DNA of 64,000 bases from Gluconobacter morbifer G707 (GTDB taxonomy: Bacteria > Pseudomonadota > Alphaproteobacteria > Acetobacterales > Acetobacteraceae), in the NCBI RefSeq assembly GCF_000234355.1, contig NZ_AGQV01000013.1:1-64000 (forward strand). The letters are read 5' to 3'. This document shows, piece after piece, positions 1-64,000 of the stretch. The notes beneath the pieces were generated by a model. It was not told where the DNA came from. It did no database searches and saw only the letters and a program-made list of their open reading frames with translations. Each line of letters begins with the position of its first letter. Positions within the stretch are counted from its first letter, which is position 1. A program made the translations under genes and the position numbers.

Positions 1-8
1 CCTTTCTT

Positions 9-47
9 AAAAAACCCCGCCATCTCATTGAGAAGGCGGGGTTTTTT
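9..47. terminator. Strong bidirectional intrinsic terminator
   Basis: A perfect 13-bp stem runs from A6-CCCCGCC (9-21) to GGCGGGG-T6 (35-47). A second small stem (TCTC/GAGA) lies inside the loop. The A-run on one side and T-run on the other make it symmetrical, so it could end transcription from either direction. The gene to its left lies outside the window. Confidence 0.85.
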
Positions 48-119
48 GTTGTTGAAGACTTTATGCATTTGTCTGGAATCTTGTTCGGTGTGAAGAACAG
101 ATAACCCTGCAATGTTTGT

Positions 120-512
120 TTATGACGGCGATTTCAGTGTAAGCAGGATCGTGTCAGAGATCTTCATGCTTTCTAAGCAGATCTTGGAGTTCGCCAGCTC
201 ATCCATCTTTTTGCGGTAAGTGGTGTCCGTAATCTGCTTGTACAGTTCTGACTTCACGGCTTCCGATTGGATGTAGGTGACGTAGATATTGTGCTTTGGT
301 CCGACTTTTGTCCTGAGTCCATCGGAGCAAGCTGCGATTATAGCCTTTGGCGCAATAAATGACGATTAGCGGGGAATGGTTGGCGTTGCATTAAGGGCAG
401 GGTTGTTGACATGCGGCGTCCACTTACCATCGGATATTTTGAGTAGGGTTGATGTTCTTCCGATATGACTGTCGCCAGATTTTTCAGGCGATGTGGATGC
501 TGCAAGGCTCAT
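120..512 (-). pseudogene. Unknown protein, interrupted by an in-frame TAA
   Basis: Read on the minus strand from ATG at 512-510, one frame stays open for 130 codons to TAA at 122-120, except for a single TAA at codon 49 (368-366). The first part begins MSLAASTSPEK and reads through SDGKWTPHVNN. After the stop the frame continues with SSFIAPK, then GPKHNIYVTYIQSEAVKSEL, and ends near SMKISDTILLTLKSPS. Protein-like composition on both sides of the stop, in one frame, suggests a gene disabled by a point mutation. An upstream in-frame stop lies a few codons before the ATG. I do not recognise the family. An alternative is two unrelated short ORFs, which is less likely given the exact frame match. 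Confidence 0.4.
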
Positions 513-743
513 TGAAAATCCGCCGTGTTTTTAGCGACGATATCTTATCACATTGCTGCCGTGTCGAGCGTCATTATGGCTTGTGCTGTTTGTATGGTCG
601 GTGGTTCTTGTTGTGATGCTGGTGTACCTGCAGCCTTGCTTTTCTGACGGGCAGGCGATCTTGCCGATAATTGGGAGCATTGCTGTCTGACGTGTCAGAA
701 GAATAGGTCTTCGTCGGCCTTGTGCCGTTCATACTTCCTTTAT

Positions 744-771
744 TTGTCTCTACTCAAAAGGGGGGTATATT
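744..771 (+). promoter_or_regulatory. Candidate bfr promoter
   Basis: TTGTCT (744-749) and TATATT (766-771) are spaced by 16 bp and lie about 35 bp before the bfr start codon. They resemble sigma-70 -35 and -10 boxes. An AGGAGT ribosome binding site follows just before the ATG at 807. Confidence 0.35.
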
Positions 772-806
772 GGTTCGCTTAATCTCGTGAGTGCAGGAGT
801 ATAATA

Positions 807-1295
807 ATGGCCATCAGAGATCCGAAGGTTATCGAACACCTGAATACGCAGCTTACGAATGAGCTGACGGCTATCAACCAGTATTTCCTGCATGCCCGTA
901 CGTTACGTCACTGGGGTGTGACGCTGCTGGGAAAGAAAGAGTATGACGAATCCATTGAAGAGATGCGTCATGCGGACTGGCTGATCGAACGTATTCTTTT
1001 TCTGGATGGTCTGCCTAATGTGCAGCGTCTCAATCAGATTCTGATTGGGCAGAGTGTTGAAGAAATTCTCGAATGTGATCTCAAGCTGGAAAAGAAGGCG
1101 ATTGACGATCTTCGGGAAGGTATTGCCTATTGCGAAAGTGTCCGGGACTATGTTTCCCGTGATCTTCTTCTGAAAATTCTTGTCAACGAAGAAGAGCACG
1201 AAGACTTTCTGGATCGTCAGTTCGATCTTATTCGACAGGTTGGAATTGAGCGGTATATCCAGAAAAATTCCGCGCCTGCGCCCGACCAGGACTGA
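807..1295 (+). CDS. bfr: Bacterioferritin
   Basis: This is an iron-storage protein of 162 residues, the normal length for bacterioferritin, which forms a 24-subunit shell that oxidises and stores iron in the cytoplasm. The di-iron ligands expected for the family are all present: Glu19, Glu52, His55, Glu95, Glu128 and His131. Met53 sits where the haem-ligating methionine is found, within EEMRHAD. The start is supported by AGGAGT a few bases upstream. The gene converges on bfd across a shared terminator, which fits a storage and release pair. The C-terminal tail (NSAPAPDQD) is short and probably unstructured. Confidence 0.95.
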   Translation: MAIRDPKVIEHLNTQLTNELTAINQYFLHARTLRHWGVTLLGKKEYDESIEEMRHADWLIERILFLDGLPNVQRLNQILIGQSVEEILECDLKLEKKAIDDLREGIAYCESVRDYVSRDLLLKILVNEEEHEDFLDRQFDLIRQVGIERYIQKNSAPAPDQD

Positions 1296-1304
1296 AGATT
1301 GCAA

Positions 1305-1331
1305 ATGCCCGGCTTGTCCGGGCATTTTTTT
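1305..1331. terminator. Terminator between bfr and bfd
   Basis: An 8-bp perfect stem ATGCCCGG/CCGGGCAT with a 5-base loop is followed by a run of seven T (1325-1331). It ends bfr and is also placed to end the converging bfd transcript. Confidence 0.85.
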
Positions 1332-1341
1332 GTCTGGTTCG

Positions 1342-1545
1342 TTAGTGGACTTCGAGACTTTTCGAAGGGCAGGCCGCCTTTTCCTGCAAGGCTTTTCGCA
1401 GAAGGCATACGAGGCCTGAAACGCAGTTGCCGCACTGGGCGCGGCATTGACGGGCGGTGTAGATTTCGGCGGGACGAGAGGCGCCGTTCTGAATTGCTGC
1501 TTCTACATCAAGGTGAGAAAGTGCGTTACACGAACAGACGATCAT
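1342..1545 (-). CDS. bfd: Bacterioferritin-associated ferredoxin (BFD-like [2Fe-2S])
   Basis: This small protein of 67 residues has the BFD-family cysteine pattern C-x-C near the N-terminus (Cys4, Cys6) and C-x2-C later (Cys38, Cys41), which would hold a [2Fe-2S] cluster. In characterised systems Bfd binds bacterioferritin and passes electrons to its haem so that stored iron is released. Its position facing bfr supports that role. About 60 bp upstream of its start, the minus strand reads TTGAGAATGCATC, which resembles half of a Fur-type iron box. Iron repression is therefore plausible but unproven. Confidence 0.88.
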   Translation of the reverse strand: MIVCSCNALSHLDVEAAIQNGASRPAEIYTARQCRAQCGNCVSGLVCLLRKALQEKAACPSKSLEVH

Positions 1546-1641
1546 GAGGTGTGTCCAGCTTTCACTCTGAAGGACGATGAAGTCTGGAAATCTTATTAAG
1601 ATGCATTCTCAATTGCTGCAAGTTTTTTCTTTGCCTGTTTC

Positions 1642-2118
1642 CTATTCAGGGGGCTGTGACGGCAGAGGAGAGCTCCAGCGCTGGACAACCGGACGAATGG
1701 CAAAATTGCTCTGAATGCGGGCGACGCCGGGAAGTCGTGAGAGTTCTTCTTTAAGAATACGTTCGTAATCGGCCAGATCTCGTGCGGCGACATGAAGAAG
1801 GTAATCGGCTTCTCCCGTCATAAGGTAGCATTCCTGGATATCCACGCATTCCCGGATACGGGACTCGAACCGTCGGAGAGCGTCATCCGTCAGTTTTTCA
1901 AGCGTGATCTGGACAATGACGGTTGTCAGGTTGTGGGCTGAGCGCTCATCGATGATGGCGCGATAGCCCCGGATAATTCCTTTTTCTTCAAGGGTTCTGA
2001 CTCTGCGCAGGCAGGCGGACGGAGAGAGGCCGACGCGTGCGGCCAGCTCATTGTTGCTCATGCGTCCGTCATGCTGAAGGAAACGCAGGATCGATTCTGT
2101 GGTCCGATCGAAGATCAT
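1642..2118 (-). CDS. Lrp/AsnC-family transcriptional regulator
   Basis: At 158 residues this has the standard two-part Lrp/AsnC layout. An N-terminal winged helix-turn-helix spans about residues 5-60 (NNELAARVGLSPSACLRRV is the recognition region). A C-terminal effector-binding RAM domain spans about 65-145. Such proteins sense amino acids and often control a divergent neighbour. It is transcribed away from alanine racemase across a 112-bp AT-rich gap, so it may regulate alr in response to alanine, as Lrp-type proteins do for dad genes in other bacteria. That link is inferred from position only. Confidence 0.88.
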   Translation of the reverse strand: MIFDRTTESILRFLQHDGRMSNNELAARVGLSPSACLRRVRTLEEKGIIRGYRAIIDERSAHNLTTVIVQITLEKLTDDALRRFESRIRECVDIQECYLMTGEADYLLHVAARDLADYERILKEELSRLPGVARIQSNFAIRPVVQRWSSPLPSQPPE

Positions 2119-2230
2119 GGTGCAATTTTCTGTTTTATATCGAATAATTTTGCATATCTCTGGTGATTTAAGTCAGAAAATTCCATTCTTTGGCAAGAAA
2201 TTTCTTCGGCATGAGGTGTAGGATTCTCTC

Positions 2231-3358
2231 ATGTTGATCTCTTCTGCTTCCCGCCTCTGGCCTTCCTATCGTGCAGGTGCGTGCCTGACAGTCGATCTGT
2301 CAGCGATTGTGGCCAATTACCGGACTTTGAAAGAGAGGGTTGCGGACAGCATCTGCAGTGCGGTGGTCAAGGCGGACGCTTACGGTCTGGGTGCGGCCTA
2401 TGTTGCGCCTGAGCTGGAAAAGGCGGGAGCAAAAGAGTTTTTCGTGGCGCATGTGGATGAGGGCATCATTCTTCGGGAGCATGTTTCTCCTGATGCGCGC
2501 ATCACGGTGTTGCATGGACCGCGTCCCCAGGCTGCGGCGGATTTCGTGCGGTATGATCTGCGGCCAGTCCTGAACAGTCTCGAGCAGATTGAGACATGGC
2601 GAAACGAGGCTAGGAAAATGGATCGGTCTCTGGAAGCTGCCTTACAGGTGGATAGTGGGATGTCCCGTTTTGGTTTGTCGGACAGGGATGTTGAACGGCT
2701 TTCCGAAGAAGCGGCCCTTCTTGATGGCATTCATTCCACGCTCATCATGAGTCATCTGGCCTGTGCAGATGAACCTGAAAATCGGGCGAATTCGGAACAG
2801 CGGCAGAACATGCTTCGTCTGGCGTCCCGTTTACCGGCAGCGCCTTTGAGCCTGTCTGCGTCATCCGGGATTTTTCTGGGACCTGACTATCATCTGGATC
2901 TGGTTCGTCCGGGTGCCGCACTTTATGGGCTGAGACCCTGTGCAACACAGCCAAACCCGTTGCAGTCGGTTGTCCGGTTGCAGGCGCATGTTCTTCAGAT
3001 CCGCGATCTCGCGCCGGGTGAAGGGGTGGGTTACGGGCTGACTTATCGTCCTTTGGAACCACGGCGGATTGCGACGGTGGGTGCGGGATATGCGGATGGT
3101 TTTTCCCGCCATGGAGCGAAAGACGGGTGCGTCTGGTTCGGGGATTATCGTCTGCCGGTTATTGGTCGGATCTCCATGGATTCCATGTCGGTGGATATGA
3201 CGGATGTACCGGAAGGACTGCTTTCCCAGGACATGACGGTGGATCTGATCGGACCGCGGCGCAGCGTGGATGATGTGGCGCAGGCGGCCGGGACGATTGG
3301 CTATGAAGTACTGACGTCTCTCGGGCATCGGTATCATCGGACTTATGTGAAGCGGTGA
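2231..3358 (+). CDS. alr: Alanine racemase
   Basis: A PLP enzyme of 375 residues that interconverts L- and D-alanine, supplying D-alanine for peptidoglycan. The PLP-binding lysine is Lys47 in VVKADAYGLG, and the second catalytic base, a tyrosine, lies in GVGYGLTY at about residue 268. The N-terminal half is the TIM barrel and the C-terminal part (from about residue 245) is the beta-rich domain with GYADGFSR and GRISMDSM. No dadA (D-amino acid dehydrogenase) is next to it, so a catabolic or a biosynthetic role cannot be settled from context. The divergent Lrp-type gene suggests amino-acid control. Confidence 0.94.
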   Translation: MLISSASRLWPSYRAGACLTVDLSAIVANYRTLKERVADSICSAVVKADAYGLGAAYVAPELEKAGAKEFFVAHVDEGIILREHVSPDARITVLHGPRPQAAADFVRYDLRPVLNSLEQIETWRNEARKMDRSLEAALQVDSGMSRFGLSDRDVERLSEEAALLDGIHSTLIMSHLACADEPENRANSEQRQNMLRLASRLPAAPLSLSASSGIFLGPDYHLDLVRPGAALYGLRPCATQPNPLQSVVRLQAHVLQIRDLAPGEGVGYGLTYRPLEPRRIATVGAGYADGFSRHGAKDGCVWFGDYRLPVIGRISMDSMSVDMTDVPEGLLSQDMTVDLIGPRRSVDDVAQAAGTIGYEVLTSLGHRYHRTYVKR

Positions 3359-3509
3359 AAGATATGGCTCGGCTATCTGGATACTGTTTTCTGCGATGCG
3401 TTCATTGTCTGTTGGTTGACAGGCAGTCGGGGAAAACACAGATGTACGAAGTTATATCGGAATATGGCTTCTGCCTTTCCTCAAAATGATAATGAAACGG
3501 ATTGCCACC

Positions 3510-3956
3510 ATGTATCTCCGCCATGATCGTGCATTGACCGCAGTTTCCATCATGCTGGATGTCGCTTTTCATGCAGGCAGATCCGGGGTGGTCAGCGGGG
3601 CTGATATTGCCAAGCGTGGGAACATGTTGCGCCGGGGCATTGAACCGGTGCTTCAGGCTCTGTCACGGGCCGCTCTTCTAGACAGCGTGCGTGGTCCCAA
3701 AGGGGGCTACAGGCTGGGCCGTCCGCCGCGGACGATCACACTGCACGATATCGTTCGGACGGTGACGGAAAAGCGGGATGCGGATGAGGAAAGCCCTAAC
3801 GAACTGAGCGGAAAGGTGCTGGACCCTTTCTGGCAGACAATCGACGATGAAGTCGCAGCGAAAATGACACAGGTGACGCTGGAAAACCTGCTGCGGCTGG
3901 CGGAGGATGCCGGCATGACGCGGCCTAACCGGGCGCCTATTTCATTCTCTATATAA
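3510..3956 (+). CDS. Rrf2-family transcriptional regulator
   Basis: This is a winged-helix regulator of about 148 residues from the chosen ATG at 3510 (MYLRHDRALT). An ATG at 3486 would add eight residues, and neither start has a clear ribosome binding site. The recognition helix region (GADIAKRGNMLRRGIEPVLQ) and the wing (VRGPKGGYRLGR) are typical of Rrf2. No cysteines are present, so it cannot carry the Fe-S cluster of IscR-like members. It sits directly upstream of the sulfite reductase operon, with palindromes between them, so it is the likely sulfur-responsive regulator of that operon. This is inferred from position and from sulfur-related Rrf2 members such as CymR. Confidence 0.85.
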   Translation: MYLRHDRALTAVSIMLDVAFHAGRSGVVSGADIAKRGNMLRRGIEPVLQALSRAALLDSVRGPKGGYRLGRPPRTITLHDIVRTVTEKRDADEESPNELSGKVLDPFWQTIDDEVAAKMTQVTLENLLRLAEDAGMTRPNRAPISFSI

Positions 3957-3994
3957 CTTTCATGGAAAGTTATTAATTTAATTAACGAAATTTC

Positions 3995-4010
3995 TCCAAG
4001 GCATCTTGGA
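3995..4010. promoter_or_regulatory. Inverted repeat upstream of sulfite reductase operon
   Basis: TCCAAG-GCAT-CTTGGA is a perfect 6-bp inverted repeat just after the Rrf2 gene. It may be an operator or a weak hairpin. No T-run follows it. Confidence 0.35.
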
Positions 4011-4020
4011 TGATTCATCA

Positions 4021-4045
4021 TAATGGACCAATATTGGTGCCATTA
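4021..4045. promoter_or_regulatory. Candidate Rrf2 operator palindrome
   Basis: A 25-bp near-perfect dyad has left arm TAATGG-ACCAAT and right arm ATTGGT-G-CCATTA, with one extra G on the right. It lies between the Rrf2 gene and the cys operon, the usual place for an operator that controls both. It also resembles the long AT-centred dyads used by dimeric winged-helix regulators. Confidence 0.5.
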
Positions 4046-4185
4046 TGAAAATCTTTTCCCTTCTGATTTCTGTTCCGGGCGGACAGTGTCTCAAGCTTTC
4101 ATCCAGAGGTGAGGCGGGAGACAGGCATCTTTCCATGCTGGTGGCCGTTCTGCAGACTGGCAGCCTTCAGGGAGGAAAAGCATGA
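4045..4185 (+). CDS. Possible 46-residue leader ORF
   Basis: An ATG at the last base of the palindrome opens a 46-codon frame (begins MKIFSLLISVPGGQCLKLSS, ends LQGGKA). Its stop overlaps the DUF2849 start as ATGA at 4182-4185. That overlap would allow translational coupling. There is no clear ribosome binding site before it, so it would need leaderless translation. It carries a single cysteine, which is too little for a convincing cysteine attenuator. It may simply be a chance frame in the 5' leader. Confidence 0.2.
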   Translation: MKIFSLLISVPGGQCLKLSSRGEAGDRHLSMLVAVLQTGSLQGGKA

Positions 4186-4499
4186 AGCGTCCGGTGCGTC
4201 TTTCTTCCGGGGAAAAGCTGGTTCTGACCGCGAACCGCCTTCTGGATGGCCGGATCGTATGGTGGGGAACGGGCGGATCCTGGGAGCCACGACTTGCCAA
4301 AGCGTTGCTGCTGGATCCCGATGGCGCCGAGCAGGTTCTTGAAGAGGCGCAGAAAACGTCCCAGCGGGATGGGGTGGTTGGGATCTATGAAGTGGCCGTG
4401 CGTGACACGACGCCTGCTGAGCCCGTGACAGTGCGGGAGAAAATCCGCGCGCACGGACCAACCGTTCATCCCCAGTTTGCAGTGGAGACCGAACAGTGA
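4182..4499 (+). CDS. DUF2849 family protein, sulfite-reduction operon
   Basis: A small soluble protein of 105 residues matching the DUF2849 family, which is repeatedly found just upstream of CysI-type reductases in alphaproteobacteria. The start is supported by GGAGG about 9 bp upstream. It overlaps the reductase gene by 4 bp (4496-4499), so the two are translated together. There are no metal-binding motifs or membrane segments. Its biochemical role is not established. An accessory or electron-transfer partner for the reductase is an inference from conserved neighbourhood. Confidence 0.75.
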   Translation: MKRPVRLSSGEKLVLTANRLLDGRIVWWGTGGSWEPRLAKALLLDPDGAEQVLEEAQKTSQRDGVVGIYEVAVRDTTPAEPVTVREKIRAHGPTVHPQFAVETEQ

Positions 4500-6169
4500 C
4501 GACGCCTGTCGGCCATTATCAGTACGATCAGATTGATCGGGATTTCCTTCAGGCGCGGATCAGCGAGTTTGAAGGGCAGGTCCAGCGCCGTCTGGATGGG
4601 ACGCTCAGCGAGGATGAGTTCAAACCCCTGCGGCTGATGAACGGACTTTATCTTCAGCTTCACGCTTACATGCTGCGTATTGCCATTCCGTATGGGATTC
4701 TGGACAGCCGCCAGTTGCGGAAGCTTGGGGAAATCGGGCGGACGTATGACCGTGACTATGGTCATTTCACGACGCGCCAGAACATCCAGTTCAACTGGGT
4801 GCGGCTGGAAGACACGCCGGATATCCTGCGTGCTCTTGCGGATGTGGACATGCATGCCATCCAGACGAGCGGGAACTGTATCCGGAACGTGACGGCGGAC
4901 GAGTTTGCCGGTGCGGCGGCGGATGAGCTGGTGGATCCGCGGATTCATGCGGAAATCCTGCGACAGTGGTCCACGCTGCACCCGGAGTTCACGTTCCTTC
5001 CGCGCAAATTCAAGATCGCGATTTCCGGGAGCCCGAATGACCGGGTGGCGGCGCGTTTTCATGACATCGGTATTCTGGCGCGGCTGGACGCTGAAGGGCG
5101 GACGGTGTTCCGGATCTTCGTCGGAGGTGGTCTGGGGCGGACGCCGGTTGTCGGGAAAGAAATTTTTGATTCGGTGCCCGAAGATCATCTGCTGGCGACG
5201 CTGGAGGCCATTCTGCGCGTGTATAATGCGCATGGCCGACGGGACAATATCTACAAGGCCCGCATCAAGATCCTGGTCGAGGCGATAGGCATCGAGGCGT
5301 ATCGGGAGGCTGTGGAAAAAGAGCTTTCGCAGATGGACATGGTGCGGTACCGGCTGACGCCGGAGGCTGTCGCGGCCATCCGGAGCCGTTTTGCTTCGCC
5401 TGAACTGGTGGCGCCTGTCGATGCGGAAGACATTCTGGCGCAGCAGCGGGCGGAAGATCCACGGTTTGACCAATGGGTGCGCAGCAACACGCATCCGCAT
5501 CGTGCACCGGGGCATATCATTGCCGTTGTGTCGCTCAAGCCGACCGGGGGCATTCCGGGAGATGTCACGTCGGCGCAGATGGGGCGTCTGGCGGATCTGG
5601 CGGATGCACATTCCTTCGGAGAGATCCGTATCACGCATCTTCAGAATCTTGTGCTGGGGCATGTGAGGCAGGATCAGCTTTATGATCTGTGGTGCAGCCT
5701 GCGGGAGATCGGGCTGGGGGATGCGAATAACGGGCTGGTTGGAGACATCGTGGCGTGCCCGGGGCTGGACTATTGCGCGCTCGCGAATGCGCGGTCCATT
5801 CCGATTGCGCAGAAACTGAGCGCGCGTTTTGGCGATGCGACGTTGCAGGCGGAAATCGGGGCTCTGCGGATCAACATTTCCGGGTGCATCAATGCGTGTG
5901 GCCATCACCATGCGGGGCATATCGGCCTGCTGGGCGTGGACAAGCGCGGCGAGGAGTTTTTCCAGATCACGCTCGGGGGGCGCGCCGGGAACGAGGCTGC
6001 GATCGGGTCCATTCTCGGAGCGGCTCTGCCCGAAGATGACACGGTTGATGCTATTGCGCGGATCGTGGAGCGGTATCTCGGAATCCGGCAGCCGGGCGAG
6101 ACTTTCCTTCAGACGCTGGACCGGCTGGGGGATGTACCCTTCAGGGAGGCGGCTTATGAAACTGTTTGA
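4496..6169 (+). CDS. cysI: Sulfite reductase hemoprotein (CysI-type)
   Basis: This is a siroheme and [4Fe-4S] reductase of 557 residues, close to the length of CysI, reducing sulfite to sulfide with six electrons. The cluster and siroheme cysteines are visible as Cys421 and Cys427 (CPGLDYC) and Cys464 and Cys468 (CINAC). The two ferredoxin-like repeats and the siroheme-contact segment (RTYDRDYGHFTTRQNIQFNW) are present. It overlaps DUF2849 by 4 bp at its start and DUF934 by 14 bp at its end, so the three form one translational unit. A nitrite-reductase role is possible for the superfamily, but the DUF2849/DUF934 context points to sulfite. No CysJ-like flavoprotein lies nearby. Confidence 0.9.
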   Translation: MTTPVGHYQYDQIDRDFLQARISEFEGQVQRRLDGTLSEDEFKPLRLMNGLYLQLHAYMLRIAIPYGILDSRQLRKLGEIGRTYDRDYGHFTTRQNIQFNWVRLEDTPDILRALADVDMHAIQTSGNCIRNVTADEFAGAAADELVDPRIHAEILRQWSTLHPEFTFLPRKFKIAISGSPNDRVAARFHDIGILARLDAEGRTVFRIFVGGGLGRTPVVGKEIFDSVPEDHLLATLEAILRVYNAHGRRDNIYKARIKILVEAIGIEAYREAVEKELSQMDMVRYRLTPEAVAAIRSRFASPELVAPVDAEDILAQQRAEDPRFDQWVRSNTHPHRAPGHIIAVVSLKPTGGIPGDVTSAQMGRLADLADAHSFGEIRITHLQNLVLGHVRQDQLYDLWCSLREIGLGDANNGLVGDIVACPGLDYCALANARSIPIAQKLSARFGDATLQAEIGALRINISGCINACGHHHAGHIGLLGVDKRGEEFFQITLGGRAGNEAAIGSILGAALPEDDTVDAIARIVERYLGIRQPGETFLQTLDRLGDVPFREAAYETV

Positions 6170-6602
6170 ACTCGGGGCGCGGACGGCGCGGGTGCATGAG
6201 GCCCTGGTGTCACTGGCGGAGCTTGCGGAGCATGGCGAGGCCAGAGCCGTTCTGCTGGACAATGCGGATGAGGTTGAGGAGCTGAAGCCCTATCTGAACC
6301 GGCTGGAGCTTGTGGTGGTGCAGTTTCCGATTTTCCGGGACGGGCGCGCTTTCACGCAGGCGCGGGAACTGCGGGAATATCTGCGGTATGGTGGAGAAAT
6401 CCGGGCGGAAGGGCATATTCTTCCGGATCAGGCCAATTTCCTGAAGCGCTGCGGGGTGGATAGCGTCGTATTGCCCAAGGACGGGAATGGAAATCCCGTG
6501 CTTTGGGAAAAGCAGTTGCGGCAGTTTCCTGTCGCCTATCAGCGTTCCGTTCTGCCGGAGGTGCCTGTGGGAGAAGGGCTGCGGGTTCGGGAAGACGTCT
6601 AG
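6156..6602 (+). CDS. DUF934 family protein, sulfite-reduction operon
   Basis: A protein of 148 residues in the DUF934 family, recognised by FRDGRAFTQARELRE and GGEIRAEGHILPDQ. The ATG at 6156 lies inside the end of cysI (14-bp overlap), so expression depends on upstream translation. DUF934 genes accompany CysI in many proteobacteria that lack CysJ, and they are thought to help in sulfite reduction, but the mechanism is unknown. No cofactor motif is visible. Its 3' end overlaps the end of the converging corA by 4 bp (6599-6602). Confidence 0.82.
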   Translation: MKLFELGARTARVHEALVSLAELAEHGEARAVLLDNADEVEELKPYLNRLELVVVQFPIFRDGRAFTQARELREYLRYGGEIRAEGHILPDQANFLKRCGVDSVVLPKDGNGNPVLWEKQLRQFPVAYQRSVLPEVPVGEGLRVREDV

Positions 6603-7579
6603 CGGGCGCCGAACCAGCCTCTGCGCCAGAACCAGAACAGGGGCAGGATGACGGACAGGGCCATGAGACACAGGCCGTAGGGATAGCCGTATTTCCATCC
6701 CAGTTCCGGCATGAACTTGAAGTTCATGCCGTAGATGCCGGCGATGAGGGTCGGGGTAATGCCAATGGAACTGACGACGGTGAGGACTTTCATTCCGTCG
6801 TTCTGTTCGATGCTGATGAAGCCAAGTGTGGCATCCAGCAGGAACTGGACCTTGTTGACGGTCTGGGCCACGAAGTCGTTCAGGGATGAGATGTCGCGTG
6901 AGGCGACCTTGACGCGATTGCTCAGGTCGGCGCTCGTCTTGTCCGCGCGGTCCCCGACATAGATCAGCATGCGATCCAGCCCCAGGAGGCTGTCCCGGAT
7001 CATGGAGGCGAGGTCTCCCGCGTGGCCGAGGCGACGCAGGGTGATGCGGAGCATTTCACCGGTCTGGGCGGGATTTCGCGGCTGATCGGCATTGAAGACG
7101 CGGCGGGAGACGGTGTCCAGCGCGCGAGCCAGCCCTTCGAGAACATCGGCCAGCCGGTTGATGATGTCTTCAATGACTTCGACAAGAAGTTCGATGGCTG
7201 TGGGTTCGGGCGTGCCGGGAGGGCGCTCTGCCTGACGGCGGCCAAGTGTATCGAAGGCGAAGTAGTCTGCGTAACGGACCGTGATCAGATGACCGTTCCC
7301 GGTCAGGACAAGACCGATGGGCAGGGAGAAGGCGCTGTCATCCGTGCGTTTTACAAGTGGCGTGGAGAGGTAGAGGTTGCCGTCCTGTTCGCGGTGGCGG
7401 GAGGAGCTTTCGATTTCTTCCAGTTCGGAGCGGCGGGGTATGTGGACCTGAAGGTCTTTTTCCGCATCCGCGATCTCCACGGGGGTGGGATTGATCAGGT
7501 CGATCCATATGGTTTTTCTGATGTCAGTGTCCGGGCCGGCTTCACGGGCCGGAGTGCCGGCGGGGCGGACCAGAAACAT
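6599..7579 (-). CDS. corA: CorA-family divalent cation transporter
   Basis: An inner-membrane Mg2+/Co2+ channel family member of 326 residues. It has a large cytoplasmic N-terminal domain rich in helices and two C-terminal membrane helices. The signature GMN motif lies in GIYGMNFKFMPE at about residue 285, just before the last membrane segment. The protein ends in a basic tail (RRGWFGAR), as expected for the cytoplasmic end. It is transcribed divergently from the trp genes. Its 3' end overlaps the DUF934 gene by 4 bp, so no terminator separates the convergent pair. The metal it carries cannot be told from sequence. Confidence 0.9.
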   Translation of the reverse strand: MFLVRPAGTPAREAGPDTDIRKTIWIDLINPTPVEIADAEKDLQVHIPRRSELEEIESSSRHREQDGNLYLSTPLVKRTDDSAFSLPIGLVLTGNGHLITVRYADYFAFDTLGRRQAERPPGTPEPTAIELLVEVIEDIINRLADVLEGLARALDTVSRRVFNADQPRNPAQTGEMLRITLRRLGHAGDLASMIRDSLLGLDRMLIYVGDRADKTSADLSNRVKVASRDISSLNDFVAQTVNKVQFLLDATLGFISIEQNDGMKVLTVVSSIGITPTLIAGIYGMNFKFMPELGWKYGYPYGLCLMALSVILPLFWFWRRGWFGAR

Positions 7580-7697
7580 CGGGAAGACATCCTCTGCGAA
7601 AAAACCGAGGGCTTTTCATGTCGTGACTGGAGCATGACCGCAAGATGCCGCTCTGATTCTGGACCGCTAAATCTCAATAATCCCTGAAAAGAAGTGC

Positions 7698-7766
7698 ATG
7701 GATGGACGTTGGGGGCTGCCCTTGGTATCGCTGGAAAGCCTTCAAGCGGAACAGAGTGCGGTATGA
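7698..7766 (+). CDS. Possible 22-residue leader ORF before trpB
   Basis: ATG at 7698 opens a 22-codon frame ([16 protein letters not shown], then AEQSAV) whose stop overlaps the trpB ATG as ATGA at 7763-7766. AAGAAG lies a few bases before its ATG. It contains one tryptophan. The exact overlap suggests translational coupling to trpB. A classical attenuator peptide would usually carry tandem Trp codons, so function is uncertain and it could be chance. Confidence 0.25.
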
Positions 7767-8989
7767 CGACCACATCATCTTCTTTGCCCAATTCCCTGCG
7801 CTCCGGTCCGGACGACCGGGGGCGGTTTGGTATTTTTGGCGGTCGCTTCGTGGCGGAGACGCTGATGCCGCTGGTGCTGGATCTGGAGAAAGCCTATCGC
7901 GCGGCGCAGGCTGATCCGGCGTTCCGCGAAGAGCTGGATTATTATTACCGGGATTATGTGGGGCGTCCGAGCCCGCTGTGGTTTGCCCGGCGTATGACGG
8001 AGGAGCTTGGGGGAGCCAAAATCTACCTTAAGCGTGAAGAACTGAATCATACGGGGTCCCACAAGCTCAACAATGTCATGGGCCAGATCCTGGTTGCGCG
8101 CCGGATGGGCAAGACGCGGATCGTGGCGGAGACGGGTGCCGGGCAGCATGGCGTGGCGACGGCGACGGTCTGTGCGCTGTTCGGCATGAAATGCGTCATC
8201 TACATGGGGGCGACGGATGTCGAGCGTCAGAAGCCCAATGTGTTCCGGATGCATCTGCTTGGGGCGGAGGTGAAGCCGGTGACGGCTGGGGCCGGGACGC
8301 TCAAGGACGCCATGAACGAGGCCATGCGGGACTGGGTGGCCAATGTGGCGGACACCTATTTCCTTGTGGGGACGGTTGCCGGGCCGCATCCGTATCCGGA
8401 GATGGTCCGGGATTTCCAGTCGGTGATCGGTAATGAGGTCAAGGAGCAGATGGCCCGGGCCGAGGGGCGTCTGCCGGATGTGATCGTGGCGGCCATCGGT
8501 GGCGGCTCGAATGCGATGGGGATTTTCCATCCGTTCCTTGATGATGAGTCTGTCAGGCTGATTGGCGTTGAAGCTGCAGGACATGGGCTGGACACCGGCA
8601 AGACGGCTGCATCCATTTCACGGGGGCGGCCGGGTGTGCTGCATGGCAACCGGACTTATCTGCTTCAGGACAAACACGGGCAGATTGATGAAGCCCATTC
8701 CATCAGCGCGGGACTGGATTATCCGGGGATCGGGCCCGAGCATTCCTGGCTGAGTGATATCGGGCGGGCGGAATATGTCGGCGTGACGGATGACGAGGCG
8801 CTGGAGGCGTTCCAGTTCTGCACGCGGACGGAAGGCATTATTCCGGCGCTCGAATGTGCGCATGGGCTGGCGCATGTCATGAAGATCGCGCCGACGATGG
8901 CGAAGGATCAGATTATCGTCCTCAATGTTTCGGGACGGGGAGACAAGGATATCTTCACCGTCGCCCATCATCTGGGAGTACAGCTGTGA
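7763..8989 (+). CDS. trpB: Tryptophan synthase beta chain
   Basis: A PLP enzyme of 408 residues joining indole and serine to make tryptophan. The PLP lysine is Lys101 in HTGSHKLNN, and the phosphate-binding loop GGGSNAMG is present. I chose the ATG at 7763 ([10 protein letters not shown]) because the family aligns from there. An upstream in-frame GTG at 7694 would add 23 unrelated residues. It overlaps trpA by 4 bp (GTGA), typical of this pair. In many alphaproteobacteria trpF comes just before trpB, but here a short leader and corA take that place. Confidence 0.97.
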
Positions 8990-9798
8990 GCCGCATCCAG
9001 GCCCGTTTTGCGGCCCTCAAGGAACAGGGACGTGGCGCCCTGATTCCTTATCTCGAGGCCTATGATCCGGATTATGAGACGTCCCTGTCCCTATTGCAGG
9101 CCATGCCGGCGGCGGGAGCGGACCTGATCGAGATCGGCGTGCCGTTTTCCGATCCGTCTGCGGATGGACCGACGATCCAGGCTGCGGCGCGTCGTGGGCT
9201 GAAAGCCGGGGCGACGCTGGGCGGGGCACTTGAGATGGTGCGGGCGTTCCGGGAGACGGACAATGAGACGCCGGTCATCCTGATGGGATATCTGAACCCG
9301 ATTGACAGCTATGGACCGGCGGAATTCTGCTTCGATGCGGTCCAGGCCGGAGTGGATGGCATTATCGTCGTGGACGTGCCGTGCGAAGAGGCGGATCTGC
9401 TGGATGCCCATGCAAGGGAAGCGGGGCTGGACATCATCAGTCTCGTGGCGCCGACGACGTCGGACACGCGGCTTTTCCATGTGCTGCGGAATGCGTCAGG
9501 ATTTGTCTATTATGTGAGTATTACGGGGATCACAGGGACGAACAGTGCGAGCGCGACGGAGCTGGAGAAGGCCCTGCCGCGTATCCGGGCGGCGACCGAA
9601 CTGCCGGTGGCGATCGGGTTCGGGATTTCCACGCCGGAGCAGGCGCGGACGGCGTCCCGTATCGGGGATGCGGCGGTTGTGGCGTCTGCGCTGATCAAGA
9701 CGATGGCGGGGACGCTGAAGGACGGACAGGCCGTGCCGGAGACGGTGCCTGCGGTGTTGAAGCAGCTGGAAGGGCTTGCGGCGGCTGTGCGGGCCTGA
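8986..9798 (+). CDS. trpA: Tryptophan synthase alpha chain
   Basis: A TIM-barrel protein of 270 residues that cleaves indole-3-glycerol phosphate to indole, which passes through a tunnel to TrpB. The catalytic Glu lies in [12 protein letters not shown] at about residue 47, with the second acid (Asp) in SADGP. The phosphate-binding GFGIS is near residue 208. It starts with GTG at 8986, overlapping the trpB stop by 4 bp, which indicates coupled translation and one-to-one subunit production. A strong terminator follows. Confidence 0.97.
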
Positions 9799-9826
9799 TC
9801 TGTCGTTGTTGATGTGGCGGGATGCA

Positions 9827-9863
9827 AAAAGCGCCCCGGACCGGTGTGGTCCGGGGCGCTTTT
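9827..9863. terminator. Terminator after trpA
   Basis: A 14-bp perfect stem joins AAAAGCGCCCCGGA to TCCGGGGCGCTTTT around a 9-base loop. It ends trpBA and is placed to stop the converging HdeD-like gene as well. Confidence 0.9.
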
Positions 9864-9891
9864 CGTTCCGGCGGTTTTCTGGTGGTGCGGG

Positions 9892-10461
9892 TCAGGCTGT
9901 GCCGTCGCGCAGGGAAATGCCGAAGAGCAGGGTGGCGACGCCGACCATCAGCAGTTCGAAGGCGATCAGCATGCCGATCAGCCAGAGGGCGGACCAGGGG
10001 AGCGTCATGTAGAGGCCGATGCCGACGATCAGGGTAAAGATGCCGCTGATGGTCAGGAGGCCCCAGCCGCTGACGGTGCGGTGATCGGCGGCCCAGAAGG
10101 TGCGGGCGAGGCCGGCGAAGATCAGGCAGCCGGCGAGGATGGCTGTCACGAAAACGGAGCCGGTGGCGGGTTCTTCGATCATCAGCAGGCCGCCGACGAT
10201 GTAGAGGGCGCCGATCAGGGCGGAGAGCCACTGGTTGCGCACCGGGACCAGGCCGTTATGGGCGAAGCTCTGGATGACCTGCGCGATGCCGCCGATGATC
10301 ATGAGGGTTCCGAGGATCACCATGCTGGCGAGAGTCGTGCTGACGGTGTCGAGGGCGGCAAGGATGCCCAGGACGATGAAGAAGGCGCCGATTCCGATAA
10401 ACCATCCGGGCTTGAGATTCGGAGCGCGCTGGAACGAGAGTTCTGTAAAGCTGTCTGACAT
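9892..10461 (-). CDS. HdeD-like membrane protein (DUF308)
   Basis: An inner-membrane protein of 189 residues with six hydrophobic segments in pairs, the HdeD/DUF308 pattern (for example GWFIGIGAFFIVLGILAALD). E. coli HdeD belongs to an acid-resistance locus, and the family is widespread in acetic acid bacteria, where acid stress is constant. The ATG at 10461 (MSDSFTELSF) is preceded by GGAGGAACAC, a very good ribosome binding site, so a start 12 bp further upstream is less likely. It sits on the opposite strand between trpA and accD, separating genes that are usually contiguous in alphaproteobacteria. Confidence 0.82.
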   Translation of the reverse strand: MSDSFTELSFQRAPNLKPGWFIGIGAFFIVLGILAALDTVSTTLASMVILGTLMIIGGIAQVIQSFAHNGLVPVRNQWLSALIGALYIVGGLLMIEEPATGSVFVTAILAGCLIFAGLARTFWAADHRTVSGWGLLTISGIFTLIVGIGLYMTLPWSALWLIGMLIAFELLMVGVATLLFGISLRDGTA

Positions 10462-10750
10462 GTGTTCCTCCATGCAGGGCGACCGTTTCGGGGTCGCTGG
10501 TGCCGATCGTGTTCGGATCAGGTATCCATAACAGCGCCGGAGTTGCGGATCGGCCGCGCAGGGGACCGGCATGGCTGCTGGGAGAAGCATGGCACATTTT
10601 TGTCGAATTGTGGGGGAGCGTTTTGGACAAGGCTGGCGCAAATGCTTCGCGGGGGTTAAAACGCCGCAGAGAACGCGGGCCTGAGAAGAGAGGTCCTGAC
10701 CTGTAATTCTGGCCTTCGTCCTGAAGGCGGGCAGAGAGTAACGAGACGAC

Positions 10751-11626
10751 ATGAGCTGGCTGACCGACTACGTCCGACCCAAGCTGCGTGGCCTGCTTCA
10801 GCGGGACGTGCCTGACAATCTCTGGACGAACTGCGAATCCTGCGGGCAGATGATGCTCGTCAAGGAACTGGAGAAATCCGAGAAGGTCTGTCCGCATTGT
10901 GGTCATCACATGCGGGCATCCGCGCGTGAGCGGCTGGAATGGACGTTCGATGACGGGGAATACACCACCATCGAGCTTCCGAAGATGCCGGTCGATCCGC
11001 TCGGGTTCAAGGATTCCAAGCGCTATACGGACCGTCTGAAGGATGCGCGCGCCAAGTCCCATCTTGAGGAAGCGCTGGTGGTGGCGCATGGGCGGATCAA
11101 GGGTCAGAAGGCTGTCGTGGTCGTGATGGCGCCCGAGTTCCTGCTTGGCACCATGGGGGCGGCTCTGGGCGAGGCTTTCGTGGCGGCGTGCCGTCTGGCG
11201 GTGCTGCAGAAGGCTCCGCTGGTGATCTATACCGCGTCGGGTGGCGCGCGGATGCAGGAAGGCATGGTCAGCCTGATGCAGATGCCGCGGACGACGATCG
11301 GTGTGCAGCTGCTGCACGAGGCGGGACTGCCTTACATCGTGGTCTTTACCAATCCGACGACGGGAGGAGTCTCGGCCTCCTTCGCGATGCTGGGGGATGT
11401 GCATGTGGCCGAGCCGAATGCACTGATTGCGTTCGCCGGGCCGCGTGTCATCCAGGATACCGTGCGTGAGAAGCTGCCGGAAGGGTTCCAGCGTTCCGAG
11501 TATCTGAAGGAACACGGGATGGTGGACATTGTGGCCAAGCGTTCCGAACTGCCGGAATTGCTGGGACGGCTGCTCGGGCTGCTGACGCGGCAGAAAAAAT
11601 CGGAATCAGGCGAAGCGGCTGCCTGA
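10751..11626 (+). CDS. accD: Acetyl-CoA carboxylase carboxyltransferase subunit beta
   Basis: This subunit of 291 residues works with AccA to transfer the carboxyl group from biotin to acetyl-CoA, the first step of fatty acid synthesis. The N-terminal zinc ribbon has Cys28, Cys31, Cys47 and Cys50 (CESC and CPHC). The crotonase-like carboxyltransferase fold follows from about residue 60, with the oxyanion region near TASGGARMQEG. The stop codon abuts the folC start directly (TGAATG), so accD and folC are an operon, as in many proteobacteria. Confidence 0.96.
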   Translation: MSWLTDYVRPKLRGLLQRDVPDNLWTNCESCGQMMLVKELEKSEKVCPHCGHHMRASARERLEWTFDDGEYTTIELPKMPVDPLGFKDSKRYTDRLKDARAKSHLEEALVVAHGRIKGQKAVVVVMAPEFLLGTMGAALGEAFVAACRLAVLQKAPLVIYTASGGARMQEGMVSLMQMPRTTIGVQLLHEAGLPYIVVFTNPTTGGVSASFAMLGDVHVAEPNALIAFAGPRVIQDTVREKLPEGFQRSEYLKEHGMVDIVAKRSELPELLGRLLGLLTRQKKSESGEAAA

Positions 11627-12949
11627 ATGAGCAGGGAGATGGGTGCGCCGGTGAAGCTGTCGAGTGAGTACCGGGGGCGTCCGGGGGCTGTGCTGGCCCG
11701 GTTGCAGGATCTTTATCCGAAGCTGATCGATCTTTCGCTGGGGCGGCTTGAAACATTGCTGGCCCGGCTCGGCCATCCGGAGCGGCATCTGCCGCCGGTG
11801 GTTCATGTGGCGGGGACGAATGGCAAGGGCAGTACCTGTGCGAATCTGAGGGCCATCGGGGAAGCCGCAGGATGGCGCGTCCATGTCATGACCAGTCCGC
11901 ATCTGGTGGATGTGACGGAGCGGTTCCGGGTTGCGGGAAAGCTGGTGGACGAAGACACGCTGGTTAGGGTGTTGGAGGAGATCGAGCGCGTCAATGACGG
12001 GGCGCCGATCACGGTTTTCGAAGTTCTGACGGCGGCGGGGTTCCTGCTGTTCTCGCGTGTGCCGGCGGATCTGGTGATTCTGGAAGTCGGACTGGGAGGG
12101 CGGCTGGATGCGACGAATGTCGTGCCGAAGCCTGCCGTCTGTGTGATTACGCCGGTCAGCATTGATCATCAGGCGTTTCTCGGGGAGACGCTGGATGTGA
12201 TTGCGGGTGAGAAGGCCGGGATCATCAAGCCGGGCGTGCCTGTGGTTTCCGCTGTTCAGGATGATGTGGCGCTGGAGGTCATCCAGGCGCGCGCGGCGGA
12301 GAAGGATGCGCCGCTCCGGGTGCTGGGGCGGGATGTGACCTTTGCGGAGACAGCGCATGGTCTTTCCTACCGGGATGCGGCGGGAGACCTGTCTCTACCG
12401 GCTCCGGGGCTGAAGGGGCCGCATCAGGCGGGGAATGCGGCTCTGGCTGTGGCGGCGCTGCGCATGTCCGGCCTGCCGGTTCCGGAAGAGGCTTATGCAG
12501 GGATCGCAGCAACGCGCTGGCCAGCGCGGTTGCAGCGGCTTGAAGGACATCTGGCGCAGCTTCTGCCGGAGGGGTGGGAGCTTTATCTGGATGGTGGTCA
12601 TAATCCCGGGGCGGGGGAAATCATCGGGGCGGTCATGGATGGCTGGTCCGACCGGCCGGTGCATGTGATTGCAGGCGTAAAGCAGAGCAAGGATGCCAGT
12701 GGCTTCCTGAGTCCCATCGTGCGGCGCGCGGCGAGTGTGCAGGCTGTGTCTGAAGAGGGACAGCACATGGCCATGACGGTGGACGAGATCGTGGCTGCCT
12801 CCGGGGGCGTGGCGCTGGCGGGGCCGACCATTCGGGAGGCGCTGGCGCGTCTGGCGCGGGAAGGGGGCGATCCGGCCCGGGTCCTGATCTGTGGGAGCCT
12901 GTATCTGGCAGGTGTTGCGCTGGCTCAGGATGGGTGGGTTGCGGAGTAA
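11627..12949 (+). CDS. folC: Dihydrofolate synthase / folylpolyglutamate synthase
   Basis: A Mur-ligase-like ATP enzyme of 440 residues that adds glutamate to dihydropteroate and then extends the folate tail. The P-loop GTNGKGST is near residue 64, and the omega-loop and Mg-binding region (VFEVLTAAGFLLF, then LEVGLGGRLDATNV) follow. The C-terminal Mur-ligase domain begins at about residue 300. It starts immediately after the accD stop. The first 15 residues are poorly conserved in the family, so the start rests on operon spacing. Confidence 0.94.
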   Translation: MSREMGAPVKLSSEYRGRPGAVLARLQDLYPKLIDLSLGRLETLLARLGHPERHLPPVVHVAGTNGKGSTCANLRAIGEAAGWRVHVMTSPHLVDVTERFRVAGKLVDEDTLVRVLEEIERVNDGAPITVFEVLTAAGFLLFSRVPADLVILEVGLGGRLDATNVVPKPAVCVITPVSIDHQAFLGETLDVIAGEKAGIIKPGVPVVSAVQDDVALEVIQARAAEKDAPLRVLGRDVTFAETAHGLSYRDAAGDLSLPAPGLKGPHQAGNAALAVAALRMSGLPVPEEAYAGIAATRWPARLQRLEGHLAQLLPEGWELYLDGGHNPGAGEIIGAVMDGWSDRPVHVIAGVKQSKDASGFLSPIVRRAASVQAVSEEGQHMAMTVDEIVAASGGVALAGPTIREALARLAREGGDPARVLICGSLYLAGVALAQDGWVAE

Positions 12950-12965
12950 TCCCCGGTAAAGAGGG

Positions 12966-13259
12966 TCAGCCGATCATATCCTGCACGAGGACCTGCCATT
13001 CTTCCTGAAGGGTGAGGTCGGGCATGGATGTGTGGGCGCGGCGATACCAGTAACGGGCGTTTGCAAGGTCACCTTCCTGACGGTGCAGGAAAGCGTGGAT
13101 CCGGTCACATTCCGGGTTGCCTTCGGCCTCCTGGACCAAGTCATGGGCTTTCTGCCAGTTCTGTTTTCCGGCCCACCAGAGCGCTTTCTGGGGGCGTGTC
13201 AGAGTCTCCGGGGGACTGGGGCGGGAGAGATCTGCGCGGAAGGCGGAGGGAACTGTCAT
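12966..13259 (-). CDS. Small conserved protein of unknown function
   Basis: A soluble protein of 97 residues (starts MTVPSAFRADLSRPSPP). Its middle and C-terminal parts are helical, reading WWAGKQNWQKAHDLVQEAEG and DLANARYWYRRAHTSMP. The alternating aromatic and alanine pattern suggests one or two TPR-like helix pairs. It lies on the opposite strand between folC and dnaB, with only 16 bp to the folC end. I do not recognise a named family and cannot assign a function. Confidence 0.6.
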   Translation of the reverse strand: MTVPSAFRADLSRPSPPETLTRPQKALWWAGKQNWQKAHDLVQEAEGNPECDRIHAFLHRQEGDLANARYWYRRAHTSMPDLTLQEEWQVLVQDMIG

Positions 13260-13382
13260 GAGGACTGTCCTTCTCTGGAGACTGGCGGAAAACTGGGGTT
13301 TCGCGGGATGAAACGCTTTTCCTGCCAGGCGGATGCATATTCTGTCGCTGATTTGGCAGGCGTGCGATGGTAGAAGGGCGCC

Positions 13383-14903
13383 GTGAATACGATCGAATCC
13401 TACCCCACCTCCACTGTCTCTGACGCCCCCTCTGACGATGGGGGGCTGAGCGCATTGCTGCGTCGGTCTCCGCCGTCCAATATTCCGGCGGAGCAGGCTC
13501 TGCTCGGGGCCATCCTGACGAACAACAAGGCTTATGAGCGTGTCTCCGATTTTCTGGAGCCGGCTCATTTTGCCGATCCGGTCAATGGACGCATTTATGA
13601 GGCTGTTGCCCGGCGGATCGAGCGGGGGCAGCTGGCTGATCCGGTGACGATGCGGGCCGAGTTCGAGCATACGGGTATTCTGGATGCTGCGGGTGGCCCG
13701 TCCTATCTGGCCAGGCTGCTGACGGCGATGGTGGGGATTGTGAATGCGGGCGATTACGGCCGGGCCATTCATGACTGCTGGGTCCGGCGGCAACTGATCG
13801 ATATTGGCGAGACGGTCGTCAACAATGCGTTTGGGGGACGGCCTGACCTCGATGGTACGGACCAGATCGCGGCGTCCGAAGAGGCGTTGTTCAAGCTGGC
13901 GACCGAGCGTGGTCAGGAAGGCGGGTTCATGTCTTTCGGCAAGGCGCTGACGGGGGCCATTGATGTTGCTGAAAAGGCATTTCTGCGGACGGGAGATGTT
14001 GTCGGGCTGACCTCCGGGCTTCGGGACTTCGACAAGCGGACGGGTGGGCTTCATCCTTCGGATCTGCTGATTCTCGCCGGGCGTCCTGCGATGGGCAAGA
14101 CGGCGCTGGCGACCAAGATTGCGTTCTCGGCGGCGAAGGCCATCATGCGCGAGGCTGAGGATAGCGGGGAAAAGCCGAAAGGGTCCGTGGCGATCTTCTC
14201 GCTGGAAATGTCTTCCGAGCAGCTGGCGACCCGTATCCTTTCGGGTGAGGCGGAGGTGTCGGGTGAGAAGATCCGGCGTGGCGATATCGGGCAGAAGGAA
14301 TTCGACCGGTTTGTCCGTGTGTCACGCGAGTTGCAGAGGCTGCCGCTGTATATTGATGATACGCCGGCCATTTCGCTTTCCGCTATGCGGACCCGGTGCC
14401 GGCGCCTCGCCCGGACGCAGGGACTGAGTCTGGTTGTGGTGGATTATCTTCAGCTGATGCGGCCGGCGATCGGGACGAAGCCGGATAGCCGTGTTCTGGA
14501 AATCTCGATGATTACGCAGGGGCTGAAGGCGATTGCAAAGGAGCTTTCCGTACCGGTGATTGCGCTGTCGCAGCTGTCGCGACAGGTGGAATCGCGGGAG
14601 GACAAGCGGCCGATGCTGTCGGATCTGCGCGAATCCGGTTCGATCGAGCAGGATGCGGATGCGGTCATGTTTGTGTATCGCGATGAATACTATCTTCAGC
14701 AGCGCCAGCCCAAGGACAGTGCTTATGACAGCAATGAGAAGTTCCAGGTGGCGACGGAAGAATGGCAGCGCAAGATGGCGCTTGTGCACAACAAGGCAGA
14801 ACTGATTCTTGAAAAGCAGCGTCATGGTCCGACGGGGACCATTCAGCTGTACTTCGAGGGTGAATATACTCGCTTCGGGGATCTGGATACGATTCACGAG
14901 TGA
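13383..14903 (+). CDS. dnaB: Replicative DNA helicase
   Basis: The hexameric replication-fork helicase, 506 residues. The N-terminal DnaB domain, with the family-typical NIPAEQALLGAIL, covers about residues 33-135. The RecA-like motor follows, with Walker A GRPAMGKT at 233-240 and Walker B VVVDYLQLM. The arginine-finger region DLRESGSIEQDADAV lies further on. The start is GTG at 13383, divergent from the small gene upstream. It is a full-length chromosomal-type copy, not a phage helicase, although it borders the prophage-like locus. Confidence 0.96.
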   Translation: MNTIESYPTSTVSDAPSDDGGLSALLRRSPPSNIPAEQALLGAILTNNKAYERVSDFLEPAHFADPVNGRIYEAVARRIERGQLADPVTMRAEFEHTGILDAAGGPSYLARLLTAMVGIVNAGDYGRAIHDCWVRRQLIDIGETVVNNAFGGRPDLDGTDQIAASEEALFKLATERGQEGGFMSFGKALTGAIDVAEKAFLRTGDVVGLTSGLRDFDKRTGGLHPSDLLILAGRPAMGKTALATKIAFSAAKAIMREAEDSGEKPKGSVAIFSLEMSSEQLATRILSGEAEVSGEKIRRGDIGQKEFDRFVRVSRELQRLPLYIDDTPAISLSAMRTRCRRLARTQGLSLVVVDYLQLMRPAIGTKPDSRVLEISMITQGLKAIAKELSVPVIALSQLSRQVESREDKRPMLSDLRESGSIEQDADAVMFVYRDEYYLQQRQPKDSAYDSNEKFQVATEEWQRKMALVHNKAELILEKQRHGPTGTIQLYFEGEYTRFGDLDTIHE

Positions 14904-15350
14904 GGACGCGACTTGCGAGTGCGGAAGAGGTCTGTCTCTTCTGCGTCCCAGGGCGATGGCTGTCTGGTTGGTGACGGCTTTTTTCACGAAAACTGAATGG
15001 GTTGGAGGAGTAGGACTTCTCCGCGATGAACGACTTGAGCGGGTTGGGCTCTGTCGGGAGAAGTGCGCCCTGTTTGGGGAACGTGATTCGGTTTTGTGGC
15101 TGACAGGAAATTTTTGACGAAAAAGCAGAATTTTCGAAAAAGAGCGGCCTGTTCTGTTTGTATAATTTGATCAGTCACTGTGAATGACTGCGCGTTCTTC
15201 TTTCGGATATTTCTGAAAATCGCCGTAAAGTTCAGGTCTTTTTGAAAAGCGGCCTGTTTATGGGGGCTGCTCGGAATTGGTTTATGGCAGGAATGAGGAA
15301 AATTGTGGCAGCACATTAATGGCTCAGCGCCACATTTGTTCCTTGACCCC
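14904..15350. other. Intergenic region between dnaB and the phage locus
   Basis: I see no convincing gene, tRNA or terminator here. The stretch becomes AT-rich from about 15100 (TTTGTATAATTTGATCAG). It contains a short direct repeat, GCGGCCTGTT, at 15144 and 15249. It may hold promoters for the phage locus or the left junction of the insertion, but no matching attachment sequence was found at the right end. Confidence 0.4.
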
Positions 15351-15371
15351 TTGGCATATTGCCATTAATTT
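15351..15371. promoter_or_regulatory. Candidate phage operator, left copy
   Basis: TGGCATATTGCCATTAATT (15352-15370) contains the dyad TGGCA-n3-TGCCA. It matches the copy at 16011-16029 at 18 of 19 positions. The two copies flank the XRE regulator gene. Further TGGC/GCCA half-sites lie around it (for example TGGCTGCCA near 15386). Confidence 0.55.
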
Positions 15372-15555
15372 ATCGTTAATCGGTGGCTGCCATGGGGGGA
15401 GCCGGGAGGAAAGGGAAGGTTTCCGGGCGATGCAGGATGCTTCGTACAGAACTGGAAATGTTCCTGATTTGTTCATTCCATCAGCAAAGTGGTCATGTTG
15501 CTTTTGGCTGACTGGGGGAGCGCACGAATGCGTATGGAATCCAGCGGAACCACAT

Positions 15556-15948
15556 CTAGTGGATCTCCTCGTCTGGTCTCTTGGGCGGAGCAGGTGTGTC
15601 AGAAGACGTGTTTTTGTCCGTGTGCTGAGCCATGTCTTGCCGCTGGAGCACCAGTTCTGGGTGCAGGGCAGCCAGCCGCAGGGCCAGTTCTTCGTCGGTA
15701 CGACCGTTCAGGACGCCTTTCAGAAGAAAGTCTGTCGAGACGCGGAGCCGGTTCGAGAGGGCGGCGATGAGGAAGACGCTGGGTGCGCGATCGCCACGCT
15801 CGATCTTGTTGAGGGTGGAGGCATCGACCCCCAGAAGCCGGGCACATTCGCTCTGGTTGGGAATGACGAGTTCCCGGGCCCAGGAGATGCGTGTGCCGAT
15901 GGCTTGCTGGAGAGTGGTGAGGGTGTCCGAGCGCTTGTGTTTGGCCAT
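15556..15948 (-). CDS. XRE-family regulator of the phage locus (repressor-like)
   Basis: A protein of 130 residues with one helix-turn-helix of the Cro/CI (XRE) type at about residues 15-75 (NQSECARLLGVDASTLNKIERG). The tail after residue 105 is hydrophilic and low in complexity. It has no peptidase domain, so it is not a LexA-like self-cleaving repressor. It is transcribed opposite to the structural genes, the usual arrangement for a phage master repressor, and is flanked by two near-identical candidate operators. It probably binds these and represses the rightward genes, which is inferred. Confidence 0.8.
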   Translation of the reverse strand: MAKHKRSDTLTTLQQAIGTRISWARELVIPNQSECARLLGVDASTLNKIERGDRAPSVFLIAALSNRLRVSTDFLLKGVLNGRTDEELALRLAALHPELVLQRQDMAQHTDKNTSSDTPAPPKRPDEEIH

Positions 15949-15999
15949 GTGTCCTTTCTAGCAATGGCTTTATGCCAAATCCAGAAGAAGTTTTTTTTG

Positions 16000-16029
16000 C
16001 CACCATTTGTGGCATTTTGCCATTAATTG
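16000..16029. promoter_or_regulatory. Candidate phage operators, right cluster
   Basis: A perfect dyad GCCAC-CATTT-GTGGC (16000-16014) overlaps TGGCATTTTGCCATTAATT (16011-16029), the near-copy of the site at 15352. A further dyad TGGC-TTTAT-GCCA lies at 15966-15978. The cluster sits between the XRE gene start and the first rightward gene, where a repressor would block both promoters. Confidence 0.55.
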
Positions 16030-16063
16030 TAATAAACTACTGAAAATCAGAAGGATATTGAAA

Positions 16064-16363
16064 ATGAGTCAGATGAAATCGGGTCCTGTGCTGCGGCGGG
16101 TTTCGGCGAGTGCTGTGGCGGCCATGCTGGCTTCTGATGGCTGGAGGCCGAAGCAGGGCGGGCGACGCCGTGGACGTAAGCCGGGGCGGAAGAAGGCTGT
16201 TACGTCCGTTGCGGGGCGGCCGGGGCTGGAGCGCGATACTGTGGAGGCGTTGCCGGCGGGCCATCCCGTTACATGGAAGGCGCTTTGGGGAACGGATCTT
16301 GCGCCTGCGTTTCCGGGGCTGCGTCCGATGGGAAGCCATGAGACGATCCAGGAGATTCACTGA
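16064..16363 (+). CDS. Small basic phage protein with AT-hook-like motif
   Basis: A protein of 99 residues, first in the rightward transcript. The segment GGRRRGRKPGRKK followed by GRPG resembles an AT-hook or other minor-groove DNA-binding stretch. The N-terminal part (RRVSASAVAAMLASDGWRP) could form a short helix. AAGGAT lies about 6 bp before the ATG, supporting this start over an upstream one. Its stop overlaps the next start by one base (TGATG). Being next to the repressor, it may be an early regulator. I do not recognise a family. Confidence 0.55.
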   Translation: MSQMKSGPVLRRVSASAVAAMLASDGWRPKQGGRRRGRKPGRKKAVTSVAGRPGLERDTVEALPAGHPVTWKALWGTDLAPAFPGLRPMGSHETIQEIH

Positions 16364-16881
16364 TGCAGGGTGTGGTGAGGGAAGATCTTTCCGGAAAGGC
16401 GGGAATGATGAGGAAAGGGATTGGACCGACGCCGGAACGGATGCGTCATTCCGATATGGTTTCTGTGGGGCAGGCGGTCCGTGTCGTGAATGCCGTGCAG
16501 GCCATGTATGACGCTGGTGACATCGGGGATGACGAAGTGGCGGCTGCGGACCGGTGGTACCGGGAATATGTTTTTGCGGCGATCGGGGTGGTGGAAGAGG
16601 GGCCGTCCGATGGGCGGGTTCGTGAACGGGGGGATGTTCACACCTGGATGCTGGGGCGGGGGAAATGCTCTGCGCGGATCACGGCGATTCGTGAACGGCT
16701 TGGGTTATGCGCGCATATCCGGCTGGAGATGATGCTGGCGCGTGAGATGTCTTTTTCCAACATGGCGCGCCATCTGTATCCGGCTCTTTCGGAAGGACGT
16801 GCGCGCATGAAGGTCTCGGCGCAGTGTGCGTTGATTCTGGAACAGTTGGTGCATTGTTATGTGGTGATGTCAAAGAAATAA
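16363..16881 (+). CDS. Phage protein of unknown function, regulator-like
   Basis: A protein of 172 residues, coupled to the previous gene by a one-base overlap. The C-terminal third (SFSNMARHLYPALSEGRARMKVS) has the look of a helix-turn-helix. The middle contains a conserved-looking block, AADRWYREYVFAAIG. Proteins of this size and place in alphaproteobacterial prophages are sometimes late-gene activators, which is a guess from position. An AT-rich stretch and a terminator follow, separating it from the packaging genes. Confidence 0.5.
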   Translation: MQGVVREDLSGKAGMMRKGIGPTPERMRHSDMVSVGQAVRVVNAVQAMYDAGDIGDDEVAAADRWYREYVFAAIGVVEEGPSDGRVRERGDVHTWMLGRGKCSARITAIRERLGLCAHIRLEMMLAREMSFSNMARHLYPALSEGRARMKVSAQCALILEQLVHCYVVMSKK

Positions 16882-16975
16882 TAAATATAAATAGGTATGT
16901 TAAAATTTTTTGTTGCATTATGAACGCGGTTTTTGTATAAGAAATATACATTGATAAACTTTATATTTTATTCAT

Positions 16976-17012
16976 AAGGTCGCCTTACGAAATGTGAGGC
17001 GGCCTTTATTTT
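16976..17012 (+). terminator. Terminator between early and packaging phage genes
   Basis: A 10-bp stem with one G-T wobble (AAGGTCGCCT/AGGCGGCCTT) and an 11-base loop is followed by TTATTTTT. It lies in an AT-rich gap and separates the early gene pair from the next transcription unit. Confidence 0.65.
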
Positions 17013-17026
17013 TGGAAGTTTGGTCA

Positions 17027-17458
17027 ATGCTTCGGAAAAATGAAATTTCACCCGGGGATATTGTCCGTGTGGGGGCTCAGGTAATGGTTGTTCTTCAGAT
17101 TGAAGACGCCCTGACGGCCTGTCCGCTGGTATCAGTCAGCGAGCCGCATCACCGGGCGGATGTGGAGCTGGAATGGCACGAACTGGCTGAAGCCGGGCTG
17201 GCGCGGCTGGATGTGCGGTGTCGGGCCATTCCCTGTGAGCGTCGGGGGCACGGGCTGGAACGGCTCGGACGGATGTGCGGTGTGGCGTTCCGGCGCATTG
17301 AAGGAAAGGCCCTGCGCGAGGCGCGGCAGCGGCGCCTGGAGACGGATGCGAGAAGGTCGGGAAAGAGAGTGCGGCAGTCTTCTGCACCTGTCCGGGCGGT
17401 GTGGATGGAGGGGCAGGCCCTGATGAGTCGACGGGAAAGCAGACTGGCCGGCGGTTGA
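17027..17458 (+). CDS. Phage protein of unknown function
   Basis: A protein of 143 residues from ATG at 17027 (MLRKNEISPGDIVRVGAQVM). The opening resembles the small beta-barrel start of several unrelated families, so it is not diagnostic. The second half is very rich in Arg and Glu (RMCGVAFRRIEGKALREARQ, then RRLETDARRSGKRVRQ) and probably forms a charged helix. It lies just before the terminase small subunit, where phages often keep small DNA-binding or HNH-type genes. No HNH motif is visible. Confidence 0.45.
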   Translation: MLRKNEISPGDIVRVGAQVMVVLQIEDALTACPLVSVSEPHHRADVELEWHELAEAGLARLDVRCRAIPCERRGHGLERLGRMCGVAFRRIEGKALREARQRRLETDARRSGKRVRQSSAPVRAVWMEGQALMSRRESRLAGG

Positions 17459-17490
17459 AGCCCGGGGCAGAGGGAAGAGGTTTGGGACAG

Positions 17491-17937
17491 ATGGGTGATG
17501 AGAAGCCTGAAAAGATCAGCGCGTCGGAGCTTGCCCGGTGCCGGCAGGAGAAGTTTCTTCAGCATCTGGCGATAAGCGGAAATGTTTCGGAATCAGCACG
17601 TGTTGCGGAGGTTCAGCGCAGTACGCTTTATCACTGGAAGGAGACGGATTCCGAATTTGAGGCGCTGTGGGACGATGCGCTGGAAGAGGCGGTCGATGCC
17701 ATGGAGGCGGAAGCCCGCCGTCGCGCTGTTGATGGGTACGATGAGCCTCTGACCTATGCGGGGAAGGTGGTCTGTGATCCTGAGACCGGTAATCCCCTTG
17801 TGCGCAAGCGTTACAGCGACGGATTGATGGCGTTTCTGCTGCGGGCGCATCGCCCTTCCCGTTTCAGGATGTTGAAACAGGAGGAACCTGGAGGGCCGAT
17901 TTCCATCAATATTACCAGTGATGACAGCGCCCTTTAG
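17491..17937 (+). CDS. Phage terminase small subunit
   Basis: A protein of 148 residues that should recognise the packaging site on phage DNA and recruit the large subunit. It has an N-terminal helix-turn-helix (FLQHLAISGNVSESARVAEV, then QRSTLYHWKE) like other small terminases and transposase-like DNA binders. A central segment, EAVDAMEAEARRRAVDGYDEP, is typical of phage small subunits. It overlaps the large-subunit start by about 20 bp, supporting the assignment. The ATG at 17491 is preceded by a purine-rich stretch. An in-frame start at 17401 would add a low-complexity leader. Confidence 0.75.
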   Translation: MGDEKPEKISASELARCRQEKFLQHLAISGNVSESARVAEVQRSTLYHWKETDSEFEALWDDALEEAVDAMEAEARRRAVDGYDEPLTYAGKVVCDPETGNPLVRKRYSDGLMAFLLRAHRPSRFRMLKQEEPGGPISINITSDDSAL

Positions 17938-19429
17938 ACTGAATGACGGGCAGTGTGAGGCGGTCAGGCTGCTGGGTGGCCCGGCACGACATATCCTGTT
18001 GCGGGGTGGATCACGGTCTGGGAAAACGTTTGTTCTGATCCGCGCCATTGTCATCCGTACGCTGAAGGAACCGGGAAGCCGGCATGGAATATTCCGGCAT
18101 CGCCTGACGGCGCTGAAGGCTTCCGTGTTGCGGGATACGTTTCCGAAGGTCATGCGGCTCTGTTTTCCGGACGTTGGCTGGAAACTGGAGCGTCAGGATT
18201 GTGTCGTGACGTTTTCAAATGGCTCCACGATCCTGTTTGGGGGGCTGGATGACGAGCAGCGGACGGAGAAGATACTCGGTCTGGAATTTGCGACGGTTTA
18301 TCTGAACGAAGCGAGCCAGATCAGTTGCGGGGCGCGCAACATGCTTCTGATGCGGCTGGCGCAGAAATGCGGGCTGGTGGCGCGGGAGTATATTGATGCC
18401 AATCCGCCTTCGATGGGGCATTGGCTGTATGCGCTTTTTGAAGCCGGGATCGAGCCGAAATCCGGAGAACCTGTTCCGGACCGTTCTCTTTACACGACGA
18501 TGGTCCTGAATCCTGCGGTCAACAGGCAGAATCTGAGCCCGGAATATCTGGCGGGGCTTGAGGCGCTGCCAGAGCGGGAAAGGCGGCGGTTTCTGCATGG
18601 CGAGTATCAGGCTGCTGTTGAGGGTGCGCTGTGGCGGATCGAGACGTTCCGTCGGGAGGCGGCCGTAACGGCGGTCAGTCGGGCGGAAGTGGCGGCGCGG
18701 ATGCGGCGGATCATCGTGTCGGTTGATCCGTCTGGTGCGGCGGGGCCTGAGGATTTCCGGTCTGACGAAATTGGCATTGTCGTGTGTGGTGTCGATGCTG
18801 ACGGGATCGGGCATGTGCTTAAGGATCTGTCTGCGCGGGACAGTCCTGCGGGCTGGGCCGGACGGGCCTTGCGGGCCTTCGATGACTGGAGGGCCGAGCG
18901 GATCGTGGCGGAGCGCAATTTCGGTGGGGCGCTGGTGGAAGGCACGATCCGCAGTGTGCGGGCGCATGCGCCTGTGCGGCTTGTAACGGCGGCGCGGGGC
19001 AAGGCAGCCCGGGCGGAGCCTGTCGCGGCACTCTATGAGGTTGGCCGGGTGATTCATCATGGCCGTTTTGCGGTTCTGGAGGATCAGCTCTGTCATTTTT
19101 CGGTCAGCGGGTATCGCGGGCCACGGTCTCCGGACCGGGCGGGTGCGTCGGCGCGGACGGCGCGTCTGCTGGCGCTGAAACGTGTGCTGGATGGTACGCA
19201 GTATGATGTGCTGCCGCACCCGTTCTCGATGGAGCGGTCTGGCGGGGGGAATATATTCCCTTGTCCAGCAGGCGTCCGGCGGCGCGGACCAATCTGTGCC
19301 GGACGGTGGTCGATGAGTCGGTTTCCCTGCTGTTCGGAGACATGCACTGGCCGCATCTGGTGGCGGATGACCCGAGGGTCGGGGACGCCATGGGGGTTTT
19401 TACGTCCCAGACCCGGCTGGCTTCCCTGA
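17918..19429 (+). CDS. Phage terminase large subunit, C-terminus fused into portal sequence
   Basis: The packaging ATPase and nuclease. Walker A is LLRGGSRSGKT at about residues 27-37, Walker B-like VYLNEASQ lies near 127, and the nuclease domain starts at IIVSVDPSGAAG near 267. True terminase sequence ends at about GYRGPRSPDRAG (near 19143), where intact relatives continue with more nuclease-domain sequence. Instead the frame runs into ALKRVLDGTQYDVLPHPFSM, which looks like a portal N-terminus, then goes out of frame at a G-run and stops at 19429. A deletion of the terminase end and portal start is the simplest reading. The start is GTG 17918 or ATG 17921. Confidence 0.75.
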   Translation: MMTAPFRLNDGQCEAVRLLGGPARHILLRGGSRSGKTFVLIRAIVIRTLKEPGSRHGIFRHRLTALKASVLRDTFPKVMRLCFPDVGWKLERQDCVVTFSNGSTILFGGLDDEQRTEKILGLEFATVYLNEASQISCGARNMLLMRLAQKCGLVAREYIDANPPSMGHWLYALFEAGIEPKSGEPVPDRSLYTTMVLNPAVNRQNLSPEYLAGLEALPERERRRFLHGEYQAAVEGALWRIETFRREAAVTAVSRAEVAARMRRIIVSVDPSGAAGPEDFRSDEIGIVVCGVDADGIGHVLKDLSARDSPAGWAGRALRAFDDWRAERIVAERNFGGALVEGTIRSVRAHAPVRLVTAARGKAARAEPVAALYEVGRVIHHGRFAVLEDQLCHFSVSGYRGPRSPDRAGASARTARLLALKRVLDGTQYDVLPHPFSMERSGGGNIFPCPAGVRRRGPICAGRWSMSRFPCCSETCTGRIWWRMTRGSGTPWGFLRPRPGWLP

Positions 19430-20517
19430 TGATGGAGGCGGCGCGGCTGGGCTCCGTGGGGTCCGTGGCGATCCTGTTCGAGGTTTCGGGTGGTGTGCCG
19501 CGGCTGTCGCTTCTGGAGACGGCCTATCTGACGCCGTTCTGGGATGAGGCAAGCGGGGAACTGCTGCGGGTTGAGGAGCGCTTTCTTGTCCGAGGGCGGG
19601 AACTGGCGGCGCAGGGATATCCGATCAGCGAGGATCTGCTGGGGGCGCAGTTCTGGTGGCAGCGTGTCTGGACGGCGATGGACTGTGCGGTGTCGGTGCC
19701 GTGTCCTGTTGGGACATCGGGGGGAAGCCGGGACGAGAGCCGGTCTGTACGGCATGGGCTGGGGTTTGTTCCGATTGTCTGGATCCGGAATCTTGCGGGG
19801 CCTTCAGGACGTGATCCGGAGGGGGAATGCACGTTCGAGCGGGCGATCGATACGGTGATCGAGGCAGATTACCTGCTGTCCTAGGCGGGGCGGGGTCTGA
19901 AATACGGGTCCGATCCGACGCTGGTGCTCAAGACGGGAGGGTATTCTGATGGAATGGCGCATCAGGGGGGCGCTGCGTCCGCCCTGACGCTGCCACCGGA
20001 AGGGGATGCCAAGCTGCTGGAAATCAACGGCAATGCGGCTGGGGCGGTGCTCGATCATTACCGTGAGCTGCGACAGGTTGTCCTGGAGCAGTTGCACGGC
20101 AACCGGGCGCATGGCGAGCGCATTTCGGCCGCGCAGTCCGGCAAGGCCATGGAGATGATGTGCCAGCCGCTGATCTGGCTGACGGACAGGCTGCGTCATT
20201 CCTACGGAGAGGGCGGGCTTCTGGCTGTTTACCGGATGGCGTGCCGGTTTTCCTGTGTGCTGGAGAACGGGCTGCGGCTTGGCGGGCGGCTGGTGAAAGA
20301 TCTGCCGTACTGCCGGATGGGGCTGCGCTGGCCGGGCTGGTTCCCGGCGACGGATGCGGAACTCCTGTCGTTGGCGCAGGGGCTGATGACAGCGGTGGCC
20401 CACGGAATTCTGAGCCGCGAAACGGCGGTTCGGATGTTTGCGACGTCTTCTGGCAGTTCCGACCCTGAAGGGGAATGGCGACGGCTGGAAACGTGGAATG
20501 CTTCACGGGAAGCGTAA
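19150..20517 (+). pseudogene. Phage portal protein, frameshifted and amber-interrupted
   Basis: The portal forms the dodecameric ring through which DNA enters the head. The N-terminal part (RVLDGTQYDVLPHPFSMERS) is read in the terminase frame. At 19244-19249 a run of six G shifts the frame, and seven G would restore GGGEYIPLSSRRPAARTN. The correct frame then runs to TAG at 19882-19884, inside YLLS-stop-AGRGLKYGSDPTL, and stays open to 20517. Changing that TAG to CAG would restore the frame with a glutamine. Unless both lesions are sequencing errors, or are suppressed, no functional portal is made. Confidence 0.75.
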
Positions 20518-20534
20518 TGTGTGACGGAGGTAAG

Positions 20535-21029
20535 ATGTCCGGAGCGGATGAAGACGTGGATGATGTCGTGGCCCTGCGGCAAGCACTGAAGCAGGCGCAG
20601 GAAGAAATGGCGACAATGCGCCAGGAAATGGCGGAGGCCAGTGCAAGACAGGAGGCTTTGCAGCGCAGTCACGAGGAGGCGGTGAACCGTATCAGGCAGG
20701 ACAGTGATCATGAGGTCATTGTTGCTGCGCTGAAGGCTGAGGCGGTCCGTTTCGGGGCGCATAACCCGGATGATGTGGTGCGGCTCATTGATCTTGGAGG
20801 GCTGGGCCGGGACGATACGGGCGTAGTGACGGGACTGGAGGAAGCGCTGGAGCAGGCGCGTCGTGAGCGGGCCTATCTTTTCGGAAACATGGTGAAGCCC
20901 GGCTCTTTCAGTGGAAACACGATGGGTGTGTCGGCGCCACGGCCGGGAGAGATCGAACCCTTTGATGCGCGCAGTGCCAGCGAGACGGATTACGAAACGC
21001 GCAAGTGGCAGTTTCTGGCTCAGGGCTGA
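20535..21029 (+). CDS. Phage scaffolding-like protein
   Basis: A protein of 164 residues with a long acidic coiled-coil region (about residues 12-60: QALKQAQEEMATMRQEMAEA). This is typical of capsid scaffolding proteins that shape the procapsid and are then removed. It lies between portal and major capsid genes, where scaffolds usually sit. The ATG at 20535 is preceded by GGAGG, better than the upstream in-frame ATG at 20517. There is no serine-protease signature, so it is not a combined protease and scaffold. Confidence 0.7.
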   Translation: MSGADEDVDDVVALRQALKQAQEEMATMRQEMAEASARQEALQRSHEEAVNRIRQDSDHEVIVAALKAEAVRFGAHNPDDVVRLIDLGGLGRDDTGVVTGLEEALEQARRERAYLFGNMVKPGSFSGNTMGVSAPRPGEIEPFDARSASETDYETRKWQFLAQG

Positions 21030-21098
21030 GACGCCGGAGCGGATTTGACGGGGTCTGTAATGGGCCGGTTTCATAAATGCATTTTCGGAATGAAATGA

Positions 21099-22478
21099 AT
21101 GAGCATCGATAATTTTCCTGTTCAGTTGCAGGCGGCCATCCAGCAGGGTTTTCTGGCGCGCGAATTTGAAAACGGGCTGAAATCCCGTCTGGGCTTCCGT
21201 CAGGTGGCGGATCGGGAGATTTTTCCCAATGCGATCGGTGAAACCCTGACCAAGACGCGCAAGAGCCTGAAGGCACCGGTGACGACGCCGATGAACCCGA
21301 GCAGCAATACGAATTTTGACAATGGTCTCAGCCCGTCGGGCTGGGCGATCGAGCAGTATACGCTGTCTATCAACCAGTATGGCGATACGATCGACCTGAA
21401 CATGGTGACGAGTGGCGTGGGGATTGCGTCACAGTTTCTGGCCAATGCCAATACCAATGGCATTCAGGCGATGCAGTCCCTGGATCGGCTGGCGCGCAAT
21501 ACGCTGTTTGGTGGGGCGCAGAATGGTGTGGGTGGATATCTGGGCGGCAATACGCGGGTACGTGTGGCGCTGGGTGCGGATGGAGATACCATTCAGGTGG
21601 ATGATATTCGCGGTTTTGAACGCGTCATTGTCAATGGCCAGGTGACGTCTGTCGGGACCAGCAATGGCATGACGGTCACGGTCGGATCGGATGTCTATAC
21701 GCTTGTCAGCGTGACGGCGGATGCGACGAATGTTTCGACGGCGCCGGGCGGTGTTTCCGGGCAGATGACATTCTCGTCCGCTGTGACCGTGGCAGACGGG
21801 GCGGAAGGGCAGGCCGTTGTGGCGGCGACGGCGCCGCTGGTGATCCGTCCGCATGGTCGTCTGACGACGGCGGCCCTTCAGACCGCAAGTGCGAACGGAC
21901 TGGCGGATACGCTGGGTATCCAGCAGGTTCTGGCGGGTGTTGCGACGCTGCGCCGGAATAACGTGCCGATGATCAACGGGGCGTATCACTGCTACGTGGA
22001 TGACATCCAGCTTCTGTCCCTGTTCCGCGATGATGATTTCAAGCATCTGTATCGCGGGGCCTATGGGTCCGAGGAGTATCGGTCCGGGCAGATTATCGAA
22101 CTTCTGGGTGTCCGGTTCATTCCGACGACAGAGGCGCCGCAGCAGGCTTCCCTGGGGGCCGGGACGATCCATCGTGCGCTGCTTGTGGGGCAGGGCGCGC
22201 TGATCGAGTGTGACTGCTCGCTGACCGGGCATTCGGATATTCCCGATGCTGAGCGTGCGCTGATCGAGCTGGTGGATGGTGTGGCTATGGTGACGCGTGA
22301 GCCGCTGGACCGTTTGCGACAGATCATTGCGCAGTCCTGGTACTGGATTGGCGGTTTTGCGCTGCCAACGGATGTGACGGCGGATACGACGGTCATTCCC
22401 ACCGCGACGAACAGTTATCTCAAACGTGGTGTGGTGATTGAAAGTCTCGGGACGGATGCTCTCGGGCTGACGTTCTGA
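21099..22478 (+). CDS. Phage major capsid protein
   Basis: A coat protein of 459 residues. The N-terminal block (QAAIQQGFLAREFENGLKSR) and LTKTRKSLKAPV resemble the N4 gp56-like or P22-like coat families, which build HK97-fold shells without a protease domain. An inserted Ala/Thr/Val/Gly-rich segment at about residues 170-250 looks like a surface beta domain. The frame is intact, unlike portal. A terminator follows, as expected for the most abundant virion protein. Confidence 0.82.
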   Translation: MSIDNFPVQLQAAIQQGFLAREFENGLKSRLGFRQVADREIFPNAIGETLTKTRKSLKAPVTTPMNPSSNTNFDNGLSPSGWAIEQYTLSINQYGDTIDLNMVTSGVGIASQFLANANTNGIQAMQSLDRLARNTLFGGAQNGVGGYLGGNTRVRVALGADGDTIQVDDIRGFERVIVNGQVTSVGTSNGMTVTVGSDVYTLVSVTADATNVSTAPGGVSGQMTFSSAVTVADGAEGQAVVAATAPLVIRPHGRLTTAALQTASANGLADTLGIQQVLAGVATLRRNNVPMINGAYHCYVDDIQLLSLFRDDDFKHLYRGAYGSEEYRSGQIIELLGVRFIPTTEAPQQASLGAGTIHRALLVGQGALIECDCSLTGHSDIPDAERALIELVDGVAMVTREPLDRLRQIIAQSWYWIGGFALPTDVTADTTVIPTATNSYLKRGVVIESLGTDALGLTF

Positions 22479-22505
22479 AGGTCATTCTGCCGAAGGTTAT
22501 TCCGG

Positions 22506-22531
22506 GCCCCTGCCAGTTGGCGGGGGCTTTT
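22506..22531 (+). terminator. Terminator after major capsid gene
   Basis: A stem GCCCCTGCC/GGCGGGGGC with a 4-base loop is followed by TTTT (22528-22531). It would limit read-through from the capsid gene into the neck and baseplate genes. Confidence 0.7.
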
Positions 22532-22548
22532 CTTTCAGGGAGATGGAC

Positions 22549-22950
22549 ATGTCTGGGACGGTAGGATTATCGACGGTTCCCCTGACGGATGGGGAAAAGA
22601 TGGATGTCCGTCGGTTCTGTGGGTATCCGGCGATCGGAACCCGCGAGACGGGGCAGGAATCCTGGCGTTTCTTTCAGGTGGAGGGCGCGCTGGAATGGCG
22701 GATGAATGGCCTGTCGGGCGCGGAGCTTCAGCAGGTGAGGCTTTATCTGACGCAGCTTTATCCTCTGGAAACGGCCATTCCGGGAGTGTCGGACAATCTG
22801 GATACGGCGCAGGCGGCGAGCTGGTATCATAACGGCCGGGAAGTTCAGGACCGCGTGATGCTGTTCACGCTCTGGCGGCGGCGGTTATGTGCGTTTCTGG
22901 GCGTGGCCGGAGGGCTGGAGCTTCAGGGCGGCCGGGAAATCGTCATCTAG
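22549..22950 (+). CDS. Phage head-completion or neck protein
   Basis: A protein of 133 residues from ATG at 22549, preceded by AGGGAGATGGAC. It is mostly helical (SGAELQQVRLYLTQLYPLET), and the C-terminal part reads DRVMLFTLWRRRLCAFLGV. It lies directly after the capsid gene, the usual place for head-tail connector proteins such as gp6-like adaptors. The family assignment is by position and size only. The frame is intact. Confidence 0.5.
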   Translation: MSGTVGLSTVPLTDGEKMDVRRFCGYPAIGTRETGQESWRFFQVEGALEWRMNGLSGAELQQVRLYLTQLYPLETAIPGVSDNLDTAQAASWYHNGREVQDRVMLFTLWRRRLCAFLGVAGGLELQGGREIVI

Positions 22951-22960
22951 GGAGACTGGC

Positions 22961-23560
22961 ATGAGGCAGGGCCTGATTGCGTCCCGTATTGCCCGTGGAT
23001 ATGCAAAAGCGGCTTCCGTTCTGGGATGTGTGGGCGCGCAGTATCGGCCGGCCAGCGGGATCGATCCCATGAAGACGGTTTACGCGCAGCCGACGCTGGC
23101 TTTCGATTCGGATCCGGAATTTTCACTGTCACGGCAGCGCAACTGGGGCGTTGTGGCGGATTATGTGCTGACGGACCGGCGGGACGATACGCTGGTCGGT
23201 GATATTCTGGTCTGTGACGGGAAGACGTATTTCGTGACGGCCGTGGATGTTCTGCGGCCACCGCTCTGTGTGGCGTGCAGTCGGGTCGTGACGGTCAGTG
23301 GTGTGACCGGAACGCAGGAAACGGTCGTCAGCGGGGCACCGGCGGCCATTGTGCTGAAGGCGCGGGGGGAAGCATCCGGAAGTGGTGTGCCGGGTGCGGC
23401 CCGTCCGGGACAGTTCCTGCTGTATCTGCCGCTTCTGCCGGGGGTTGTTCTTCAACCGTACATGACGGTGACGACGGATCTGGGAACGACCTACACGGTC
23501 AATGCGGTGGAGATGTCCGATTATGGCATCCGCTATACGATGTCGATGCAGCAGGTCTGA
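22961..23560 (+). CDS. Phage neck or connector protein (unknown family)
   Basis: A protein of 199 residues, ATG at 22961 with GGGAGA just upstream. It is mainly beta-strand, with blocks such as FFVTAVDVLRPPLC-like strands, QFLLYLPLLPGVVLQPYMTV and DLGTTYTVNAVEMSDYGI. This pattern suits small virion proteins at the neck. No enzyme motif is seen. The gene is packed tightly between its neighbours and in the same transcription unit. Confidence 0.45.
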   Translation: MRQGLIASRIARGYAKAASVLGCVGAQYRPASGIDPMKTVYAQPTLAFDSDPEFSLSRQRNWGVVADYVLTDRRDDTLVGDILVCDGKTYFVTAVDVLRPPLCVACSRVVTVSGVTGTQETVVSGAPAAIVLKARGEASGSGVPGAARPGQFLLYLPLLPGVVLQPYMTVTTDLGTTYTVNAVEMSDYGIRYTMSMQQV

Positions 23561-23571
23561 GGAGGAAAGCG

Positions 23572-24429
23572 ATGGCGGATGCCTCGGGGATCGGGCTGGC
23601 GCTGGCCTATTGCTGTGCGACGGTTCTTTATCCGGATGGTCTTTCAGGCGTGTCGGTTACGGGGCGTCAGACGGTTGTGCGTCGCGGGTGGCTGTTGCCG
23701 AGTGATCTTTTTACGGCTGAATCTGTTCGGAACGAAATTAATTTCGTTACTGCAACTATTGCGTCGTCCCGGAATGAGGCATCCGGCTGGGCGGAGCCTC
23801 TGGGACAGCCCTGGGAGGTTCTGGAGCGGATTTCTCCGACTGTCAGTGTCTCCAGGGAAGATGGGGAGACGGTGCGGATCATTTTTCCGCCGGATGGGAC
23901 GGAGGCCTGTGGAGTTGTGGGGCTCTGGTTGGATGATGGTTCGGCTGGTGCGCTCGCGTCCTGTGCGGTTGCGGTGAAGGCGGATGACACGGTGGCTGGT
24001 GTGGCGTCCGTTCTGGCGGGAATGCTGGAGGGAGCGGTTGCGCAGGGCGATACGGTATGGGTGCCGGGGCATATGCTGCAGGGCCGTATGGCGGGATATG
24101 GGCAGTCCGTCCAAGTCAGCCGGCGTCAGGCGCAACGGTATCGGGTTTCTGTCTGGACGGCGGATGCGATGGTTCGGGAAGGTCTGTCTTCCACGCTCGA
24201 TACGGCGCTGGCGGGTCTGAACTGGATCACGACGCTGGACGGACGTTCGGCGCAGTTGCGTTTTTTGGACGTGCAGGATGTGGACACCATGCAGAACCAG
24301 GCGATTTACCGGCGGGATTTTCTGTATGAGATCGTGTTCGACACGCTTCAGGTCTGCTGGGCGGCGGATATGCTGTTCGGGGTGGGGACAGGGCTGTGGC
24401 GTGGGTCTGCTGCATGGTGTGACGGATAG
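23572..24429 (+). CDS. Phage structural protein, possible neck or tail-completion protein
   Basis: A protein of 285 residues, ATG at 23572 with GAGGAAAGCG upstream. The C-terminal half (AQRYRVSVWTADAMVREGLS, ALAGLNWITTLDGRSAQLRF, YRRDFLYEIVFDTLQ) has the alternating strand and helix pattern of tail-terminator or neck proteins. It is too short and lacks the features expected for a contractile sheath, and it is not a tape measure. It lies where sheath and tube genes would be in P2-like phages. The exact role is unknown. Confidence 0.45.
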   Translation: MADASGIGLALAYCCATVLYPDGLSGVSVTGRQTVVRRGWLLPSDLFTAESVRNEINFVTATIASSRNEASGWAEPLGQPWEVLERISPTVSVSREDGETVRIIFPPDGTEACGVVGLWLDDGSAGALASCAVAVKADDTVAGVASVLAGMLEGAVAQGDTVWVPGHMLQGRMAGYGQSVQVSRRQAQRYRVSVWTADAMVREGLSSTLDTALAGLNWITTLDGRSAQLRFLDVQDVDTMQNQAIYRRDFLYEIVFDTLQVCWAADMLFGVGTGLWRGSAAWCDG

Positions 24430-24748
24430 TGCGTCTTACACTGCGCAGGCGGCGTTCGGGCTTGGAGAAGGCGTGTACATGATTGCCGCCGGGCCGGCTT
24501 ATGACACGATTACCAATGCGGTTTCCGTCAAGGTGTCGAGCGGGCTGGATTCATCGGCGGTCAAGCTGATGTTCGGGGACTGGCTGTGGTGGAATGACGA
24601 TACGAACGGCATGATGCTTGTCAGGCCGCAGGCTTTTGCGGGGGGTATTTCACTGTTCCATATTGCGGCGCGGGAACTCGGGGATGCCTGTCAGTGGTGG
24701 CGTGTTGCTGAGGTAAACGGTCTTCCTGATGGGGTTACGGAGACCTGA
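24401..24748 (+). CDS. Phage tail protein X-like (LysM-type)
   Basis: A protein of about 115 residues with no good ATG near the expected start. GTG at 24401 (VGLLHGV) or 24419 (VTDSASY) are candidates, both inside the previous gene's end. The C-terminal AARELGDACQWWRVAEVNGL closely resembles the LysM-like core of P2 gpX-type tail proteins, which may touch peptidoglycan near the hub. It overlaps the next, D-like gene by 20 bp. Order X then D matches P2-like baseplate modules. Confidence 0.55.
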   Translation: MGLLHGVTDSASYTAQAAFGLGEGVYMIAAGPAYDTITNAVSVKVSSGLDSSAVKLMFGDWLWWNDDTNGMMLVRPQAFAGGISLFHIAARELGDACQWWRVAEVNGLPDGVTET

Positions 24749-25629
24749 AGTTCGGGTGTTGATGGATGGGGGTGAGGACAGTGATCTTTTTCCGGAACGG
24801 TTTGAAATCGATTCAAACCGTTATCAGGCCTGTGATGCTGCGTTTGTGCGGTTTGCGGTCAGGCCCGTTGCGGATGTGACGGAGCGGCGCTGGTTTGAGG
24901 AGAGTTGTCCGACACGGAAATGGCTTGTTGTGCAGATGCGGGACCGTGAGGCGGAAGAAACGGACTGGCAGATCCTGTTTGAAGGGTTTGTGGACCATCT
25001 CCAGTATTCTCCCGAGCAGGGCTTCCTTGACGTGGAATGTCGGGATGCGCTGGCGGCGCTCATGGATCTTCGGGTGCGGGACGGGTGGCTGAACCATACC
25101 GTGTCTGATCTTCTTTTGGTTATGGCGGGCGCGGCCGGGTTGTCGGCGGATATCAGCCTGCCGGACGATCAGGCGTCATGGATGAGCGGGCAATTCTGGC
25201 AGGTGGAATACAGGCGCAGTGCCCTGCTGTCGCAGCATCGTTTCCAGACGGCGGCGGATCTTGCCTTCACTCTGGCGTCGTGGGATTCCCGTCAGCGGAG
25301 CGGGACGCATGCCTATTACGACGGGGTGCATTTTTCGCAGGATGCGCCAGCGGAGGGGGGGTGTTCATTCCTTTCGTGTTCCGGGGCGGCGGCAGGACGA
25401 TCTCAGGCGGTTGGCCAAGGGAAAATATGACCGGATTGCAGCGCATGGTCTGTCAGTCCGGTTGTCTTTGCCCGGTGTGCCGGGGCTGGAGCCACGTCAG
25501 TTCCTGAGAGTGGCGGCCGGGCGTGAGGAGCGGGTTCTGGGTGTGGATCAGGTGATATCCCGTTTTTCGCTGGAAAAGGGGTTCGTACAGGAAGTTGTCC
25601 TGAGAGATCGTGGAGGGAGCGTAACGTGA
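24729..25629 (+). pseudogene. Phage tail hub protein, gpD-like, frameshifted in a G-run
   Basis: The N-terminal 209 or so residues (MGLRRPEVRVLMDGGEDSDL) resemble late-control gpD/gp27 hub proteins, including DWQILFEGFVDHLQYSPEQG. At 25355-25361 seven G put the reading out of frame, so the annotated frame ends at 25430. Removing one G gives PAEGGVHSFRVPGRRQDDLR and an open frame to 25629, whose stop overlaps the V-like start. The single-base change and the protein-like 3' half indicate one original gene. It could also be a slippery or phase-variable site, or a base-calling error. Confidence 0.7.
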
Positions 25630-26249
25630 GTGATGCACGGTTTGATGCGGTGTCGCTTCTGAACAGGACGGCTCACACGGTTTTTGGAATCGTTTCGGCG
25701 GTCGATCCCGTGAATCATGCGGTCAGGGTCAGGCTTCAGCCGGATGACGTGGAGACGGGCTGGCTTCCCGATATGGGGGGTGTGCAGGCCGGGGATCTGC
25801 GTCTGTCCTGTCCTTCGGCGCCTGGCACGCATGTCGTGCTGCAGCCTCTGGAAGGTGATGGAGAGCATCTGGTGGTGACGGGGGCTGTTTACGACACGGT
25901 TGTCACGGCACCGGTTTCGCCCTGGACAGGTCGTGTTGCGCAGCCGGGAGAAATGCTTGTCCGGGCTGGATGTGGTGCGCCGCCTGTCACGCCGGGACAG
26001 CTGCCGGGCGGGCCATCTGGCAATGGGGACTGGTGGCATGTCGGGCCGGATGATGTGGCGGTCGGGGCGGGAAATGCCCGAATGGTCATACAGAATGATG
26101 AAATCCGGTTGTCAGTCGGGGGGGGGGCGCTGGTTCTGGGACCGTCAGGTCTGACGGTAACGGGCGGCGATGTCAGGACGGATCAGCATTCCCTGAACGA
26201 TCATGTTCCTGTTCTTGGGACTGAAAAGACGGAAGGACCGACCGGATGA
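25626..26249 (+). CDS. Phage baseplate assembly protein V-like (spike)
   Basis: A protein of 207 residues with an OB-fold-like N-terminal region (TVFGIVSAVDPVNHAVRVRL, then GWLPDMGG). A beta-rich C-terminal part follows, with repeated short strands (RMVIQNDEIRLSVGGGALVL), like spike proteins gpV/gp45 that puncture the outer membrane. It begins with GTG at 25626 overlapping the previous stop (GTGA). It contains a run of ten G at 26118-26127 that stays in frame here, a site prone to slippage. It overlaps the W-like gene by 4 bp. Confidence 0.75.
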   Translation: MSDARFDAVSLLNRTAHTVFGIVSAVDPVNHAVRVRLQPDDVETGWLPDMGGVQAGDLRLSCPSAPGTHVVLQPLEGDGEHLVVTGAVYDTVVTAPVSPWTGRVAQPGEMLVRAGCGAPPVTPGQLPGGPSGNGDWWHVGPDDVAVGAGNARMVIQNDEIRLSVGGGALVLGPSGLTVTGGDVRTDQHSLNDHVPVLGTEKTEGPTG

Positions 26250-26605
26250 GTGCGATCGGGCATTTTTTCGGGGCCGATCTCACGCTGGATCATGGGAGGC
26301 TGGAGCTTGTTTCGGATGTGGAGCAGGTCCGGCAGGGTCTTTTGCGCAGGCTTCTGACCATACCCGGACAATATATCTGGCAGCCGGATTATGGAGCCGG
26401 GCTGGCTGCAATGGTCGGGCAGGTTGTTGATACGCGGACTATGGAAGCGGTCATTCAGGCGCAGGTTATGGTGGATGCCGGCGTGGATGCCTCTCAGGGC
26501 GTGACGGTGACCGTGACGGCTCAGGACGGGGGAGGCTGTGTGTGCCGGGTCTCTTATGTGGATGCCGCAAGCGGGCAGCAGCAGGATTTCGGTTTTTCTT
26601 CCTGA
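26246..26605 (+). CDS. Phage baseplate protein W-like (gp25 family)
   Basis: A protein of 119 residues matching the gp25/gpW baseplate wedge family (LTLDHGRLELVSDVEQVRQG, then LLTIPGQYIWQPDYGAGLAA). These proteins join wedge to hub in contractile tails. It overlaps the V-like gene by ATGA. The family is a hallmark of contractile systems, which makes the lack of recognisable sheath and tube genes in this locus notable. Confidence 0.8.
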   Translation: MSAIGHFFGADLTLDHGRLELVSDVEQVRQGLLRRLLTIPGQYIWQPDYGAGLAAMVGQVVDTRTMEAVIQAQVMVDAGVDASQGVTVTVTAQDGGGCVCRVSYVDAASGQQQDFGFSS

Positions 26606-26645
26606 AAAAGGTACGGGCCATGGGCCGGTGTGCCAGGGTGATGTA

Positions 26646-27785
26646 ATGTCTCTTTCTCTTCGTTCGTTTGCGACGACGGTCTCCACGGCAGTGGCGACGG
26701 CGCAGGCGTCCTGTACTCAGCTGATCGATGTTTCGGTCGGTTCTCCGGCCCGTGCGCTTGTGGAGAGTGTCAGCGGAATTGGTCTGTGGCTTCAGTATCT
26801 GCTGCTGCAACTGATGATGCGGACGCGGCTGTCCACGTCCTCGGGGGCAGATTGTGACAGCTTCATCAATGATTTCGGGATGACACGCCTTCCGGGGACA
26901 GCCGCTACGGGCATGGTTGTCATGACGTCCTTTTCACCGGGGAGCCAGTCGGCGGTCGTTGTGCCGGGCGTGAAGGTACGTACGGTCTCCGGTCTGTCCT
27001 TTTCGGTGGTGAAGGATAGCACGCTTGCAGGCTGGTCTCCGGATGCCGGAGGGTATGTCCGGCCGGCCGGGGTGGGCGCGGTATCCGTGCCGGTGCAGTG
27101 TGATGTTGCGGGATGTTCCGGGAATGTGTCGGCGGGTGCACTCTGTCTGATGGGAACAGCCGTTTCCGGGATTGATACGGTCACCAATGAATCCGCGCTC
27201 CTGAATAGTTCCGATCAGGAAACGGATGCACAGGTTCGGGCGCGTTTTCCGCTGTGGCTTGCGGCAAAGGCGACTGCCAGCCGGATGGCGGTCGGGAATG
27301 CGGTGGAAGGTGTCCAGACCAATCTGCGCTATGCCCTTCGGGACGGCGTTGCTGCGGATGGAACATCCCGTTGCGGGTATTTCACGGCGGTCATCAATGA
27401 TGGAAGTGGCGCGCCATCCGATCAGCTGCTGGCGAACGCCTATGCGGCGATTGATGCCGTACGGGCGCTGGGCGTCGGGTTCTGTGTGCAGCCTCCCGCC
27501 GTGATGACCATGGATGTTTCCATGACGGTCACCGTTCCGGCTTCGGTCCCGGTGACGCAGGCCCGGAGCGCCATTCAAACGGCCATAATGCAGGATATTG
27601 CTGCTACGGACGTGGGGGACGGGTATGCGTATAGCCGTCTGTCCTATCTGGCCTATGTGGGGGCCGGTGTGTCGGTGACATCGGTTCTGAATGTTCTCCT
27701 GAATGGTGAACAGGCCGATATTCCCGCGAATGGTCAACAGGCATTTGTTGCCGGAAATATCCAGATCACCGTTATCCAGAACTGA
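26646..27785 (+). CDS. Phage baseplate protein J-like
   Basis: A protein of 379 residues of the gpJ/gp6 baseplate wedge family. The N-terminal helical part (ASCTQLIDVSVGSPARALVE) is followed by the conserved SGADCDSFINDFGMTRLPG. Later come the repeated beta domains, with NESALLNSSDQETDAQVRAR and a C-terminal VTSVLNVLLNGEQADIPANG. ATG at 26646 is preceded by AGGGTGATGTA. The frame is intact. It lies between W-like and fibre-like genes, as in P2 and Mu. Confidence 0.82.
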   Translation: MSLSLRSFATTVSTAVATAQASCTQLIDVSVGSPARALVESVSGIGLWLQYLLLQLMMRTRLSTSSGADCDSFINDFGMTRLPGTAATGMVVMTSFSPGSQSAVVVPGVKVRTVSGLSFSVVKDSTLAGWSPDAGGYVRPAGVGAVSVPVQCDVAGCSGNVSAGALCLMGTAVSGIDTVTNESALLNSSDQETDAQVRARFPLWLAAKATASRMAVGNAVEGVQTNLRYALRDGVAADGTSRCGYFTAVINDGSGAPSDQLLANAYAAIDAVRALGVGFCVQPPAVMTMDVSMTVTVPASVPVTQARSAIQTAIMQDIAATDVGDGYAYSRLSYLAYVGAGVSVTSVLNVLLNGEQADIPANGQQAFVAGNIQITVIQN

Positions 27786-27831
27786 ACGGACTGGCTTTCG
27801 TCCCTGACGGGATGAAGCCGTGAGGAAGGCC

Positions 27832-29143
27832 ATGCCAGTATTCAATACGTATTCGAAACTTGATACCCTGACCGGCGATGAGGTTCTGGTTCTGGCGGAT
27901 GCCACGGGCAAACGGACTGTCAATGCGACGGCTTCCCAGATTGCCGGGGCGCCAGCCGTTTCGCAGGCGACAGGGGAATTCTACGCGGATCGTGGCGCAC
28001 ATGTCAGTCGCCTTGCGGACCGGCTCCTGGTTGGTGTGGTGGCGGAAAATCCTGCCCTGAGCGACCGGGAGGCGTCATCCGCCAGTGACTGGCTGTCCGA
28101 GACCATGGCGAAGACGTCCATTGGTCCGTGGGCCTTGCAGGACGCACAGTGCGCGTCTGTCGCCCGGTATGGGAACAGTGCTTTCGTTGCGGCTTCCCGA
28201 ACGTCGGATGCAAAGGAAGGAGAAGCGACGCTGGGGTTTCAGCCCAGCTCCATCGGGGTTGCGTCCTGGGGCGTCGCCGATGATACGACCGTGCCCACGA
28301 CGACGACGGCCTATGCCTATTACGGGGAAGCGTGGCGTCTGCCGAATGTCAATTATCAGCCGACTTTCTGTATGGAGCTTGAGGCCGTCAATCTGGGTGG
28401 GCTGGCGATCGGGCAGTCCACGCCGTACTCACCGAATGTTGGCGGGGGAGTCTATGCGCTTCAGCTTGGTGCAGGGGGCGGACAGACATCCGGAACATCG
28501 GACGCGGCGGCGGGGATCGTGTTCGTTTCCAAATCCGAATGCGTGGCAGACGGGGATTGTCTTCGGGGCGACGGCCCTGAGCGGGACGGACGGGAAAGAC
28601 ACCGGATATGGCTCGGCTGTTTCGCTGGCGCGGAACCATGCGCTGGAATGGCATACGCCTGAAACCGTGTCGGGCCAGACGGGTGGAAATGTTGGAGCGT
28701 TCATCCGCTCGACCGTGACTGAGCATGCCAGTGGTGTGCGGCAGGAATTCGTGGATGATGGAATCCTGTTCAGCAATATCGAGGGGGCCACGCTTTTTTC
28801 CGTCGCGAGTTCGGAAAATCCGACGAATATGCTTCAGGTTCAGGCCGGAACCGGGACACAGGCGGCAGGGCTCTATGTTCAGGCGGGTCAGGATGGCTCG
28901 ACCAATCTGGGGCTTTTCCCGGGGGCGGGTGGAGAGCTGCAGATCACGTCTCCTGTTTCCAACGCGGGCGGGGCTTTGCCCGCGACGGCTGATGGCGGAT
29001 TTCTGCACATCAACATCAACGGAGCGGATTACCGGATTCCATTGGTGAGCGATGGCTGTAGTTTACGACCGTCAGGGCGAACCTTTGCAGGCCACGGATG
29101 GCAAGGCGCTGCTGGATACGGGTGTTATCCCCGGATCGATTGA
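27832..29143 (+). pseudogene. Phage fibre-like or receptor-region protein, frameshifted
   Basis: This begins at ATG 27832 (MPVFNTYSKLDTLTGDEVLV) after GAGGAAGGCC. The first frame runs to about 28530, where the run AAA at 28531-28533 puts it out of frame (stop at 28662). With two A instead of three it reads GIVFVSNPNAWQTGIVFG and stays open to at least 29040 with FLHININGADYRIPLV. The end is uncertain because the frame continues into the next gene. The protein is rich in Gly, Ser and Thr and likely sits at the baseplate tip. Placement between J and I is unusual for P2 order. Confidence 0.6.
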
Positions 29144-29738
29144 TGATTTTGCGAACCGTCTGAGAAGTCTGCTGCCGATCGGATGGTTTCCTGCGCCTCC
29201 GCAGGGGCTGGAAGAGGAACAGGCGCCTGTTCTGGTGGCGATGCTGCGTGGTTTTGCGTCGGTGCTGGCGGGTATCTGGACGCTGGCTCAGGATTGCGAA
29301 AGCCAGATGCGGCTTTCAGACATGAGCGGTGGTTTTCTGGACATGGCCGCCGAGGATTATTTTGGCAGCGGGGAACTGCCGCGCCAGACGCAGGAAAGCG
29401 ATTCCGCATATCATGCACGCATCGTCTCGTCCCTGATTGCGACGAAAAATACGCGGCGAGCGGTTCGGGATGCGCTGTTGGGGGTGACCGGTGTGGAGCC
29501 AGTTCTCATTGAGCCGCAGAACGCCAGTGACTGTCATGCCTTCGGGACGGGAAATGCCCCTGCCCTGGGGGGCGGGTATGGCTATGGCTGCGCGGGGCTG
29601 CGTTACGGCAGCCTGCAGGGTGGGCAGTTCTTTGTGGAAACGGGGATGGGATCGGCTTCCGGCAGGGAGGCTGTTCTGCGGGTTATTGAACAGACGAAGG
29701 CCATAGGCGTGACGGGCTGGGTCAGGATGGAGACGTAA
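29052..29738 (+). CDS. Phage tail protein I-like (DUF2313/YmfQ type)
   Basis: A protein of 228 residues like P2 gpI and Mu gp48/YmfQ, which close the baseplate and help attach fibres. The N-terminal part contains FANRLRSLLPIGWFPAPPQG and the typical DFFDM-like segment RLSDMSGGFLDMAAEDYFGS. Its start overlaps the end of the fibre-like frame. The stop overlaps the next ATG by one base. The frame is intact. Confidence 0.72.
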   Translation: MAVVYDRQGEPLQATDGKALLDTGVIPGSIDDFANRLRSLLPIGWFPAPPQGLEEEQAPVLVAMLRGFASVLAGIWTLAQDCESQMRLSDMSGGFLDMAAEDYFGSGELPRQTQESDSAYHARIVSSLIATKNTRRAVRDALLGVTGVEPVLIEPQNASDCHAFGTGNAPALGGGYGYGCAGLRYGSLQGGQFFVETGMGSASGREAVLRVIEQTKAIGVTGWVRMET

Positions 29739-30988
29739 TGGATCGGGCAATAGTTTATGCGGGTTCGGTTCCGCTCGATACGGATCTTCTTCGGGTCGGT
29801 CGGCACGGGAAAAGCAGCATCGGGCAGATGGCCGACATGGTTTACGGTTCGGGTGTTACGGCAGCGACCGGTCTGACCTGCGCCCTGTCTTCGGACAGTC
29901 TGGCGGTGACCGTCGGGGCGGGCTCCATCACGGCGCCGGGCGTCATGGATGTGCAGACGCTGGGAGGGAATGGCGGCGGCCTGGAAGCGGATGGCGCCAC
30001 GGTGACGTGCCAGTATATCAATCCGGCCGCCCAGACGGTCATGCTGGTGGGAAGCGGCGCGACCTATACGGTTTTTGCCGTCTGTTCCGAGCAGGACGTT
30101 GACCAGACCCTTCTGCCATTTTTCAATGTTTCCAATCCTGCGCAGACACAGGCCGGGATTGGTAATGACGGGACTGCGCTACCGACGCGGCGGCAGGCCG
30201 GCATGACGTTCGTGGTGTCTACCGTGGCCCCGCAGGCGCCGGCTGGCGGATGTGTCGTGGCGCTTTACACCCTGACGGTGGCGCAGGGGGTGACGACACT
30301 GGCGGGTATTACGCCCCAGCCGGAGCGTGTTTCTGGCCGACGCTTCCCGAACTGGCGACGCAGACTCTGCTGAAGGCGGTGGCTGAACCCATGGCCATCA
30401 TCATGGCAGACACATCCATGACCGTTCCAGCATGGGCAACGCGGGTTGAACTCCGGGCCATTGGCGGCGGTGGGGGTGGATCGTCCTCTCTTGCGACGGA
30501 TACGACAGGATCATTCTGCGGTGCCGGTGGTGGGGCGGGAGGCGATGCCTGGGGTGTTTATGCCGTCAGTCCCACAGGCGGGGGGCTATCCGTGACAGTC
30601 GGACGGGGCGGCCCTTCGGAGCAGACCGGCGGGCCGACGCTTGTGAGTTATGAGGGGCAGACCCTTCTTCAGGCTGAAGGAGGGCAGGGCGGACTGTTTT
30701 ACAGTACGGATGGCTCTGCGGGCGGGACGGGAGGTCTTGCCTCCGGTGGGACGCTCTGGGATCAGACCGGGACATCCGGTGGGGATGGCCAGAGCGGGGC
30801 TTATACGTTTTCAGGCTATGGGGGGCGGCCCCTGGGGTGGTGGTGGACGGTGCGGCAATCAGGCTGGCAAAGACGCTACCCGCTTTGGTGCAGGCGGCGG
30901 CGGTGCATATTCTGCGTCCGCAACAAATGTGCGCTCTATTGGCGGTAGCGGTTATCAGGGATGTGTTCTGTATCGTTTTCTGCCGTGA
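29738..30988 (+). pseudogene. Phage glycine-rich tail fibre-like protein with two frameshifts
   Basis: The first frame (MDRAIVYAGSVPLDTDLLRV) is read to about 30329. There TTT (30330-30332) would need a fourth T to give ERVFWPTLPELATQTLLKAV. The next frame is glycine-rich (ELRAIGGGGGGSSSLATDTT) and goes out again at six G (30820-30825). Removing one G gives YGGGPWGGGGRCGNQAGKDA, ending with SIGGSGYQGCVLYRFLP at 30988. Glycine-rich C-termini of this kind occur in phage tip proteins (adhesins). Both lesions are one-base indels. Confidence 0.65.
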
Positions 30989-30997
30989 CGTTACAGG

Positions 30998-31032
30998 AAC
31001 AGCCCGTGGGACTGATCCCGCGGGCTGTTTGT
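30998..31032. terminator. Terminator at the right end of the phage locus
   Basis: Stem AACAGCCCG/CGGGCTGTT (30998-31006, 31021-31029) with a T-rich flank. It ends the rightward phage transcript and faces the leftward dehydrogenase operon, so it may serve both. Confidence 0.75.
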
Positions 31033-31033
31033 T

Positions 31034-32353
31034 TCAGTTCAGGGAAAGATTGCCGTCTGCCATGTTGGGGGGTGGCATGCTTGCTTTCAGTTTGCGAACA
31101 TCATCCGCACTGACGGCAGGCGCTTTGTTGCCCCATGCCTGACGGATGAATGTCACGACATCCGCGATGTCCTCGTCGCTCAGCTTTTTCCCGAAGCTCG
31201 GCATCGTGAAGCCGGAGGGCGCTGCCTCCATGCCTGGTAATGCTGCGCCGCGCTGGACGATATGAACGAGGGACGCCGGGTCTTCTCCCATCACGACAGG
31301 ATTACCGGCCAGGGGCGGAAAGACAGAAGGATAGCCTTTGCCATCCGTGCGATGGCAGGCCGCACAGCGATCCACGTAAACCTTGGCGCCCCTCTGTGAG
31401 AGATCGGCCCTGTGCAGGGCATTGGCCGTGGCAGGGTCATTCTGCCATTTGTCTTCGCCCTGCCGGGTGGGCGGGAGGCTCAGCAGATATTTGGCGATCG
31501 CTGTCAGGTCGGCATCCGTCAGATGTTGCGTGCCATGCATGACGGCTTCGGTCATGGAGCCGAAACTGGCGCTTCTGGCATTTCTGCCCGTCTTCAGAAA
31601 AGCAACGATATCTTCTTCCGACCACCGGCCAAGACCTGTCCGGTCTTCCTGCCGCAGCGAAGGCGGCATCCAACCATCCACTTCTGCTCCGCCCGCGAGA
31701 TATTGCGGACTCTCGGATGATGTCAGGGCTTTTTCCTGCATCGTGATGGCTCGCGGGGAATGACAGGCACCGCAATGTGCCGGGCCTTCCACAAGATATG
31801 CACCCCGGGCCAGCTGGGGATCGGTATATTCCTTCAGCGTTGTGGTCTGGGCCTTGGCGGGGGCAGGAGCGAACATCCAGCGCCAGAAAGTCAGTGGCCA
31901 GCGCATTGAGAGCGGCCAGGTGATTTCGTTGGATGGTGGTGAAACCGCTGCGGCCTTTACGCCATCGTGGAAATAGGCATAGAGGGCTTGGATATCCTCA
32001 TCCGTCAGGCGCGCATAGGACGGGTAGGGCATGGCGGGGTAAAGTGTGGCGCCGTCCCGCCGGATACCCTGACGGAGGGCGCGAGCGAATTCGGCTTCCG
32101 AATAACGGCCAATGCCGTGATCCGGGTCTGGGGTAATGTTCGTGGAATAGATTTTCCCGATCGGCAGCGAAAAGGACGTCCCCCCGGAATAAGCTGGGCG
32201 GCCCTTGGTGGAGTGGCAGGCTGCGCAGTCGGAAGCTGCTGCCAGATAATGTCCTTTTTCGATCAGGGACTGATCGGGAGCTGCGGCTTCCGCGACGGAA
32301 AGCCCGAGAACGAGCGATGTGCCGGCGGCCGTCAGCGACAGGATACGCTTCAT
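31034..32353 (-). CDS. Cytochrome c subunit of membrane-bound dehydrogenase
   Basis: A tri-haem cytochrome c of 439 residues. CxxCH motifs are at CAACH (about residue 43), CGACH (about 195) and CAACH (about 330). An N-terminal signal (MKRILSLTAAGTSLVLGLSV, then AEA) exports it to the periplasm. It passes electrons from the FAD subunit to ubiquinone. It overlaps the large-subunit stop by 4 bp, and the order small, large, cytochrome matches gluconate and 2-keto-gluconate dehydrogenases of Gluconobacter. It converges with the phage locus at a shared terminator. Confidence 0.92.
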   Translation of the reverse strand: MKRILSLTAAGTSLVLGLSVAEAAAPDQSLIEKGHYLAAASDCAACHSTKGRPAYSGGTSFSLPIGKIYSTNITPDPDHGIGRYSEAEFARALRQGIRRDGATLYPAMPYPSYARLTDEDIQALYAYFHDGVKAAAVSPPSNEITWPLSMRWPLTFWRWMFAPAPAKAQTTTLKEYTDPQLARGAYLVEGPAHCGACHSPRAITMQEKALTSSESPQYLAGGAEVDGWMPPSLRQEDRTGLGRWSEEDIVAFLKTGRNARSASFGSMTEAVMHGTQHLTDADLTAIAKYLLSLPPTRQGEDKWQNDPATANALHRADLSQRGAKVYVDRCAACHRTDGKGYPSVFPPLAGNPVVMGEDPASLVHIVQRGAALPGMEAAPSGFTMPSFGKKLSDEDIADVVTFIRQAWGNKAPAVSADDVRKLKASMPPPNMADGNLSLN

Positions 32354-34128
32354 GCGTCCACCAGCGGGCCCGGGGATTTCAGATAGGTCGTGCGGATATG
32401 GTAAGCGGCCCAGTAGGCCAGCGCCGCCACCATGCCAGTGGGGTTATATCCCATTCCCTGCGGGAAGGCGTTTGATCCGATAACGAAAAGGTTCGAAACG
32501 TCCCAGCTCTGGAGGTAGCGGTTCAGGGCGCTGGTTTTCGGGTCCGTTCCCATGATGGCGCCTCCGCCCAGATGGGTTGTCTGGTAACGGCGGGTATCGA
32601 ACGGCTCTCCCTGATTCAGATGAACCAGATTCATTTTTGTCGCCCCCATGGCGCGGGCAATCGGTTCGATTTTGCTGACGACATACTGGTTCATGCGGAT
32701 GTCATTGTCCTTCCAGGTGAAGGTCATGCGCAGTAACGGCTGCCCGTAAGCGTCCTTCCAGGTCGGGTCCAGGTCCAAATAGACATCCCGGTACGCCATG
32801 TTGCTGCCATGGGCATCGATCCCGATGGAATGACGGTAACTGTCAATCAGTGCGCCTTTGTAGGCTGATCCCCAGCGCGGTGTGCCGCCACCGCCGGTGG
32901 AAACGGCGGCGGCGATGGGCTTGAGGCCTGCCTGATTCACCCAGACCGGCGATCCCCCGACAAAACCGAGCGGTCCGTGATCGAAGTTCATGCTGTTGAA
33001 ATCGTCAATGGCCACACCGGCCCCACCGGCACCGACGAACTGGTTCGTATAGCGGGAGGGTGGAAGCCAGACGCGCGACGAGGTGATCGTCTGGTAAACG
33101 AAATTGCGTCCTATCGTGCCGGTATTGCTGACGGGATCGTACGGCTTTCCGATCCCGGACAGCAGCATGAGATGAACGTTGTGAAACTGGAACGCACTCA
33201 GAATGACCAGATCGGCCGAGAGTGAGATTTCCTTGCGGGTTTTCGTGTCCAGATAGGTCACCCCCGTTGCTTTCGTGCGGGTGCTGTCCAGTGTGATGCG
33301 CGTGACATGCGCGTTGGAAATCAGACTGAATCGTGGGTCCTGCCGCAGGGCGGGCAGGATGTTCACATTCGGTGACGCCTTGGAATAGAGGTAACAGTCA
33401 TATCCGCTGCAATATCCGCAGAAATTGCAGGGCCCCATCTGGCAGCCATAGGTGTTGGTATAGGGGCGGGACGCATTGGCCGCGGGCAGGGCGTAGGGGT
33501 GGTATCCCGCCTGTGCGGCGGCGGTCCGGAAGGTGGCGGCGGAGAACGTGTCTTTCATGGGGGGAAGTGGGAAGTCCTCATCCCGGTCCGGAGCAAAAAC
33601 GTTCCCGTCCCCGACTTTCTTCCCCTTTACGGTGTAGGCAACGCCGGACGTGCCGAAAACTTTTTCCGCTTTGTAGAAAAACGGCTCCAGCTCTTCATAG
33701 GTGACACCATAATCCTGAAGGTTCATGCCTTCGGGAATGAACTTTTCTCCGTACCGCTCTATGGTGGCGCTGCGCAGGCGCAGGTCATCCGGTGCGACAC
33801 GGAAATGTACGCCCGACCAGTGAAGTCCCGCGCCGCCCACGCCTTCACCTGGCAGGAATGCCGCAAGCTGACGATAGGGCAGGGCAGTCTGGTCGATGGT
33901 ATTGCGGATGGTGACGGTGGACTGTGACAGGTCCTGAAACAGCCGCTTGCGGATGGCGCCGCGGAGTTCATCAATGGATGAGGGATAGGCCCCTTCCACC
34001 GCTGTAACCCGTTCTCCGCCACGTTCCAGCATGATGACGGACAGACCGGCTTCGGTCAGTTCCTTGGCCAGGATGGAACCGGCCCATCCCGCCCCGATGA
34101 CGATGGCATCTGCATGTTTGGTGCTCAT
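32350..34128 (-). CDS. FAD-dependent GMC-type dehydrogenase large subunit (gluconate 2-dehydrogenase family)
   Basis: A 592-residue catalytic flavoprotein. The FAD-binding Rossmann motif is IGAGWAGS at residues 12-19. The cysteine cluster GPCNFCGYCSGYDC near 235 probably holds a [3Fe-4S] cluster, as in related dehydrogenases. The C-terminal HLGGGAIMGTD and NPTGMVAALAY form the GMC active-site region. Substrate could be gluconate, 2-keto-gluconate or another sugar acid or alcohol. The sequence alone does not decide. It sits 9 bp after the small subunit and overlaps the cytochrome gene, so all three are co-translated. Confidence 0.9.
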   Translation of the reverse strand: MSTKHADAIVIGAGWAGSILAKELTEAGLSVIMLERGGERVTAVEGAYPSSIDELRGAIRKRLFQDLSQSTVTIRNTIDQTALPYRQLAAFLPGEGVGGAGLHWSGVHFRVAPDDLRLRSATIERYGEKFIPEGMNLQDYGVTYEELEPFFYKAEKVFGTSGVAYTVKGKKVGDGNVFAPDRDEDFPLPPMKDTFSAATFRTAAAQAGYHPYALPAANASRPYTNTYGCQMGPCNFCGYCSGYDCYLYSKASPNVNILPALRQDPRFSLISNAHVTRITLDSTRTKATGVTYLDTKTRKEISLSADLVILSAFQFHNVHLMLLSGIGKPYDPVSNTGTIGRNFVYQTITSSRVWLPPSRYTNQFVGAGGAGVAIDDFNSMNFDHGPLGFVGGSPVWVNQAGLKPIAAAVSTGGGGTPRWGSAYKGALIDSYRHSIGIDAHGSNMAYRDVYLDLDPTWKDAYGQPLLRMTFTWKDNDIRMNQYVVSKIEPIARAMGATKMNLVHLNQGEPFDTRRYQTTHLGGGAIMGTDPKTSALNRYLQSWDVSNLFVIGSNAFPQGMGYNPTGMVAALAYWAAYHIRTTYLKSPGPLVDA

Positions 34129-34137
34129 GGGAAACCT

Positions 34138-34848
34138 TCAGGCCTGTTCGCCATTGATGGAGACAGGACCAAGCGGGTAGGGCGCCCCGTCCTGATTGAC
34201 CCAGTCCATGAAGTCCGCCCTTGCGCCGGGGAAGCCCAGCATCGTCCAGCCGCCCATCCGGCGGTTTCCACCATAGAGGGGGTCCGCGAAGGCGCCTTCG
34301 AGCGTGTTGGTCCGGAGCTGCTCGAAAAAGACCCGCCCGGGAACATCCCCCAGAACCAGCGACCCACCTTCCAGCGCCGTCAGGACTTCATCCTGTTCGA
34401 GCGGGGATAGATCCGCAAAGACCTTTCCGTGTTGCTGTCTGGTATAGGCGTCGGCCTGCGCGATGCCGTGGCGGTACAGGTCCTGCGGAGTGAAGGGAAG
34501 CTGATACCCCAGATTGGCCGGACCCTGCTGGAATGGACCGGACATGTACCAAGTGCTGCCCTTTCCGTAAGGCGTATCCATCTGCCGGTCGATGAACTCC
34601 GCCACGCCGAGCATGTGCGCTCCGGGGCCGTACTGGTCCTGCGGGAAGAGACGTTCACTCGCGGCATCCACGAAACGATATTCCGCAGGCGTGAAGAATG
34701 CGGGCTGATAGGGTTTTTCAGCATCCCGTGCGAGTGCTTCCGCCCAGTGCAGATTTTCCGGCAGGAACCAGAAAGACGTGGTTCCCAGAAGGCCTTTTAC
34801 AAAACTGCGACGTAACGGACGAGGAAGGATCGATTCCTTTGGCGGCAC
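34138..34848 (-). CDS. Dehydrogenase small subunit (gluconate 2-dehydrogenase subunit 3 type)
   Basis: A protein of 236 residues carrying an RRSFVK motif at about residues 13-18, matching the twin-arginine signal used to export such subunits already folded with the large subunit. The mature part contains QQGPANLGYQLPFTPQDLYR, typical of gluconate 2-dehydrogenase subunit 3. It helps the large subunit reach the periplasm and bind the membrane complex. It is first in the operon, with the promoter probably in the 130-bp region upstream. A tatA gene lies elsewhere in the window (43041). Confidence 0.88.
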   Translation of the reverse strand: MPPKESILPRPLRRSFVKGLLGTTSFWFLPENLHWAEALARDAEKPYQPAFFTPAEYRFVDAASERLFPQDQYGPGAHMLGVAEFIDRQMDTPYGKGSTWYMSGPFQQGPANLGYQLPFTPQDLYRHGIAQADAYTRQQHGKVFADLSPLEQDEVLTALEGGSLVLGDVPGRVFFEQLRTNTLEGAFADPLYGGNRRMGGWTMLGFPGARADFMDWVNQDGAPYPLGPVSINGEQA

Positions 34849-34935
34849 ACGGTACTCCAGAAAAACAGGGGGAATGTTCTGAAAATGGATATTCCACGAA
34901 TTACGGGTGGCTTTCCAATAAACAATGCCTTGAGC

Positions 34936-34966
34936 GAACGTCTTTCCGCAGCCTGAAAAGACGTTC
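34936..34966. terminator. Hairpin between lipoprotein gene and dehydrogenase operon
   Basis: A perfect 10-bp stem GAACGTCTTT/AAAGACGTTC with an 11-base loop. It sits just downstream of the leftward lipoprotein gene (ends at 34983). It lacks a clean T-run beyond the stem, so it may be a weak terminator or an mRNA-stabilising hairpin. Confidence 0.5.
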
Positions 34967-34982
34967 CGCGCGGGGGTGTCCC

Positions 34983-35900
34983 TTACTGGCCGGACGTGCT
35001 GCCCTGCGTTGCGGAAGGAAGCTGCAATGTTCCGGGTGCGGGAGAATGCTGCCGTGCGCCTGATGATGTGGTTGTCGTGCCGCCCTCTTCGCTGCCTTCG
35101 CCACCTGTCGGGAAAATGGCATCCGGCTCCGTCGGGGCTGTGGCGGATGGCGCCGCCGTATTTGTGGTCGCAGAGGGTTGATCGAGATCCGGTGTGGACA
35201 CTTTGACGTCCGGCGTTGTGACAACCGGCATTGTGATGGAAGGCGTGGTGGCCGTCGTGCTGCCGGCAGCAGGGGAAGCGGCAGGAACGGCTGCTGCAGG
35301 TTCTGTTCCCGGTGCGCCCAGTGTCTGCTGCTGGACGCCCCCGCCTACAAGCGGATTCCCTGTCGCGTCCGTCATCCAGTTCAGCAGTTTTTTGCGGATC
35401 TGGAATTCCAGTTCCACATTCATGTCCTGCATCATGCGGTTGGTCAGGTCATACAGTTCTGCCCGGGAAGTCGGATCCCTGTCTCCGGCATCAAGCTTGC
35501 GGGTGATGCGGGCGTGAATATAGCCTGTGTGCTGGTTATTGGCGTCAGCGACATTCAGCTGCACATCCAGCGCACCGGAAATGGCATTGCCACCAGCTGG
35601 TTCGATATAGGCCTGCCGGATGATGAAATCAGCCTTGCCGGAAGCCCCGCTGGCCATCAGCCTCTGGGTCGCCATCGTTTTCAAGGCCTGGTCAGGTGGC
35701 GTCGGAGCCTTGGATGACAGGGAACCGGGGGCGGGGACAGCCTCGTCCTGTATATTGATGTTTGCTACGTTCAGATGCAGCGTGGACAGATAGCTGTAAT
35801 CCGCTGGCGGAAATGTCTGTGTGCCGCTGTCGCCGCTGCACCCGGCCAGTCCGAGAGAAAACGCCAGAACTGCTGCTCCGGCCCAGTAGCGCAAACCCAT
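34983..35900 (-). CDS. Lipoprotein of unknown function
   Basis: A 305-residue protein with a signal peptide ending in the lipobox LAGC (Cys near residue 21), so it is likely anchored to a membrane. The folded part is about residues 30-180 (TFPPADYSYLSTLHLNVANI, RMMQDMNVELEFQIRKKLLN). It is followed by a long low-complexity tail rich in Pro, Ala, Thr and Ser. No named family is recognised. It may be co-transcribed with the next leftward genes, given the 24-bp spacing. Confidence 0.6.
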   Translation of the reverse strand: MGLRYWAGAAVLAFSLGLAGCSGDSGTQTFPPADYSYLSTLHLNVANINIQDEAVPAPGSLSSKAPTPPDQALKTMATQRLMASGASGKADFIIRQAYIEPAGGNAISGALDVQLNVADANNQHTGYIHARITRKLDAGDRDPTSRAELYDLTNRMMQDMNVELEFQIRKKLLNWMTDATGNPLVGGGVQQQTLGAPGTEPAAAVPAASPAAGSTTATTPSITMPVVTTPDVKVSTPDLDQPSATTNTAAPSATAPTEPDAIFPTGGEGSEEGGTTTTSSGARQHSPAPGTLQLPSATQGSTSGQ

Positions 35901-35924
35901 AGCCCTGACTTCCTCTATTCTGCT

Positions 35925-36989
35925 TCAGGTGCGTCTGAACAATGATTTGAGGCGTCCTGTCCAGCCTTTATTCGTCGCAGACGGTGGAGTGGAGGGTTGT
36001 GCGGGTGCCGGCTGAGGGGGAAGGAAAGACTTTTCTGACGCTTCGTGGGGTGAATCCGCGTTTTTCGTCCCGGAAGTGTCGCTCATCTGAGGTGGTGGCT
36101 CATTCGGACGGGGGGCCTCGTTATCGGGCTTCTGGTCCGATGGTGGCGGGGCCGTATTGTCCGGCTTTGCGAAACTTCGCTTCGAGGCTTGTCCTACGCC
36201 GAAATCCTCCGGACGGAACGGCCGGGCAGCCCGAATGGCCTCTGCATGATCCGGATGCGTGGCATACCAGCCCAGAATGAAGCTTGGCAGGAAGGCTCCC
36301 AGCGGATCTTCACTGATGAGAAGCGGTCCCTGCGGGTAATAGAAGGAAGGTCGACGATCAGGCTGTCCATCGTTCCAGATCAGGTAGAATACGATCTGTT
36401 CGGCTTCGTCATGGAAGCGATAGGCCGTGTATCCGGCCACAGGCATGGACAGCTGCGCTCGTAAGGGCAGGTCAGAGAAGGGAGACGCGACGACCAGCGC
36501 CTCACTGCCCCGACGGGATGACAGCAGGATCTTTAGCCGGTTTTCCTTGATGACACGCCCGTCCGGACAGGTCAGGGCGTCTCCATTGTCAGGGGCGGGA
36601 GGCGGCATAAGGATCGTATGGGGGGCATGGCGATTGAGCCACGCGCCTGTCAGTTCATTCAGGGCCGGCTGCGCCAGGTCCGTCACGAACCGGCTGGCGT
36701 CTTCGCGGCTGTTTCCTGCCAGAACGCCTTCAGCCAGTGGCCAGAACACTGGGTCCATCCCTGTCAGGAGGCGGTTCTGGACATCCGCTTCCAGAACCAT
36801 GACGTGGCTTCCGACATAACTGTCGTTTTCCAGCCACCAGCAGGCCTGCCGGCCGCTCTGCTCATCCTGCAGGACAACCGCCTCGAAACTCTCAGCCGCG
36901 GGCTGGCGACTCAGTGCCACCCAGCCGGGATACAGCCGCTCGACCGGAGCATCATCGAGCCGGACTCCCTCAAGCAGCGGGACAGTCAT
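35925..36989 (-). CDS. Unknown protein with proline-rich tail
   Basis: A 354-residue protein with a folded N-terminal two thirds (VERLYPGWVALSRQPAAESF, ISEDPLGAFLPSFILGWYAT). The last 85 residues are hydrophilic and proline-rich, with many Pro-Ser and Pro-Pro-Gln steps, and end in a basic motif, KSLFRRT. There is no signal peptide. Its start overlaps the hslO stop by 4 bp (36986-36989), so it is coupled to it. I know no family for it and no function can be given. Confidence 0.6.
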   Translation of the reverse strand: MTVPLLEGVRLDDAPVERLYPGWVALSRQPAAESFEAVVLQDEQSGRQACWWLENDSYVGSHVMVLEADVQNRLLTGMDPVFWPLAEGVLAGNSREDASRFVTDLAQPALNELTGAWLNRHAPHTILMPPPAPDNGDALTCPDGRVIKENRLKILLSSRRGSEALVVASPFSDLPLRAQLSMPVAGYTAYRFHDEAEQIVFYLIWNDGQPDRRPSFYYPQGPLLISEDPLGAFLPSFILGWYATHPDHAEAIRAARPFRPEDFGVGQASKRSFAKPDNTAPPPSDQKPDNEAPRPNEPPPQMSDTSGTKNADSPHEASEKSFLPPQPAPAQPSTPPSATNKGWTGRLKSLFRRT

Positions 36990-37927
36990 TCAGGCTGCTT
37001 CCCCAGTTCATCGCGCGCGAAACGGAAATCCGTGTTGCAGAACTCGCATTTCATCGTAATGGTCCCGTCTTCCGCCATATGGTCCAGATCGTCCGTTCCG
37101 AACCGTTCCAGAACGGAGGCCAGCCGCGCGCGGCTGCACCGGCAGCCATAAGCCAGGGCCCGCGGCGGCGCGACCTGGACACCCAACGTCCCGAACAGCC
37201 GAAAGATCAACGTATCGCTTCCCAGCGTTTCGTCGAACAGTTCGGTGTCCTGAAGGGTTTCCCCGAATGTGCAGGCTGTCTCCCAGGCGTCATCGTCGCG
37301 GGTTTCGGGATGCGCGTTTTCTATGCCGCCCTCTTCCGCGATCCGCTCCAGAACAAGTGCGCCCGCCTGCCATCCGTCCACCGTTTTCCGGCAGAACAGT
37401 TTGATCCAGCAGTCATGCTGCTCGCTGGTCTGGAAGTAATGCATGGCCATGTCGGCCAGCGTGCCCCCCGTGAGTTCCACGATGCCCTGGTGGCGTTCCA
37501 TCTCCGCCCCCTGATCGACCGTGAACGCCAGATAGCCATTTCCGAGCAGACCACGATCCGTTTCGGGAAGCGCTTCACGATCGGCGTTTTCCTCCAGCCG
37601 GGCAAAGCTCCGGACATCCCCCGTATCGGTGGCGTCGGCCGCAAGAAGGGAGACCGGACCGTCTCCCTTGACCTGAAGGGAGAAGGAGCCCTTGAACTTC
37701 AGGGCGGAAGCCATGGCGGCCACCAGGGCTACGGCCTTGCCCATGAGTGTCAGAACCGCGTCGGGATTTTCGGCGTGGCGGGACAGAAGGGCATCGGCCA
37801 GTGGTCCAAGACGGACAAGCCGCCCCCGAACGGGCGAGTGCTCCAGATGGAATGGGACGATACCGCCCGCCACCACTAGATTGGGAACAGCCGGGCGGTT
37901 TGTGTCAAGGAATGCTGGCGTATCCAT
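36986..37927 (-). CDS. hslO: Hsp33 redox-regulated chaperone
   Basis: A 313-residue holdase activated by oxidation. The redox-sensing zinc site has CRC (near residue 275) and CEFC (near 305), close to the C-terminus as usual. The N-terminal domain carries DRGLLGNGYLAFTVDQGAEM. It is useful to an organism that makes strong oxidative stress at its membrane. The start overlaps argF's stop by one base. The gene is in the leftward cluster argD, argF, hslO, unknown, lipoprotein. Confidence 0.92.
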   Translation of the reverse strand: MDTPAFLDTNRPAVPNLVVAGGIVPFHLEHSPVRGRLVRLGPLADALLSRHAENPDAVLTLMGKAVALVAAMASALKFKGSFSLQVKGDGPVSLLAADATDTGDVRSFARLEENADREALPETDRGLLGNGYLAFTVDQGAEMERHQGIVELTGGTLADMAMHYFQTSEQHDCWIKLFCRKTVDGWQAGALVLERIAEEGGIENAHPETRDDDAWETACTFGETLQDTELFDETLGSDTLIFRLFGTLGVQVAPPRALAYGCRCSRARLASVLERFGTDDLDHMAEDGTITMKCEFCNTDFRFARDELGKQPE

Positions 37928-38901
37928 CAGATGCTGTCTCTCCCAAGGGCCCAGAGCAGCAGACCCTTCTGCGTATGCAGGCGGTTTTCCGCCTCCTCGA
38001 AAACGACGGACGCCGGGCTTTCGAAAACCTTCGACGTCACTTCTTCTCCGATATGGGCAGGCAGGCAGTGCAGGAACAGGGCATCGGGCGCAGCTTTCGC
38101 CATCAGGGCCGTATCCACCTGATACGGGCGGAAGGATTTCAGCCGTGTTTCACGGTCCTTGTCCCCCATGCTGACCCATGTATCCGTCAGGACGGCGTCT
38201 GCGCCCGCAACGGCTTCAGACGGGTCCGTGAAGACGTCGATCTTCGCTCCGTGTGCCCGCGCCCAGGCGACCGCGCTTTCACTCGGAGCGAAGGCCTCGG
38301 GCGTGGCTAGACGGACATTGAACCCCAGCAGGGCCGCGCCTTCCATCAGGGACGTCGCGACATTGTTGCCATCCCCGACCCAGGCGAGGGTCCTGTCCTT
38401 GATCGGGCCGCGATGTTCCTCGAAGGTCAGGACATCCGCGAGGATCTGGATCGGATGGGACACGGGTGTCAGGCCGTTGATGACCGGGACCGTGCTCCAT
38501 TTCGCCAGTTCGCGCAGGTTTGCGTCCTTGCCTGTCCGCAGGACGATCACGTCCAGAAACCGCGACAGGACGCGTGCCGTATCGGCAATGCTTTCGCCCC
38601 GGCCAAGCTGCATGTCACCGGGAGACAGGACCGAAACCGATCCTCCAAGCTGGCCCATGCCGACCTCGAAGGAAACCCGGGTCCGGGTGGAGGGCTGGGC
38701 GAGCATGAGACCCAGCGTGCGCCCTTCCAGAGGACGGTCCGGATGCATGGGGTTGCGGCGACCGTTCTGCAGTGCCTTTACATGAGCGGAAAGATCCAGG
38801 ATGTGCCGGATGACTGACGGTTCAAAATCCTTCAGGTCAAGGAAATGGCGGGGCGCCTGCTGTTCGTTGCTGGTCATCCGGGGTGCATCTGCCGAACTCA
38901 C
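37927..38901 (-). CDS. argF: Ornithine carbamoyltransferase
   Basis: A 324-residue enzyme that joins carbamoyl phosphate to ornithine to make citrulline. The carbamoyl-phosphate site STRTR lies near residue 74, and HCLPAH is near 284. The DxxxSMG-type loop is present as DTWVSMGD. It overlaps argD by 4 bp (38898-38901), so argD and argF are translationally coupled in the arginine pathway. Confidence 0.95.
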   Translation of the reverse strand: MSSADAPRMTSNEQQAPRHFLDLKDFEPSVIRHILDLSAHVKALQNGRRNPMHPDRPLEGRTLGLMLAQPSTRTRVSFEVGMGQLGGSVSVLSPGDMQLGRGESIADTARVLSRFLDVIVLRTGKDANLRELAKWSTVPVINGLTPVSHPIQILADVLTFEEHRGPIKDRTLAWVGDGNNVATSLMEGAALLGFNVRLATPEAFAPSESAVAWARAHGAKIDVFTDPSEAVAGADAVLTDTWVSMGDKDRETRLKSFRPYQVDTALMAKAAPDALFLHCLPAHIGEEVTSKVFESPASVVFEEAENRLHTQKGLLLWALGRDSI

Positions 38902-40100
38902 GAAACCTTCTCCTGCTTGTCTGCTGTTTCTGCGGCGAGAATCTGCGCGGCTTTCACCAGCCGTTCACAGGCCTCGCGGCAGTCGTCTTCCGTCACGATC
39001 AGGGGGGGCACCAGACGCAGGACATTGTCTCCCGCCGTGACCGTCAGAAGCTGCTGGTCCAGAACCGCCGCCACGACTTCTCCGACGGGCGGAACACAGT
39101 GCAGTCCCCGCATCAGGCCGATCCCGCGGACCCCGTCAAAAATCCCGCCTGACCGCCTGACCACATCTTCGAGCATGACGCCGAAAGCGTCTCCGACCCT
39201 GCGGACCTGCTCCAGGAAACCGGGCGACAGGATTTCCCCCAGAACCGTCAGCCCGGCCGAACAGGCCAGCGGATTGCCTCCGAAGGTGGTGCCGTGCGTT
39301 CCCGGCGTCAGGTGCTTCGCCAGCGCCTCCGTGGCCAGAACGGCTCCGATCGGGAAACCCCCGCCCAGCCCCTTGGCGACGGAAATCACATCCGGCTTCA
39401 CGCCATACCACTCATGCGCGAACAGTTTGCCCGTCCGGCCCACGCCGGTCTGGACCTCATCGAAGCCGAGATAGAGCCCGTATTCGTCACAGACGGCGCG
39501 CAGGGCTGCCATGAATTCCTTCGTGGCGGGCTTGATGCCGCTTTCGCCCTGAACGGGTTCGACGATGATGCCTGCCGTTTCCGGCGTGATCGCGGCGCGC
39601 AGGGTGTTGGAGTTGCTGAACGGGGCGTGATCGAAACCTTCCACAACCGGCCCGAAGCCTTTCTGGTAGGCCGGATTGCCGGTGGCGGAGATCATGGCCA
39701 GTGTCCGGCCATGGAATGCCCCGTTGAAGCACAGGATGCGGGTGCGCTCCGGATGGCCGTTCTCGAACTGTGCGCGGCGCATGAGCTTCGCCATGCCCTC
39801 ATTCGCCTCGGCGCCGGAGTTGCAGAACAGGACCGAGTCCGCGAACGTATTTTCGACCAGCGTCTCTGCCAGGCGTTCCCCCTCCGGAATCCGGTACAGG
39901 TTCGAGACGTGCATGACCTTGGCAGCCTGATCCGCAATGGCTTTCACCAGTTTCGGGTGGGCATGCCCCAGGGAGGACACCGCGATGCCGGCCCCGAAAT
40001 CGAGATATCGTCGTCCGTTCGTCGCCGTCAGCCAGACGCCTTCGCCCTGCTCGAAAGCAAGGTCGGCACGTTTGTAATTGGGCATGAGAGCGGGGATCAT
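38898..40100 (-). CDS. argD: Acetylornithine aminotransferase
   Basis: A PLP aminotransferase of 400 residues from the chosen ATG at 40100 (MIPALMPNYKRADLAFEQGE). An upstream in-frame ATG would add 23 unlikely residues. The PLP lysine is in VISVAKGLGGGFPIGA. Family features GSEA-type (NSGAEANEGMAK) and FDEVQTGVGRTG are clear. It makes N-acetylornithine from the semialdehyde and may also serve in lysine synthesis. It starts an operon with argF. Confidence 0.95.
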   Translation of the reverse strand: MIPALMPNYKRADLAFEQGEGVWLTATNGRRYLDFGAGIAVSSLGHAHPKLVKAIADQAAKVMHVSNLYRIPEGERLAETLVENTFADSVLFCNSGAEANEGMAKLMRRAQFENGHPERTRILCFNGAFHGRTLAMISATGNPAYQKGFGPVVEGFDHAPFSNSNTLRAAITPETAGIIVEPVQGESGIKPATKEFMAALRAVCDEYGLYLGFDEVQTGVGRTGKLFAHEWYGVKPDVISVAKGLGGGFPIGAVLATEALAKHLTPGTHGTTFGGNPLACSAGLTVLGEILSPGFLEQVRRVGDAFGVMLEDVVRRSGGIFDGVRGIGLMRGLHCVPPVGEVVAAVLDQQLLTVTAGDNVLRLVPPLIVTEDDCREACERLVKAAQILAAETADKQEKVS

Positions 40101-40156
40101 GATGGATCTCGATTTTGGGTTGGAACAGGTTGCAAAAAAACAGGAAGGCGGAACTG

Positions 40157-40188
40157 AAAAACCCTGCACCGGTATGCCCGGGGCAGGG
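40157..40188 (-). terminator. Terminator after the D-aminopeptidase gene
   Basis: On the minus strand CCCTGC and GCAGGG form a stem with extra pairing (CCGG) inside, followed by TTTTT. It lies between the end of the aminopeptidase gene and the argD start, stopping read-through into argD. Confidence 0.65.
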
Positions 40189-40252
40189 CCTGAAAACTCC
40201 GCTGAACTATTGTGGGGCAGAAAATCGATCCGTCAAACCCCCACTTTACGAT

Positions 40253-41818
40253 TCAGACACGTTGATAAAGCAGATCACGCGCCAGCCAGCATCCGACGCG
40301 CACGGCGTTGACGCCCGTGGAGTCCCGCTCGAAGGCCAGTGTCCAGTCTCCCGGTGCGGTGTGGTCCAGTGCGCGCGGGCAGGGCAGAACCCAGACATCC
40401 CGTGCGAGCCGCTGGAGCGGTTCCATCCGTCCGTCTCCCAGAATGCCCGAGAAGCCGCCATAGAGTACGCCTCCCGCAAGGGTGACCGTGACGGCGGCCT
40501 CGTCCAGTTCCTCGCAGCGATAGACGCCGTCCAGATCCTCGATGCTTTCGCCGGGTGTGGTGTCGCAGCGCGTCAGGATTCCGGTACGGTTTTCTCCCGG
40601 CCGCTCCATCCGCACCTCGTCGCCCTGCGCGGTGACGGTCACGCCCGTACCCTGCGCCCGGTCCGGTGAAAGGCCGTCGAGCATTTCCGGAATCATCATG
40701 TAGCGCAGACGCGCACCGTCCGGTGCCGGTTCGATCCGTGCCGAAAGTCCGGTCTCCCGTTCCAGATAGGTGCCATAGAGTGCATCGGGCTGCTGTGTAG
40801 TGCGGTCCGCTTCATACGGGACACCCAGAACCGCGGCCAGAACCTGCGCGGAGGCTACCTGAGTGGCGGACATGTGATTGAACATGACCACGACCGAGAT
40901 CCGTTCGGACGCGACATGCAGCCTGTGAGACCGCCAGCCCCTCAGCGCGCCGCCATGCATCGTCACGTCACGACCGAACATGGTCGTGCGTTGCAGGCCG
41001 AACCCGTAAGGCGCGTTCACTCCGTCCCGGAATGTCACGGGCGCGCTCAGCCGGTTGTAGAGCCCGTCCGGAGCGTCACGCGTGGCATCAATGAACTTTT
41101 CCCATGCGATCATGTCATCCAGCGATGCCCCCAGACCGGCATCCCCGGTCCAGTAGATATTGTTGACCGCAGGGCAGAATCCGCTCTCCACGGACCCTTC
41201 ATATCCTACCGTGCCATCCGGCATGGCCCGCGTCTCGGCCGCCAGAAAGGCCCGTTCCATTCCGACCGGATTGAAGATCGAGGTCTGGAGCAGCTCGGCG
41301 AATCCGCGATCCGTCCGGTCCTGAAGGATGTCGGAGATCAGCCGGAAATTCTGGTTCACATAGGAATAGGACGTGCCGGGCTGGAACTGGAGCGTCCGCG
41401 TTCCGTTGATGACGCGCTCTGCTTCCCGGTCCCCGAAATACCCCTCGACCGGTGCACCATGCAGCATCGCCACCGCCCAGTAATCCCTCAGCCCGGACTG
41501 GTTGTGCGCCAGGTGCAGTAGTCCGGGGGCGGGTTCGTCCAGTTGTGGCAGGCGGTCATCCACATCGCCGTCCAGTTCGGACGGGTTGCCGAACAGGTCC
41601 AGCAGGACGCCGCAGGTGAACTGCTTGGTGATCGAGCACATCCGGAACAGCGAGGATGGCGTAAAGGGGATGTGCCGTTCCGCATTGGCATATCCCCATC
41701 CATGTCGCACCAGAACCTCTCCGTCCTTCAGGACGGCCACAGCGCCGCCGGGGCCGGGGAAGCGGACGGGAAGGGCGGAGACGGCCGCGTCAAGACGGGC
41801 GGAAAGAGAGTCGCTCAT
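40253..41818 (-). CDS. dap: D-aminopeptidase (penicillin-binding-protein-like)
   Basis: A 521-residue protein that follows the Ochrobactrum anthropi D-aminopeptidase closely in layout and motifs. It has SxxK as Ser62-Ile-Thr-Lys65, YSYVNQNF with the catalytic Tyr near 152, and HGGALRG near 287. Two C-terminal lipocalin-like domains follow, ending VGCWLARDLLYQRV. It releases N-terminal D-residues from small peptides and has no signal peptide, so it is probably cytoplasmic. I chose ATG at 41818 (MSDSLSARLD), which matches the family start. An upstream ATG would add 20 residues. Together with alr it may recycle D-amino acids, which is inferred. Confidence 0.85.
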   Translation of the reverse strand: MSDSLSARLDAAVSALPVRFPGPGGAVAVLKDGEVLVRHGWGYANAERHIPFTPSSLFRMCSITKQFTCGVLLDLFGNPSELDGDVDDRLPQLDEPAPGLLHLAHNQSGLRDYWAVAMLHGAPVEGYFGDREAERVINGTRTLQFQPGTSYSYVNQNFRLISDILQDRTDRGFAELLQTSIFNPVGMERAFLAAETRAMPDGTVGYEGSVESGFCPAVNNIYWTGDAGLGASLDDMIAWEKFIDATRDAPDGLYNRLSAPVTFRDGVNAPYGFGLQRTTMFGRDVTMHGGALRGWRSHRLHVASERISVVVMFNHMSATQVASAQVLAAVLGVPYEADRTTQQPDALYGTYLERETGLSARIEPAPDGARLRYMMIPEMLDGLSPDRAQGTGVTVTAQGDEVRMERPGENRTGILTRCDTTPGESIEDLDGVYRCEELDEAAVTVTLAGGVLYGGFSGILGDGRMEPLQRLARDVWVLPCPRALDHTAPGDWTLAFERDSTGVNAVRVGCWLARDLLYQRV

Positions 41819-41883
41819 GGCGGGAATGATGGCGTCATACAGCCTTGCCGTAAATGCCCTCCGCGTCCCATAATCCATTCCCT

Positions 41884-42492
41884 ATGGACGAGATCCCACC
41901 CGCTCCGGATGCCAGGACCCTGCGCGAGACCGCGCTGGCCCACGTCGCCCGTTTCGCCACGACCGAGCAGGGGCTGAGACAGGTGCTCGACCGTCGCCTG
42001 CGGCGCTGGGGCGTACGGGCAGAGCGGGGCGGCATGATGGCGGAAGATATCGAAGCCATGATCGCGGCTCTGAGGCCCGCCATCGAGGACGTTTTGGGCA
42101 GCATGGCGCAGCTTGGCGCCATCGACGATGCCGGTTTTGCCCGCTCTCGGGCCCTGAGCCTGACCCGGACGGGGCGTTCCCGCCGTGCCGTTGCCGCCCA
42201 TCTCGTTACGAAAGGCGTGGATCAGAACACCACGCAGAATGCTTTGGACGAGTCGCTCGGTGCCCGGGCCGATGAAAGTGCCCGCGAGGCCGAACTGGCA
42301 GCGGCCCTTGTGCTCGCGCGCAAGCGGTGTCTTGGTCCCTTCCGCCGTCCCGATCGACCGGAGGAAGAGCCGATGAAGGCACTGGGCATCTTCGCCCGGA
42401 ACGGCTTTTCGCGCGATGTGGCGCAGGCTGCCCTCGACATGGACCCCGATGAGGCGGAAGACCGGATCATCGCTTTCAGGAGCCGACCGTGA
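41884..42492 (+). CDS. recX: RecX regulatory protein
   Basis: A 202-residue protein of RecX type, which binds RecA filaments and limits recombination. The family pattern of three-helix repeats is visible: ALAHVARFATTEQGLRQVLD, LGAIDDAGFARSRALSLTRT and GFSRDVAQAALDMDPDEAED. ATG at 41884 (MDEIPPAPDAR) fits the family better than an upstream start. It overlaps the CHAP-type gene by 4 bp. It is divergent from the D-aminopeptidase, and no recA is in the window. Confidence 0.85.
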   Translation: MDEIPPAPDARTLRETALAHVARFATTEQGLRQVLDRRLRRWGVRAERGGMMAEDIEAMIAALRPAIEDVLGSMAQLGAIDDAGFARSRALSLTRTGRSRRAVAAHLVTKGVDQNTTQNALDESLGARADESAREAELAAALVLARKRCLGPFRRPDRPEEEPMKALGIFARNGFSRDVAQAALDMDPDEAEDRIIAFRSRP

Positions 42493-42971
42493 AGAAACTT
42501 TCCGTCCTTCTCCTCCTCAGCCTCGCAGCCTGTGGGGGAGGACGGGAATACAGCCGCGCCAGTTTTAACGGGCCGCTCCAGTGCGCGCCCTACGCCCGTG
42601 CCCGGACCGGTCTGAAACTGAGCGGAACCGCTGCATCGTGGTGGCGTCAGTCCGCCGGGCGCTATGCCCATACCCATGTGCCCCGGCCGGGTGAGGTACT
42701 GGTCTTCCGCGCAACCTCCCGCGTTCCGAGCGGGCATGTTTCCATTGTCCGGCGACAGGTTTCCGACCGGACGATTCTGGTCGATCATGCCAACTGGGAG
42801 CCGGGCCGGATCGACCGCAACGTCCCGATCACCGACATTTCCCCCTCCCATGACTGGACGCTGGTGCGTGTCTGGTGGGCGCCTGTCCATGCCGTCGGAC
42901 GACGGGCCTATCCGACCTATGGCTTCATTTCCCCCCGCATCTCTCTCGCGGACATGAACGATGCGTCCTGA
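42489..42971 (+). CDS. CHAP-domain lipoprotein, probable peptidoglycan amidase
   Basis: A 160-residue protein with a short signal and lipobox LAAC (Cys near residue 15), so probably membrane-anchored. A CHAP/NlpC-like domain follows. The catalytic Cys is likely in LQCAPYARARTG and the His in PSGHVSIVRRQ. Such enzymes cut or remodel peptidoglycan. It overlaps recX by 4 bp. Confidence 0.72.
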   Translation: MKKLSVLLLLSLAACGGGREYSRASFNGPLQCAPYARARTGLKLSGTAASWWRQSAGRYAHTHVPRPGEVLVFRATSRVPSGHVSIVRRQVSDRTILVDHANWEPGRIDRNVPITDISPSHDWTLVRVWWAPVHAVGRRAYPTYGFISPRISLADMNDAS

Positions 42972-43040
42972 ACCAGTGCTTGCACAATCGCTCCAGCCTT
43001 GCCACATGAGGAGAGCCTTGGCTTTTCGGAGTATGACACT

Positions 43041-43301
43041 ATGGGCAGTATGAGCCCCGTTCACTGGCTGATTCTGGCGGTCGTTCTGCTTGTCGTGTTT
43101 GGCGGCGGTGGCAAGATCAGCGGTCTGATGGGAGACTTCGCGAAGGGTATCAAATCCTTCAAGAAGAATATGGCGGATGATGAATCCATGAATGCGCCGG
43201 AGGCGAACCCGCAGCCTCCCGGACATATTCCGCCTCCCGGTCAGCAGCCGTCCGGCTACAGCCAGACGACCAGCAGCGACACGCACCGCACACAGGTCTG
43301 A
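43041..43301 (+). CDS. tatA: Sec-independent translocase protein TatA
   Basis: An 86-residue protein with one N-terminal membrane helix ([20 protein letters not shown]), a hinge, then an amphipathic helix ([17 protein letters not shown]) and a Pro-rich tail. This is standard TatA. It forms the pore that exports folded proteins with twin-arginine signals, such as the dehydrogenase small subunit at 34138. ATG at 43041 is used, and 43050 is also possible. tatB and tatC are not next to it. Its stop overlaps mtnB by one base. Confidence 0.85.
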
Positions 43302-43927
43302 TGCGGCAGTCCATGACGGACGGAACATGGGTTTCCGCCGCGCGTGACATCGTGCGCGCAGGCCAGCGTATGGACCAGAGCGGCTGGGTTCCGGCCACGG
43401 CGGGAAACCTGTCGCGCAGGCTGGAGGATGGCCGTATCGCCATCACCCGCTCTGGCTGTCACAAGGGCTTCCTGACGGAAGACGACGTGATCGGAGTCCA
43501 TCCCGACGGTACGCCTGTCCGTGACGGTGACCGCTCGAGCGCCGAGACCCTGCTTCATACGCAGCTCTACGCCCATGATCCGTCCATCGGCGCCGTCTTG
43601 CATGGTCATTCCGTTGCGGCCACCATCCTTTCGATGGATGAACCCACGCGCGCCCTGACATTCTCGGATTACGAGATCCTCAAGGTTTTCGAGGGACAGA
43701 CCATGCACGCGGCGACTCTTACTCTGCCGCTGTTCGACAACGATCAGGACATCGCGCGTCTTGCTGATGTCGTGGCGCCGGAACTGCCGAAGATGCGGAT
43801 GGGCTACCTGATCCGCGGTCATGGCGTCTATGTCTGGGGCAAGGACATGTTCACGGCGCTGGCCCGGCTCGAAGGGCTGGAGTTCCTGCTGGCGTGCAAA
43901 CTGGCCCGTCTTCAGAAAAAAGGCTGA
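43301..43927 (+). CDS. mtnB: Methylthioribulose-1-phosphate dehydratase
   Basis: A class II aldolase-fold zinc enzyme of 208 residues in methionine salvage, which dehydrates 5-methylthioribulose-1-phosphate. Zinc-binding His residues are seen in VLHGHSVAATIL and in YLIRGHGVYVWG, and the catalytic Glu is in GWVPATAGNLSRR-linked loops. It starts on the tatA stop (TGATG). mtnD follows after 4 bp. Confidence 0.92.
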   Translation: MRQSMTDGTWVSAARDIVRAGQRMDQSGWVPATAGNLSRRLEDGRIAITRSGCHKGFLTEDDVIGVHPDGTPVRDGDRSSAETLLHTQLYAHDPSIGAVLHGHSVAATILSMDEPTRALTFSDYEILKVFEGQTMHAATLTLPLFDNDQDIARLADVVAPELPKMRMGYLIRGHGVYVWGKDMFTALARLEGLEFLLACKLARLQKKG

Positions 43928-43931
43928 TCCC

Positions 43932-44486
43932 ATGAGCCGTCTGACTGTTTACCGGGACGACAGGCCCGACGCGATTTTGCTGGATGTCACGGCACCCAGT
44001 GAGATGGCCGAGACACTGCGCCCGCATCACATCCGCTTCGAGCGCTGGACCCCGCCCATGACCCCTCCGGCGGATGCGCCGGCCGGAGAAATCCTGGACG
44101 CTTACCGTCCCTATCTCGATACGCTGATGGGTGAGACCGGCGCGGGCAGTGCGGATGTCGTGCGGATCAATAGCCAGACTCCGAACATTGCAGAGCTCCG
44201 GAAGAAATTCCTGTCCGAGCATACCCATAGTGAAGACGAGGTCCGGTTCTTTGTGCATGGGAAAGGGGCGTTTATCCTTCATATCGGCAGCAGGATCTAT
44301 TCGGTTCTGTGCGAACAGGGTGACCTGATCTCCGTTCCCGCTGGCATTCCTCACTGGTTCGATGCCGGTCCCAGTCCTGATGTTGTAGCGCTGCGCGTCT
44401 TTACGGATACAACCGGCTGGATCGCGCAATATACCGGTGACGACATTGCCGAACGTTTCCCGGCGGAAATTCCTGCTGGCGTCTGA
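43932..44486 (+). CDS. mtnD: Acireductone dioxygenase
   Basis: A cupin enzyme of 184 residues that oxidises acireductone to the keto acid precursor of methionine. Metal ligands His, His, Glu and His are in HTHSEDEVRFFV and GIPHWFDAG. ATG at 43932 (MSRLTVYRDD) was chosen because the family begins there. It lies between mtnB and the broken mtnC, in one operon. Confidence 0.93.
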   Translation: MSRLTVYRDDRPDAILLDVTAPSEMAETLRPHHIRFERWTPPMTPPADAPAGEILDAYRPYLDTLMGETGAGSADVVRINSQTPNIAELRKKFLSEHTHSEDEVRFFVHGKGAFILHIGSRIYSVLCEQGDLISVPAGIPHWFDAGPSPDVVALRVFTDTTGWIAQYTGDDIAERFPAEIPAGV

Positions 44487-44509
44487 TAAAAATCACCCGA
44501 AAGTCCGAC

Positions 44510-45189
44510 ATGATCCGTCTCGTCCTGCTTGATATCGAAGGCACTACCCTGCCGATCTCTTTCGTGCGGGACGTCATGTTTCCCTATGCCGCCAGAGCGC
44601 TTCCGACCCTGCTGGAAGACCATACCGATTCGCAGGTGGTGGCCGCGCGTGCGGATATTGCCGTGGAATATCCCGGTGTCGATCCGCTGAAGGTCTGTCA
44701 GGACTGGATGGCGAAGGACATAAAGGCCGCTCCGCTCAAGACCCTCCAGGGCATGACATGGCGTGAGGGCTTTGAAGACGGCACGCTCCGGGCCGCGCTT
44801 TACCCCGATGTCGCGCCGACCCTGCAGGACTGGGCCAGGGGGGGCTGAAACTGGCGGTCTATTCATCCGGCTCCATTCCATCGCAGAAACTGCTCTACGG
44901 CCACACGGAACAGGGCGATCTGACGCCACTTTTCGCGGATTTCTTCGACCTTTCCACGGGAAGCAAGAAGGAAGCCTCATCCTATGCGAAAATCGCAGAA
45001 GCCGTGCGGCTTGCGCCGGCGGATATCCTGTTCCTCTCCGATATCGGGGGCGAACTGGACGCCGCGCAGGATGCGGGCCTGACCGTCTGCCAGATCGTGC
45101 GGCCACAGGACGGAACGGTTCCGCATCCTGGTGTCCCGCAGGCCCCTGATCTCGATGCCGTCACCACAGCCTTTCACCTGCCGTCATGA
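44510..45189 (+). pseudogene. mtnC: Enolase-phosphatase E1 (methionine salvage), frameshifted
   Basis: The haloacid-dehalogenase-type enzyme that makes acireductone. Reading begins MIRLVLLDIEGTTLPISFVR, with the nucleophile Asp in LLDIEGTT. It runs to LQDWARGG and stops at 44848, after seven G (44838-44844). Eight G would give WARGGLKLAVYSSGSIPSQK and an open frame to 45189, including FLSDIGGELDAAQDAGLTVC. The stop overlaps ribF as ATGA. If real, the lesion removes about half of the enzyme and blocks methionine salvage. It could instead be a base-call error in a G-run. Confidence 0.85.
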
Positions 45190-46109
45190 TCCTGCATACC
45201 GACTGGCGGAATATTCCTGACACGGCGCGCGGGACTGTCGCGGCGCTGGGCAATTTCGACGGCGTTCATCGCGGTCATGTCCATCTGCTGCACGCTCTGC
45301 ATACCGCGCGGCCGGATCATCCCCTGTCCGTCGTGACGTTCGAGCCTCATCCGCGGGAACTGTTCCGTCCGCAGGACCCGTCCTTCCGCCTGATGCTTGC
45401 GTCTACCCGGGCCGAAACGCTGGGCGAGCATGGCGTACAGCATGTGTTCCAGATCCCTTTTGACACGCAACTCTCCCATCTGAGTGCAGGGCAGTTCGTT
45501 CAGGATATCCTTCTTGAGGGGCTTGGCGTGTCCCATGTGGCCTGTGGCGGCGATTTCGCCTTCGGTCACCGCCGGACAGGCAATGTCGAGACGCTGGAAA
45601 ACATGCTCGCCCCGCATGGCATTGGCCTGACCGTCGTTCCGCAGCTTACAGATGAAGGCGGCCCGATTTCGTCCAGCCGCATCCGACGCCTTCTGCAGGA
45701 AGGGTATCCCGAGCGTGCTGCCGAGGAACTGGGCCGTCCGTGGTCCGTTGTCGGCCCGGTCATGCATGGTGACCAGCGTGGCCGCCTGCTGGGTTTCCCG
45801 ACAGCCAATGTTCCGCTGGGCCGTCTGCTTGAGCCGGCCCGCGGTGTCTATGCCGTACTGGTCACGTTACCGGACGGCCGCGTACTGCCTGGCGTGGCCA
45901 ATATCGGCCGCCGCCCGACCATCAATGACGGACAGGAAAGTCGGCTCGAAGCGCATCTCTTCGATTTTGACGAGGACCTGTATGGTCAGACGCTGAGTGT
46001 GGCCCTGCTGGCTCTCCTCCGTGAAGAAAAGCGTTTTTCCGGTCTTGATGAACTCAAGGCGCAGATCGCCCGCGATGCCAGGAAGGCCCGCGACATTTTC
46101 GGCTGCTGA
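45186..46109 (+). CDS. ribF: Bifunctional riboflavin kinase / FAD synthetase
   Basis: A 307-residue enzyme turning riboflavin into FMN and FAD, needed here for many flavin dehydrogenases. The nucleotidyl-transferase domain has GNFDGVHRGHVHLLHAL and SSSRIRRLLQ near residues 20-170. The kinase domain has LGFPTANVPLGRLLEPARGV and the conserved Glu in SRLEAHLFDFDEDLYG. It is intact. Its start overlaps the mtnC stop (ATGA). Confidence 0.95.
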   Translation: MILHTDWRNIPDTARGTVAALGNFDGVHRGHVHLLHALHTARPDHPLSVVTFEPHPRELFRPQDPSFRLMLASTRAETLGEHGVQHVFQIPFDTQLSHLSAGQFVQDILLEGLGVSHVACGGDFAFGHRRTGNVETLENMLAPHGIGLTVVPQLTDEGGPISSSRIRRLLQEGYPERAAEELGRPWSVVGPVMHGDQRGRLLGFPTANVPLGRLLEPARGVYAVLVTLPDGRVLPGVANIGRRPTINDGQESRLEAHLFDFDEDLYGQTLSVALLALLREEKRFSGLDELKAQIARDARKARDIFGC

Positions 46110-46187
46110 ACGGCCTGTCATTCCGGTAAATCATTCTGTTTCCTGCTGAAAACAGGCGCTGAACCCGTGCGTGCGCCGGGGGTATCC

Positions 46188-46224
46188 AGACGTTCTGTGT
46201 CATTCATGTCACAGAACGTCTTTT
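46188..46224 (+). terminator. Strong terminator after ribF
   Basis: A 12-bp perfect stem AGACGTTCTGTG/CACAGAACGTCT with a 10-base loop, followed by TTTAT. It closes the recX-to-ribF group. Confidence 0.8.
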
Positions 46225-46239
46225 ATCTGTCTATCAGAT

Positions 46240-46258
46240 GCAAATTCTTCGCATTTGC
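46240..46258. promoter_or_regulatory. Inverted repeat upstream of siderophore receptor
   Basis: GCAAAT-TCTTCGC-ATTTGC is a 6-bp perfect inverted repeat in the leader of the TonB receptor. About 15 bp on, TTGAGAATCAGTCGCA resembles part of a Fur-type iron box. Iron control is plausible. Confidence 0.4.
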
Positions 46259-46330
46259 TTTTGTGGGGTTATTGAGAATCAGTCGCACTTGTTTTTTAAG
46301 AATTCCAACAGTTTGTTGGGAAACGTTGTC

Positions 46331-48733
46331 ATGCCATCCAGAATATCCGGTTGCTCTCTTGGTCGTCTCTCGCTTGCGGCTGCTACCAGCCTGACGCTGG
46401 CCTGGACGACAGTCTCTTATGCGCAGGACGTCACGCATGATCCGAAAGCGCCACGGCACAAGAACAACAGGGGCGCATCCCGTTCGGGGCAGAAAAAGGA
46501 TACCCCGCGGCCGGCCGCTGCCCATGATGCGCAGAAGAAAAAGGATGACAGGCCCGGAGCGACAGAAGCAGGTTCCGTCGAGCATCTGCGTGTCGTCGGT
46601 TCTCCGATGAATACCCTTCAGGAGCCGATCGGTCTCGGCCGGATGCCGCAGGATGTCCTGCATACGCCCCAGACCATCAATGTGGTTCCGAAAATCCTGA
46701 TGGAGCAGCAGAACGTCAAATCCCTCGACGAGGCTTTGCGTAACGTTCCCGGCGTGACGTCCTCGGTGGGAGAAGGGGAAGGTGGCATGAGCGGGGACCA
46801 GTTCCTGATCCGCGGCTTCCAGGCCCAGAATGACATCTATGAAAACGGCCTGCGGGATTTTGGCGTCTATACCCGCGACAGCTTCGATTACGACCATATC
46901 TCCGTCATCAAGGGGCCATCTTCGGAAGTCTTCGGAAACGGGACAACGGGGGGCGCCATCAACATCACCACGAAGGTTGCCCATCTCGGTGACAGTTACA
47001 GCGGCGGTTTCTCGGGCGGTTCGGGCCAGTATTATCGCGGTACCCTCGATTTCAACAAGCAGATCGGCGAGTCCACGGCCATCCGCATCACGGGCATGGG
47101 GAACGAGAACAATACTGTCGGCCGTGACCATCTTTATTCCCACCGCTGGGGCATTGCGCCGTCCATCGCCTTCGGTCTTGGCAAGCCGCTGACCTATACG
47201 ATCGAATATTTCCACCAGACCGATAACCGCATTCCCGATTACGGTGTTCCGGTCGTCACGAAGCCCGGCACGTCCATCGGCCTGCCTGTGACGGAATACG
47301 GCATCAAACGCACCAACTGGTACGGCACGACCTATGATCAGGATGCCTCCAACGTGGACATGCTGACCGGTCGCATGAAATACGACATCAACAGCCATAT
47401 CACGCTGTACAATGATACGCGCGGCGGCATGTACGAGCGGTATTTTTCGTCTTCCCAGGCGTCCTGTGACGCTACCTGTACCGCGGCGTATTTTGGCAGC
47501 GACCCTTCTTCCGCTATGATCAGCCGTCGTGGCGGCGTTGGCGGGCCGGAGCCCTATCAGCAGAATGACTGGTCCGTGCAGAATGTCTTTTCGGGTGTGG
47601 CGCGTTTCTCGACCGGGAGCATCAGGCATCAGATGATTGCGGGATGGGATGTCTCCCATGTTTACGACCGCCGCACGAACTATGCCTATAATTTCAACGG
47701 ACAGAACGGCACGCAGAAAGACACCACAAGCCTCGTCAGTCCCTCGGCCTATCAGCCTGGTCTGCTGCTTGGCACGGTCGGACAGTATGCAGGCAATCTC
47801 GTCAATATTTCCGGGGTCGGGCATGCCTTGTACAAGACGGGTGACGCTACGGATGTTGGAGCGTTCTTCTCCGAACAGATGTGGCTTCTGCCCGTCTTTT
47901 CCATCAAGGGCGGTTTTCGCTGGGATCACTGGAACAGCCATTATTCCGCCAATGGCGGTACGGCTGGGAACGGGGAATCCTTCGGGCAGGATCAGGATAC
48001 TTTCAATCCGACCGTCAGTCTGATGTACACGCCCAATGACAATACGATGGTCTATTTCAACTGGGCACAGTCCACGACCCCGCTGGGCCTGTATGTCACC
48101 AACAGTTCCGAACCCCTGAAATCCTCTACCGAAGGCTTCAAGCCTGAACGCAGCAGCCTGTATGAGCTCGGCGCGAAATATAACGCATTCCACGGTCGTA
48201 TGGGCTTCGCGGCGTCCGTCTTCCGTCTAGAAAAAGGCAACTCCCTTCAGACGGATGCTGCGACCGGTGACGTCACGTCTTCCAGTGACCGGCAGCGCAA
48301 CCAGGGTGTCGAACTCAGCATCTCGGGCGAGATCATGAAGAACTGGACCATGATCGGCACCTATGCCTTCTATGATGCCAAGACGCTCGCCGGGACGGCG
48401 GCGGATGTGGGCAAGCGGATCCAGTATGCGCCCAAGAACTCCGCCACCATCTGGTCCACCTACACGTTCGCTCCGGGCAAACCCTATAATCTGATGTTCG
48501 GTGGCGGACTGACATGGCGCGAAGGTGTCTGGCTGGACGCGGCCAACACGGCGCGTGTTCCCGCCACAGTGGAATGGGATGCCGTCATTTCCCATAACAT
48601 CACCAAGCGCTGGCGCGTCGCGATGAACGGCTACAATCTCGACAACCGCCTGAACTATGGCAGCCTGTTCAGCAACCGCGCCACGCCCTCTATCGGGCGT
48701 TCCTTCCTCTTCAACATTTCCGCCAATTACTGA
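46331..48733 (+). CDS. TonB-dependent siderophore receptor
   Basis: An outer-membrane receptor of 800 residues from the chosen ATG at 46331. The signal peptide reads ISGCSLGRLSLAAATSLTLA and ends near SYAQ. A long Lys/Arg/Asp-rich linker follows (about residues 35-85). The plug domain carries VKSLDEALRNVPGVTSS and DQFLIRGFQAQNDIYENGLR. The C-terminal barrel ends in RSFLFNISANY, with the terminal aromatic needed for barrel assembly. The type matches ferric siderophore (catecholate or hydroxamate) receptors, but the ligand cannot be told. A convergent Sel1-repeat gene follows. Confidence 0.88.
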   Translation: MPSRISGCSLGRLSLAAATSLTLAWTTVSYAQDVTHDPKAPRHKNNRGASRSGQKKDTPRPAAAHDAQKKKDDRPGATEAGSVEHLRVVGSPMNTLQEPIGLGRMPQDVLHTPQTINVVPKILMEQQNVKSLDEALRNVPGVTSSVGEGEGGMSGDQFLIRGFQAQNDIYENGLRDFGVYTRDSFDYDHISVIKGPSSEVFGNGTTGGAINITTKVAHLGDSYSGGFSGGSGQYYRGTLDFNKQIGESTAIRITGMGNENNTVGRDHLYSHRWGIAPSIAFGLGKPLTYTIEYFHQTDNRIPDYGVPVVTKPGTSIGLPVTEYGIKRTNWYGTTYDQDASNVDMLTGRMKYDINSHITLYNDTRGGMYERYFSSSQASCDATCTAAYFGSDPSSAMISRRGGVGGPEPYQQNDWSVQNVFSGVARFSTGSIRHQMIAGWDVSHVYDRRTNYAYNFNGQNGTQKDTTSLVSPSAYQPGLLLGTVGQYAGNLVNISGVGHALYKTGDATDVGAFFSEQMWLLPVFSIKGGFRWDHWNSHYSANGGTAGNGESFGQDQDTFNPTVSLMYTPNDNTMVYFNWAQSTTPLGLYVTNSSEPLKSSTEGFKPERSSLYELGAKYNAFHGRMGFAASVFRLEKGNSLQTDAATGDVTSSSDRQRNQGVELSISGEIMKNWTMIGTYAFYDAKTLAGTAADVGKRIQYAPKNSATIWSTYTFAPGKPYNLMFGGGLTWREGVWLDAANTARVPATVEWDAVISHNITKRWRVAMNGYNLDNRLNYGSLFSNRATPSIGRSFLFNISANY

Positions 48734-48741
48734 GATTTTCC

Positions 48742-48767
48742 GGGACCGGAGAGGCGCCGGTCCCGTT
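48742..48767. terminator. Terminator after siderophore receptor
   Basis: Stem GGGACCGG/CCGGTCCC with a 7-base loop, then a weak T-rich tract. It lies between the converging receptor and Sel1-repeat genes and can serve both. Confidence 0.6.
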
Positions 48768-48791
48768 CTATTTCGCCTGGGACGGGATGTC

Positions 48792-49580
48792 TTATTCCGG
48801 CGTTGTCCTGTCCGACGGGTGTGCGGGGATTGCAATACCCATCTCCGCAAGCCGTGCATGGACTGTTTCCAGAAGGGCGGCATCCCCGCGTGGCCCCAGT
48901 GCGGTCAGGGTCCGGTCCATGGCGAGAAGAATGTCGGACGTCGCATCCACGACGGCCCTGCGCCACCATTCCAGTGCCTCCCTGACATGTCCGGCGTCCA
49001 GAAGGGCGGTCGCATGATTGTGCTGGCCACGGTAATCGCCTCCTTCCGCTGAACGCCTGTACCAGTCCAGCGCTGCCGTGCGGTTCTGCCGCACCTCCCA
49101 TCCTTCCTCCAGAAACCGTGCATACAGGTTCATGGATTTCGGATGTCCGTTTTCCGCCGCCGTGCGGAACAGGGTGAGCGCGCGTCTGAGGTCCTGATCC
49201 ATCCCGATCCCGCGCATGGTCAGAATGCCCAGATTGTACCGTCCCCATTCATCTCCCGCCTGCGCCGCGGCGTCATAGCAGCGCGCGGCCTCCTGGAGAT
49301 TCTTTTCGCATCCCCAGCCAAACTGGAAGCACCGGCCCCGCATGTTGTGGCCGGAGCCGTATCCGGCATTGGCCGCGATCGTGAACCATTCCAGCGCGGC
49401 AACCGGGTCCTTGGGAACGTGCACGCTGTCCAGCAGCACCTTCCCCCACAGGACGATCTCCAGATGGTGCCCTTTCAGCGCCTTTTCCCGGATTTCCTCG
49501 ATCTGCGGCGGGAGCACGGACGGGGCAGTTTGCGGGGAAGGGGAAGAACTGCGCAGAAACCGCCGGACGATACGTTTCAT
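48792..49580 (-). CDS. Sel1-repeat (TPR-like) protein
   Basis: A 262-residue protein with about five Sel1-like repeats of roughly 36 residues, each carrying the A-x-x-W/Y and G pattern (DPVAALEWFTIAANAGYGSG, NLQEAARCYDAAAQAGDEWG, DLRRALTLFRTAAENGHPKS, NRTAALDWYRRSAEGGDYRG). There is no signal peptide. Such proteins mediate protein contacts. Similar genes are found next to siderophore receptors in several proteobacteria, so a helper role in iron uptake is possible but not proven. Confidence 0.82.
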   Translation of the reverse strand: MKRIVRRFLRSSSPSPQTAPSVLPPQIEEIREKALKGHHLEIVLWGKVLLDSVHVPKDPVAALEWFTIAANAGYGSGHNMRGRCFQFGWGCEKNLQEAARCYDAAAQAGDEWGRYNLGILTMRGIGMDQDLRRALTLFRTAAENGHPKSMNLYARFLEEGWEVRQNRTAALDWYRRSAEGGDYRGQHNHATALLDAGHVREALEWWRRAVVDATSDILLAMDRTLTALGPRGDAALLETVHARLAEMGIAIPAHPSDRTTPE

Positions 49581-49695
49581 TGTTCAGAGGCGCCTGTCAT
49601 GGGTCGGAAGAAATTCCCGCCGATGATACTGCGTCCTGTCGCCCGTTCCCAAGAGCCAATCTGCCGTAGCAGGCTGGTCCGGCGCCGATCCTGCT

Positions 49696-50667
49696 TCACG
49701 CGGGTTTTGGCAGAACCTGTTCCACGGCGAAGCCCTGCTGGCGCAGCAGGGCGGGCAGTCCTTTTTCACCGATCATGTGCAGTGATCCCACCCCGACGAA
49801 CAGGGTATGACCGCTCTCATGCAGGCTGGCGATTTTCTGCGCCATGGGGCCGTTGCGCCCATCCAGCATTGCGGTCATCTGGCGGCGTTCGGCGGGCGTG
49901 TTCAGGCAGTCGCACCATTGCCGGTAATGGTCCAGCTTTTCCAGATTACTGCTGTCCCAGAGGCCAGCGATGACCAGAAGGTCTTTCCGTATTCTGCCGG
50001 TCTCCAGTCCGTGAAGGGTGTCGTCAATATCGGCGTCCTCATCCGCCTGACTGTCCCCCACGAGCAGCGCCCACTGGCTGCTGGCATTTTCCAGCGCGAC
50101 AAGTGGTTTTTTCATGCCCCTGGCCATGCCGGTCAGGATGGCATCAACTGCATAGTCGGGATAATAGCCGTCAGACCGCGCCGACACGGCCGTCAGCCCC
50201 GCTGCTTCCAGACCGACAGCCATATGTGCAAACCGTTCCGCCGGGATGCAGTCCAGCGCGGCGAACCGGTCCAGCTTCGCCTTGCGGCCTGTTTCGATCA
50301 GATGACGCATACGAGCCGGATCTTCCTGCCGCTGCAGTGTCCTGACCGTCTCCGGATCGTTCATGTTCAGTTCGAGAGCGACGGTATCGCTTTGCAGAAG
50401 GGTGGTCCGGACGGTTGGTCCCGGGAGCAGCCAGTCCCGCCGACCGACATGAAGTGTCCCGTAAAGCCATGAGGAATGACCATTCTTCGTGATCTTCCAC
50501 AGGAAACCCCTGTCTTTCGAGATGGCCAGCATATGGGGCAGTTCCGTCGGGGACGGAACGGTCACGGGTGCCGGACAATGCGCATCGGTCTCGGGAGATG
50601 GGGCGCTCCATCCCGCAACGGGAACGGCGCACAGCGCGAAAACGGCCACCACAAAGGCTTTTTTCAT
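49696..50667 (-). CDS. TraB/GumN family protein
   Basis: A 323-residue protein with an N-terminal signal peptide (MKKAFVVAVFALCAVPVAGW) and the TraB/GumN fold. Marks are the two spaced motifs SSWLYGTLHVGRRDW near residue 70 and HESGHTLFVGVGSLHMIGEK near 295, whose His and Glu may bind a metal. Family members are proposed to be periplasmic metalloproteases, mostly uncharacterised. It is not clustered with conjugation genes. Confidence 0.82.
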   Translation of the reverse strand: MKKAFVVAVFALCAVPVAGWSAPSPETDAHCPAPVTVPSPTELPHMLAISKDRGFLWKITKNGHSSWLYGTLHVGRRDWLLPGPTVRTTLLQSDTVALELNMNDPETVRTLQRQEDPARMRHLIETGRKAKLDRFAALDCIPAERFAHMAVGLEAAGLTAVSARSDGYYPDYAVDAILTGMARGMKKPLVALENASSQWALLVGDSQADEDADIDDTLHGLETGRIRKDLLVIAGLWDSSNLEKLDHYRQWCDCLNTPAERRQMTAMLDGRNGPMAQKIASLHESGHTLFVGVGSLHMIGEKGLPALLRQQGFAVEQVLPKPA

Positions 50668-51034
50668 GAAAGGTCATCCCGGTTGCGAACACGCCGCCCG
50701 CAGGCGGGAGGCCATGATTTTGCAGGATGTGGGCAGAAAGGGAAACCGCTCCGTCAATATTCAGGACCGTTCCTGACGCTCTTGCCGGTTGTCAGACAGG
50801 AAAATGCGGGACCGTCTTTAATACTGACTGTCAGGCTCGCCCAGTCCCGGCCTGCAATGTATTCTGCGGGTAATGACGATCGTGCACGACAGAGTCCATC
50901 CGGATGATCTGTTGGTCGATGCGGAAAAGGACGGTAGTCTTTCCAGAGCCGTTCGGAACACGAACACTTGCAGACCATTCGATGCGCTGTTCCGGTATTA
51001 TGAAAACGGGCGTTCAGGTTGAGGAGAGAAGAAA
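50668..51034. other. Intergenic region without a supported gene
   Basis: This lies between the divergent TraB/GumN and membrane-protein genes. A minus-strand frame (50978-50754) exists but shows no family features and no good ribosome binding site. I see no terminator or RNA gene. The GAGGAGAGAAG before 51035 is the ribosome binding site of the next gene. Confidence 0.4.
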
Positions 51035-51376
51035 ATGCTGATGATTTCGTTGCTGTGCTTCACCCTGACCGTCATTGCGGGTGTCTGGCTCGGCATCAAG
51101 GCCATGGAAGCCAGGCGCCCTCCCAGGGCCCTGACACCGGTTCACGTCCTGTCCGCCTCGGCCGGAGCGGTCTTCCTGCTCGTCGCTCTGAATCAGGGGG
51201 ACAGCAGGCTCCTGCTGAACGTTGCCCTGGCGGTCGCCATCGCGGGGTTCGGTGTGCTCATGAGCTGGGCGCGGCGGCGGGGATATGTGATCGTTCCGCT
51301 CTACATGTGTCATGTCCTTCTGGCGGTCATGTTCTATCTGTCACTGGCCTGCTTCGCGCTCTTTCCGAAGTTCTGA
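51035..51376 (+). CDS. Small membrane protein of unknown function
   Basis: A 113-residue protein with about four hydrophobic segments (LLCFTLTVIAGVWLGIKAM, HVLSASAGAVFLLVAL, LLNVALAVAIAGFGVLMSW, HVLLAVMFYLSLACFALF). It is preceded by a strong GAGGAGAGAAG ribosome binding site. It looks like a small inner-membrane protein. I recognise no family. Confidence 0.65.
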   Translation: MLMISLLCFTLTVIAGVWLGIKAMEARRPPRALTPVHVLSASAGAVFLLVALNQGDSRLLLNVALAVAIAGFGVLMSWARRRGYVIVPLYMCHVLLAVMFYLSLACFALFPKF

Positions 51377-51599
51377 AAACCGTTTCGTGGCTTCGCGCTG
51401 ATCCTGGAAGGCGACCGCCTTTTCCGGGCGGCCGACAGAGAGGACAGGATTTCCGGAGCCGCCGGCTGTTCGCGCAGAGCCTTCCGGATGCGGAAATCTC
51501 CGCGACATGCCAGCTTCCCCCTTCCGAGACTTGACCATTCTGCGTCCCGCTCTCCATATGGGTTCCCTTTTTGTGAATGATTGAAGTTGGCCCGTCCCC

Positions 51600-54458
51600 A
51601 TGTCCGACAACAGTACCAACAAGACCGATAACGCCTTCAGGGAACAGCAGGACCGCTACCGCGACACCGTCTTTCTGCCTCGCACCGGTTTCCCCATGCG
51701 GGGTGGCCTGCCGAAGCGCGAACCGGAGACGCTCGCCCGCTGGGACGCGACGGACCTAGACGGAAAGATCCGTGACGCCGGGAAGGGACGCCCGGTCTTC
51801 ACGCTGCATGACGGCCCTCCTTACGCCAACGGGCACATTCACATCGGTCATGCGCTGAACAAGATCATGAAGGACGTCATCAACCGGGCGCATCGCATGT
51901 CCGGTTTCGAGGTCCGTTATCTCCCGGGCTGGGACTGTCACGGTCTGCCGATCGAATGGCGCATCGAGGAGCAGTACCGCAAGGCTGGCAAGGACAAGGA
52001 TCAGGTTCCGCTGCTCCAGTTCCGTGCCGAATGCCGCCAGTATGCGGCGGAATGGGTGCAGAAGCAGGCCGAGGATTTCAAGCGCATCGGCGTGCAGGCG
52101 GAATGGACGAACCGTTATGTCACGATGGATTTTGGCTCCGAAGCCAAGATCGTGGACGAAATCGGCAAGTTTCTCCTGAACGGAAGCCTCTATCGCGGCC
52201 TGCGTCCCGTCATGTGGAGCCCGGTCGAAAAGACGGCGCTGGCCGAAGCCGAAATCGAATATCACGACATCGATTCCACGACGATTTTCGTGGCATTTCC
52301 CATCATCAAGGACCCGACGCCGGCGCATGCGCTGACCGGTGTCTCCGCCGTCATCTGGACCACGACGCCCTGGACCATTCCGGCCAACCGTGCGCTCGCC
52401 TACGGGCCGGACATCACCTACGTCGTCCTGCGTGTGGACGAGACGAACGAGAACAGTCTCGTCCCGCAGGGCGCGAAGCTCCTCATTGCGGAAGAACGGG
52501 TTGAGGCCTTCTGCGCGGAAACGGGCATCGTTGCGCACAACATCCTCTACACCCTGCCGGGAAGCGCGCTGAAAGGCGCGGTCTGCGCCCATCCGCTGCG
52601 CGGGCGGGGGTACGAATATGACGTCCCCATGCTGCCGGGGGATTTCGTTACGACCGACGCCGGTACGGGCCTTGTCCACATGGCTCCGTCCCACGGTCAG
52701 GATGACTTCCTGCTCTGCCGGGAATACGGCATCGAAGTCCCGGAACTGGTTCAGGATGACGGCCGCTACGCCCCGTGGGTGCCGCATCTGGAAGGGATCC
52801 ATGTCTTCAAGGCGGCCGATCCGGTCTGCGACCTGCTGACGGAAGCGCGCCAGACCGCCGAACATGACGGCGCTCCTCCGACCGGCCTGATGGGACGCAG
52901 TACGGTCCGCCATTCCTATCCGCATTCCTGGCGGTCCAAGGCGCCGATCATCTTCCGTGCCACGCCGCAATGGTTCATCGCGATGGACGGACAGACGCAT
53001 CTGCGGGAAAAAGCCCTGAGCGCGCTGGACAATGTGACGTTCGTGCCGGAAGCCGCGCGCCGCCGTCTGACCTCCATGATCGAACAGCGGCCCGACTGGT
53101 GCATTTCCCGCCAGCGCGCCTGGGGCGTGCCGATTGCCGTCTTCGTCGAGAAGCGGACGGGTGAGGTCCTGCGTGATGCCGCAGTCATGCAGCGCATCGT
53201 GGACGCTTTCCGCACGCATGGAGCTGACATCTGGTATTCCGCCGACCCGGCCACCTTTCTTGGCCCGGATCGCAATGCCGAGGATTACGAGCAGGTCTTT
53301 GACATCGTGGATGTCTGGTTCGAGAGCGGTTCCTCCCATCGCTTCGATCTGGGGCAGGAGGGACTGAACTTCCCGGCGGATGTCTATCTGGAAGGTTCGG
53401 ACCAGCATCGCGGCTGGTTCCAGTCCTCCCTGCTGGAAAGCGTCGGTACGCTCGGTGTCGCGCCTTACAGGGCGCTGGTGACGAACGGGTTCGTGCTGGA
53501 CGAGCAGGGCCGCAAGATGTCCAAATCCCTGGGCAATGTGGTCGCACCGAAGGATGTGACGGAAAAGCTCGGTGCGGACATCCTGCGCCTGTGGGTCCTG
53601 AATTCCGATACGAACGAAGACCTGCGCATTGGCAACGAGATCCTCAAGCAGCAGGGCGAACTATACCGTCGCCTGCGCAACACCCTGCGCTGGCTGCTGG
53701 GCGCTCTGGACGGATTCACGGAAGAAGAAGCCGTGCCTTATGCCGAGCTGCCTCCGCTGGAGCAGTACATCCTGCACCGCCTGTCCGAACTGCGGGGCCT
53801 GATCTCGCGTGCGGTTGAGACGCATCAGTGGGTTGGTGTCTATCCGGCGCTCCATGGATTCTGCACCACGGATCTGTCGGCGTTCTATTTCGACATCCGC
53901 AAGGATGCGATCTATTGCGATGCATTGTCCGATCCGACGCGCTGCGCTGCGCGGACGGTGCTGGATATCCTGCATCGCGCGCTCTGCACCTGGCTGGCGC
54001 CTGTGCTGGTCTTTACGGCGGAAGAAGCCTGGGGCGCGCGGTTTGGCGATGACGAGAGCGTTCATCTGGCCCAGTTCTTCGAGCCGCAAGCCGAATGGCT
54101 CAACCCGGAACTTGGCAACCACTGGGATGATATCCGGGCCTACCGCCGTCTGGTGACGACGGAATTGGAAACGGCCCGACGCAACGGGGTGATCGGATCG
54201 TCGCTGGAAGCCAGCGTCACGCTGCCCATGTCGCAGGAGGAAGCCGAGAAATTCGGTGTGGTGGACTGGGCGGAACTGCTCATCACCTCCCATGCCGAAA
54301 TCGAGCTGCTGCCCGGTGAAACGGTGCATGGCGGTCCGCAGGTCGAACGCGCGCCGGGCCATAAATGTGCCCGGTGCTGGAAAGTCCTGCCGGATGTCGG
54401 CACGAACCCCGCGCATCCGGCGCTGTGCTGCCGCTGTGCGGACGTGGTGGACGGCTGA
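51600..54458 (+). CDS. ileS: Isoleucine-tRNA ligase
   Basis: A class I aminoacyl-tRNA synthetase of 952 residues. The HIGH motif is HIHIGH at 79-84, and KMSKS is at 639-643. The editing domain lies between them, with TWTTTPWTIPANR-like WTTTPWTIPANR. The C-terminal zinc site is CARCW plus CCRC. It is preceded by a 220-bp region with no clear T-box or other riboswitch. It overlaps lspA by one base, the usual ileS-lspA pair. Confidence 0.97.
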   Translation: MSDNSTNKTDNAFREQQDRYRDTVFLPRTGFPMRGGLPKREPETLARWDATDLDGKIRDAGKGRPVFTLHDGPPYANGHIHIGHALNKIMKDVINRAHRMSGFEVRYLPGWDCHGLPIEWRIEEQYRKAGKDKDQVPLLQFRAECRQYAAEWVQKQAEDFKRIGVQAEWTNRYVTMDFGSEAKIVDEIGKFLLNGSLYRGLRPVMWSPVEKTALAEAEIEYHDIDSTTIFVAFPIIKDPTPAHALTGVSAVIWTTTPWTIPANRALAYGPDITYVVLRVDETNENSLVPQGAKLLIAEERVEAFCAETGIVAHNILYTLPGSALKGAVCAHPLRGRGYEYDVPMLPGDFVTTDAGTGLVHMAPSHGQDDFLLCREYGIEVPELVQDDGRYAPWVPHLEGIHVFKAADPVCDLLTEARQTAEHDGAPPTGLMGRSTVRHSYPHSWRSKAPIIFRATPQWFIAMDGQTHLREKALSALDNVTFVPEAARRRLTSMIEQRPDWCISRQRAWGVPIAVFVEKRTGEVLRDAAVMQRIVDAFRTHGADIWYSADPATFLGPDRNAEDYEQVFDIVDVWFESGSSHRFDLGQEGLNFPADVYLEGSDQHRGWFQSSLLESVGTLGVAPYRALVTNGFVLDEQGRKMSKSLGNVVAPKDVTEKLGADILRLWVLNSDTNEDLRIGNEILKQQGELYRRLRNTLRWLLGALDGFTEEEAVPYAELPPLEQYILHRLSELRGLISRAVETHQWVGVYPALHGFCTTDLSAFYFDIRKDAIYCDALSDPTRCAARTVLDILHRALCTWLAPVLVFTAEEAWGARFGDDESVHLAQFFEPQAEWLNPELGNHWDDIRAYRRLVTTELETARRNGVIGSSLEASVTLPMSQEEAEKFGVVDWAELLITSHAEIELLPGETVHGGPQVERAPGHKCARCWKVLPDVGTNPAHPALCCRCADVVDG

Positions 54459-54979
54459 TGGCGCCTGTCCGTTCCGACAGGGCCCGTCTGCGCCGTTCTG
54501 CGCTGGGGCTGCTTCTGCTGGTTCTGGTCCTTGGGTTGGATCAGGCCAGCAAGGACTGGATCCTGTATGTCTATCATCTGCCGGATCGCGGATCTGTTCC
54601 GATTCTGCCATTCCTGAACTTCACCATGGTCTGGAACCATGCCGTGACCTTCGGCATGTTCGGTGGGCTCGGTGCGCGGGGGCCGTGGGTGTTCTGCACG
54701 GTTTCACTGATTGCCGTCGTGCTCCTGCTCTGGACCATGACCCGGACGAAGCGTGTGCTGGTGGCCGGGGCCTGTGGCGCAATCGCGGGCGGGGCCATTG
54801 GCAACGTCATTGACCGCCTCCGTTACGGTGCCGTTGTGGACTTTCTGCATGCCCATGCCTTTGGCTGGTCCTGGTACGTTTTTAACGTTGCGGATTCGGG
54901 GATTGTCTGCGGCGTGGTGGTCTGGCTGATCGACTCTCTTCTGGCGGAGCGGCAGGCTGCGACGGGGCAGGGGCATTGA
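54458..54979 (+). CDS. lspA: Lipoprotein signal peptidase
   Basis: An inner-membrane aspartyl protease of 173 residues that cuts signal peptides from prolipoproteins. Four membrane helices are visible. The catalytic Asp residues are in NVIDRLRYGAVVDF and NVADSGI. ATG at 54458 overlaps the ileS stop. The next gene encodes a lipoprotein that it may process. Confidence 0.95.
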   Translation: MAPVRSDRARLRRSALGLLLLVLVLGLDQASKDWILYVYHLPDRGSVPILPFLNFTMVWNHAVTFGMFGGLGARGPWVFCTVSLIAVVLLLWTMTRTKRVLVAGACGAIAGGAIGNVIDRLRYGAVVDFLHAHAFGWSWYVFNVADSGIVCGVVVWLIDSLLAERQAATGQGH

Positions 54980-55022
54980 GGAACTTGCCCCCGCGCGATG
55001 CGGACTGTAGGAGTGTTCCATC

Positions 55023-55595
55023 ATGACCGCGTCCCAGGGGCTCTCCATGCGTCGTTACCGTCTCTCTGCCGCCCGTCTCAGCGCCCGGATGGGTGTCGTT
55101 GCTTCTGTGGGGCTACTGCTTTCCGGCTGTTCCGGCAGCGATGTTTCGCGCGCCCTAGGGCTCCAGCGTTCCATGCCGGACGAATATACCGTCACCACGC
55201 GTGCACCACTTTCGATGCCGCCTTCGGAAAAGATGCAGCTTCCCGGCGCCGCCGATGCGCACCGTCCGGATGAAAGCCCCCGGATGCAGGCGCTCGAAAC
55301 CCTGTCTCCCGATACGGCGGTGCATCCCAACGTGGGAAGCAACAGCCCCGGGCAGTCCGCTCTCGTCGGGCAGGTGGACAAGTCGGCGGAAGGGCCGAAC
55401 AACGCCGAACTGGGCGCGGCTGATGCGGGCTTCGTGGACAACATTATGTTCTGGAAGGGCGGCTCCGCCGGTTCCGTCGTCGATGGGGACGCCGAAAACC
55501 GTCGTATCCGTGAGAATTCCGCCCTTGGACGCAATGCGGCCACCGGAGCGACGCCGACTGTCCGCAAGAAAGGCCGTGTCCTCGGCGTCTTCTGA
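55023..55595 (+). CDS. DUF3035 (BamF-like) lipoprotein
   Basis: A 190-residue protein with a signal and lipobox LSGC (Cys near residue 36). PDEYTVTTRAPLSMPPSEK is the DUF3035 mark, found in BamF-like lipoproteins of alphaproteobacteria. These join the outer-membrane beta-barrel assembly complex. The rest is low in complexity. An internal ATG at 55047 (MRRYRL) is another possible start and gives a better signal peptide. Confidence 0.78.
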   Translation: MTASQGLSMRRYRLSAARLSARMGVVASVGLLLSGCSGSDVSRALGLQRSMPDEYTVTTRAPLSMPPSEKMQLPGAADAHRPDESPRMQALETLSPDTAVHPNVGSNSPGQSALVGQVDKSAEGPNNAELGAADAGFVDNIMFWKGGSAGSVVDGDAENRRIRENSALGRNAATGATPTVRKKGRVLGVF

Positions 55596-55681
55596 TCCCG
55601 GAAACGCTGTCTTCCATATCCGGCGTCTCTCAGGGATGCCGGCGGAACGATCTGCTGCCGTCCAGATCATGAAGGACCGTC

Positions 55682-57559
55682 ATGTCTGAGACTTCTTCCC
55701 CCCGTTCCAGCATCCGTCGTCTTTCCGGGCATGTCATTGACCTGATCGCCGCAGGCGAGGTCATCGAGCGGCCAGCCGCAGCCCTGAAGGAACTGGTCGA
55801 GAACGCCATTGACGCGGGGGCGACGCGCATTTCCGTCGCACTCCGGGGTGGCGGAACGGATCGGATCGACGTCACCGACAATGGCTGCGGCATGACGCCC
55901 GCTGAGCTTGAACTGGCGGTCGAGCGTCACTGTACTTCCAAATTGCATGACGAGCATCTGGTCCAGATCCGCACGCTCGGCTTCCGGGGCGAGGCCCTGC
56001 CGTCCATCGGAGCGAGCGCCCGTCTTTCCATCACGTCCCGCACGCCGGACGCGGACACGGCCTGGTGCCTGAGGGTGGACGGCGGTGTCATCACGCCACC
56101 GCAGCCCGCATCCGGTCCGGCTGGCACGCGGATCGTCGTCACGGACCTGTTTTTCGCCACGCCCGCGCGCCGCAAGTTCCTCAAAAGTGCACGGGTGGAG
56201 GGTGGCCATGCCGAATCCGTGATGCGGCGTCTGGCCCTGTCCGCGCCGCATTGCGCCATGCGGGTGACGATGGATGACAGGCTCCTGTTCGATCTTCCGG
56301 AACAGAGCCCGATCGCCCGGACCGCCGCCATCCTGGATACGACGCCCGAAATGCTCCTGCTGCTGGACGAGCAGCGCGGCGCCGTGCGGCTGTCCGGTTT
56401 TGCCTGCGGACCGGCCCGGACGCGCGCCACCGGGGCCGGGCAGTTCATTCTCGTCAACAACCGCCCCGTCACGGATCCGATGCTCAGGACCGCCATTCGC
56501 GTGGCCTATCGTCCCGTGATCGAGCGGGGGCGTTTTCCCGTCATGGCGCTGCATCTGAAGGTCCCGCTGGAGCGGCTGGACGTGAACGTCCATCCCGCCA
56601 AGACGGAACTCCGTTTTGCCGATGAAGCAGAGGTCCGAAGTCTCGTGATCGGTGGTCTGGGGCGGGCGCTGGGGCATGGGTCCAGCAGGGGCGGCGGACT
56701 GCATGCCAGCTTTGGCAGTCGCCCGCGTCCCTCCATTGCCTATCCGCCCCGACCGGACAGGGCGGCCTTGGAAGAGCGTCTGCCGGCCTTTACGGCGGAG
56801 CAGGATGAACAAGACGGGACGCCTTTGCCTCCTGCGTCCTCGGCCATTTTCGTTTCGTCGGACGTCAGCCTGCCGCGCCGTGAGGGCTTTGCCGAGACGG
56901 ATCAGGAATTTGCGCCTGCGGCCCGCGTCCCGCGCCAGCCTGAAGCGCTGGATGCCGCTTTTCCGCTGGGCGCTGCCATCGCACAAGTTTTCGACACCTA
57001 CATTATCGCCGTGGCTCCGGACGGTGATCTCGTCCTCGTGGACCAGCATGCGGCCCATGAACGCCTGACGCATGAGCGCCTGCGCGCGCAGTACGCCAGC
57101 GGGCACCTTCGGTCACAGGCGCTTCTGCTGCCCGAGGTCGTGGATCTGCCGCGCCGGGAAGCCGAGGCGCTCCTGGCCTGCACGGAAGACCTCTCGAAAC
57201 TGGGGATCGAACTGGAATCCTTCGGTCCGGGCAGCGTCCTGCTTCGTTCCGTGCCGGCCCTTCTGGGCACGAAGGACGTACAGGGGCTGCTGCGGGACAT
57301 TGCGGATGAACTCGCGGATGATCCTGCCCTCGATGCAGGCAGTACGGACAGCTTTTCCCATCGTCTGGACGCAGTGATCGCGCGGATGGCCTGTCACGGC
57401 AGCATCAGGGCGGGCCGTCGGCTCAAGCCGGAAGAAATGGATGCCCTTCTGCGCGAAATGGAACGGACGCCACGCGCCAATACCTGTTCACACGGAAGGC
57501 CAACATGGCTGAAATTGACCCGTAATGAACTTGAACGCCTTTTTGGTCGCGTTAAATAA
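55682..57559 (+). CDS. mutL: DNA mismatch repair protein MutL
   Basis: A 625-residue protein with the GHKL ATPase at the N-terminus: VIERPAAALKELVENAIDAG, DNGCGM and GFRGEALPSIGASARL. The transducer domain covers about residues 215-330. The C-terminal dimer domain starts near 430, after a variable linker. It lacks the DQHAxxER-type endonuclease metal motif but has VDQHAAHERLTHERLRAQ, typical of the dimer domain. It is intact. This matters here, because loss of mismatch repair would favour run-length changes such as those seen in the window. Confidence 0.95.
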   Translation: MSETSSPRSSIRRLSGHVIDLIAAGEVIERPAAALKELVENAIDAGATRISVALRGGGTDRIDVTDNGCGMTPAELELAVERHCTSKLHDEHLVQIRTLGFRGEALPSIGASARLSITSRTPDADTAWCLRVDGGVITPPQPASGPAGTRIVVTDLFFATPARRKFLKSARVEGGHAESVMRRLALSAPHCAMRVTMDDRLLFDLPEQSPIARTAAILDTTPEMLLLLDEQRGAVRLSGFACGPARTRATGAGQFILVNNRPVTDPMLRTAIRVAYRPVIERGRFPVMALHLKVPLERLDVNVHPAKTELRFADEAEVRSLVIGGLGRALGHGSSRGGGLHASFGSRPRPSIAYPPRPDRAALEERLPAFTAEQDEQDGTPLPPASSAIFVSSDVSLPRREGFAETDQEFAPAARVPRQPEALDAAFPLGAAIAQVFDTYIIAVAPDGDLVLVDQHAAHERLTHERLRAQYASGHLRSQALLLPEVVDLPRREAEALLACTEDLSKLGIELESFGPGSVLLRSVPALLGTKDVQGLLRDIADELADDPALDAGSTDSFSHRLDAVIARMACHGSIRAGRRLKPEEMDALLREMERTPRANTCSHGRPTWLKLTRNELERLFGRVK

Positions 57560-57640
57560 CACAGAAGCTTGAAATACGGCTGAAGCATCCGTGTGCTAGA
57601 TGCAGTGCCAATAACTTTGCCGGAAGGGATAGACAATAGT

Positions 57641-59371
57641 ATGTCAGCGCCATCACGGGCAAACACAAAGGCCGAAAAAGCATCGTTTATTCATTCTTTA
57701 CGGAATGTCGTTGGTAAAAGACATGTTCTGACCCGTCCGGGCGCTACGTACCGCTTCCGGAAAGGCTTCCGCTTCGGAATGGGGAACGTGCTTGCTGTCG
57801 TGCGCCCTGCCAACCTGATCGAACTGTGGCACACCGCCAGGCTCTGCGCGGAAAGTGACCGGATCATCATCATGCAGGCCGCCAATACCGGCCTGACAGG
57901 TGGTTCCACCCCGGATGGCAATGACTATGACCGGGACATCGTCATCATCAGCACAAACCGTCTTGATGGTATTCATCTGATTGGTGGCGGAAAACAGGTT
58001 GTCTGTCTGCCCGGCTCGACTTTGCATGACCTTGAAGAGAAACTGGCGAAGGTCGGACGCGAGCCGCATTCCGTCATCGGGTCGTCCTGTATCGGGGCTT
58101 CCGTTCTCGGCGGTGTCAGCAACAACTCGGGCGGCGCGCTCCTTCAGCGTGGTCCGGCCTATACGGAGATGGCGCTGTTCGGCCAGATGGGGGAGGACGG
58201 GAAACTCCAGCTCGTCAATCATCTGGGCATCCGGCTGACCGGCGAGCCGGAACAGATCCTTTCTGCTGTTCAGGAAGGTCGGCTGGTGGACAGCACCGTG
58301 GACTGGAACGCGGGCCGCGGTCACGACGCCAGCTACGCCACGCATGTGCGCGAGGTCGATGCCGACACGCCGGCCCGGTACAATGCCGATCCGCATCGCT
58401 GGTACGAGGCTTCGGGCTGTGCGGGCAAGCTGGTCGTGTTCGCCGTGCGGCTGGATACGTTCGAGGCGGCGAAGAACCCCGCGGTCTTCTACATCGGTAC
58501 CAACAACACCAGCGACCTCGAAGACCTGCGCCGTCACATGCTGACGCATTTCGATGAGCTGCCGATCGCCGGCGAATACATCCATCGCGATGCGTTCAAT
58601 ATTGCGGAGGAATATGGCAAGGATACTTTTGCCGTTATCCGCTATTTCGGCACGCGCTATCTGCCGATGTTCTTCAGCATGAAGTCCCGTTTCGATGTAC
58701 TGGCGCAGCGTCTGCCGCTCATTCCCAGTCATTTCAGTGATCTGGCGATGCAGTTCTTCAGCCGCTTCCTGCCCAAGCAGCTTCCGAAGCGGATGTGTGA
58801 CTACCGGGACCGCTTCGAGCACCATCTGATGCTCAAGGTTGCCGCTGATCTGACGGATGAAACCCGCCAGTATCTGACCGAATGGGCCTCCAGCACGGGC
58901 GGGGAGTTTTTCGAATGTATGCCGGATGAAGGCAAGCGTGCGTTCCTGCACCGTTTTGCCGCCGCTGGCGCCGCCGTCCGTTACCGTGCGGTCCATACAA
59001 AAACGGCCGAAGACATTGTGGCGCTCGACGTGGCTCTGCGCCGGAATGACCGGGACTGGTTCGAGACCCTTCCGGAAGATATCCAAGACAAGCTCATCGT
59101 CAATCTCTATTATGGCCACTTCTTCTGCCACGTAATGCACCAGGATTACGTGGTGAAGAAAGGCTTCAGCGCCATGGAGGTTGAACATTCCATGCTGCCG
59201 GGTCTGGACGCCCGTGGGGCGCGCTACCCGGCGGAGCACAACGTCGGTCATCTCTACAAGGCGCCGGACGAGATGATTGCGCATTATCGCAGTCTAGATC
59301 CGTGCAACTGCTTCAATCCGGGGATCGGCATTTCCACCAAGAAGCGCAACTGGGTGGCGGAGAGCGTCTGA
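57641..59371 (+). CDS. dld: Quinone-dependent D-lactate dehydrogenase
   Basis: A 576-residue membrane-associated flavoprotein that oxidises D-lactate and feeds electrons to ubiquinone. The FAD-binding (PCMH) domain includes NTGLTGGSTPDGNDYDR and GSSCIGASVLGGVSNNSGG. The C-terminal part is the Dld membrane-binding region with many basic residues. ATG at 57641 (MSAPSRANTK) was chosen over an upstream GTG. It ends 21 bp before the converging copper-type receptor. Such oxidases are typical of acetic acid bacteria. Confidence 0.93.
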   Translation: MSAPSRANTKAEKASFIHSLRNVVGKRHVLTRPGATYRFRKGFRFGMGNVLAVVRPANLIELWHTARLCAESDRIIIMQAANTGLTGGSTPDGNDYDRDIVIISTNRLDGIHLIGGGKQVVCLPGSTLHDLEEKLAKVGREPHSVIGSSCIGASVLGGVSNNSGGALLQRGPAYTEMALFGQMGEDGKLQLVNHLGIRLTGEPEQILSAVQEGRLVDSTVDWNAGRGHDASYATHVREVDADTPARYNADPHRWYEASGCAGKLVVFAVRLDTFEAAKNPAVFYIGTNNTSDLEDLRRHMLTHFDELPIAGEYIHRDAFNIAEEYGKDTFAVIRYFGTRYLPMFFSMKSRFDVLAQRLPLIPSHFSDLAMQFFSRFLPKQLPKRMCDYRDRFEHHLMLKVAADLTDETRQYLTEWASSTGGEFFECMPDEGKRAFLHRFAAAGAAVRYRAVHTKTAEDIVALDVALRRNDRDWFETLPEDIQDKLIVNLYYGHFFCHVMHQDYVVKKGFSAMEVEHSMLPGLDARGARYPAEHNVGHLYKAPDEMIAHYRSLDPCNCFNPGIGISTKKRNWVAESV

Positions 59372-59392
59372 CCCGCTCCCGCGTTCTTCGCG

Positions 59393-61543
59393 TCAGAAGG
59401 AGGCGGTCAGGTTCATGTTGAACGACCGCCCCATGCCCGGCAACGGCCCCAGAATACCCGTCGCGTCATAATCGCCCAGTGAGAGGCCGCCGAGCGGCAG
59501 GTAATATTTCTGGTTCAGCACATTGGCCAGTTCCGCATTGAGCGTGAAATACCGCCATTTGTAGCTTCCTCCCAGACCCAGAAGAGCATAGCCGGGCGTG
59601 CGCGGTTCATTGCGCAGCCAGTCCACCGTGCTTTTGGATTTCACCAGCGTGACCTCCACGCGGCCGGTCCAGTTCTCATAGGTCTCATGCACGCCGATGA
59701 CACCATTTGTTGGCATCTGATGGTACAGGCCGGAATGCGTGACCAGATCCTGGCCCCGCACCCAGTTGACGTTCCCGACCAGTTCTCCCCGTCCGAAGGC
59801 CTTCGTCTCCCAGAGCCGGAGGGCGCCCGACGCATTGATGCCATAGCTCTGGGCATTGTGATTGACGAAGCGGAGCATGGACAGGCCGTTCGAGAAGCTC
59901 CCGATCCGGCGGACGTTTATGTAGTTGTGGGTGTAGGTGTAATAGGGCTGGATCTTCACGTCCCACCGCTTCGCAGGGGTAGGATCATGCCAGTTGATCG
60001 TCACGCTGGCGGTATTGGCGACTTCCGGCGTCAGGTTGAGGTTGCCCACATACCCGTTTCCGTCGCCGAACCACCCGATCATGCGTGTGGACATGCTGCC
60101 CATGCCCCAGGCATAGCGCTCATACAGGTTCGGGGAACGTGTCTTGCGGGCATAGCCGCCCTCGATGGTCAGGCTGTCGAGCGGATGCCAGCGGCCGGTG
60201 GCCGTGACGTCGAAATTCACATCCGTCCGTGCGCGTGATGCCGCGTTGAATGCTTTTGCCGCCATGGTGTCGGCCATGGACATCATGCCTGTCCAGGAAT
60301 AGGGCGCGACCTGCCCCGTATTCATCATGACCAGATCACTGCGAAATCCGAGCTGCGTCGAAAAGCGGGGGAGCCACTGTGCGTCCCATTCCGCGTAATG
60401 ACCCAGACGGTCCCGGTGGCCGTTATTGATGTTGTGGAAGGTTCCCGGCCCCATCATCATGCTGCCCTGAAGGGGCGGCCACCAGTCATTCAGGCCGTTA
60501 TGATCAAAGGAACTGCCGAGGGTCAGCTTATGTTTCAGACCCAGCGGAATGGTGGCTTTCAGGGCATATCCCGCCGTCCGCTCATCCGTGTTCATGGGCA
60601 TACCGGTCGTGGCGGAGTGGCCGCCCTTGTCATCCAGCATATCCATGACATGCGAGACACGCTGCCAGAAGCCACGAGCTTCCAGCGTGCCCCAGTTGAA
60701 ATCCCCCTTGTATTTCCCGTTCAGGAAGGTGGAGCGGTTGTTCGTCATGTCCATGTACTGGTTGGGAAACCCCTCGTAAGGGATGTCCTGCTGACCGAAG
60801 GTCAGGGCCAGAAGGTGATTGGCCTTCTTTACTCCCAGTGTGACGGCATGGTTGAAGCTCAGGTAATCCGTTGAACGCACCTGCTGGTCGTTCCCGCCCG
60901 AACGGTAGTCGCTGGCATGGGAATAGGAGGCGGTGTAACGCAGGCTGAGCGTGTCATTCGCAACGGTCAGGGAGCCGGAGGCGCCGGAGCCACCGCCATT
61001 GCTGCGATAATCACCCCGCACGTGGCCGGTGACGAGGATATTGCCGCTCTGGGCGAATTGCGGGTCCCTGCGTTCGATCTGGACCGTGCCGCCCGTGCTG
61101 TCACCGCCAATGCTGACCGGGGTGATCCCCGCAATGGCGACCGCTTTGGAAACACTGTCCGGGTCCACATAGGACATGGCGGGGTTCATGTGGTTGGGGC
61201 AGGCGGCGGCGATCCGCATTCCGTCCACTTCCGTCGCCACGCGGTCATCCGCCATCCCGTTCAGGACGGGCAGGGCGGACACTCCTCCTGCCGAATAGGT
61301 GCTGTATCCCAGCGACTGGTCTAGCAGATGCGCGGTATCGGCGCTTGTGGTCTGGGGATGGTGCACGCCGGTGACGGTCAGCTGTTCGGCGGCTGTCGCT
61401 TCCACATCCGTTGTGGAAGTCTGTGCAGTCTGTGGTGTGGATACGCTCTGGGCCGCAGCCAGAACAGGCAGCGCGCATCCCACGATGAAAACGGACATGG
61501 CGTGCAGGCGACGCCAGCCCTCGGCTCTGGAAACCGGGATCAT
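59393..61543 (-). CDS. TonB-dependent receptor, copper-type (OprC/NosA-like)
   Basis: A 716-residue outer-membrane receptor with signal (MSVFIVGCALPVLAAAQ). The plug contains ACPNHMNPAMSYVDP at about residues 114-128, the Cys/His/Met motif typical of copper-linked OprC/NosA receptors. Met-rich segments follow (SWTGMMSMADTMAAK; GSMMMGPGTF). The barrel ends in RSFNMNLTASF. GAGGA lies about 9 bp before ATG 61543. The next upstream gene encodes a His/Met-rich protein, which supports a copper role. Copper as ligand is inferred. Confidence 0.82.
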   Translation of the reverse strand: MIPVSRAEGWRRLHAMSVFIVGCALPVLAAAQSVSTPQTAQTSTTDVEATAAEQLTVTGVHHPQTTSADTAHLLDQSLGYSTYSAGGVSALPVLNGMADDRVATEVDGMRIAAACPNHMNPAMSYVDPDSVSKAVAIAGITPVSIGGDSTGGTVQIERRDPQFAQSGNILVTGHVRGDYRSNGGGSGASGSLTVANDTLSLRYTASYSHASDYRSGGNDQQVRSTDYLSFNHAVTLGVKKANHLLALTFGQQDIPYEGFPNQYMDMTNNRSTFLNGKYKGDFNWGTLEARGFWQRVSHVMDMLDDKGGHSATTGMPMNTDERTAGYALKATIPLGLKHKLTLGSSFDHNGLNDWWPPLQGSMMMGPGTFHNINNGHRDRLGHYAEWDAQWLPRFSTQLGFRSDLVMMNTGQVAPYSWTGMMSMADTMAAKAFNAASRARTDVNFDVTATGRWHPLDSLTIEGGYARKTRSPNLYERYAWGMGSMSTRMIGWFGDGNGYVGNLNLTPEVANTASVTINWHDPTPAKRWDVKIQPYYTYTHNYINVRRIGSFSNGLSMLRFVNHNAQSYGINASGALRLWETKAFGRGELVGNVNWVRGQDLVTHSGLYHQMPTNGVIGVHETYENWTGRVEVTLVKSKSTVDWLRNEPRTPGYALLGLGGSYKWRYFTLNAELANVLNQKYYLPLGGLSLGDYDATGILGPLPGMGRSFNMNLTASF

Positions 61544-61675
61544 GATCCATTGTCCTCAGCGGTGCTGAAAGAACCGGCCAAGGCGGATCATCTCCCGGTG
61601 CGCACGGATTTCTCCTGTAAAAAGGGGAAAAGCACGTGCCGGTGACGATCCTGCCGCAGCCGGAAAGACGTTCGT

Positions 61676-62140
61676 TCAGACGGCGAGGGGCGGACCGCGA
61701 GAGGGTGGAAGAAAACGTGCGGTGGCAGGCGGCGCACGTGGAGAACCGGGACGGCTCTGTCGGGACTGTATGATGAGCCCGGCACCGGGAATAACGGGCA
61801 GGACCGTCAGGATAACTGCCAGAAGTTCCAGCAGGGGGCAGAGCGGGCAGGCGCCGTCAGGGGAATGGACGTGATGATGATGACCCATCATGTGATGATG
61901 ACCCATCATGTGATGATGACCCATCATGTGATGATGGGAGGCTCTCATCATCCCGGAACTGCTCATGCCCGGTGCGATGTCGATGCCCGTCAGGCGCTCG
62001 ATGGTTGCCCGGGGTGCTTCTCCCGGATAGGCGCAGCCCTGAAGAACGAGCTGCCCCAGAAAACCCGCCAGAATCAGAACGACAAGAGCCAGCACGCTGG
62101 CTGGTGACCGTCTGTTCGGAAAGTGGGACGTGCGGGACAT
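61676..62140 (-). CDS. His/Met-rich DUF2946-like membrane protein, probable copper-binding
   Basis: A 154-residue protein from ATG at 62140 (MSRTSHFPNRRS). An N-terminal membrane segment (VLALVVLILAGFLGQLVLQG) is followed by three perfect HHHMMG repeats and HHHHVH, then SPDGACPLCPLLELLAVILT, the CxxC-containing block of DUF2946-type proteins. Imidazole and thioether groups in such number suggest a Cu(I)/Cu(II)-binding loop. It lies 130 bp upstream of the copper-type receptor in the same direction, so the two are likely co-regulated. The tail is Pro/Arg-rich. Confidence 0.7.
   Translation of the reverse strand: MSRTSHFPNRRSPASVLALVVLILAGFLGQLVLQGCAYPGEAPRATIERLTGIDIAPGMSSSGMMRASHHHMMGHHHMMGHHHMMGHHHHVHSPDGACPLCPLLELLAVILTVLPVIPGAGLIIQSRQSRPGSPRAPPATARFLPPSRGPPLAV
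61875..61928. repeat. 18-bp tandem repeat encoding HHHMMG
   Basis: Three perfect 18-bp units (each reads TGATGATGACCCATCATG on the plus strand) with a partial fourth to about 61936. In the gene frame each unit encodes HHHMMG. Multiples of three keep the frame, so copy number could change without breaking the protein. Confidence 0.9.
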
Positions 62141-62377
62141 GACCGGCGCATCAGACGTCCGCGCCAGTCTCCGGTCAAGAGGGAGAAATAGGGGCGGGGC
62201 GTATTTTCCGCCAGTTTTCGGCTGGTGAGGATTTAGAAAAGCGGGTCTGTCAGTGATCGCCGGCTCTGGGCAAGAGAAGCGTCGGGACCGGAGCATCCGT
62301 TTCGGTAGGGAATGCCCTGAGTCCGCTTGATGCGGGTCACGGCGGCGTCCGGCCAGTCTGTTCTCAAGGGGCCGCGT

Positions 62378-63274
62378 TTAATGCGCTGTGGTTTTTTTCC
62401 GTCCCGTCAGCACGTTCCCGGCTGAGGCCACGACAATGCACAGGACACCCAGCCACCGCGAGGCGGAGAGCGCTTCGTGCAGGAAGACGAACCCGGAAAC
62501 TGCGCCCAGCATCGGTTCCATGCTGAGGAGGATGCCCAGATCACGGGGTGTCAGGCGGCGCATGGCCATCATGTCGAGGATATAGGGCACCGCCGAGGAC
62601 AGGACTGCCACGCTCAGCGCCTCACCCCCCTGCCAGGGATGATGGACAACAGCCGGGAGGACGGGAATCAGGCAGGGCAGCAACAGGATGCCCGCCGTCG
62701 TCATGCCAAGCGTGGTGGCGACAGGGGCGGGAAACATGTTCCCCATCCGGGTCCCGGTCAGGATATAGATGATCCATCCGCATCCACTGAGCAGAGCCGC
62801 GGCGATCCCGAACAGGTCGAGGGAATGAAACCCTCCGGTGGCTGCGCCTTCCGGGCGGAGCAGCAGGTACAGCCCTGCAATCACGAACAGCGTCCAGCAC
62901 AGATCCAGCCATCGGCGTGATCCCGTGAGGGCAAGGGTCAGGGGGCCTGTGAATTCCAGCGCCACCACGATCCCCAGCGGCAGCCGGACCAGCGCGACAT
63001 AAAAGCAGAAATTCATGATCGCCACGGATGCGCCGTAAGGGATCAGCAATTTAAGGCGTTCGGTCGTCAGCGTGCCCCGCGTGGGCCGCCAGATGCAGAG
63101 CAGGATGACAGCGGCCAGACACACGCGCAGCCCGACCATGCCCGTTGGGCCGAAATACGGGAACAGACCCTTGGCCAGCGAAGCTCCGATCTGGAAGGAG
63201 GAAATCCCTCCGATCAGGCAACCGACCGCTTTCAGCTGGTCATGACGTTCATGGGGCTGGACAGTGCTGTTCAC
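62378..63274 (-). CDS. EamA-family transporter (RhtA-like exporter)
   Basis: An inner-membrane protein of 298 residues with ten predicted helices in two EamA repeats. The layout and PYFGPTGMVGLRVCLAAVIL, then PLGIVVALEFTGPLTLALTG, match RhtA-like exporters of threonine/homoserine or other small metabolites. The substrate is not known. It ends 104 bp before the window's copper-linked pair region and starts 3 bp after parE's end. Confidence 0.85.
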   Translation of the reverse strand: MNSTVQPHERHDQLKAVGCLIGGISSFQIGASLAKGLFPYFGPTGMVGLRVCLAAVILLCIWRPTRGTLTTERLKLLIPYGASVAIMNFCFYVALVRLPLGIVVALEFTGPLTLALTGSRRWLDLCWTLFVIAGLYLLLRPEGAATGGFHSLDLFGIAAALLSGCGWIIYILTGTRMGNMFPAPVATTLGMTTAGILLLPCLIPVLPAVVHHPWQGGEALSVAVLSSAVPYILDMMAMRRLTPRDLGILLSMEPMLGAVSGFVFLHEALSASRWLGVLCIVVASAGNVLTGRKKTTAH

Positions 63275-63276
63275 AC

Positions 63277-64000
63277 TCAGACGTCGAGCATCTCATCAAC
63301 GGAACGGGCATGTTCCTGAATGAACCGGAAGCGCAGTTCCGGCCGCCGTCCCATCAGGCTTTCCACGCGTTCGCTGGTGGCCAGCCGGTCTTCGGGCGGC
63401 GCGATGACGCGCAGCAGCGTCCGTCGCGCAGGGTCCATCGTCGTTTCCTTGAGGTCCTTCACCGGCATTTCGCCCAGCCCCTTGAAGCGGGACACCTCGA
63501 CTTTCGCATTCGGCTTGAAATCTGTCCGGATGCGGCGCTCGCGGTCATTGTCGTCCATCGCATAGATCGTTTTCGGTCCATGGGTGAGACGATAGAGCGG
63601 CGGCTGTGCGAGATGGAGATGTCCGCGCCGGATCAGTTCCGGCATTTCGCGATAGAAGAACGTCATCAGCAGGGACGCGATATGGGCGCCGTCCACGTCC
63701 GCATCGGTCATGATGATGACGCGGCCATAACGCAGCTTCTCGATGTCGAAGGTCGATCCCAGACCGCAGCCCAAGGCTTCCGTGAGGTCGCGCAGCTCCT
63801 GATTCGCGCGCAGCTTGTCCGTGGTGGCGGAGGCGACATTCAGGATCTTGCCCCGCAGCGGCAGGACGGCCTGCGTTTCGCGGTCACGGGCCTGCCGGGC
63901 CGATCCGCCAGCCGATTCGCCTTCCACGAGGAAGATTTCCGTCTCCGAGGCGTTCTCGCGCGTGCAGTCCGTCAGCTTGCCGGGCAGGCGCAGCTTGCGC
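63277..64000 (-). CDS. parE: DNA topoisomerase IV subunit B, C-terminal part (5' end outside window)
   Basis: The gene continues beyond the right edge, where the reading frame begins RKLRLPGKLTDCTRENASET and goes on. The TOPRIM domain is clear: FLVEGESAGGSARQARDRET and IIMTDADVDGAHIASLLMTF. The C-terminal GLGEMP (FKGLGEMPVKDLKETTMDP) is followed by a short end (HARSVDEMLDV). The form RxLRLPGKLxDC and the lack of the long GyrB insert point to ParE rather than GyrB. It separates linked chromosomes after replication. Confidence 0.88.
   Translation of the reverse strand, partial: RKLRLPGKLTDCTRENASETEIFLVEGESAGGSARQARDRETQAVLPLRGKILNVASATTDKLRANQELRDLTEALGCGLGSTFDIEKLRYGRVIIMTDADVDGAHIASLLMTFFYREMPELIRRGHLHLAQPPLYRLTHGPKTIYAMDDNDRERRIRTDFKPNAKVEVSRFKGLGEMPVKDLKETTMDPARRTLLRVIAPPEDRLATSERVESLMGRRPELRFRFIQEHARSVDEMLDV

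Follow-up and report, generated by a model that had tools for sequence, protein, structure and literature searches.

A phage-like locus in Gluconobacter morbifer G707, flanked by host genes (dnaB upstream, cytochrome c and GMC dehydrogenase downstream), carries head and baseplate genes with no obvious tail between them. The question is what particle, if any, such a locus could encode. It was analyzed in a window, the whole 64 kb stretch of DNA under study. The initial annotation had found in the gap three proteins of 133, 199 and 285 residues and proposed a short virion with its baseplate fixed to the neck, a domesticated particle like a gene transfer agent (GTA), or a phage that lost its tail genes. 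Comparison with relatives indicates that the window copy is a wreck which has lost its tail genes, and that its virion is not an unusual one. We consider it probable that the window holds the dead remains of a contractile, GTA-like element that acetic acid bacteria inherit vertically and keep under host control.

Gene content and damage of the Gluconobacter morbifer copy

The terminase, scaffold, capsid, small neck-type, V, W, J, I and fibre genes lie where the initial annotation placed them (Table 1). Its portal, X and D genes are also present, but they are broken by frameshifts, a stop and losses. The three gap proteins are real genes and match PHROG families without functional annotation (E values 8e-38, 5e-51 and 3e-56, in order of length), although the 285-residue ORF is truncated: it corresponds to the first 266 residues of a protein of about 324, homology stops at about 24387 and the rest is lost. 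A tube or tape measure hidden among these three proteins was rejected, because homologues of all three precede an intact sheath gene in relatives. Among the small genes ahead of the terminase, u176 and u149 match PHROGs without functional annotation, while u213 and u107 match none. The frames that separate J from I are a single frameshifted gene of 412 residues (K412); its predicted structure had a mean pLDDT of 30 and the model was useless. Profiles of tube and capsid, searched against PDB sequences, returned nothing relevant.

Table 1. Features of the locus, with positions in the window and the basis of each assignment
Feature	Positions	Strand	Basis or remark
Conserved promoter: TTGAC (-35-like), TGGC-N5-GCCA operator, CtrA-type box	15343..15379	+	
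CtrA-type box TTAA-N7-TTAA	15365-15379	+	only such match in the 64 kb window
Small genes u213, u107, u176, u149	15430..17455	+	tblastn with relatives
Terminase small subunit	17533..17934	+	tblastn; PHROG 4044 in relative G023
Terminase large subunit (TerL)	17918..19147	+	Pfam; 84% identity to G004, residues 1-410 of 438
Portal, broken	19139..20514	+	comparison with intact relatives
Scaffold protein	20520..21029	+	Pfam PF06810, 1e-15
Major capsid protein, intact	21099..22478	+	PHROG 1357, 4e-53; 90% identity to relatives
Neck-position protein, 133 residues, intact	22549..22950	+	PHROG 14539; 83% to relatives
Neck-position protein, 199 residues, intact	22961..23560	+	PHROG 14605
Third neck-position protein, truncated, 285-residue ORF	23572..24429	+	comparison with relatives
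Tail sheath remnant, residues 219-306 of 494	24386..24649	+	81% to G023, E 3e-44
gpX remnant, residues 12-38 of 69, fused to sheath remnant	24650..24730	+	comparison with relatives
gpD-type gene, damaged	24729..25617	+	tblastn with relatives
gpV-type baseplate gene, open frame	25626..26249	+	Pfam PF04717
gpW/gp25-type baseplate gene, open frame	26246..26605	+	Pfam PF10934, weak
gpJ-type baseplate gene, open frame	26640..27785	+	Pfam PF04865, 5e-26
K412, frameshifted near 28533	27832..29050	+	intact 412-residue homologues
gpI-type gene, open frame	29052..29738	+	comparison with relatives
Fibre-type gene, frameshifted	29738..30985	+	tblastn with relatives; Gly-rich domain in one piece

The sheath, reported as missing, has left a trace. 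ORF 24221-24745 joins 88 sheath residues (66-81% identity to intact relatives) to 27 gpX residues, and everything that belongs between the two (tube, chaperones, tape-measure slot and U) has been lost. Measured on the relative G004, one deletion of about 0.9 kb runs from the third neck gene to the middle of the sheath and another of about 3.3 kb from the sheath to X. The joints lie inside the sheath and X genes; the tail genes are therefore absent because this copy is broken, and the proposal of a phage that lost its tail genes was right for the window. Further lesions were found along the locus. The last 28 or so residues of TerL are gone, and a small loss lets its frame continue into the portal, which lacks its first 13 residues and has a frameshift near 19250 and a stop at 19882. 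The gpD-type gene has lost an internal part and shifts frame near 25350, and the fibre gene has frameshifts near 30325 and 30830. In total, the window copy retains 11 of 21 element genes unbroken, versus 18-21 of 21 in the 24 other tabulated loci.

An assembly artefact that hides intact tail genes in this strain is very improbable. The sole other record of this copy, L164 in IMG/VR (100% identical over 16,991 bases), very probably comes from the same assembly and so offers no independent check on the lesions. However, these are separate, spread across the locus and include a stop and several frameshifts, and the rest of the 99.98% complete genome yielded no further piece of the element's sheath, the remnant being the only match. 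Two other sheath genes occur on other contigs of the same genome. That the locus makes a functional short virion whose baseplate attaches straight to the neck has practically no chance of being correct: the frames of capsid, V, W, J and I are uninterrupted, but portal, D, K412 and fibre all carry lesions, the sheath and X remnants mark a deletion, and the arrangement is absent from all relatives examined. Intact relatives with tail genes in the gap, which the initial annotation had itself named as counter-evidence, were found.

The intact element and its inheritance

Each of the 25 other genomes in the genus (Gluconobacter as GTDB defines it) keeps a full-length sheath, which makes a function of the element likely, the window's genome being the sole exception. 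The intact element has about 20 kb with head, packaging and contractile-tail genes, and its gap holds sheath, tube, chaperones, a short gene in the tape-measure slot and U. The tape-measure-slot ORFs are 254-316 residues long (24 ORFs, a set that leaves out G033, whose picked frame is doubtful). No integrase, replication or lysis genes were recognised in the intact element. Family searches, which covered most G023 proteins rather than every ORF exhaustively, returned structural and packaging functions or no function, and nothing else; no phage repressor, sigma factor, holin, endolysin, integrase or early phage genes were recognised among the proteins searched. In the window, no exact repeat of at least 12 bases, as expected of attachment sites, was found between two short flanks. 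The intact element is a chromosomal, phage-derived structural and packaging cluster, with no replication or integration genes of its own recognised among those proteins. In IMG/VR, many copies are entered as individual viruses about 19-22 kb long, and virome catalogues may thus count a host organ as phage.

Distances between elements follow those between hosts (Mantel r 0.95, 0/5000) in 19 genomes, a set without the window and without G017, G019 and G022, where contig ends cut the element; the host proteins were taken by alignment. At the family level r falls from 0.91 to just 0.89 once three prophage-type loci are added, so this test separates poorly. Element and host trees agree in their main groups without being identical (G005, G. 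kanchanaburiensis and the order of G004, G012 and G020 differ). Most loci share one chromosomal site, with one copy. The Mantel result, the tree groups and the shared site together point to vertical inheritance, and the elements form a clade separate from prophages. The intact element is under purifying selection, with a dN/dS of 0.017 for the capsid; values for baseplate and X genes exceed those for head genes, reaching 0.15, and that of host dnaB is lower than the capsid's (0.004), in a comparison that leaves out the trpB row because of wrong frames. Proteins of GTAs are reported to tend to a low-carbon amino-acid composition relative to phage homologues, although this is not a defining trait. 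No reduction in carbon content relative to prophage homologues was found here (six proteins, 14 elements versus 3-4 prophages).

A conserved promoter with a CtrA-type box

The pattern of -35 and operator has a single match in the genome of the window. The composite of operator and CtrA-type box was found in 34 of 36 compact elements, largely the same strains as the intact loci surveyed and thus not an independent set, versus 0 of 25 related phages and prophages, among which L113 has only 366 bases upstream of TerL and a few others are short. Because TTAA served as the anchor of the promoter alignment, its columns are necessarily invariant there. The likely -10 overlaps the first TTAA half-site, whose conservation could partly reflect a -10 role. 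A CtrA homologue is present, at 321 bits, below the model cut-off of 350. CtrA is described as controlling known GTAs, such as RcGTA (PMC6363796). This promoter points to that regulator, and its predicted CtrA-type box may place the element under host control. Elsewhere, the operator gave five extra matches in 4 of 14 genomes, located before a glycoside-hydrolase-like gene in Asaia and Swaminathania, in a sequence that Acidomonas and Brytella share almost unchanged, and at one other place; no second locus indicating a shared regulon was found in the 14 genomes. For the intact element in relatives, the suggestion of a domesticated, GTA-like particle is well supported in evolutionary terms by site, host-like distances, purifying selection and host-type promoter.

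It is improbable that the intact element belongs to an ordinary lineage of temperate phages infecting acetic acid bacteria, with a decaying prophage in the window. The head-tail module is homologous to the temperate phages phiKX1 and phiKX2 and to longer prophage-type loci of Komagataeibacter, Asaia, Tanticharoenia and G. frateurii. However, the element is compact, occurs in one copy at a shared site with host-like distances and stands in a clade apart, its promoter is absent from prophages, and no early phage genes were recognised. Less improbable, but still doubtful, is a PBSX-like nature, in which a domesticated headed particle would package host DNA but use its contractile tail to attack kin as a bacteriocin, the window holding a defunct version. 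Contractile tail, host retention and conserved synteny are described as PBSX traits too (PMC8347963, PMC12946183), and the faster evolution of baseplate and X genes relative to the capsid fits such a role. PBSX, however, is described as SOS-induced, with repressor, sigma factor, holin and endolysin (PMC8347963), none of which was recognised in the element. A LexA-type box (GTTC-N7-GTTC) occurs in only 4 of 22 upstream regions, which are homologous (the shuffles for these motifs preserved only base composition), and the box that is conserved is of CtrA type.

Proposed function and comparison with known systems

In the GTA-like reading that we prefer, the host CtrA phosphorelay would switch the cluster, and the terminase would fill small heads with host DNA. 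The particles, whose tail would measure roughly 35-45 nm if scaled on phiKX1/2, would be released by lysis functions encoded elsewhere and would inject host DNA into related cells in the manner of gene transfer agents. In G. morbifer G707 this route of packaging and transfer would no longer be possible. The intact element is possibly a new kind of gene-transfer particle. To the fuller version we give about an even chance: an ancient, vertically inherited, contractile-tailed GTA, switched by CtrA at its own promoter, with a sister version in the wider Acetobacteraceae and a window lineage that is losing it by tail deletion. GTAs are described with non-contractile tails (PMC9662315), and PBSX, which has a head and a contractile tail and is retained by its host, is known to be a bacteriocin (PMC8347963, PMC12946183). 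The element offers a way to test, in tractable industrial bacteria, whether contractile tails also became a means of gene delivery.

The Komagataeibacter temperate myophages phiKX1 and phiKX2 (LC644975, LC644976) have homologous portal, capsid (66%), neck, sheath, D, V, W, J and I genes in the same order, and their contractile tails are documented by TEM (PMC8566455). In contrast to the element of about 20 kb, they are phages of about 53 kb; phiKX1 carries an annotated integrase and many early genes. Their TerL is unmatched by that of the element, their gene at the tape-measure position has 742 residues, they lack K412, so that J adjoins I, and they lack the CtrA-type promoter. In the same source, mitomycin C gave particles in only 15 of 177 strains, and particles of three Gluconobacter strains have tails of 72-95 nm, longer than that predicted for the element (PMC8566455).

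PBSX and PBSX-like Bacillus particles (PMC8347963, PMC12946183) are described, like the element, as conserved, host-retained structures with head and contractile tail. Their regions are SOS-induced and hold repressor, sigma factor and lysis genes, whereas none of these was recognised in the element and its promoter is of CtrA type.

From the GTAs the element differs in its predicted contractile tail, which comes from a different phage lineage. The tail of RcGTA is non-contractile. Non-contractile tails are described also for BaGTA and BhGTA, and the recognised GTAs (Rhodogtaviriformidae, Bartogtaviriformidae and Brachygtaviriformidae) share with the element, in the account of PMC9662315, a host-inherited structural cluster in which no self-propagation genes are recognised. 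RcGTA also shares the link to CtrA (PMC6363796), predicted here from the box; RcGTA is described as reached by CtrA through GafA, while the CtrA-type box of the element sits at the cluster itself.

Lesions in the window copy

The first base of the window is base 1 of its contig. The GC skew is strongly positive across 1-31000, host genes included, and near zero farther on. At the phage-like locus, the terminase, scaffold, capsid, V, W and J genes named in the initial annotation were all matched by Pfam and PHROGs. The three genes between head and baseplate matched PHROGs of unknown function (E 8e-38 to 3e-56), so they are members of phage families already collected. Only two phage records, those of the Komagataeibacter temperate phages phiKX1 and phiKX2, matched the 285-residue third neck protein, and only the same two matched J over 80% of its length. 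Their source study reports contractile-tailed particles following mitomycin C (PMC8566455). The phiKX1 homologues of D and of the 285-residue protein are separated by the sheath and further genes. In the window, homology of the 285-residue frame ends and sheath homology starts in a different frame, continuing for 88 residues before running into X.

Lesions were mapped against intact relatives. TerL lacks its final ~28 residues, and the portal lacks its first 13 and carries a frameshift and a stop. The third neck protein is cut at residue 266 of 324, while sheath and X remnants correspond to residues 219-306 and 12-38. The genes for D, the fibre and K412 (a conserved 412-residue protein encoded between J and I) are all frameshifted, D also with an internal loss. 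Tube, chaperone and U genes are absent from the window locus. The sheath, earlier described as not recognisable, survives as the remnant. Judged from its sequence, the window copy is dead: the locus is a pseudogene cluster, with a small remaining chance of assembly error. Two other contractile-sheath genes (Phage_sheath_1) of this genome presumably belong to other prophages.

Coordinates of features in the window and in related records
Feature	Record	Position	Remark
AsnC-type regulator, alanine racemase, sulfite reductase	Window	up to 14.9 kb	Host genes
PALP enzyme, tryptophan synthase alpha, accD, Mur-ligase/folC-like gene, dnaB	Window	up to 14.9 kb	Host genes
Element promoter	Window	15343-15379	Entire
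Portal frameshift	Window	near 19250	
Portal stop	Window	19882	
285-residue frame, end of homology	Window	24384	
Sheath, start of homology	Window	24386	
K412	Window	27832-29050	
Cytochrome c and GMC dehydrogenase genes	Window	downstream of phage-like locus	Opposite strand
K412	L008	2694-3932	
Phage_sheath_1 gene	C18 (L001)	115048-115512	Window genome
Phage_sheath_1 gene	C12 (L002)	11958-12446	Window genome
Second sheath-like ORF	G234, oriented locus	26952-28883	Distant cluster
Second sheath-like ORF	G200	27550 onward	Distant cluster

The intact element and its inheritance

Each of the 25 other genomes of the genus (Gluconobacter in GTDB's sense, Neokomagataea included) has J, as do 31 of 59 other relatives searched. 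Those 25 also encode the element's sheath as an open, full-length frame; the window genome keeps only the remnant. The same compact element was found in Tanticharoenia, Brytella, Acidomonas, Asaia, Swaminathania and Ameyamaea. Completeness was tabulated for 21 element genes in 24 other loci, including the reference G023. All 21 are in one piece in 17 loci and the remaining seven hold 18-20, owing to a contig end (G024), divergent fibre, terS, scaffold or U genes, or defects in G018; the window holds 11. With W split and one chaperone gene gone, the G018 element (L049) may be starting on the decay seen in the window. K412 is present in the elements but was not found in phiKX1/2; it had no family match, and structure prediction gave no usable model. 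In G005 (L066) and G011 (L070), the ORF in the tape-measure slot consists of short amino-acid repeats throughout, still with about 300 residues. Copies of this chromosomal element, taken from many genomes, are entered in IMG/VR as individual viruses about 19-22 kb long (L160, L165-L168, L170-L172 and others).

Distances for 12 element proteins and for host dnaB, trpB, trpA and folC were correlated across 19 genus genomes, the window left out (Mantel r 0.95; none of 5000 permutations as high). Both trees share the Neokomagataea clade, the cerinus group and a 12-genome group with the window and G. wancherniae at its base; these two are paired in the element tree (84% support) and unresolved in the host tree. 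Conflicts involve the long-branched G005, G. kanchanaburiensis and the order inside the frateurii group. The prophages that share this module, phiKX1, G012b, G104 and G192, branch outside the clade of acetic-acid-bacterial elements. Among fetched stretches, some cut by contig ends, dnaB lies upstream in 18 of 25 same-genus loci, and the cytochrome-GMC genes downstream in 18/25 same-genus, 4/7 other-genera and 0/3 prophage-type loci. Median dN/dS over 11-12 species pairs ranged among element genes from 0.012 (tube) to 0.15 (X), with 0.017 for capsid and 0.047 for sheath; the value for dnaB was 0.004. Element dS was mostly 0.1-0.6 (dnaB 0.2-0.6), tail genes being higher in some pairs.

Promoter and CtrA

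TTAA-N7-TTAA, the consensus for CtrA in a passage of PMC9437464, occurs upstream of the cluster in 22/22 same-genus regions (26 matches against a mean of 0.8 in mononucleotide shuffles). Six genomes from six other genera keep the TTAA half-sites with a different spacer. TTGAC-N4-TGGC-N5-GCCA immediately precedes the box. With 12 sequences anchored at the box, invariant columns number 26 among the 80 surrounding it and 0 among the 220 outside. The -35 plus operator pattern occurs at the element in 14/14 genomes searched: once per genome in seven of the same genus, with one or two extra sites in four of other genera. The reversed pattern, used as a control, gave 0-2 per genome (5 total). Of 36 compact elements, 34 carry the composite with the box; none of 25 related phages and prophages does. 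Ameyamaea (L145) lacks the box but has the operator, and Asaia prunellae (L132) lacks the operator pattern but has the box. A CtrA homologue is encoded in the window genome: it scores 321 bits (4e-96) with the NCBIfam CtrA model, below the cut-off of 350, and the next family reaches 1e-47. The intact element is probably CtrA-linked; control may run in either direction, since the likely -10 is overlapped by the first half-site.

Distant clusters and known systems

A capsid profile, prophages counted in, matched 87 of 198 good Acetobacteraceae genomes and 46 of 91 genera, including that of the window; the match is single in 82 of the 88 genomes having one. Twelve distant loci hold matching genes in conserved order and extend into additional conserved genes; taken by themselves, they yield a Mantel r of 0.83 between host and element (0/5000). 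K412 matched none of the 12, and the CtrA-type box occurs in just four, at scattered positions. The distant clusters may represent a separate domestication. Downstream of the tail genes, distant clusters (L268/L269, L274/L275) have a second sheath-like ORF (~640 residues); two more of their ORFs, with ~850 and ~715 residues, are conserved as well. A passage on the Sphagnum virome describes phage-like contigs aligning to Acetobacteraceae genomes, their nature left open by its authors (PMC12142844); these are possibly of this wider kind.

No report of a contractile element of acetic acid bacteria resembling gene transfer agents was found among the matches listed from open-licence literature, and no carbon bias of the kind seen in such agents was detected in the intact element. 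Judged from its genes, the intact element probably encodes a domesticated contractile particle. CtrA control of gene transfer agents is called well established in a passage of PMC9437464, and RcGTA is under CtrA control via GafA, according to PMC6363796. The intact element appears to be like gene transfer agents in inheritance, gene content and promoter, with packaging and transfer as putative functions.
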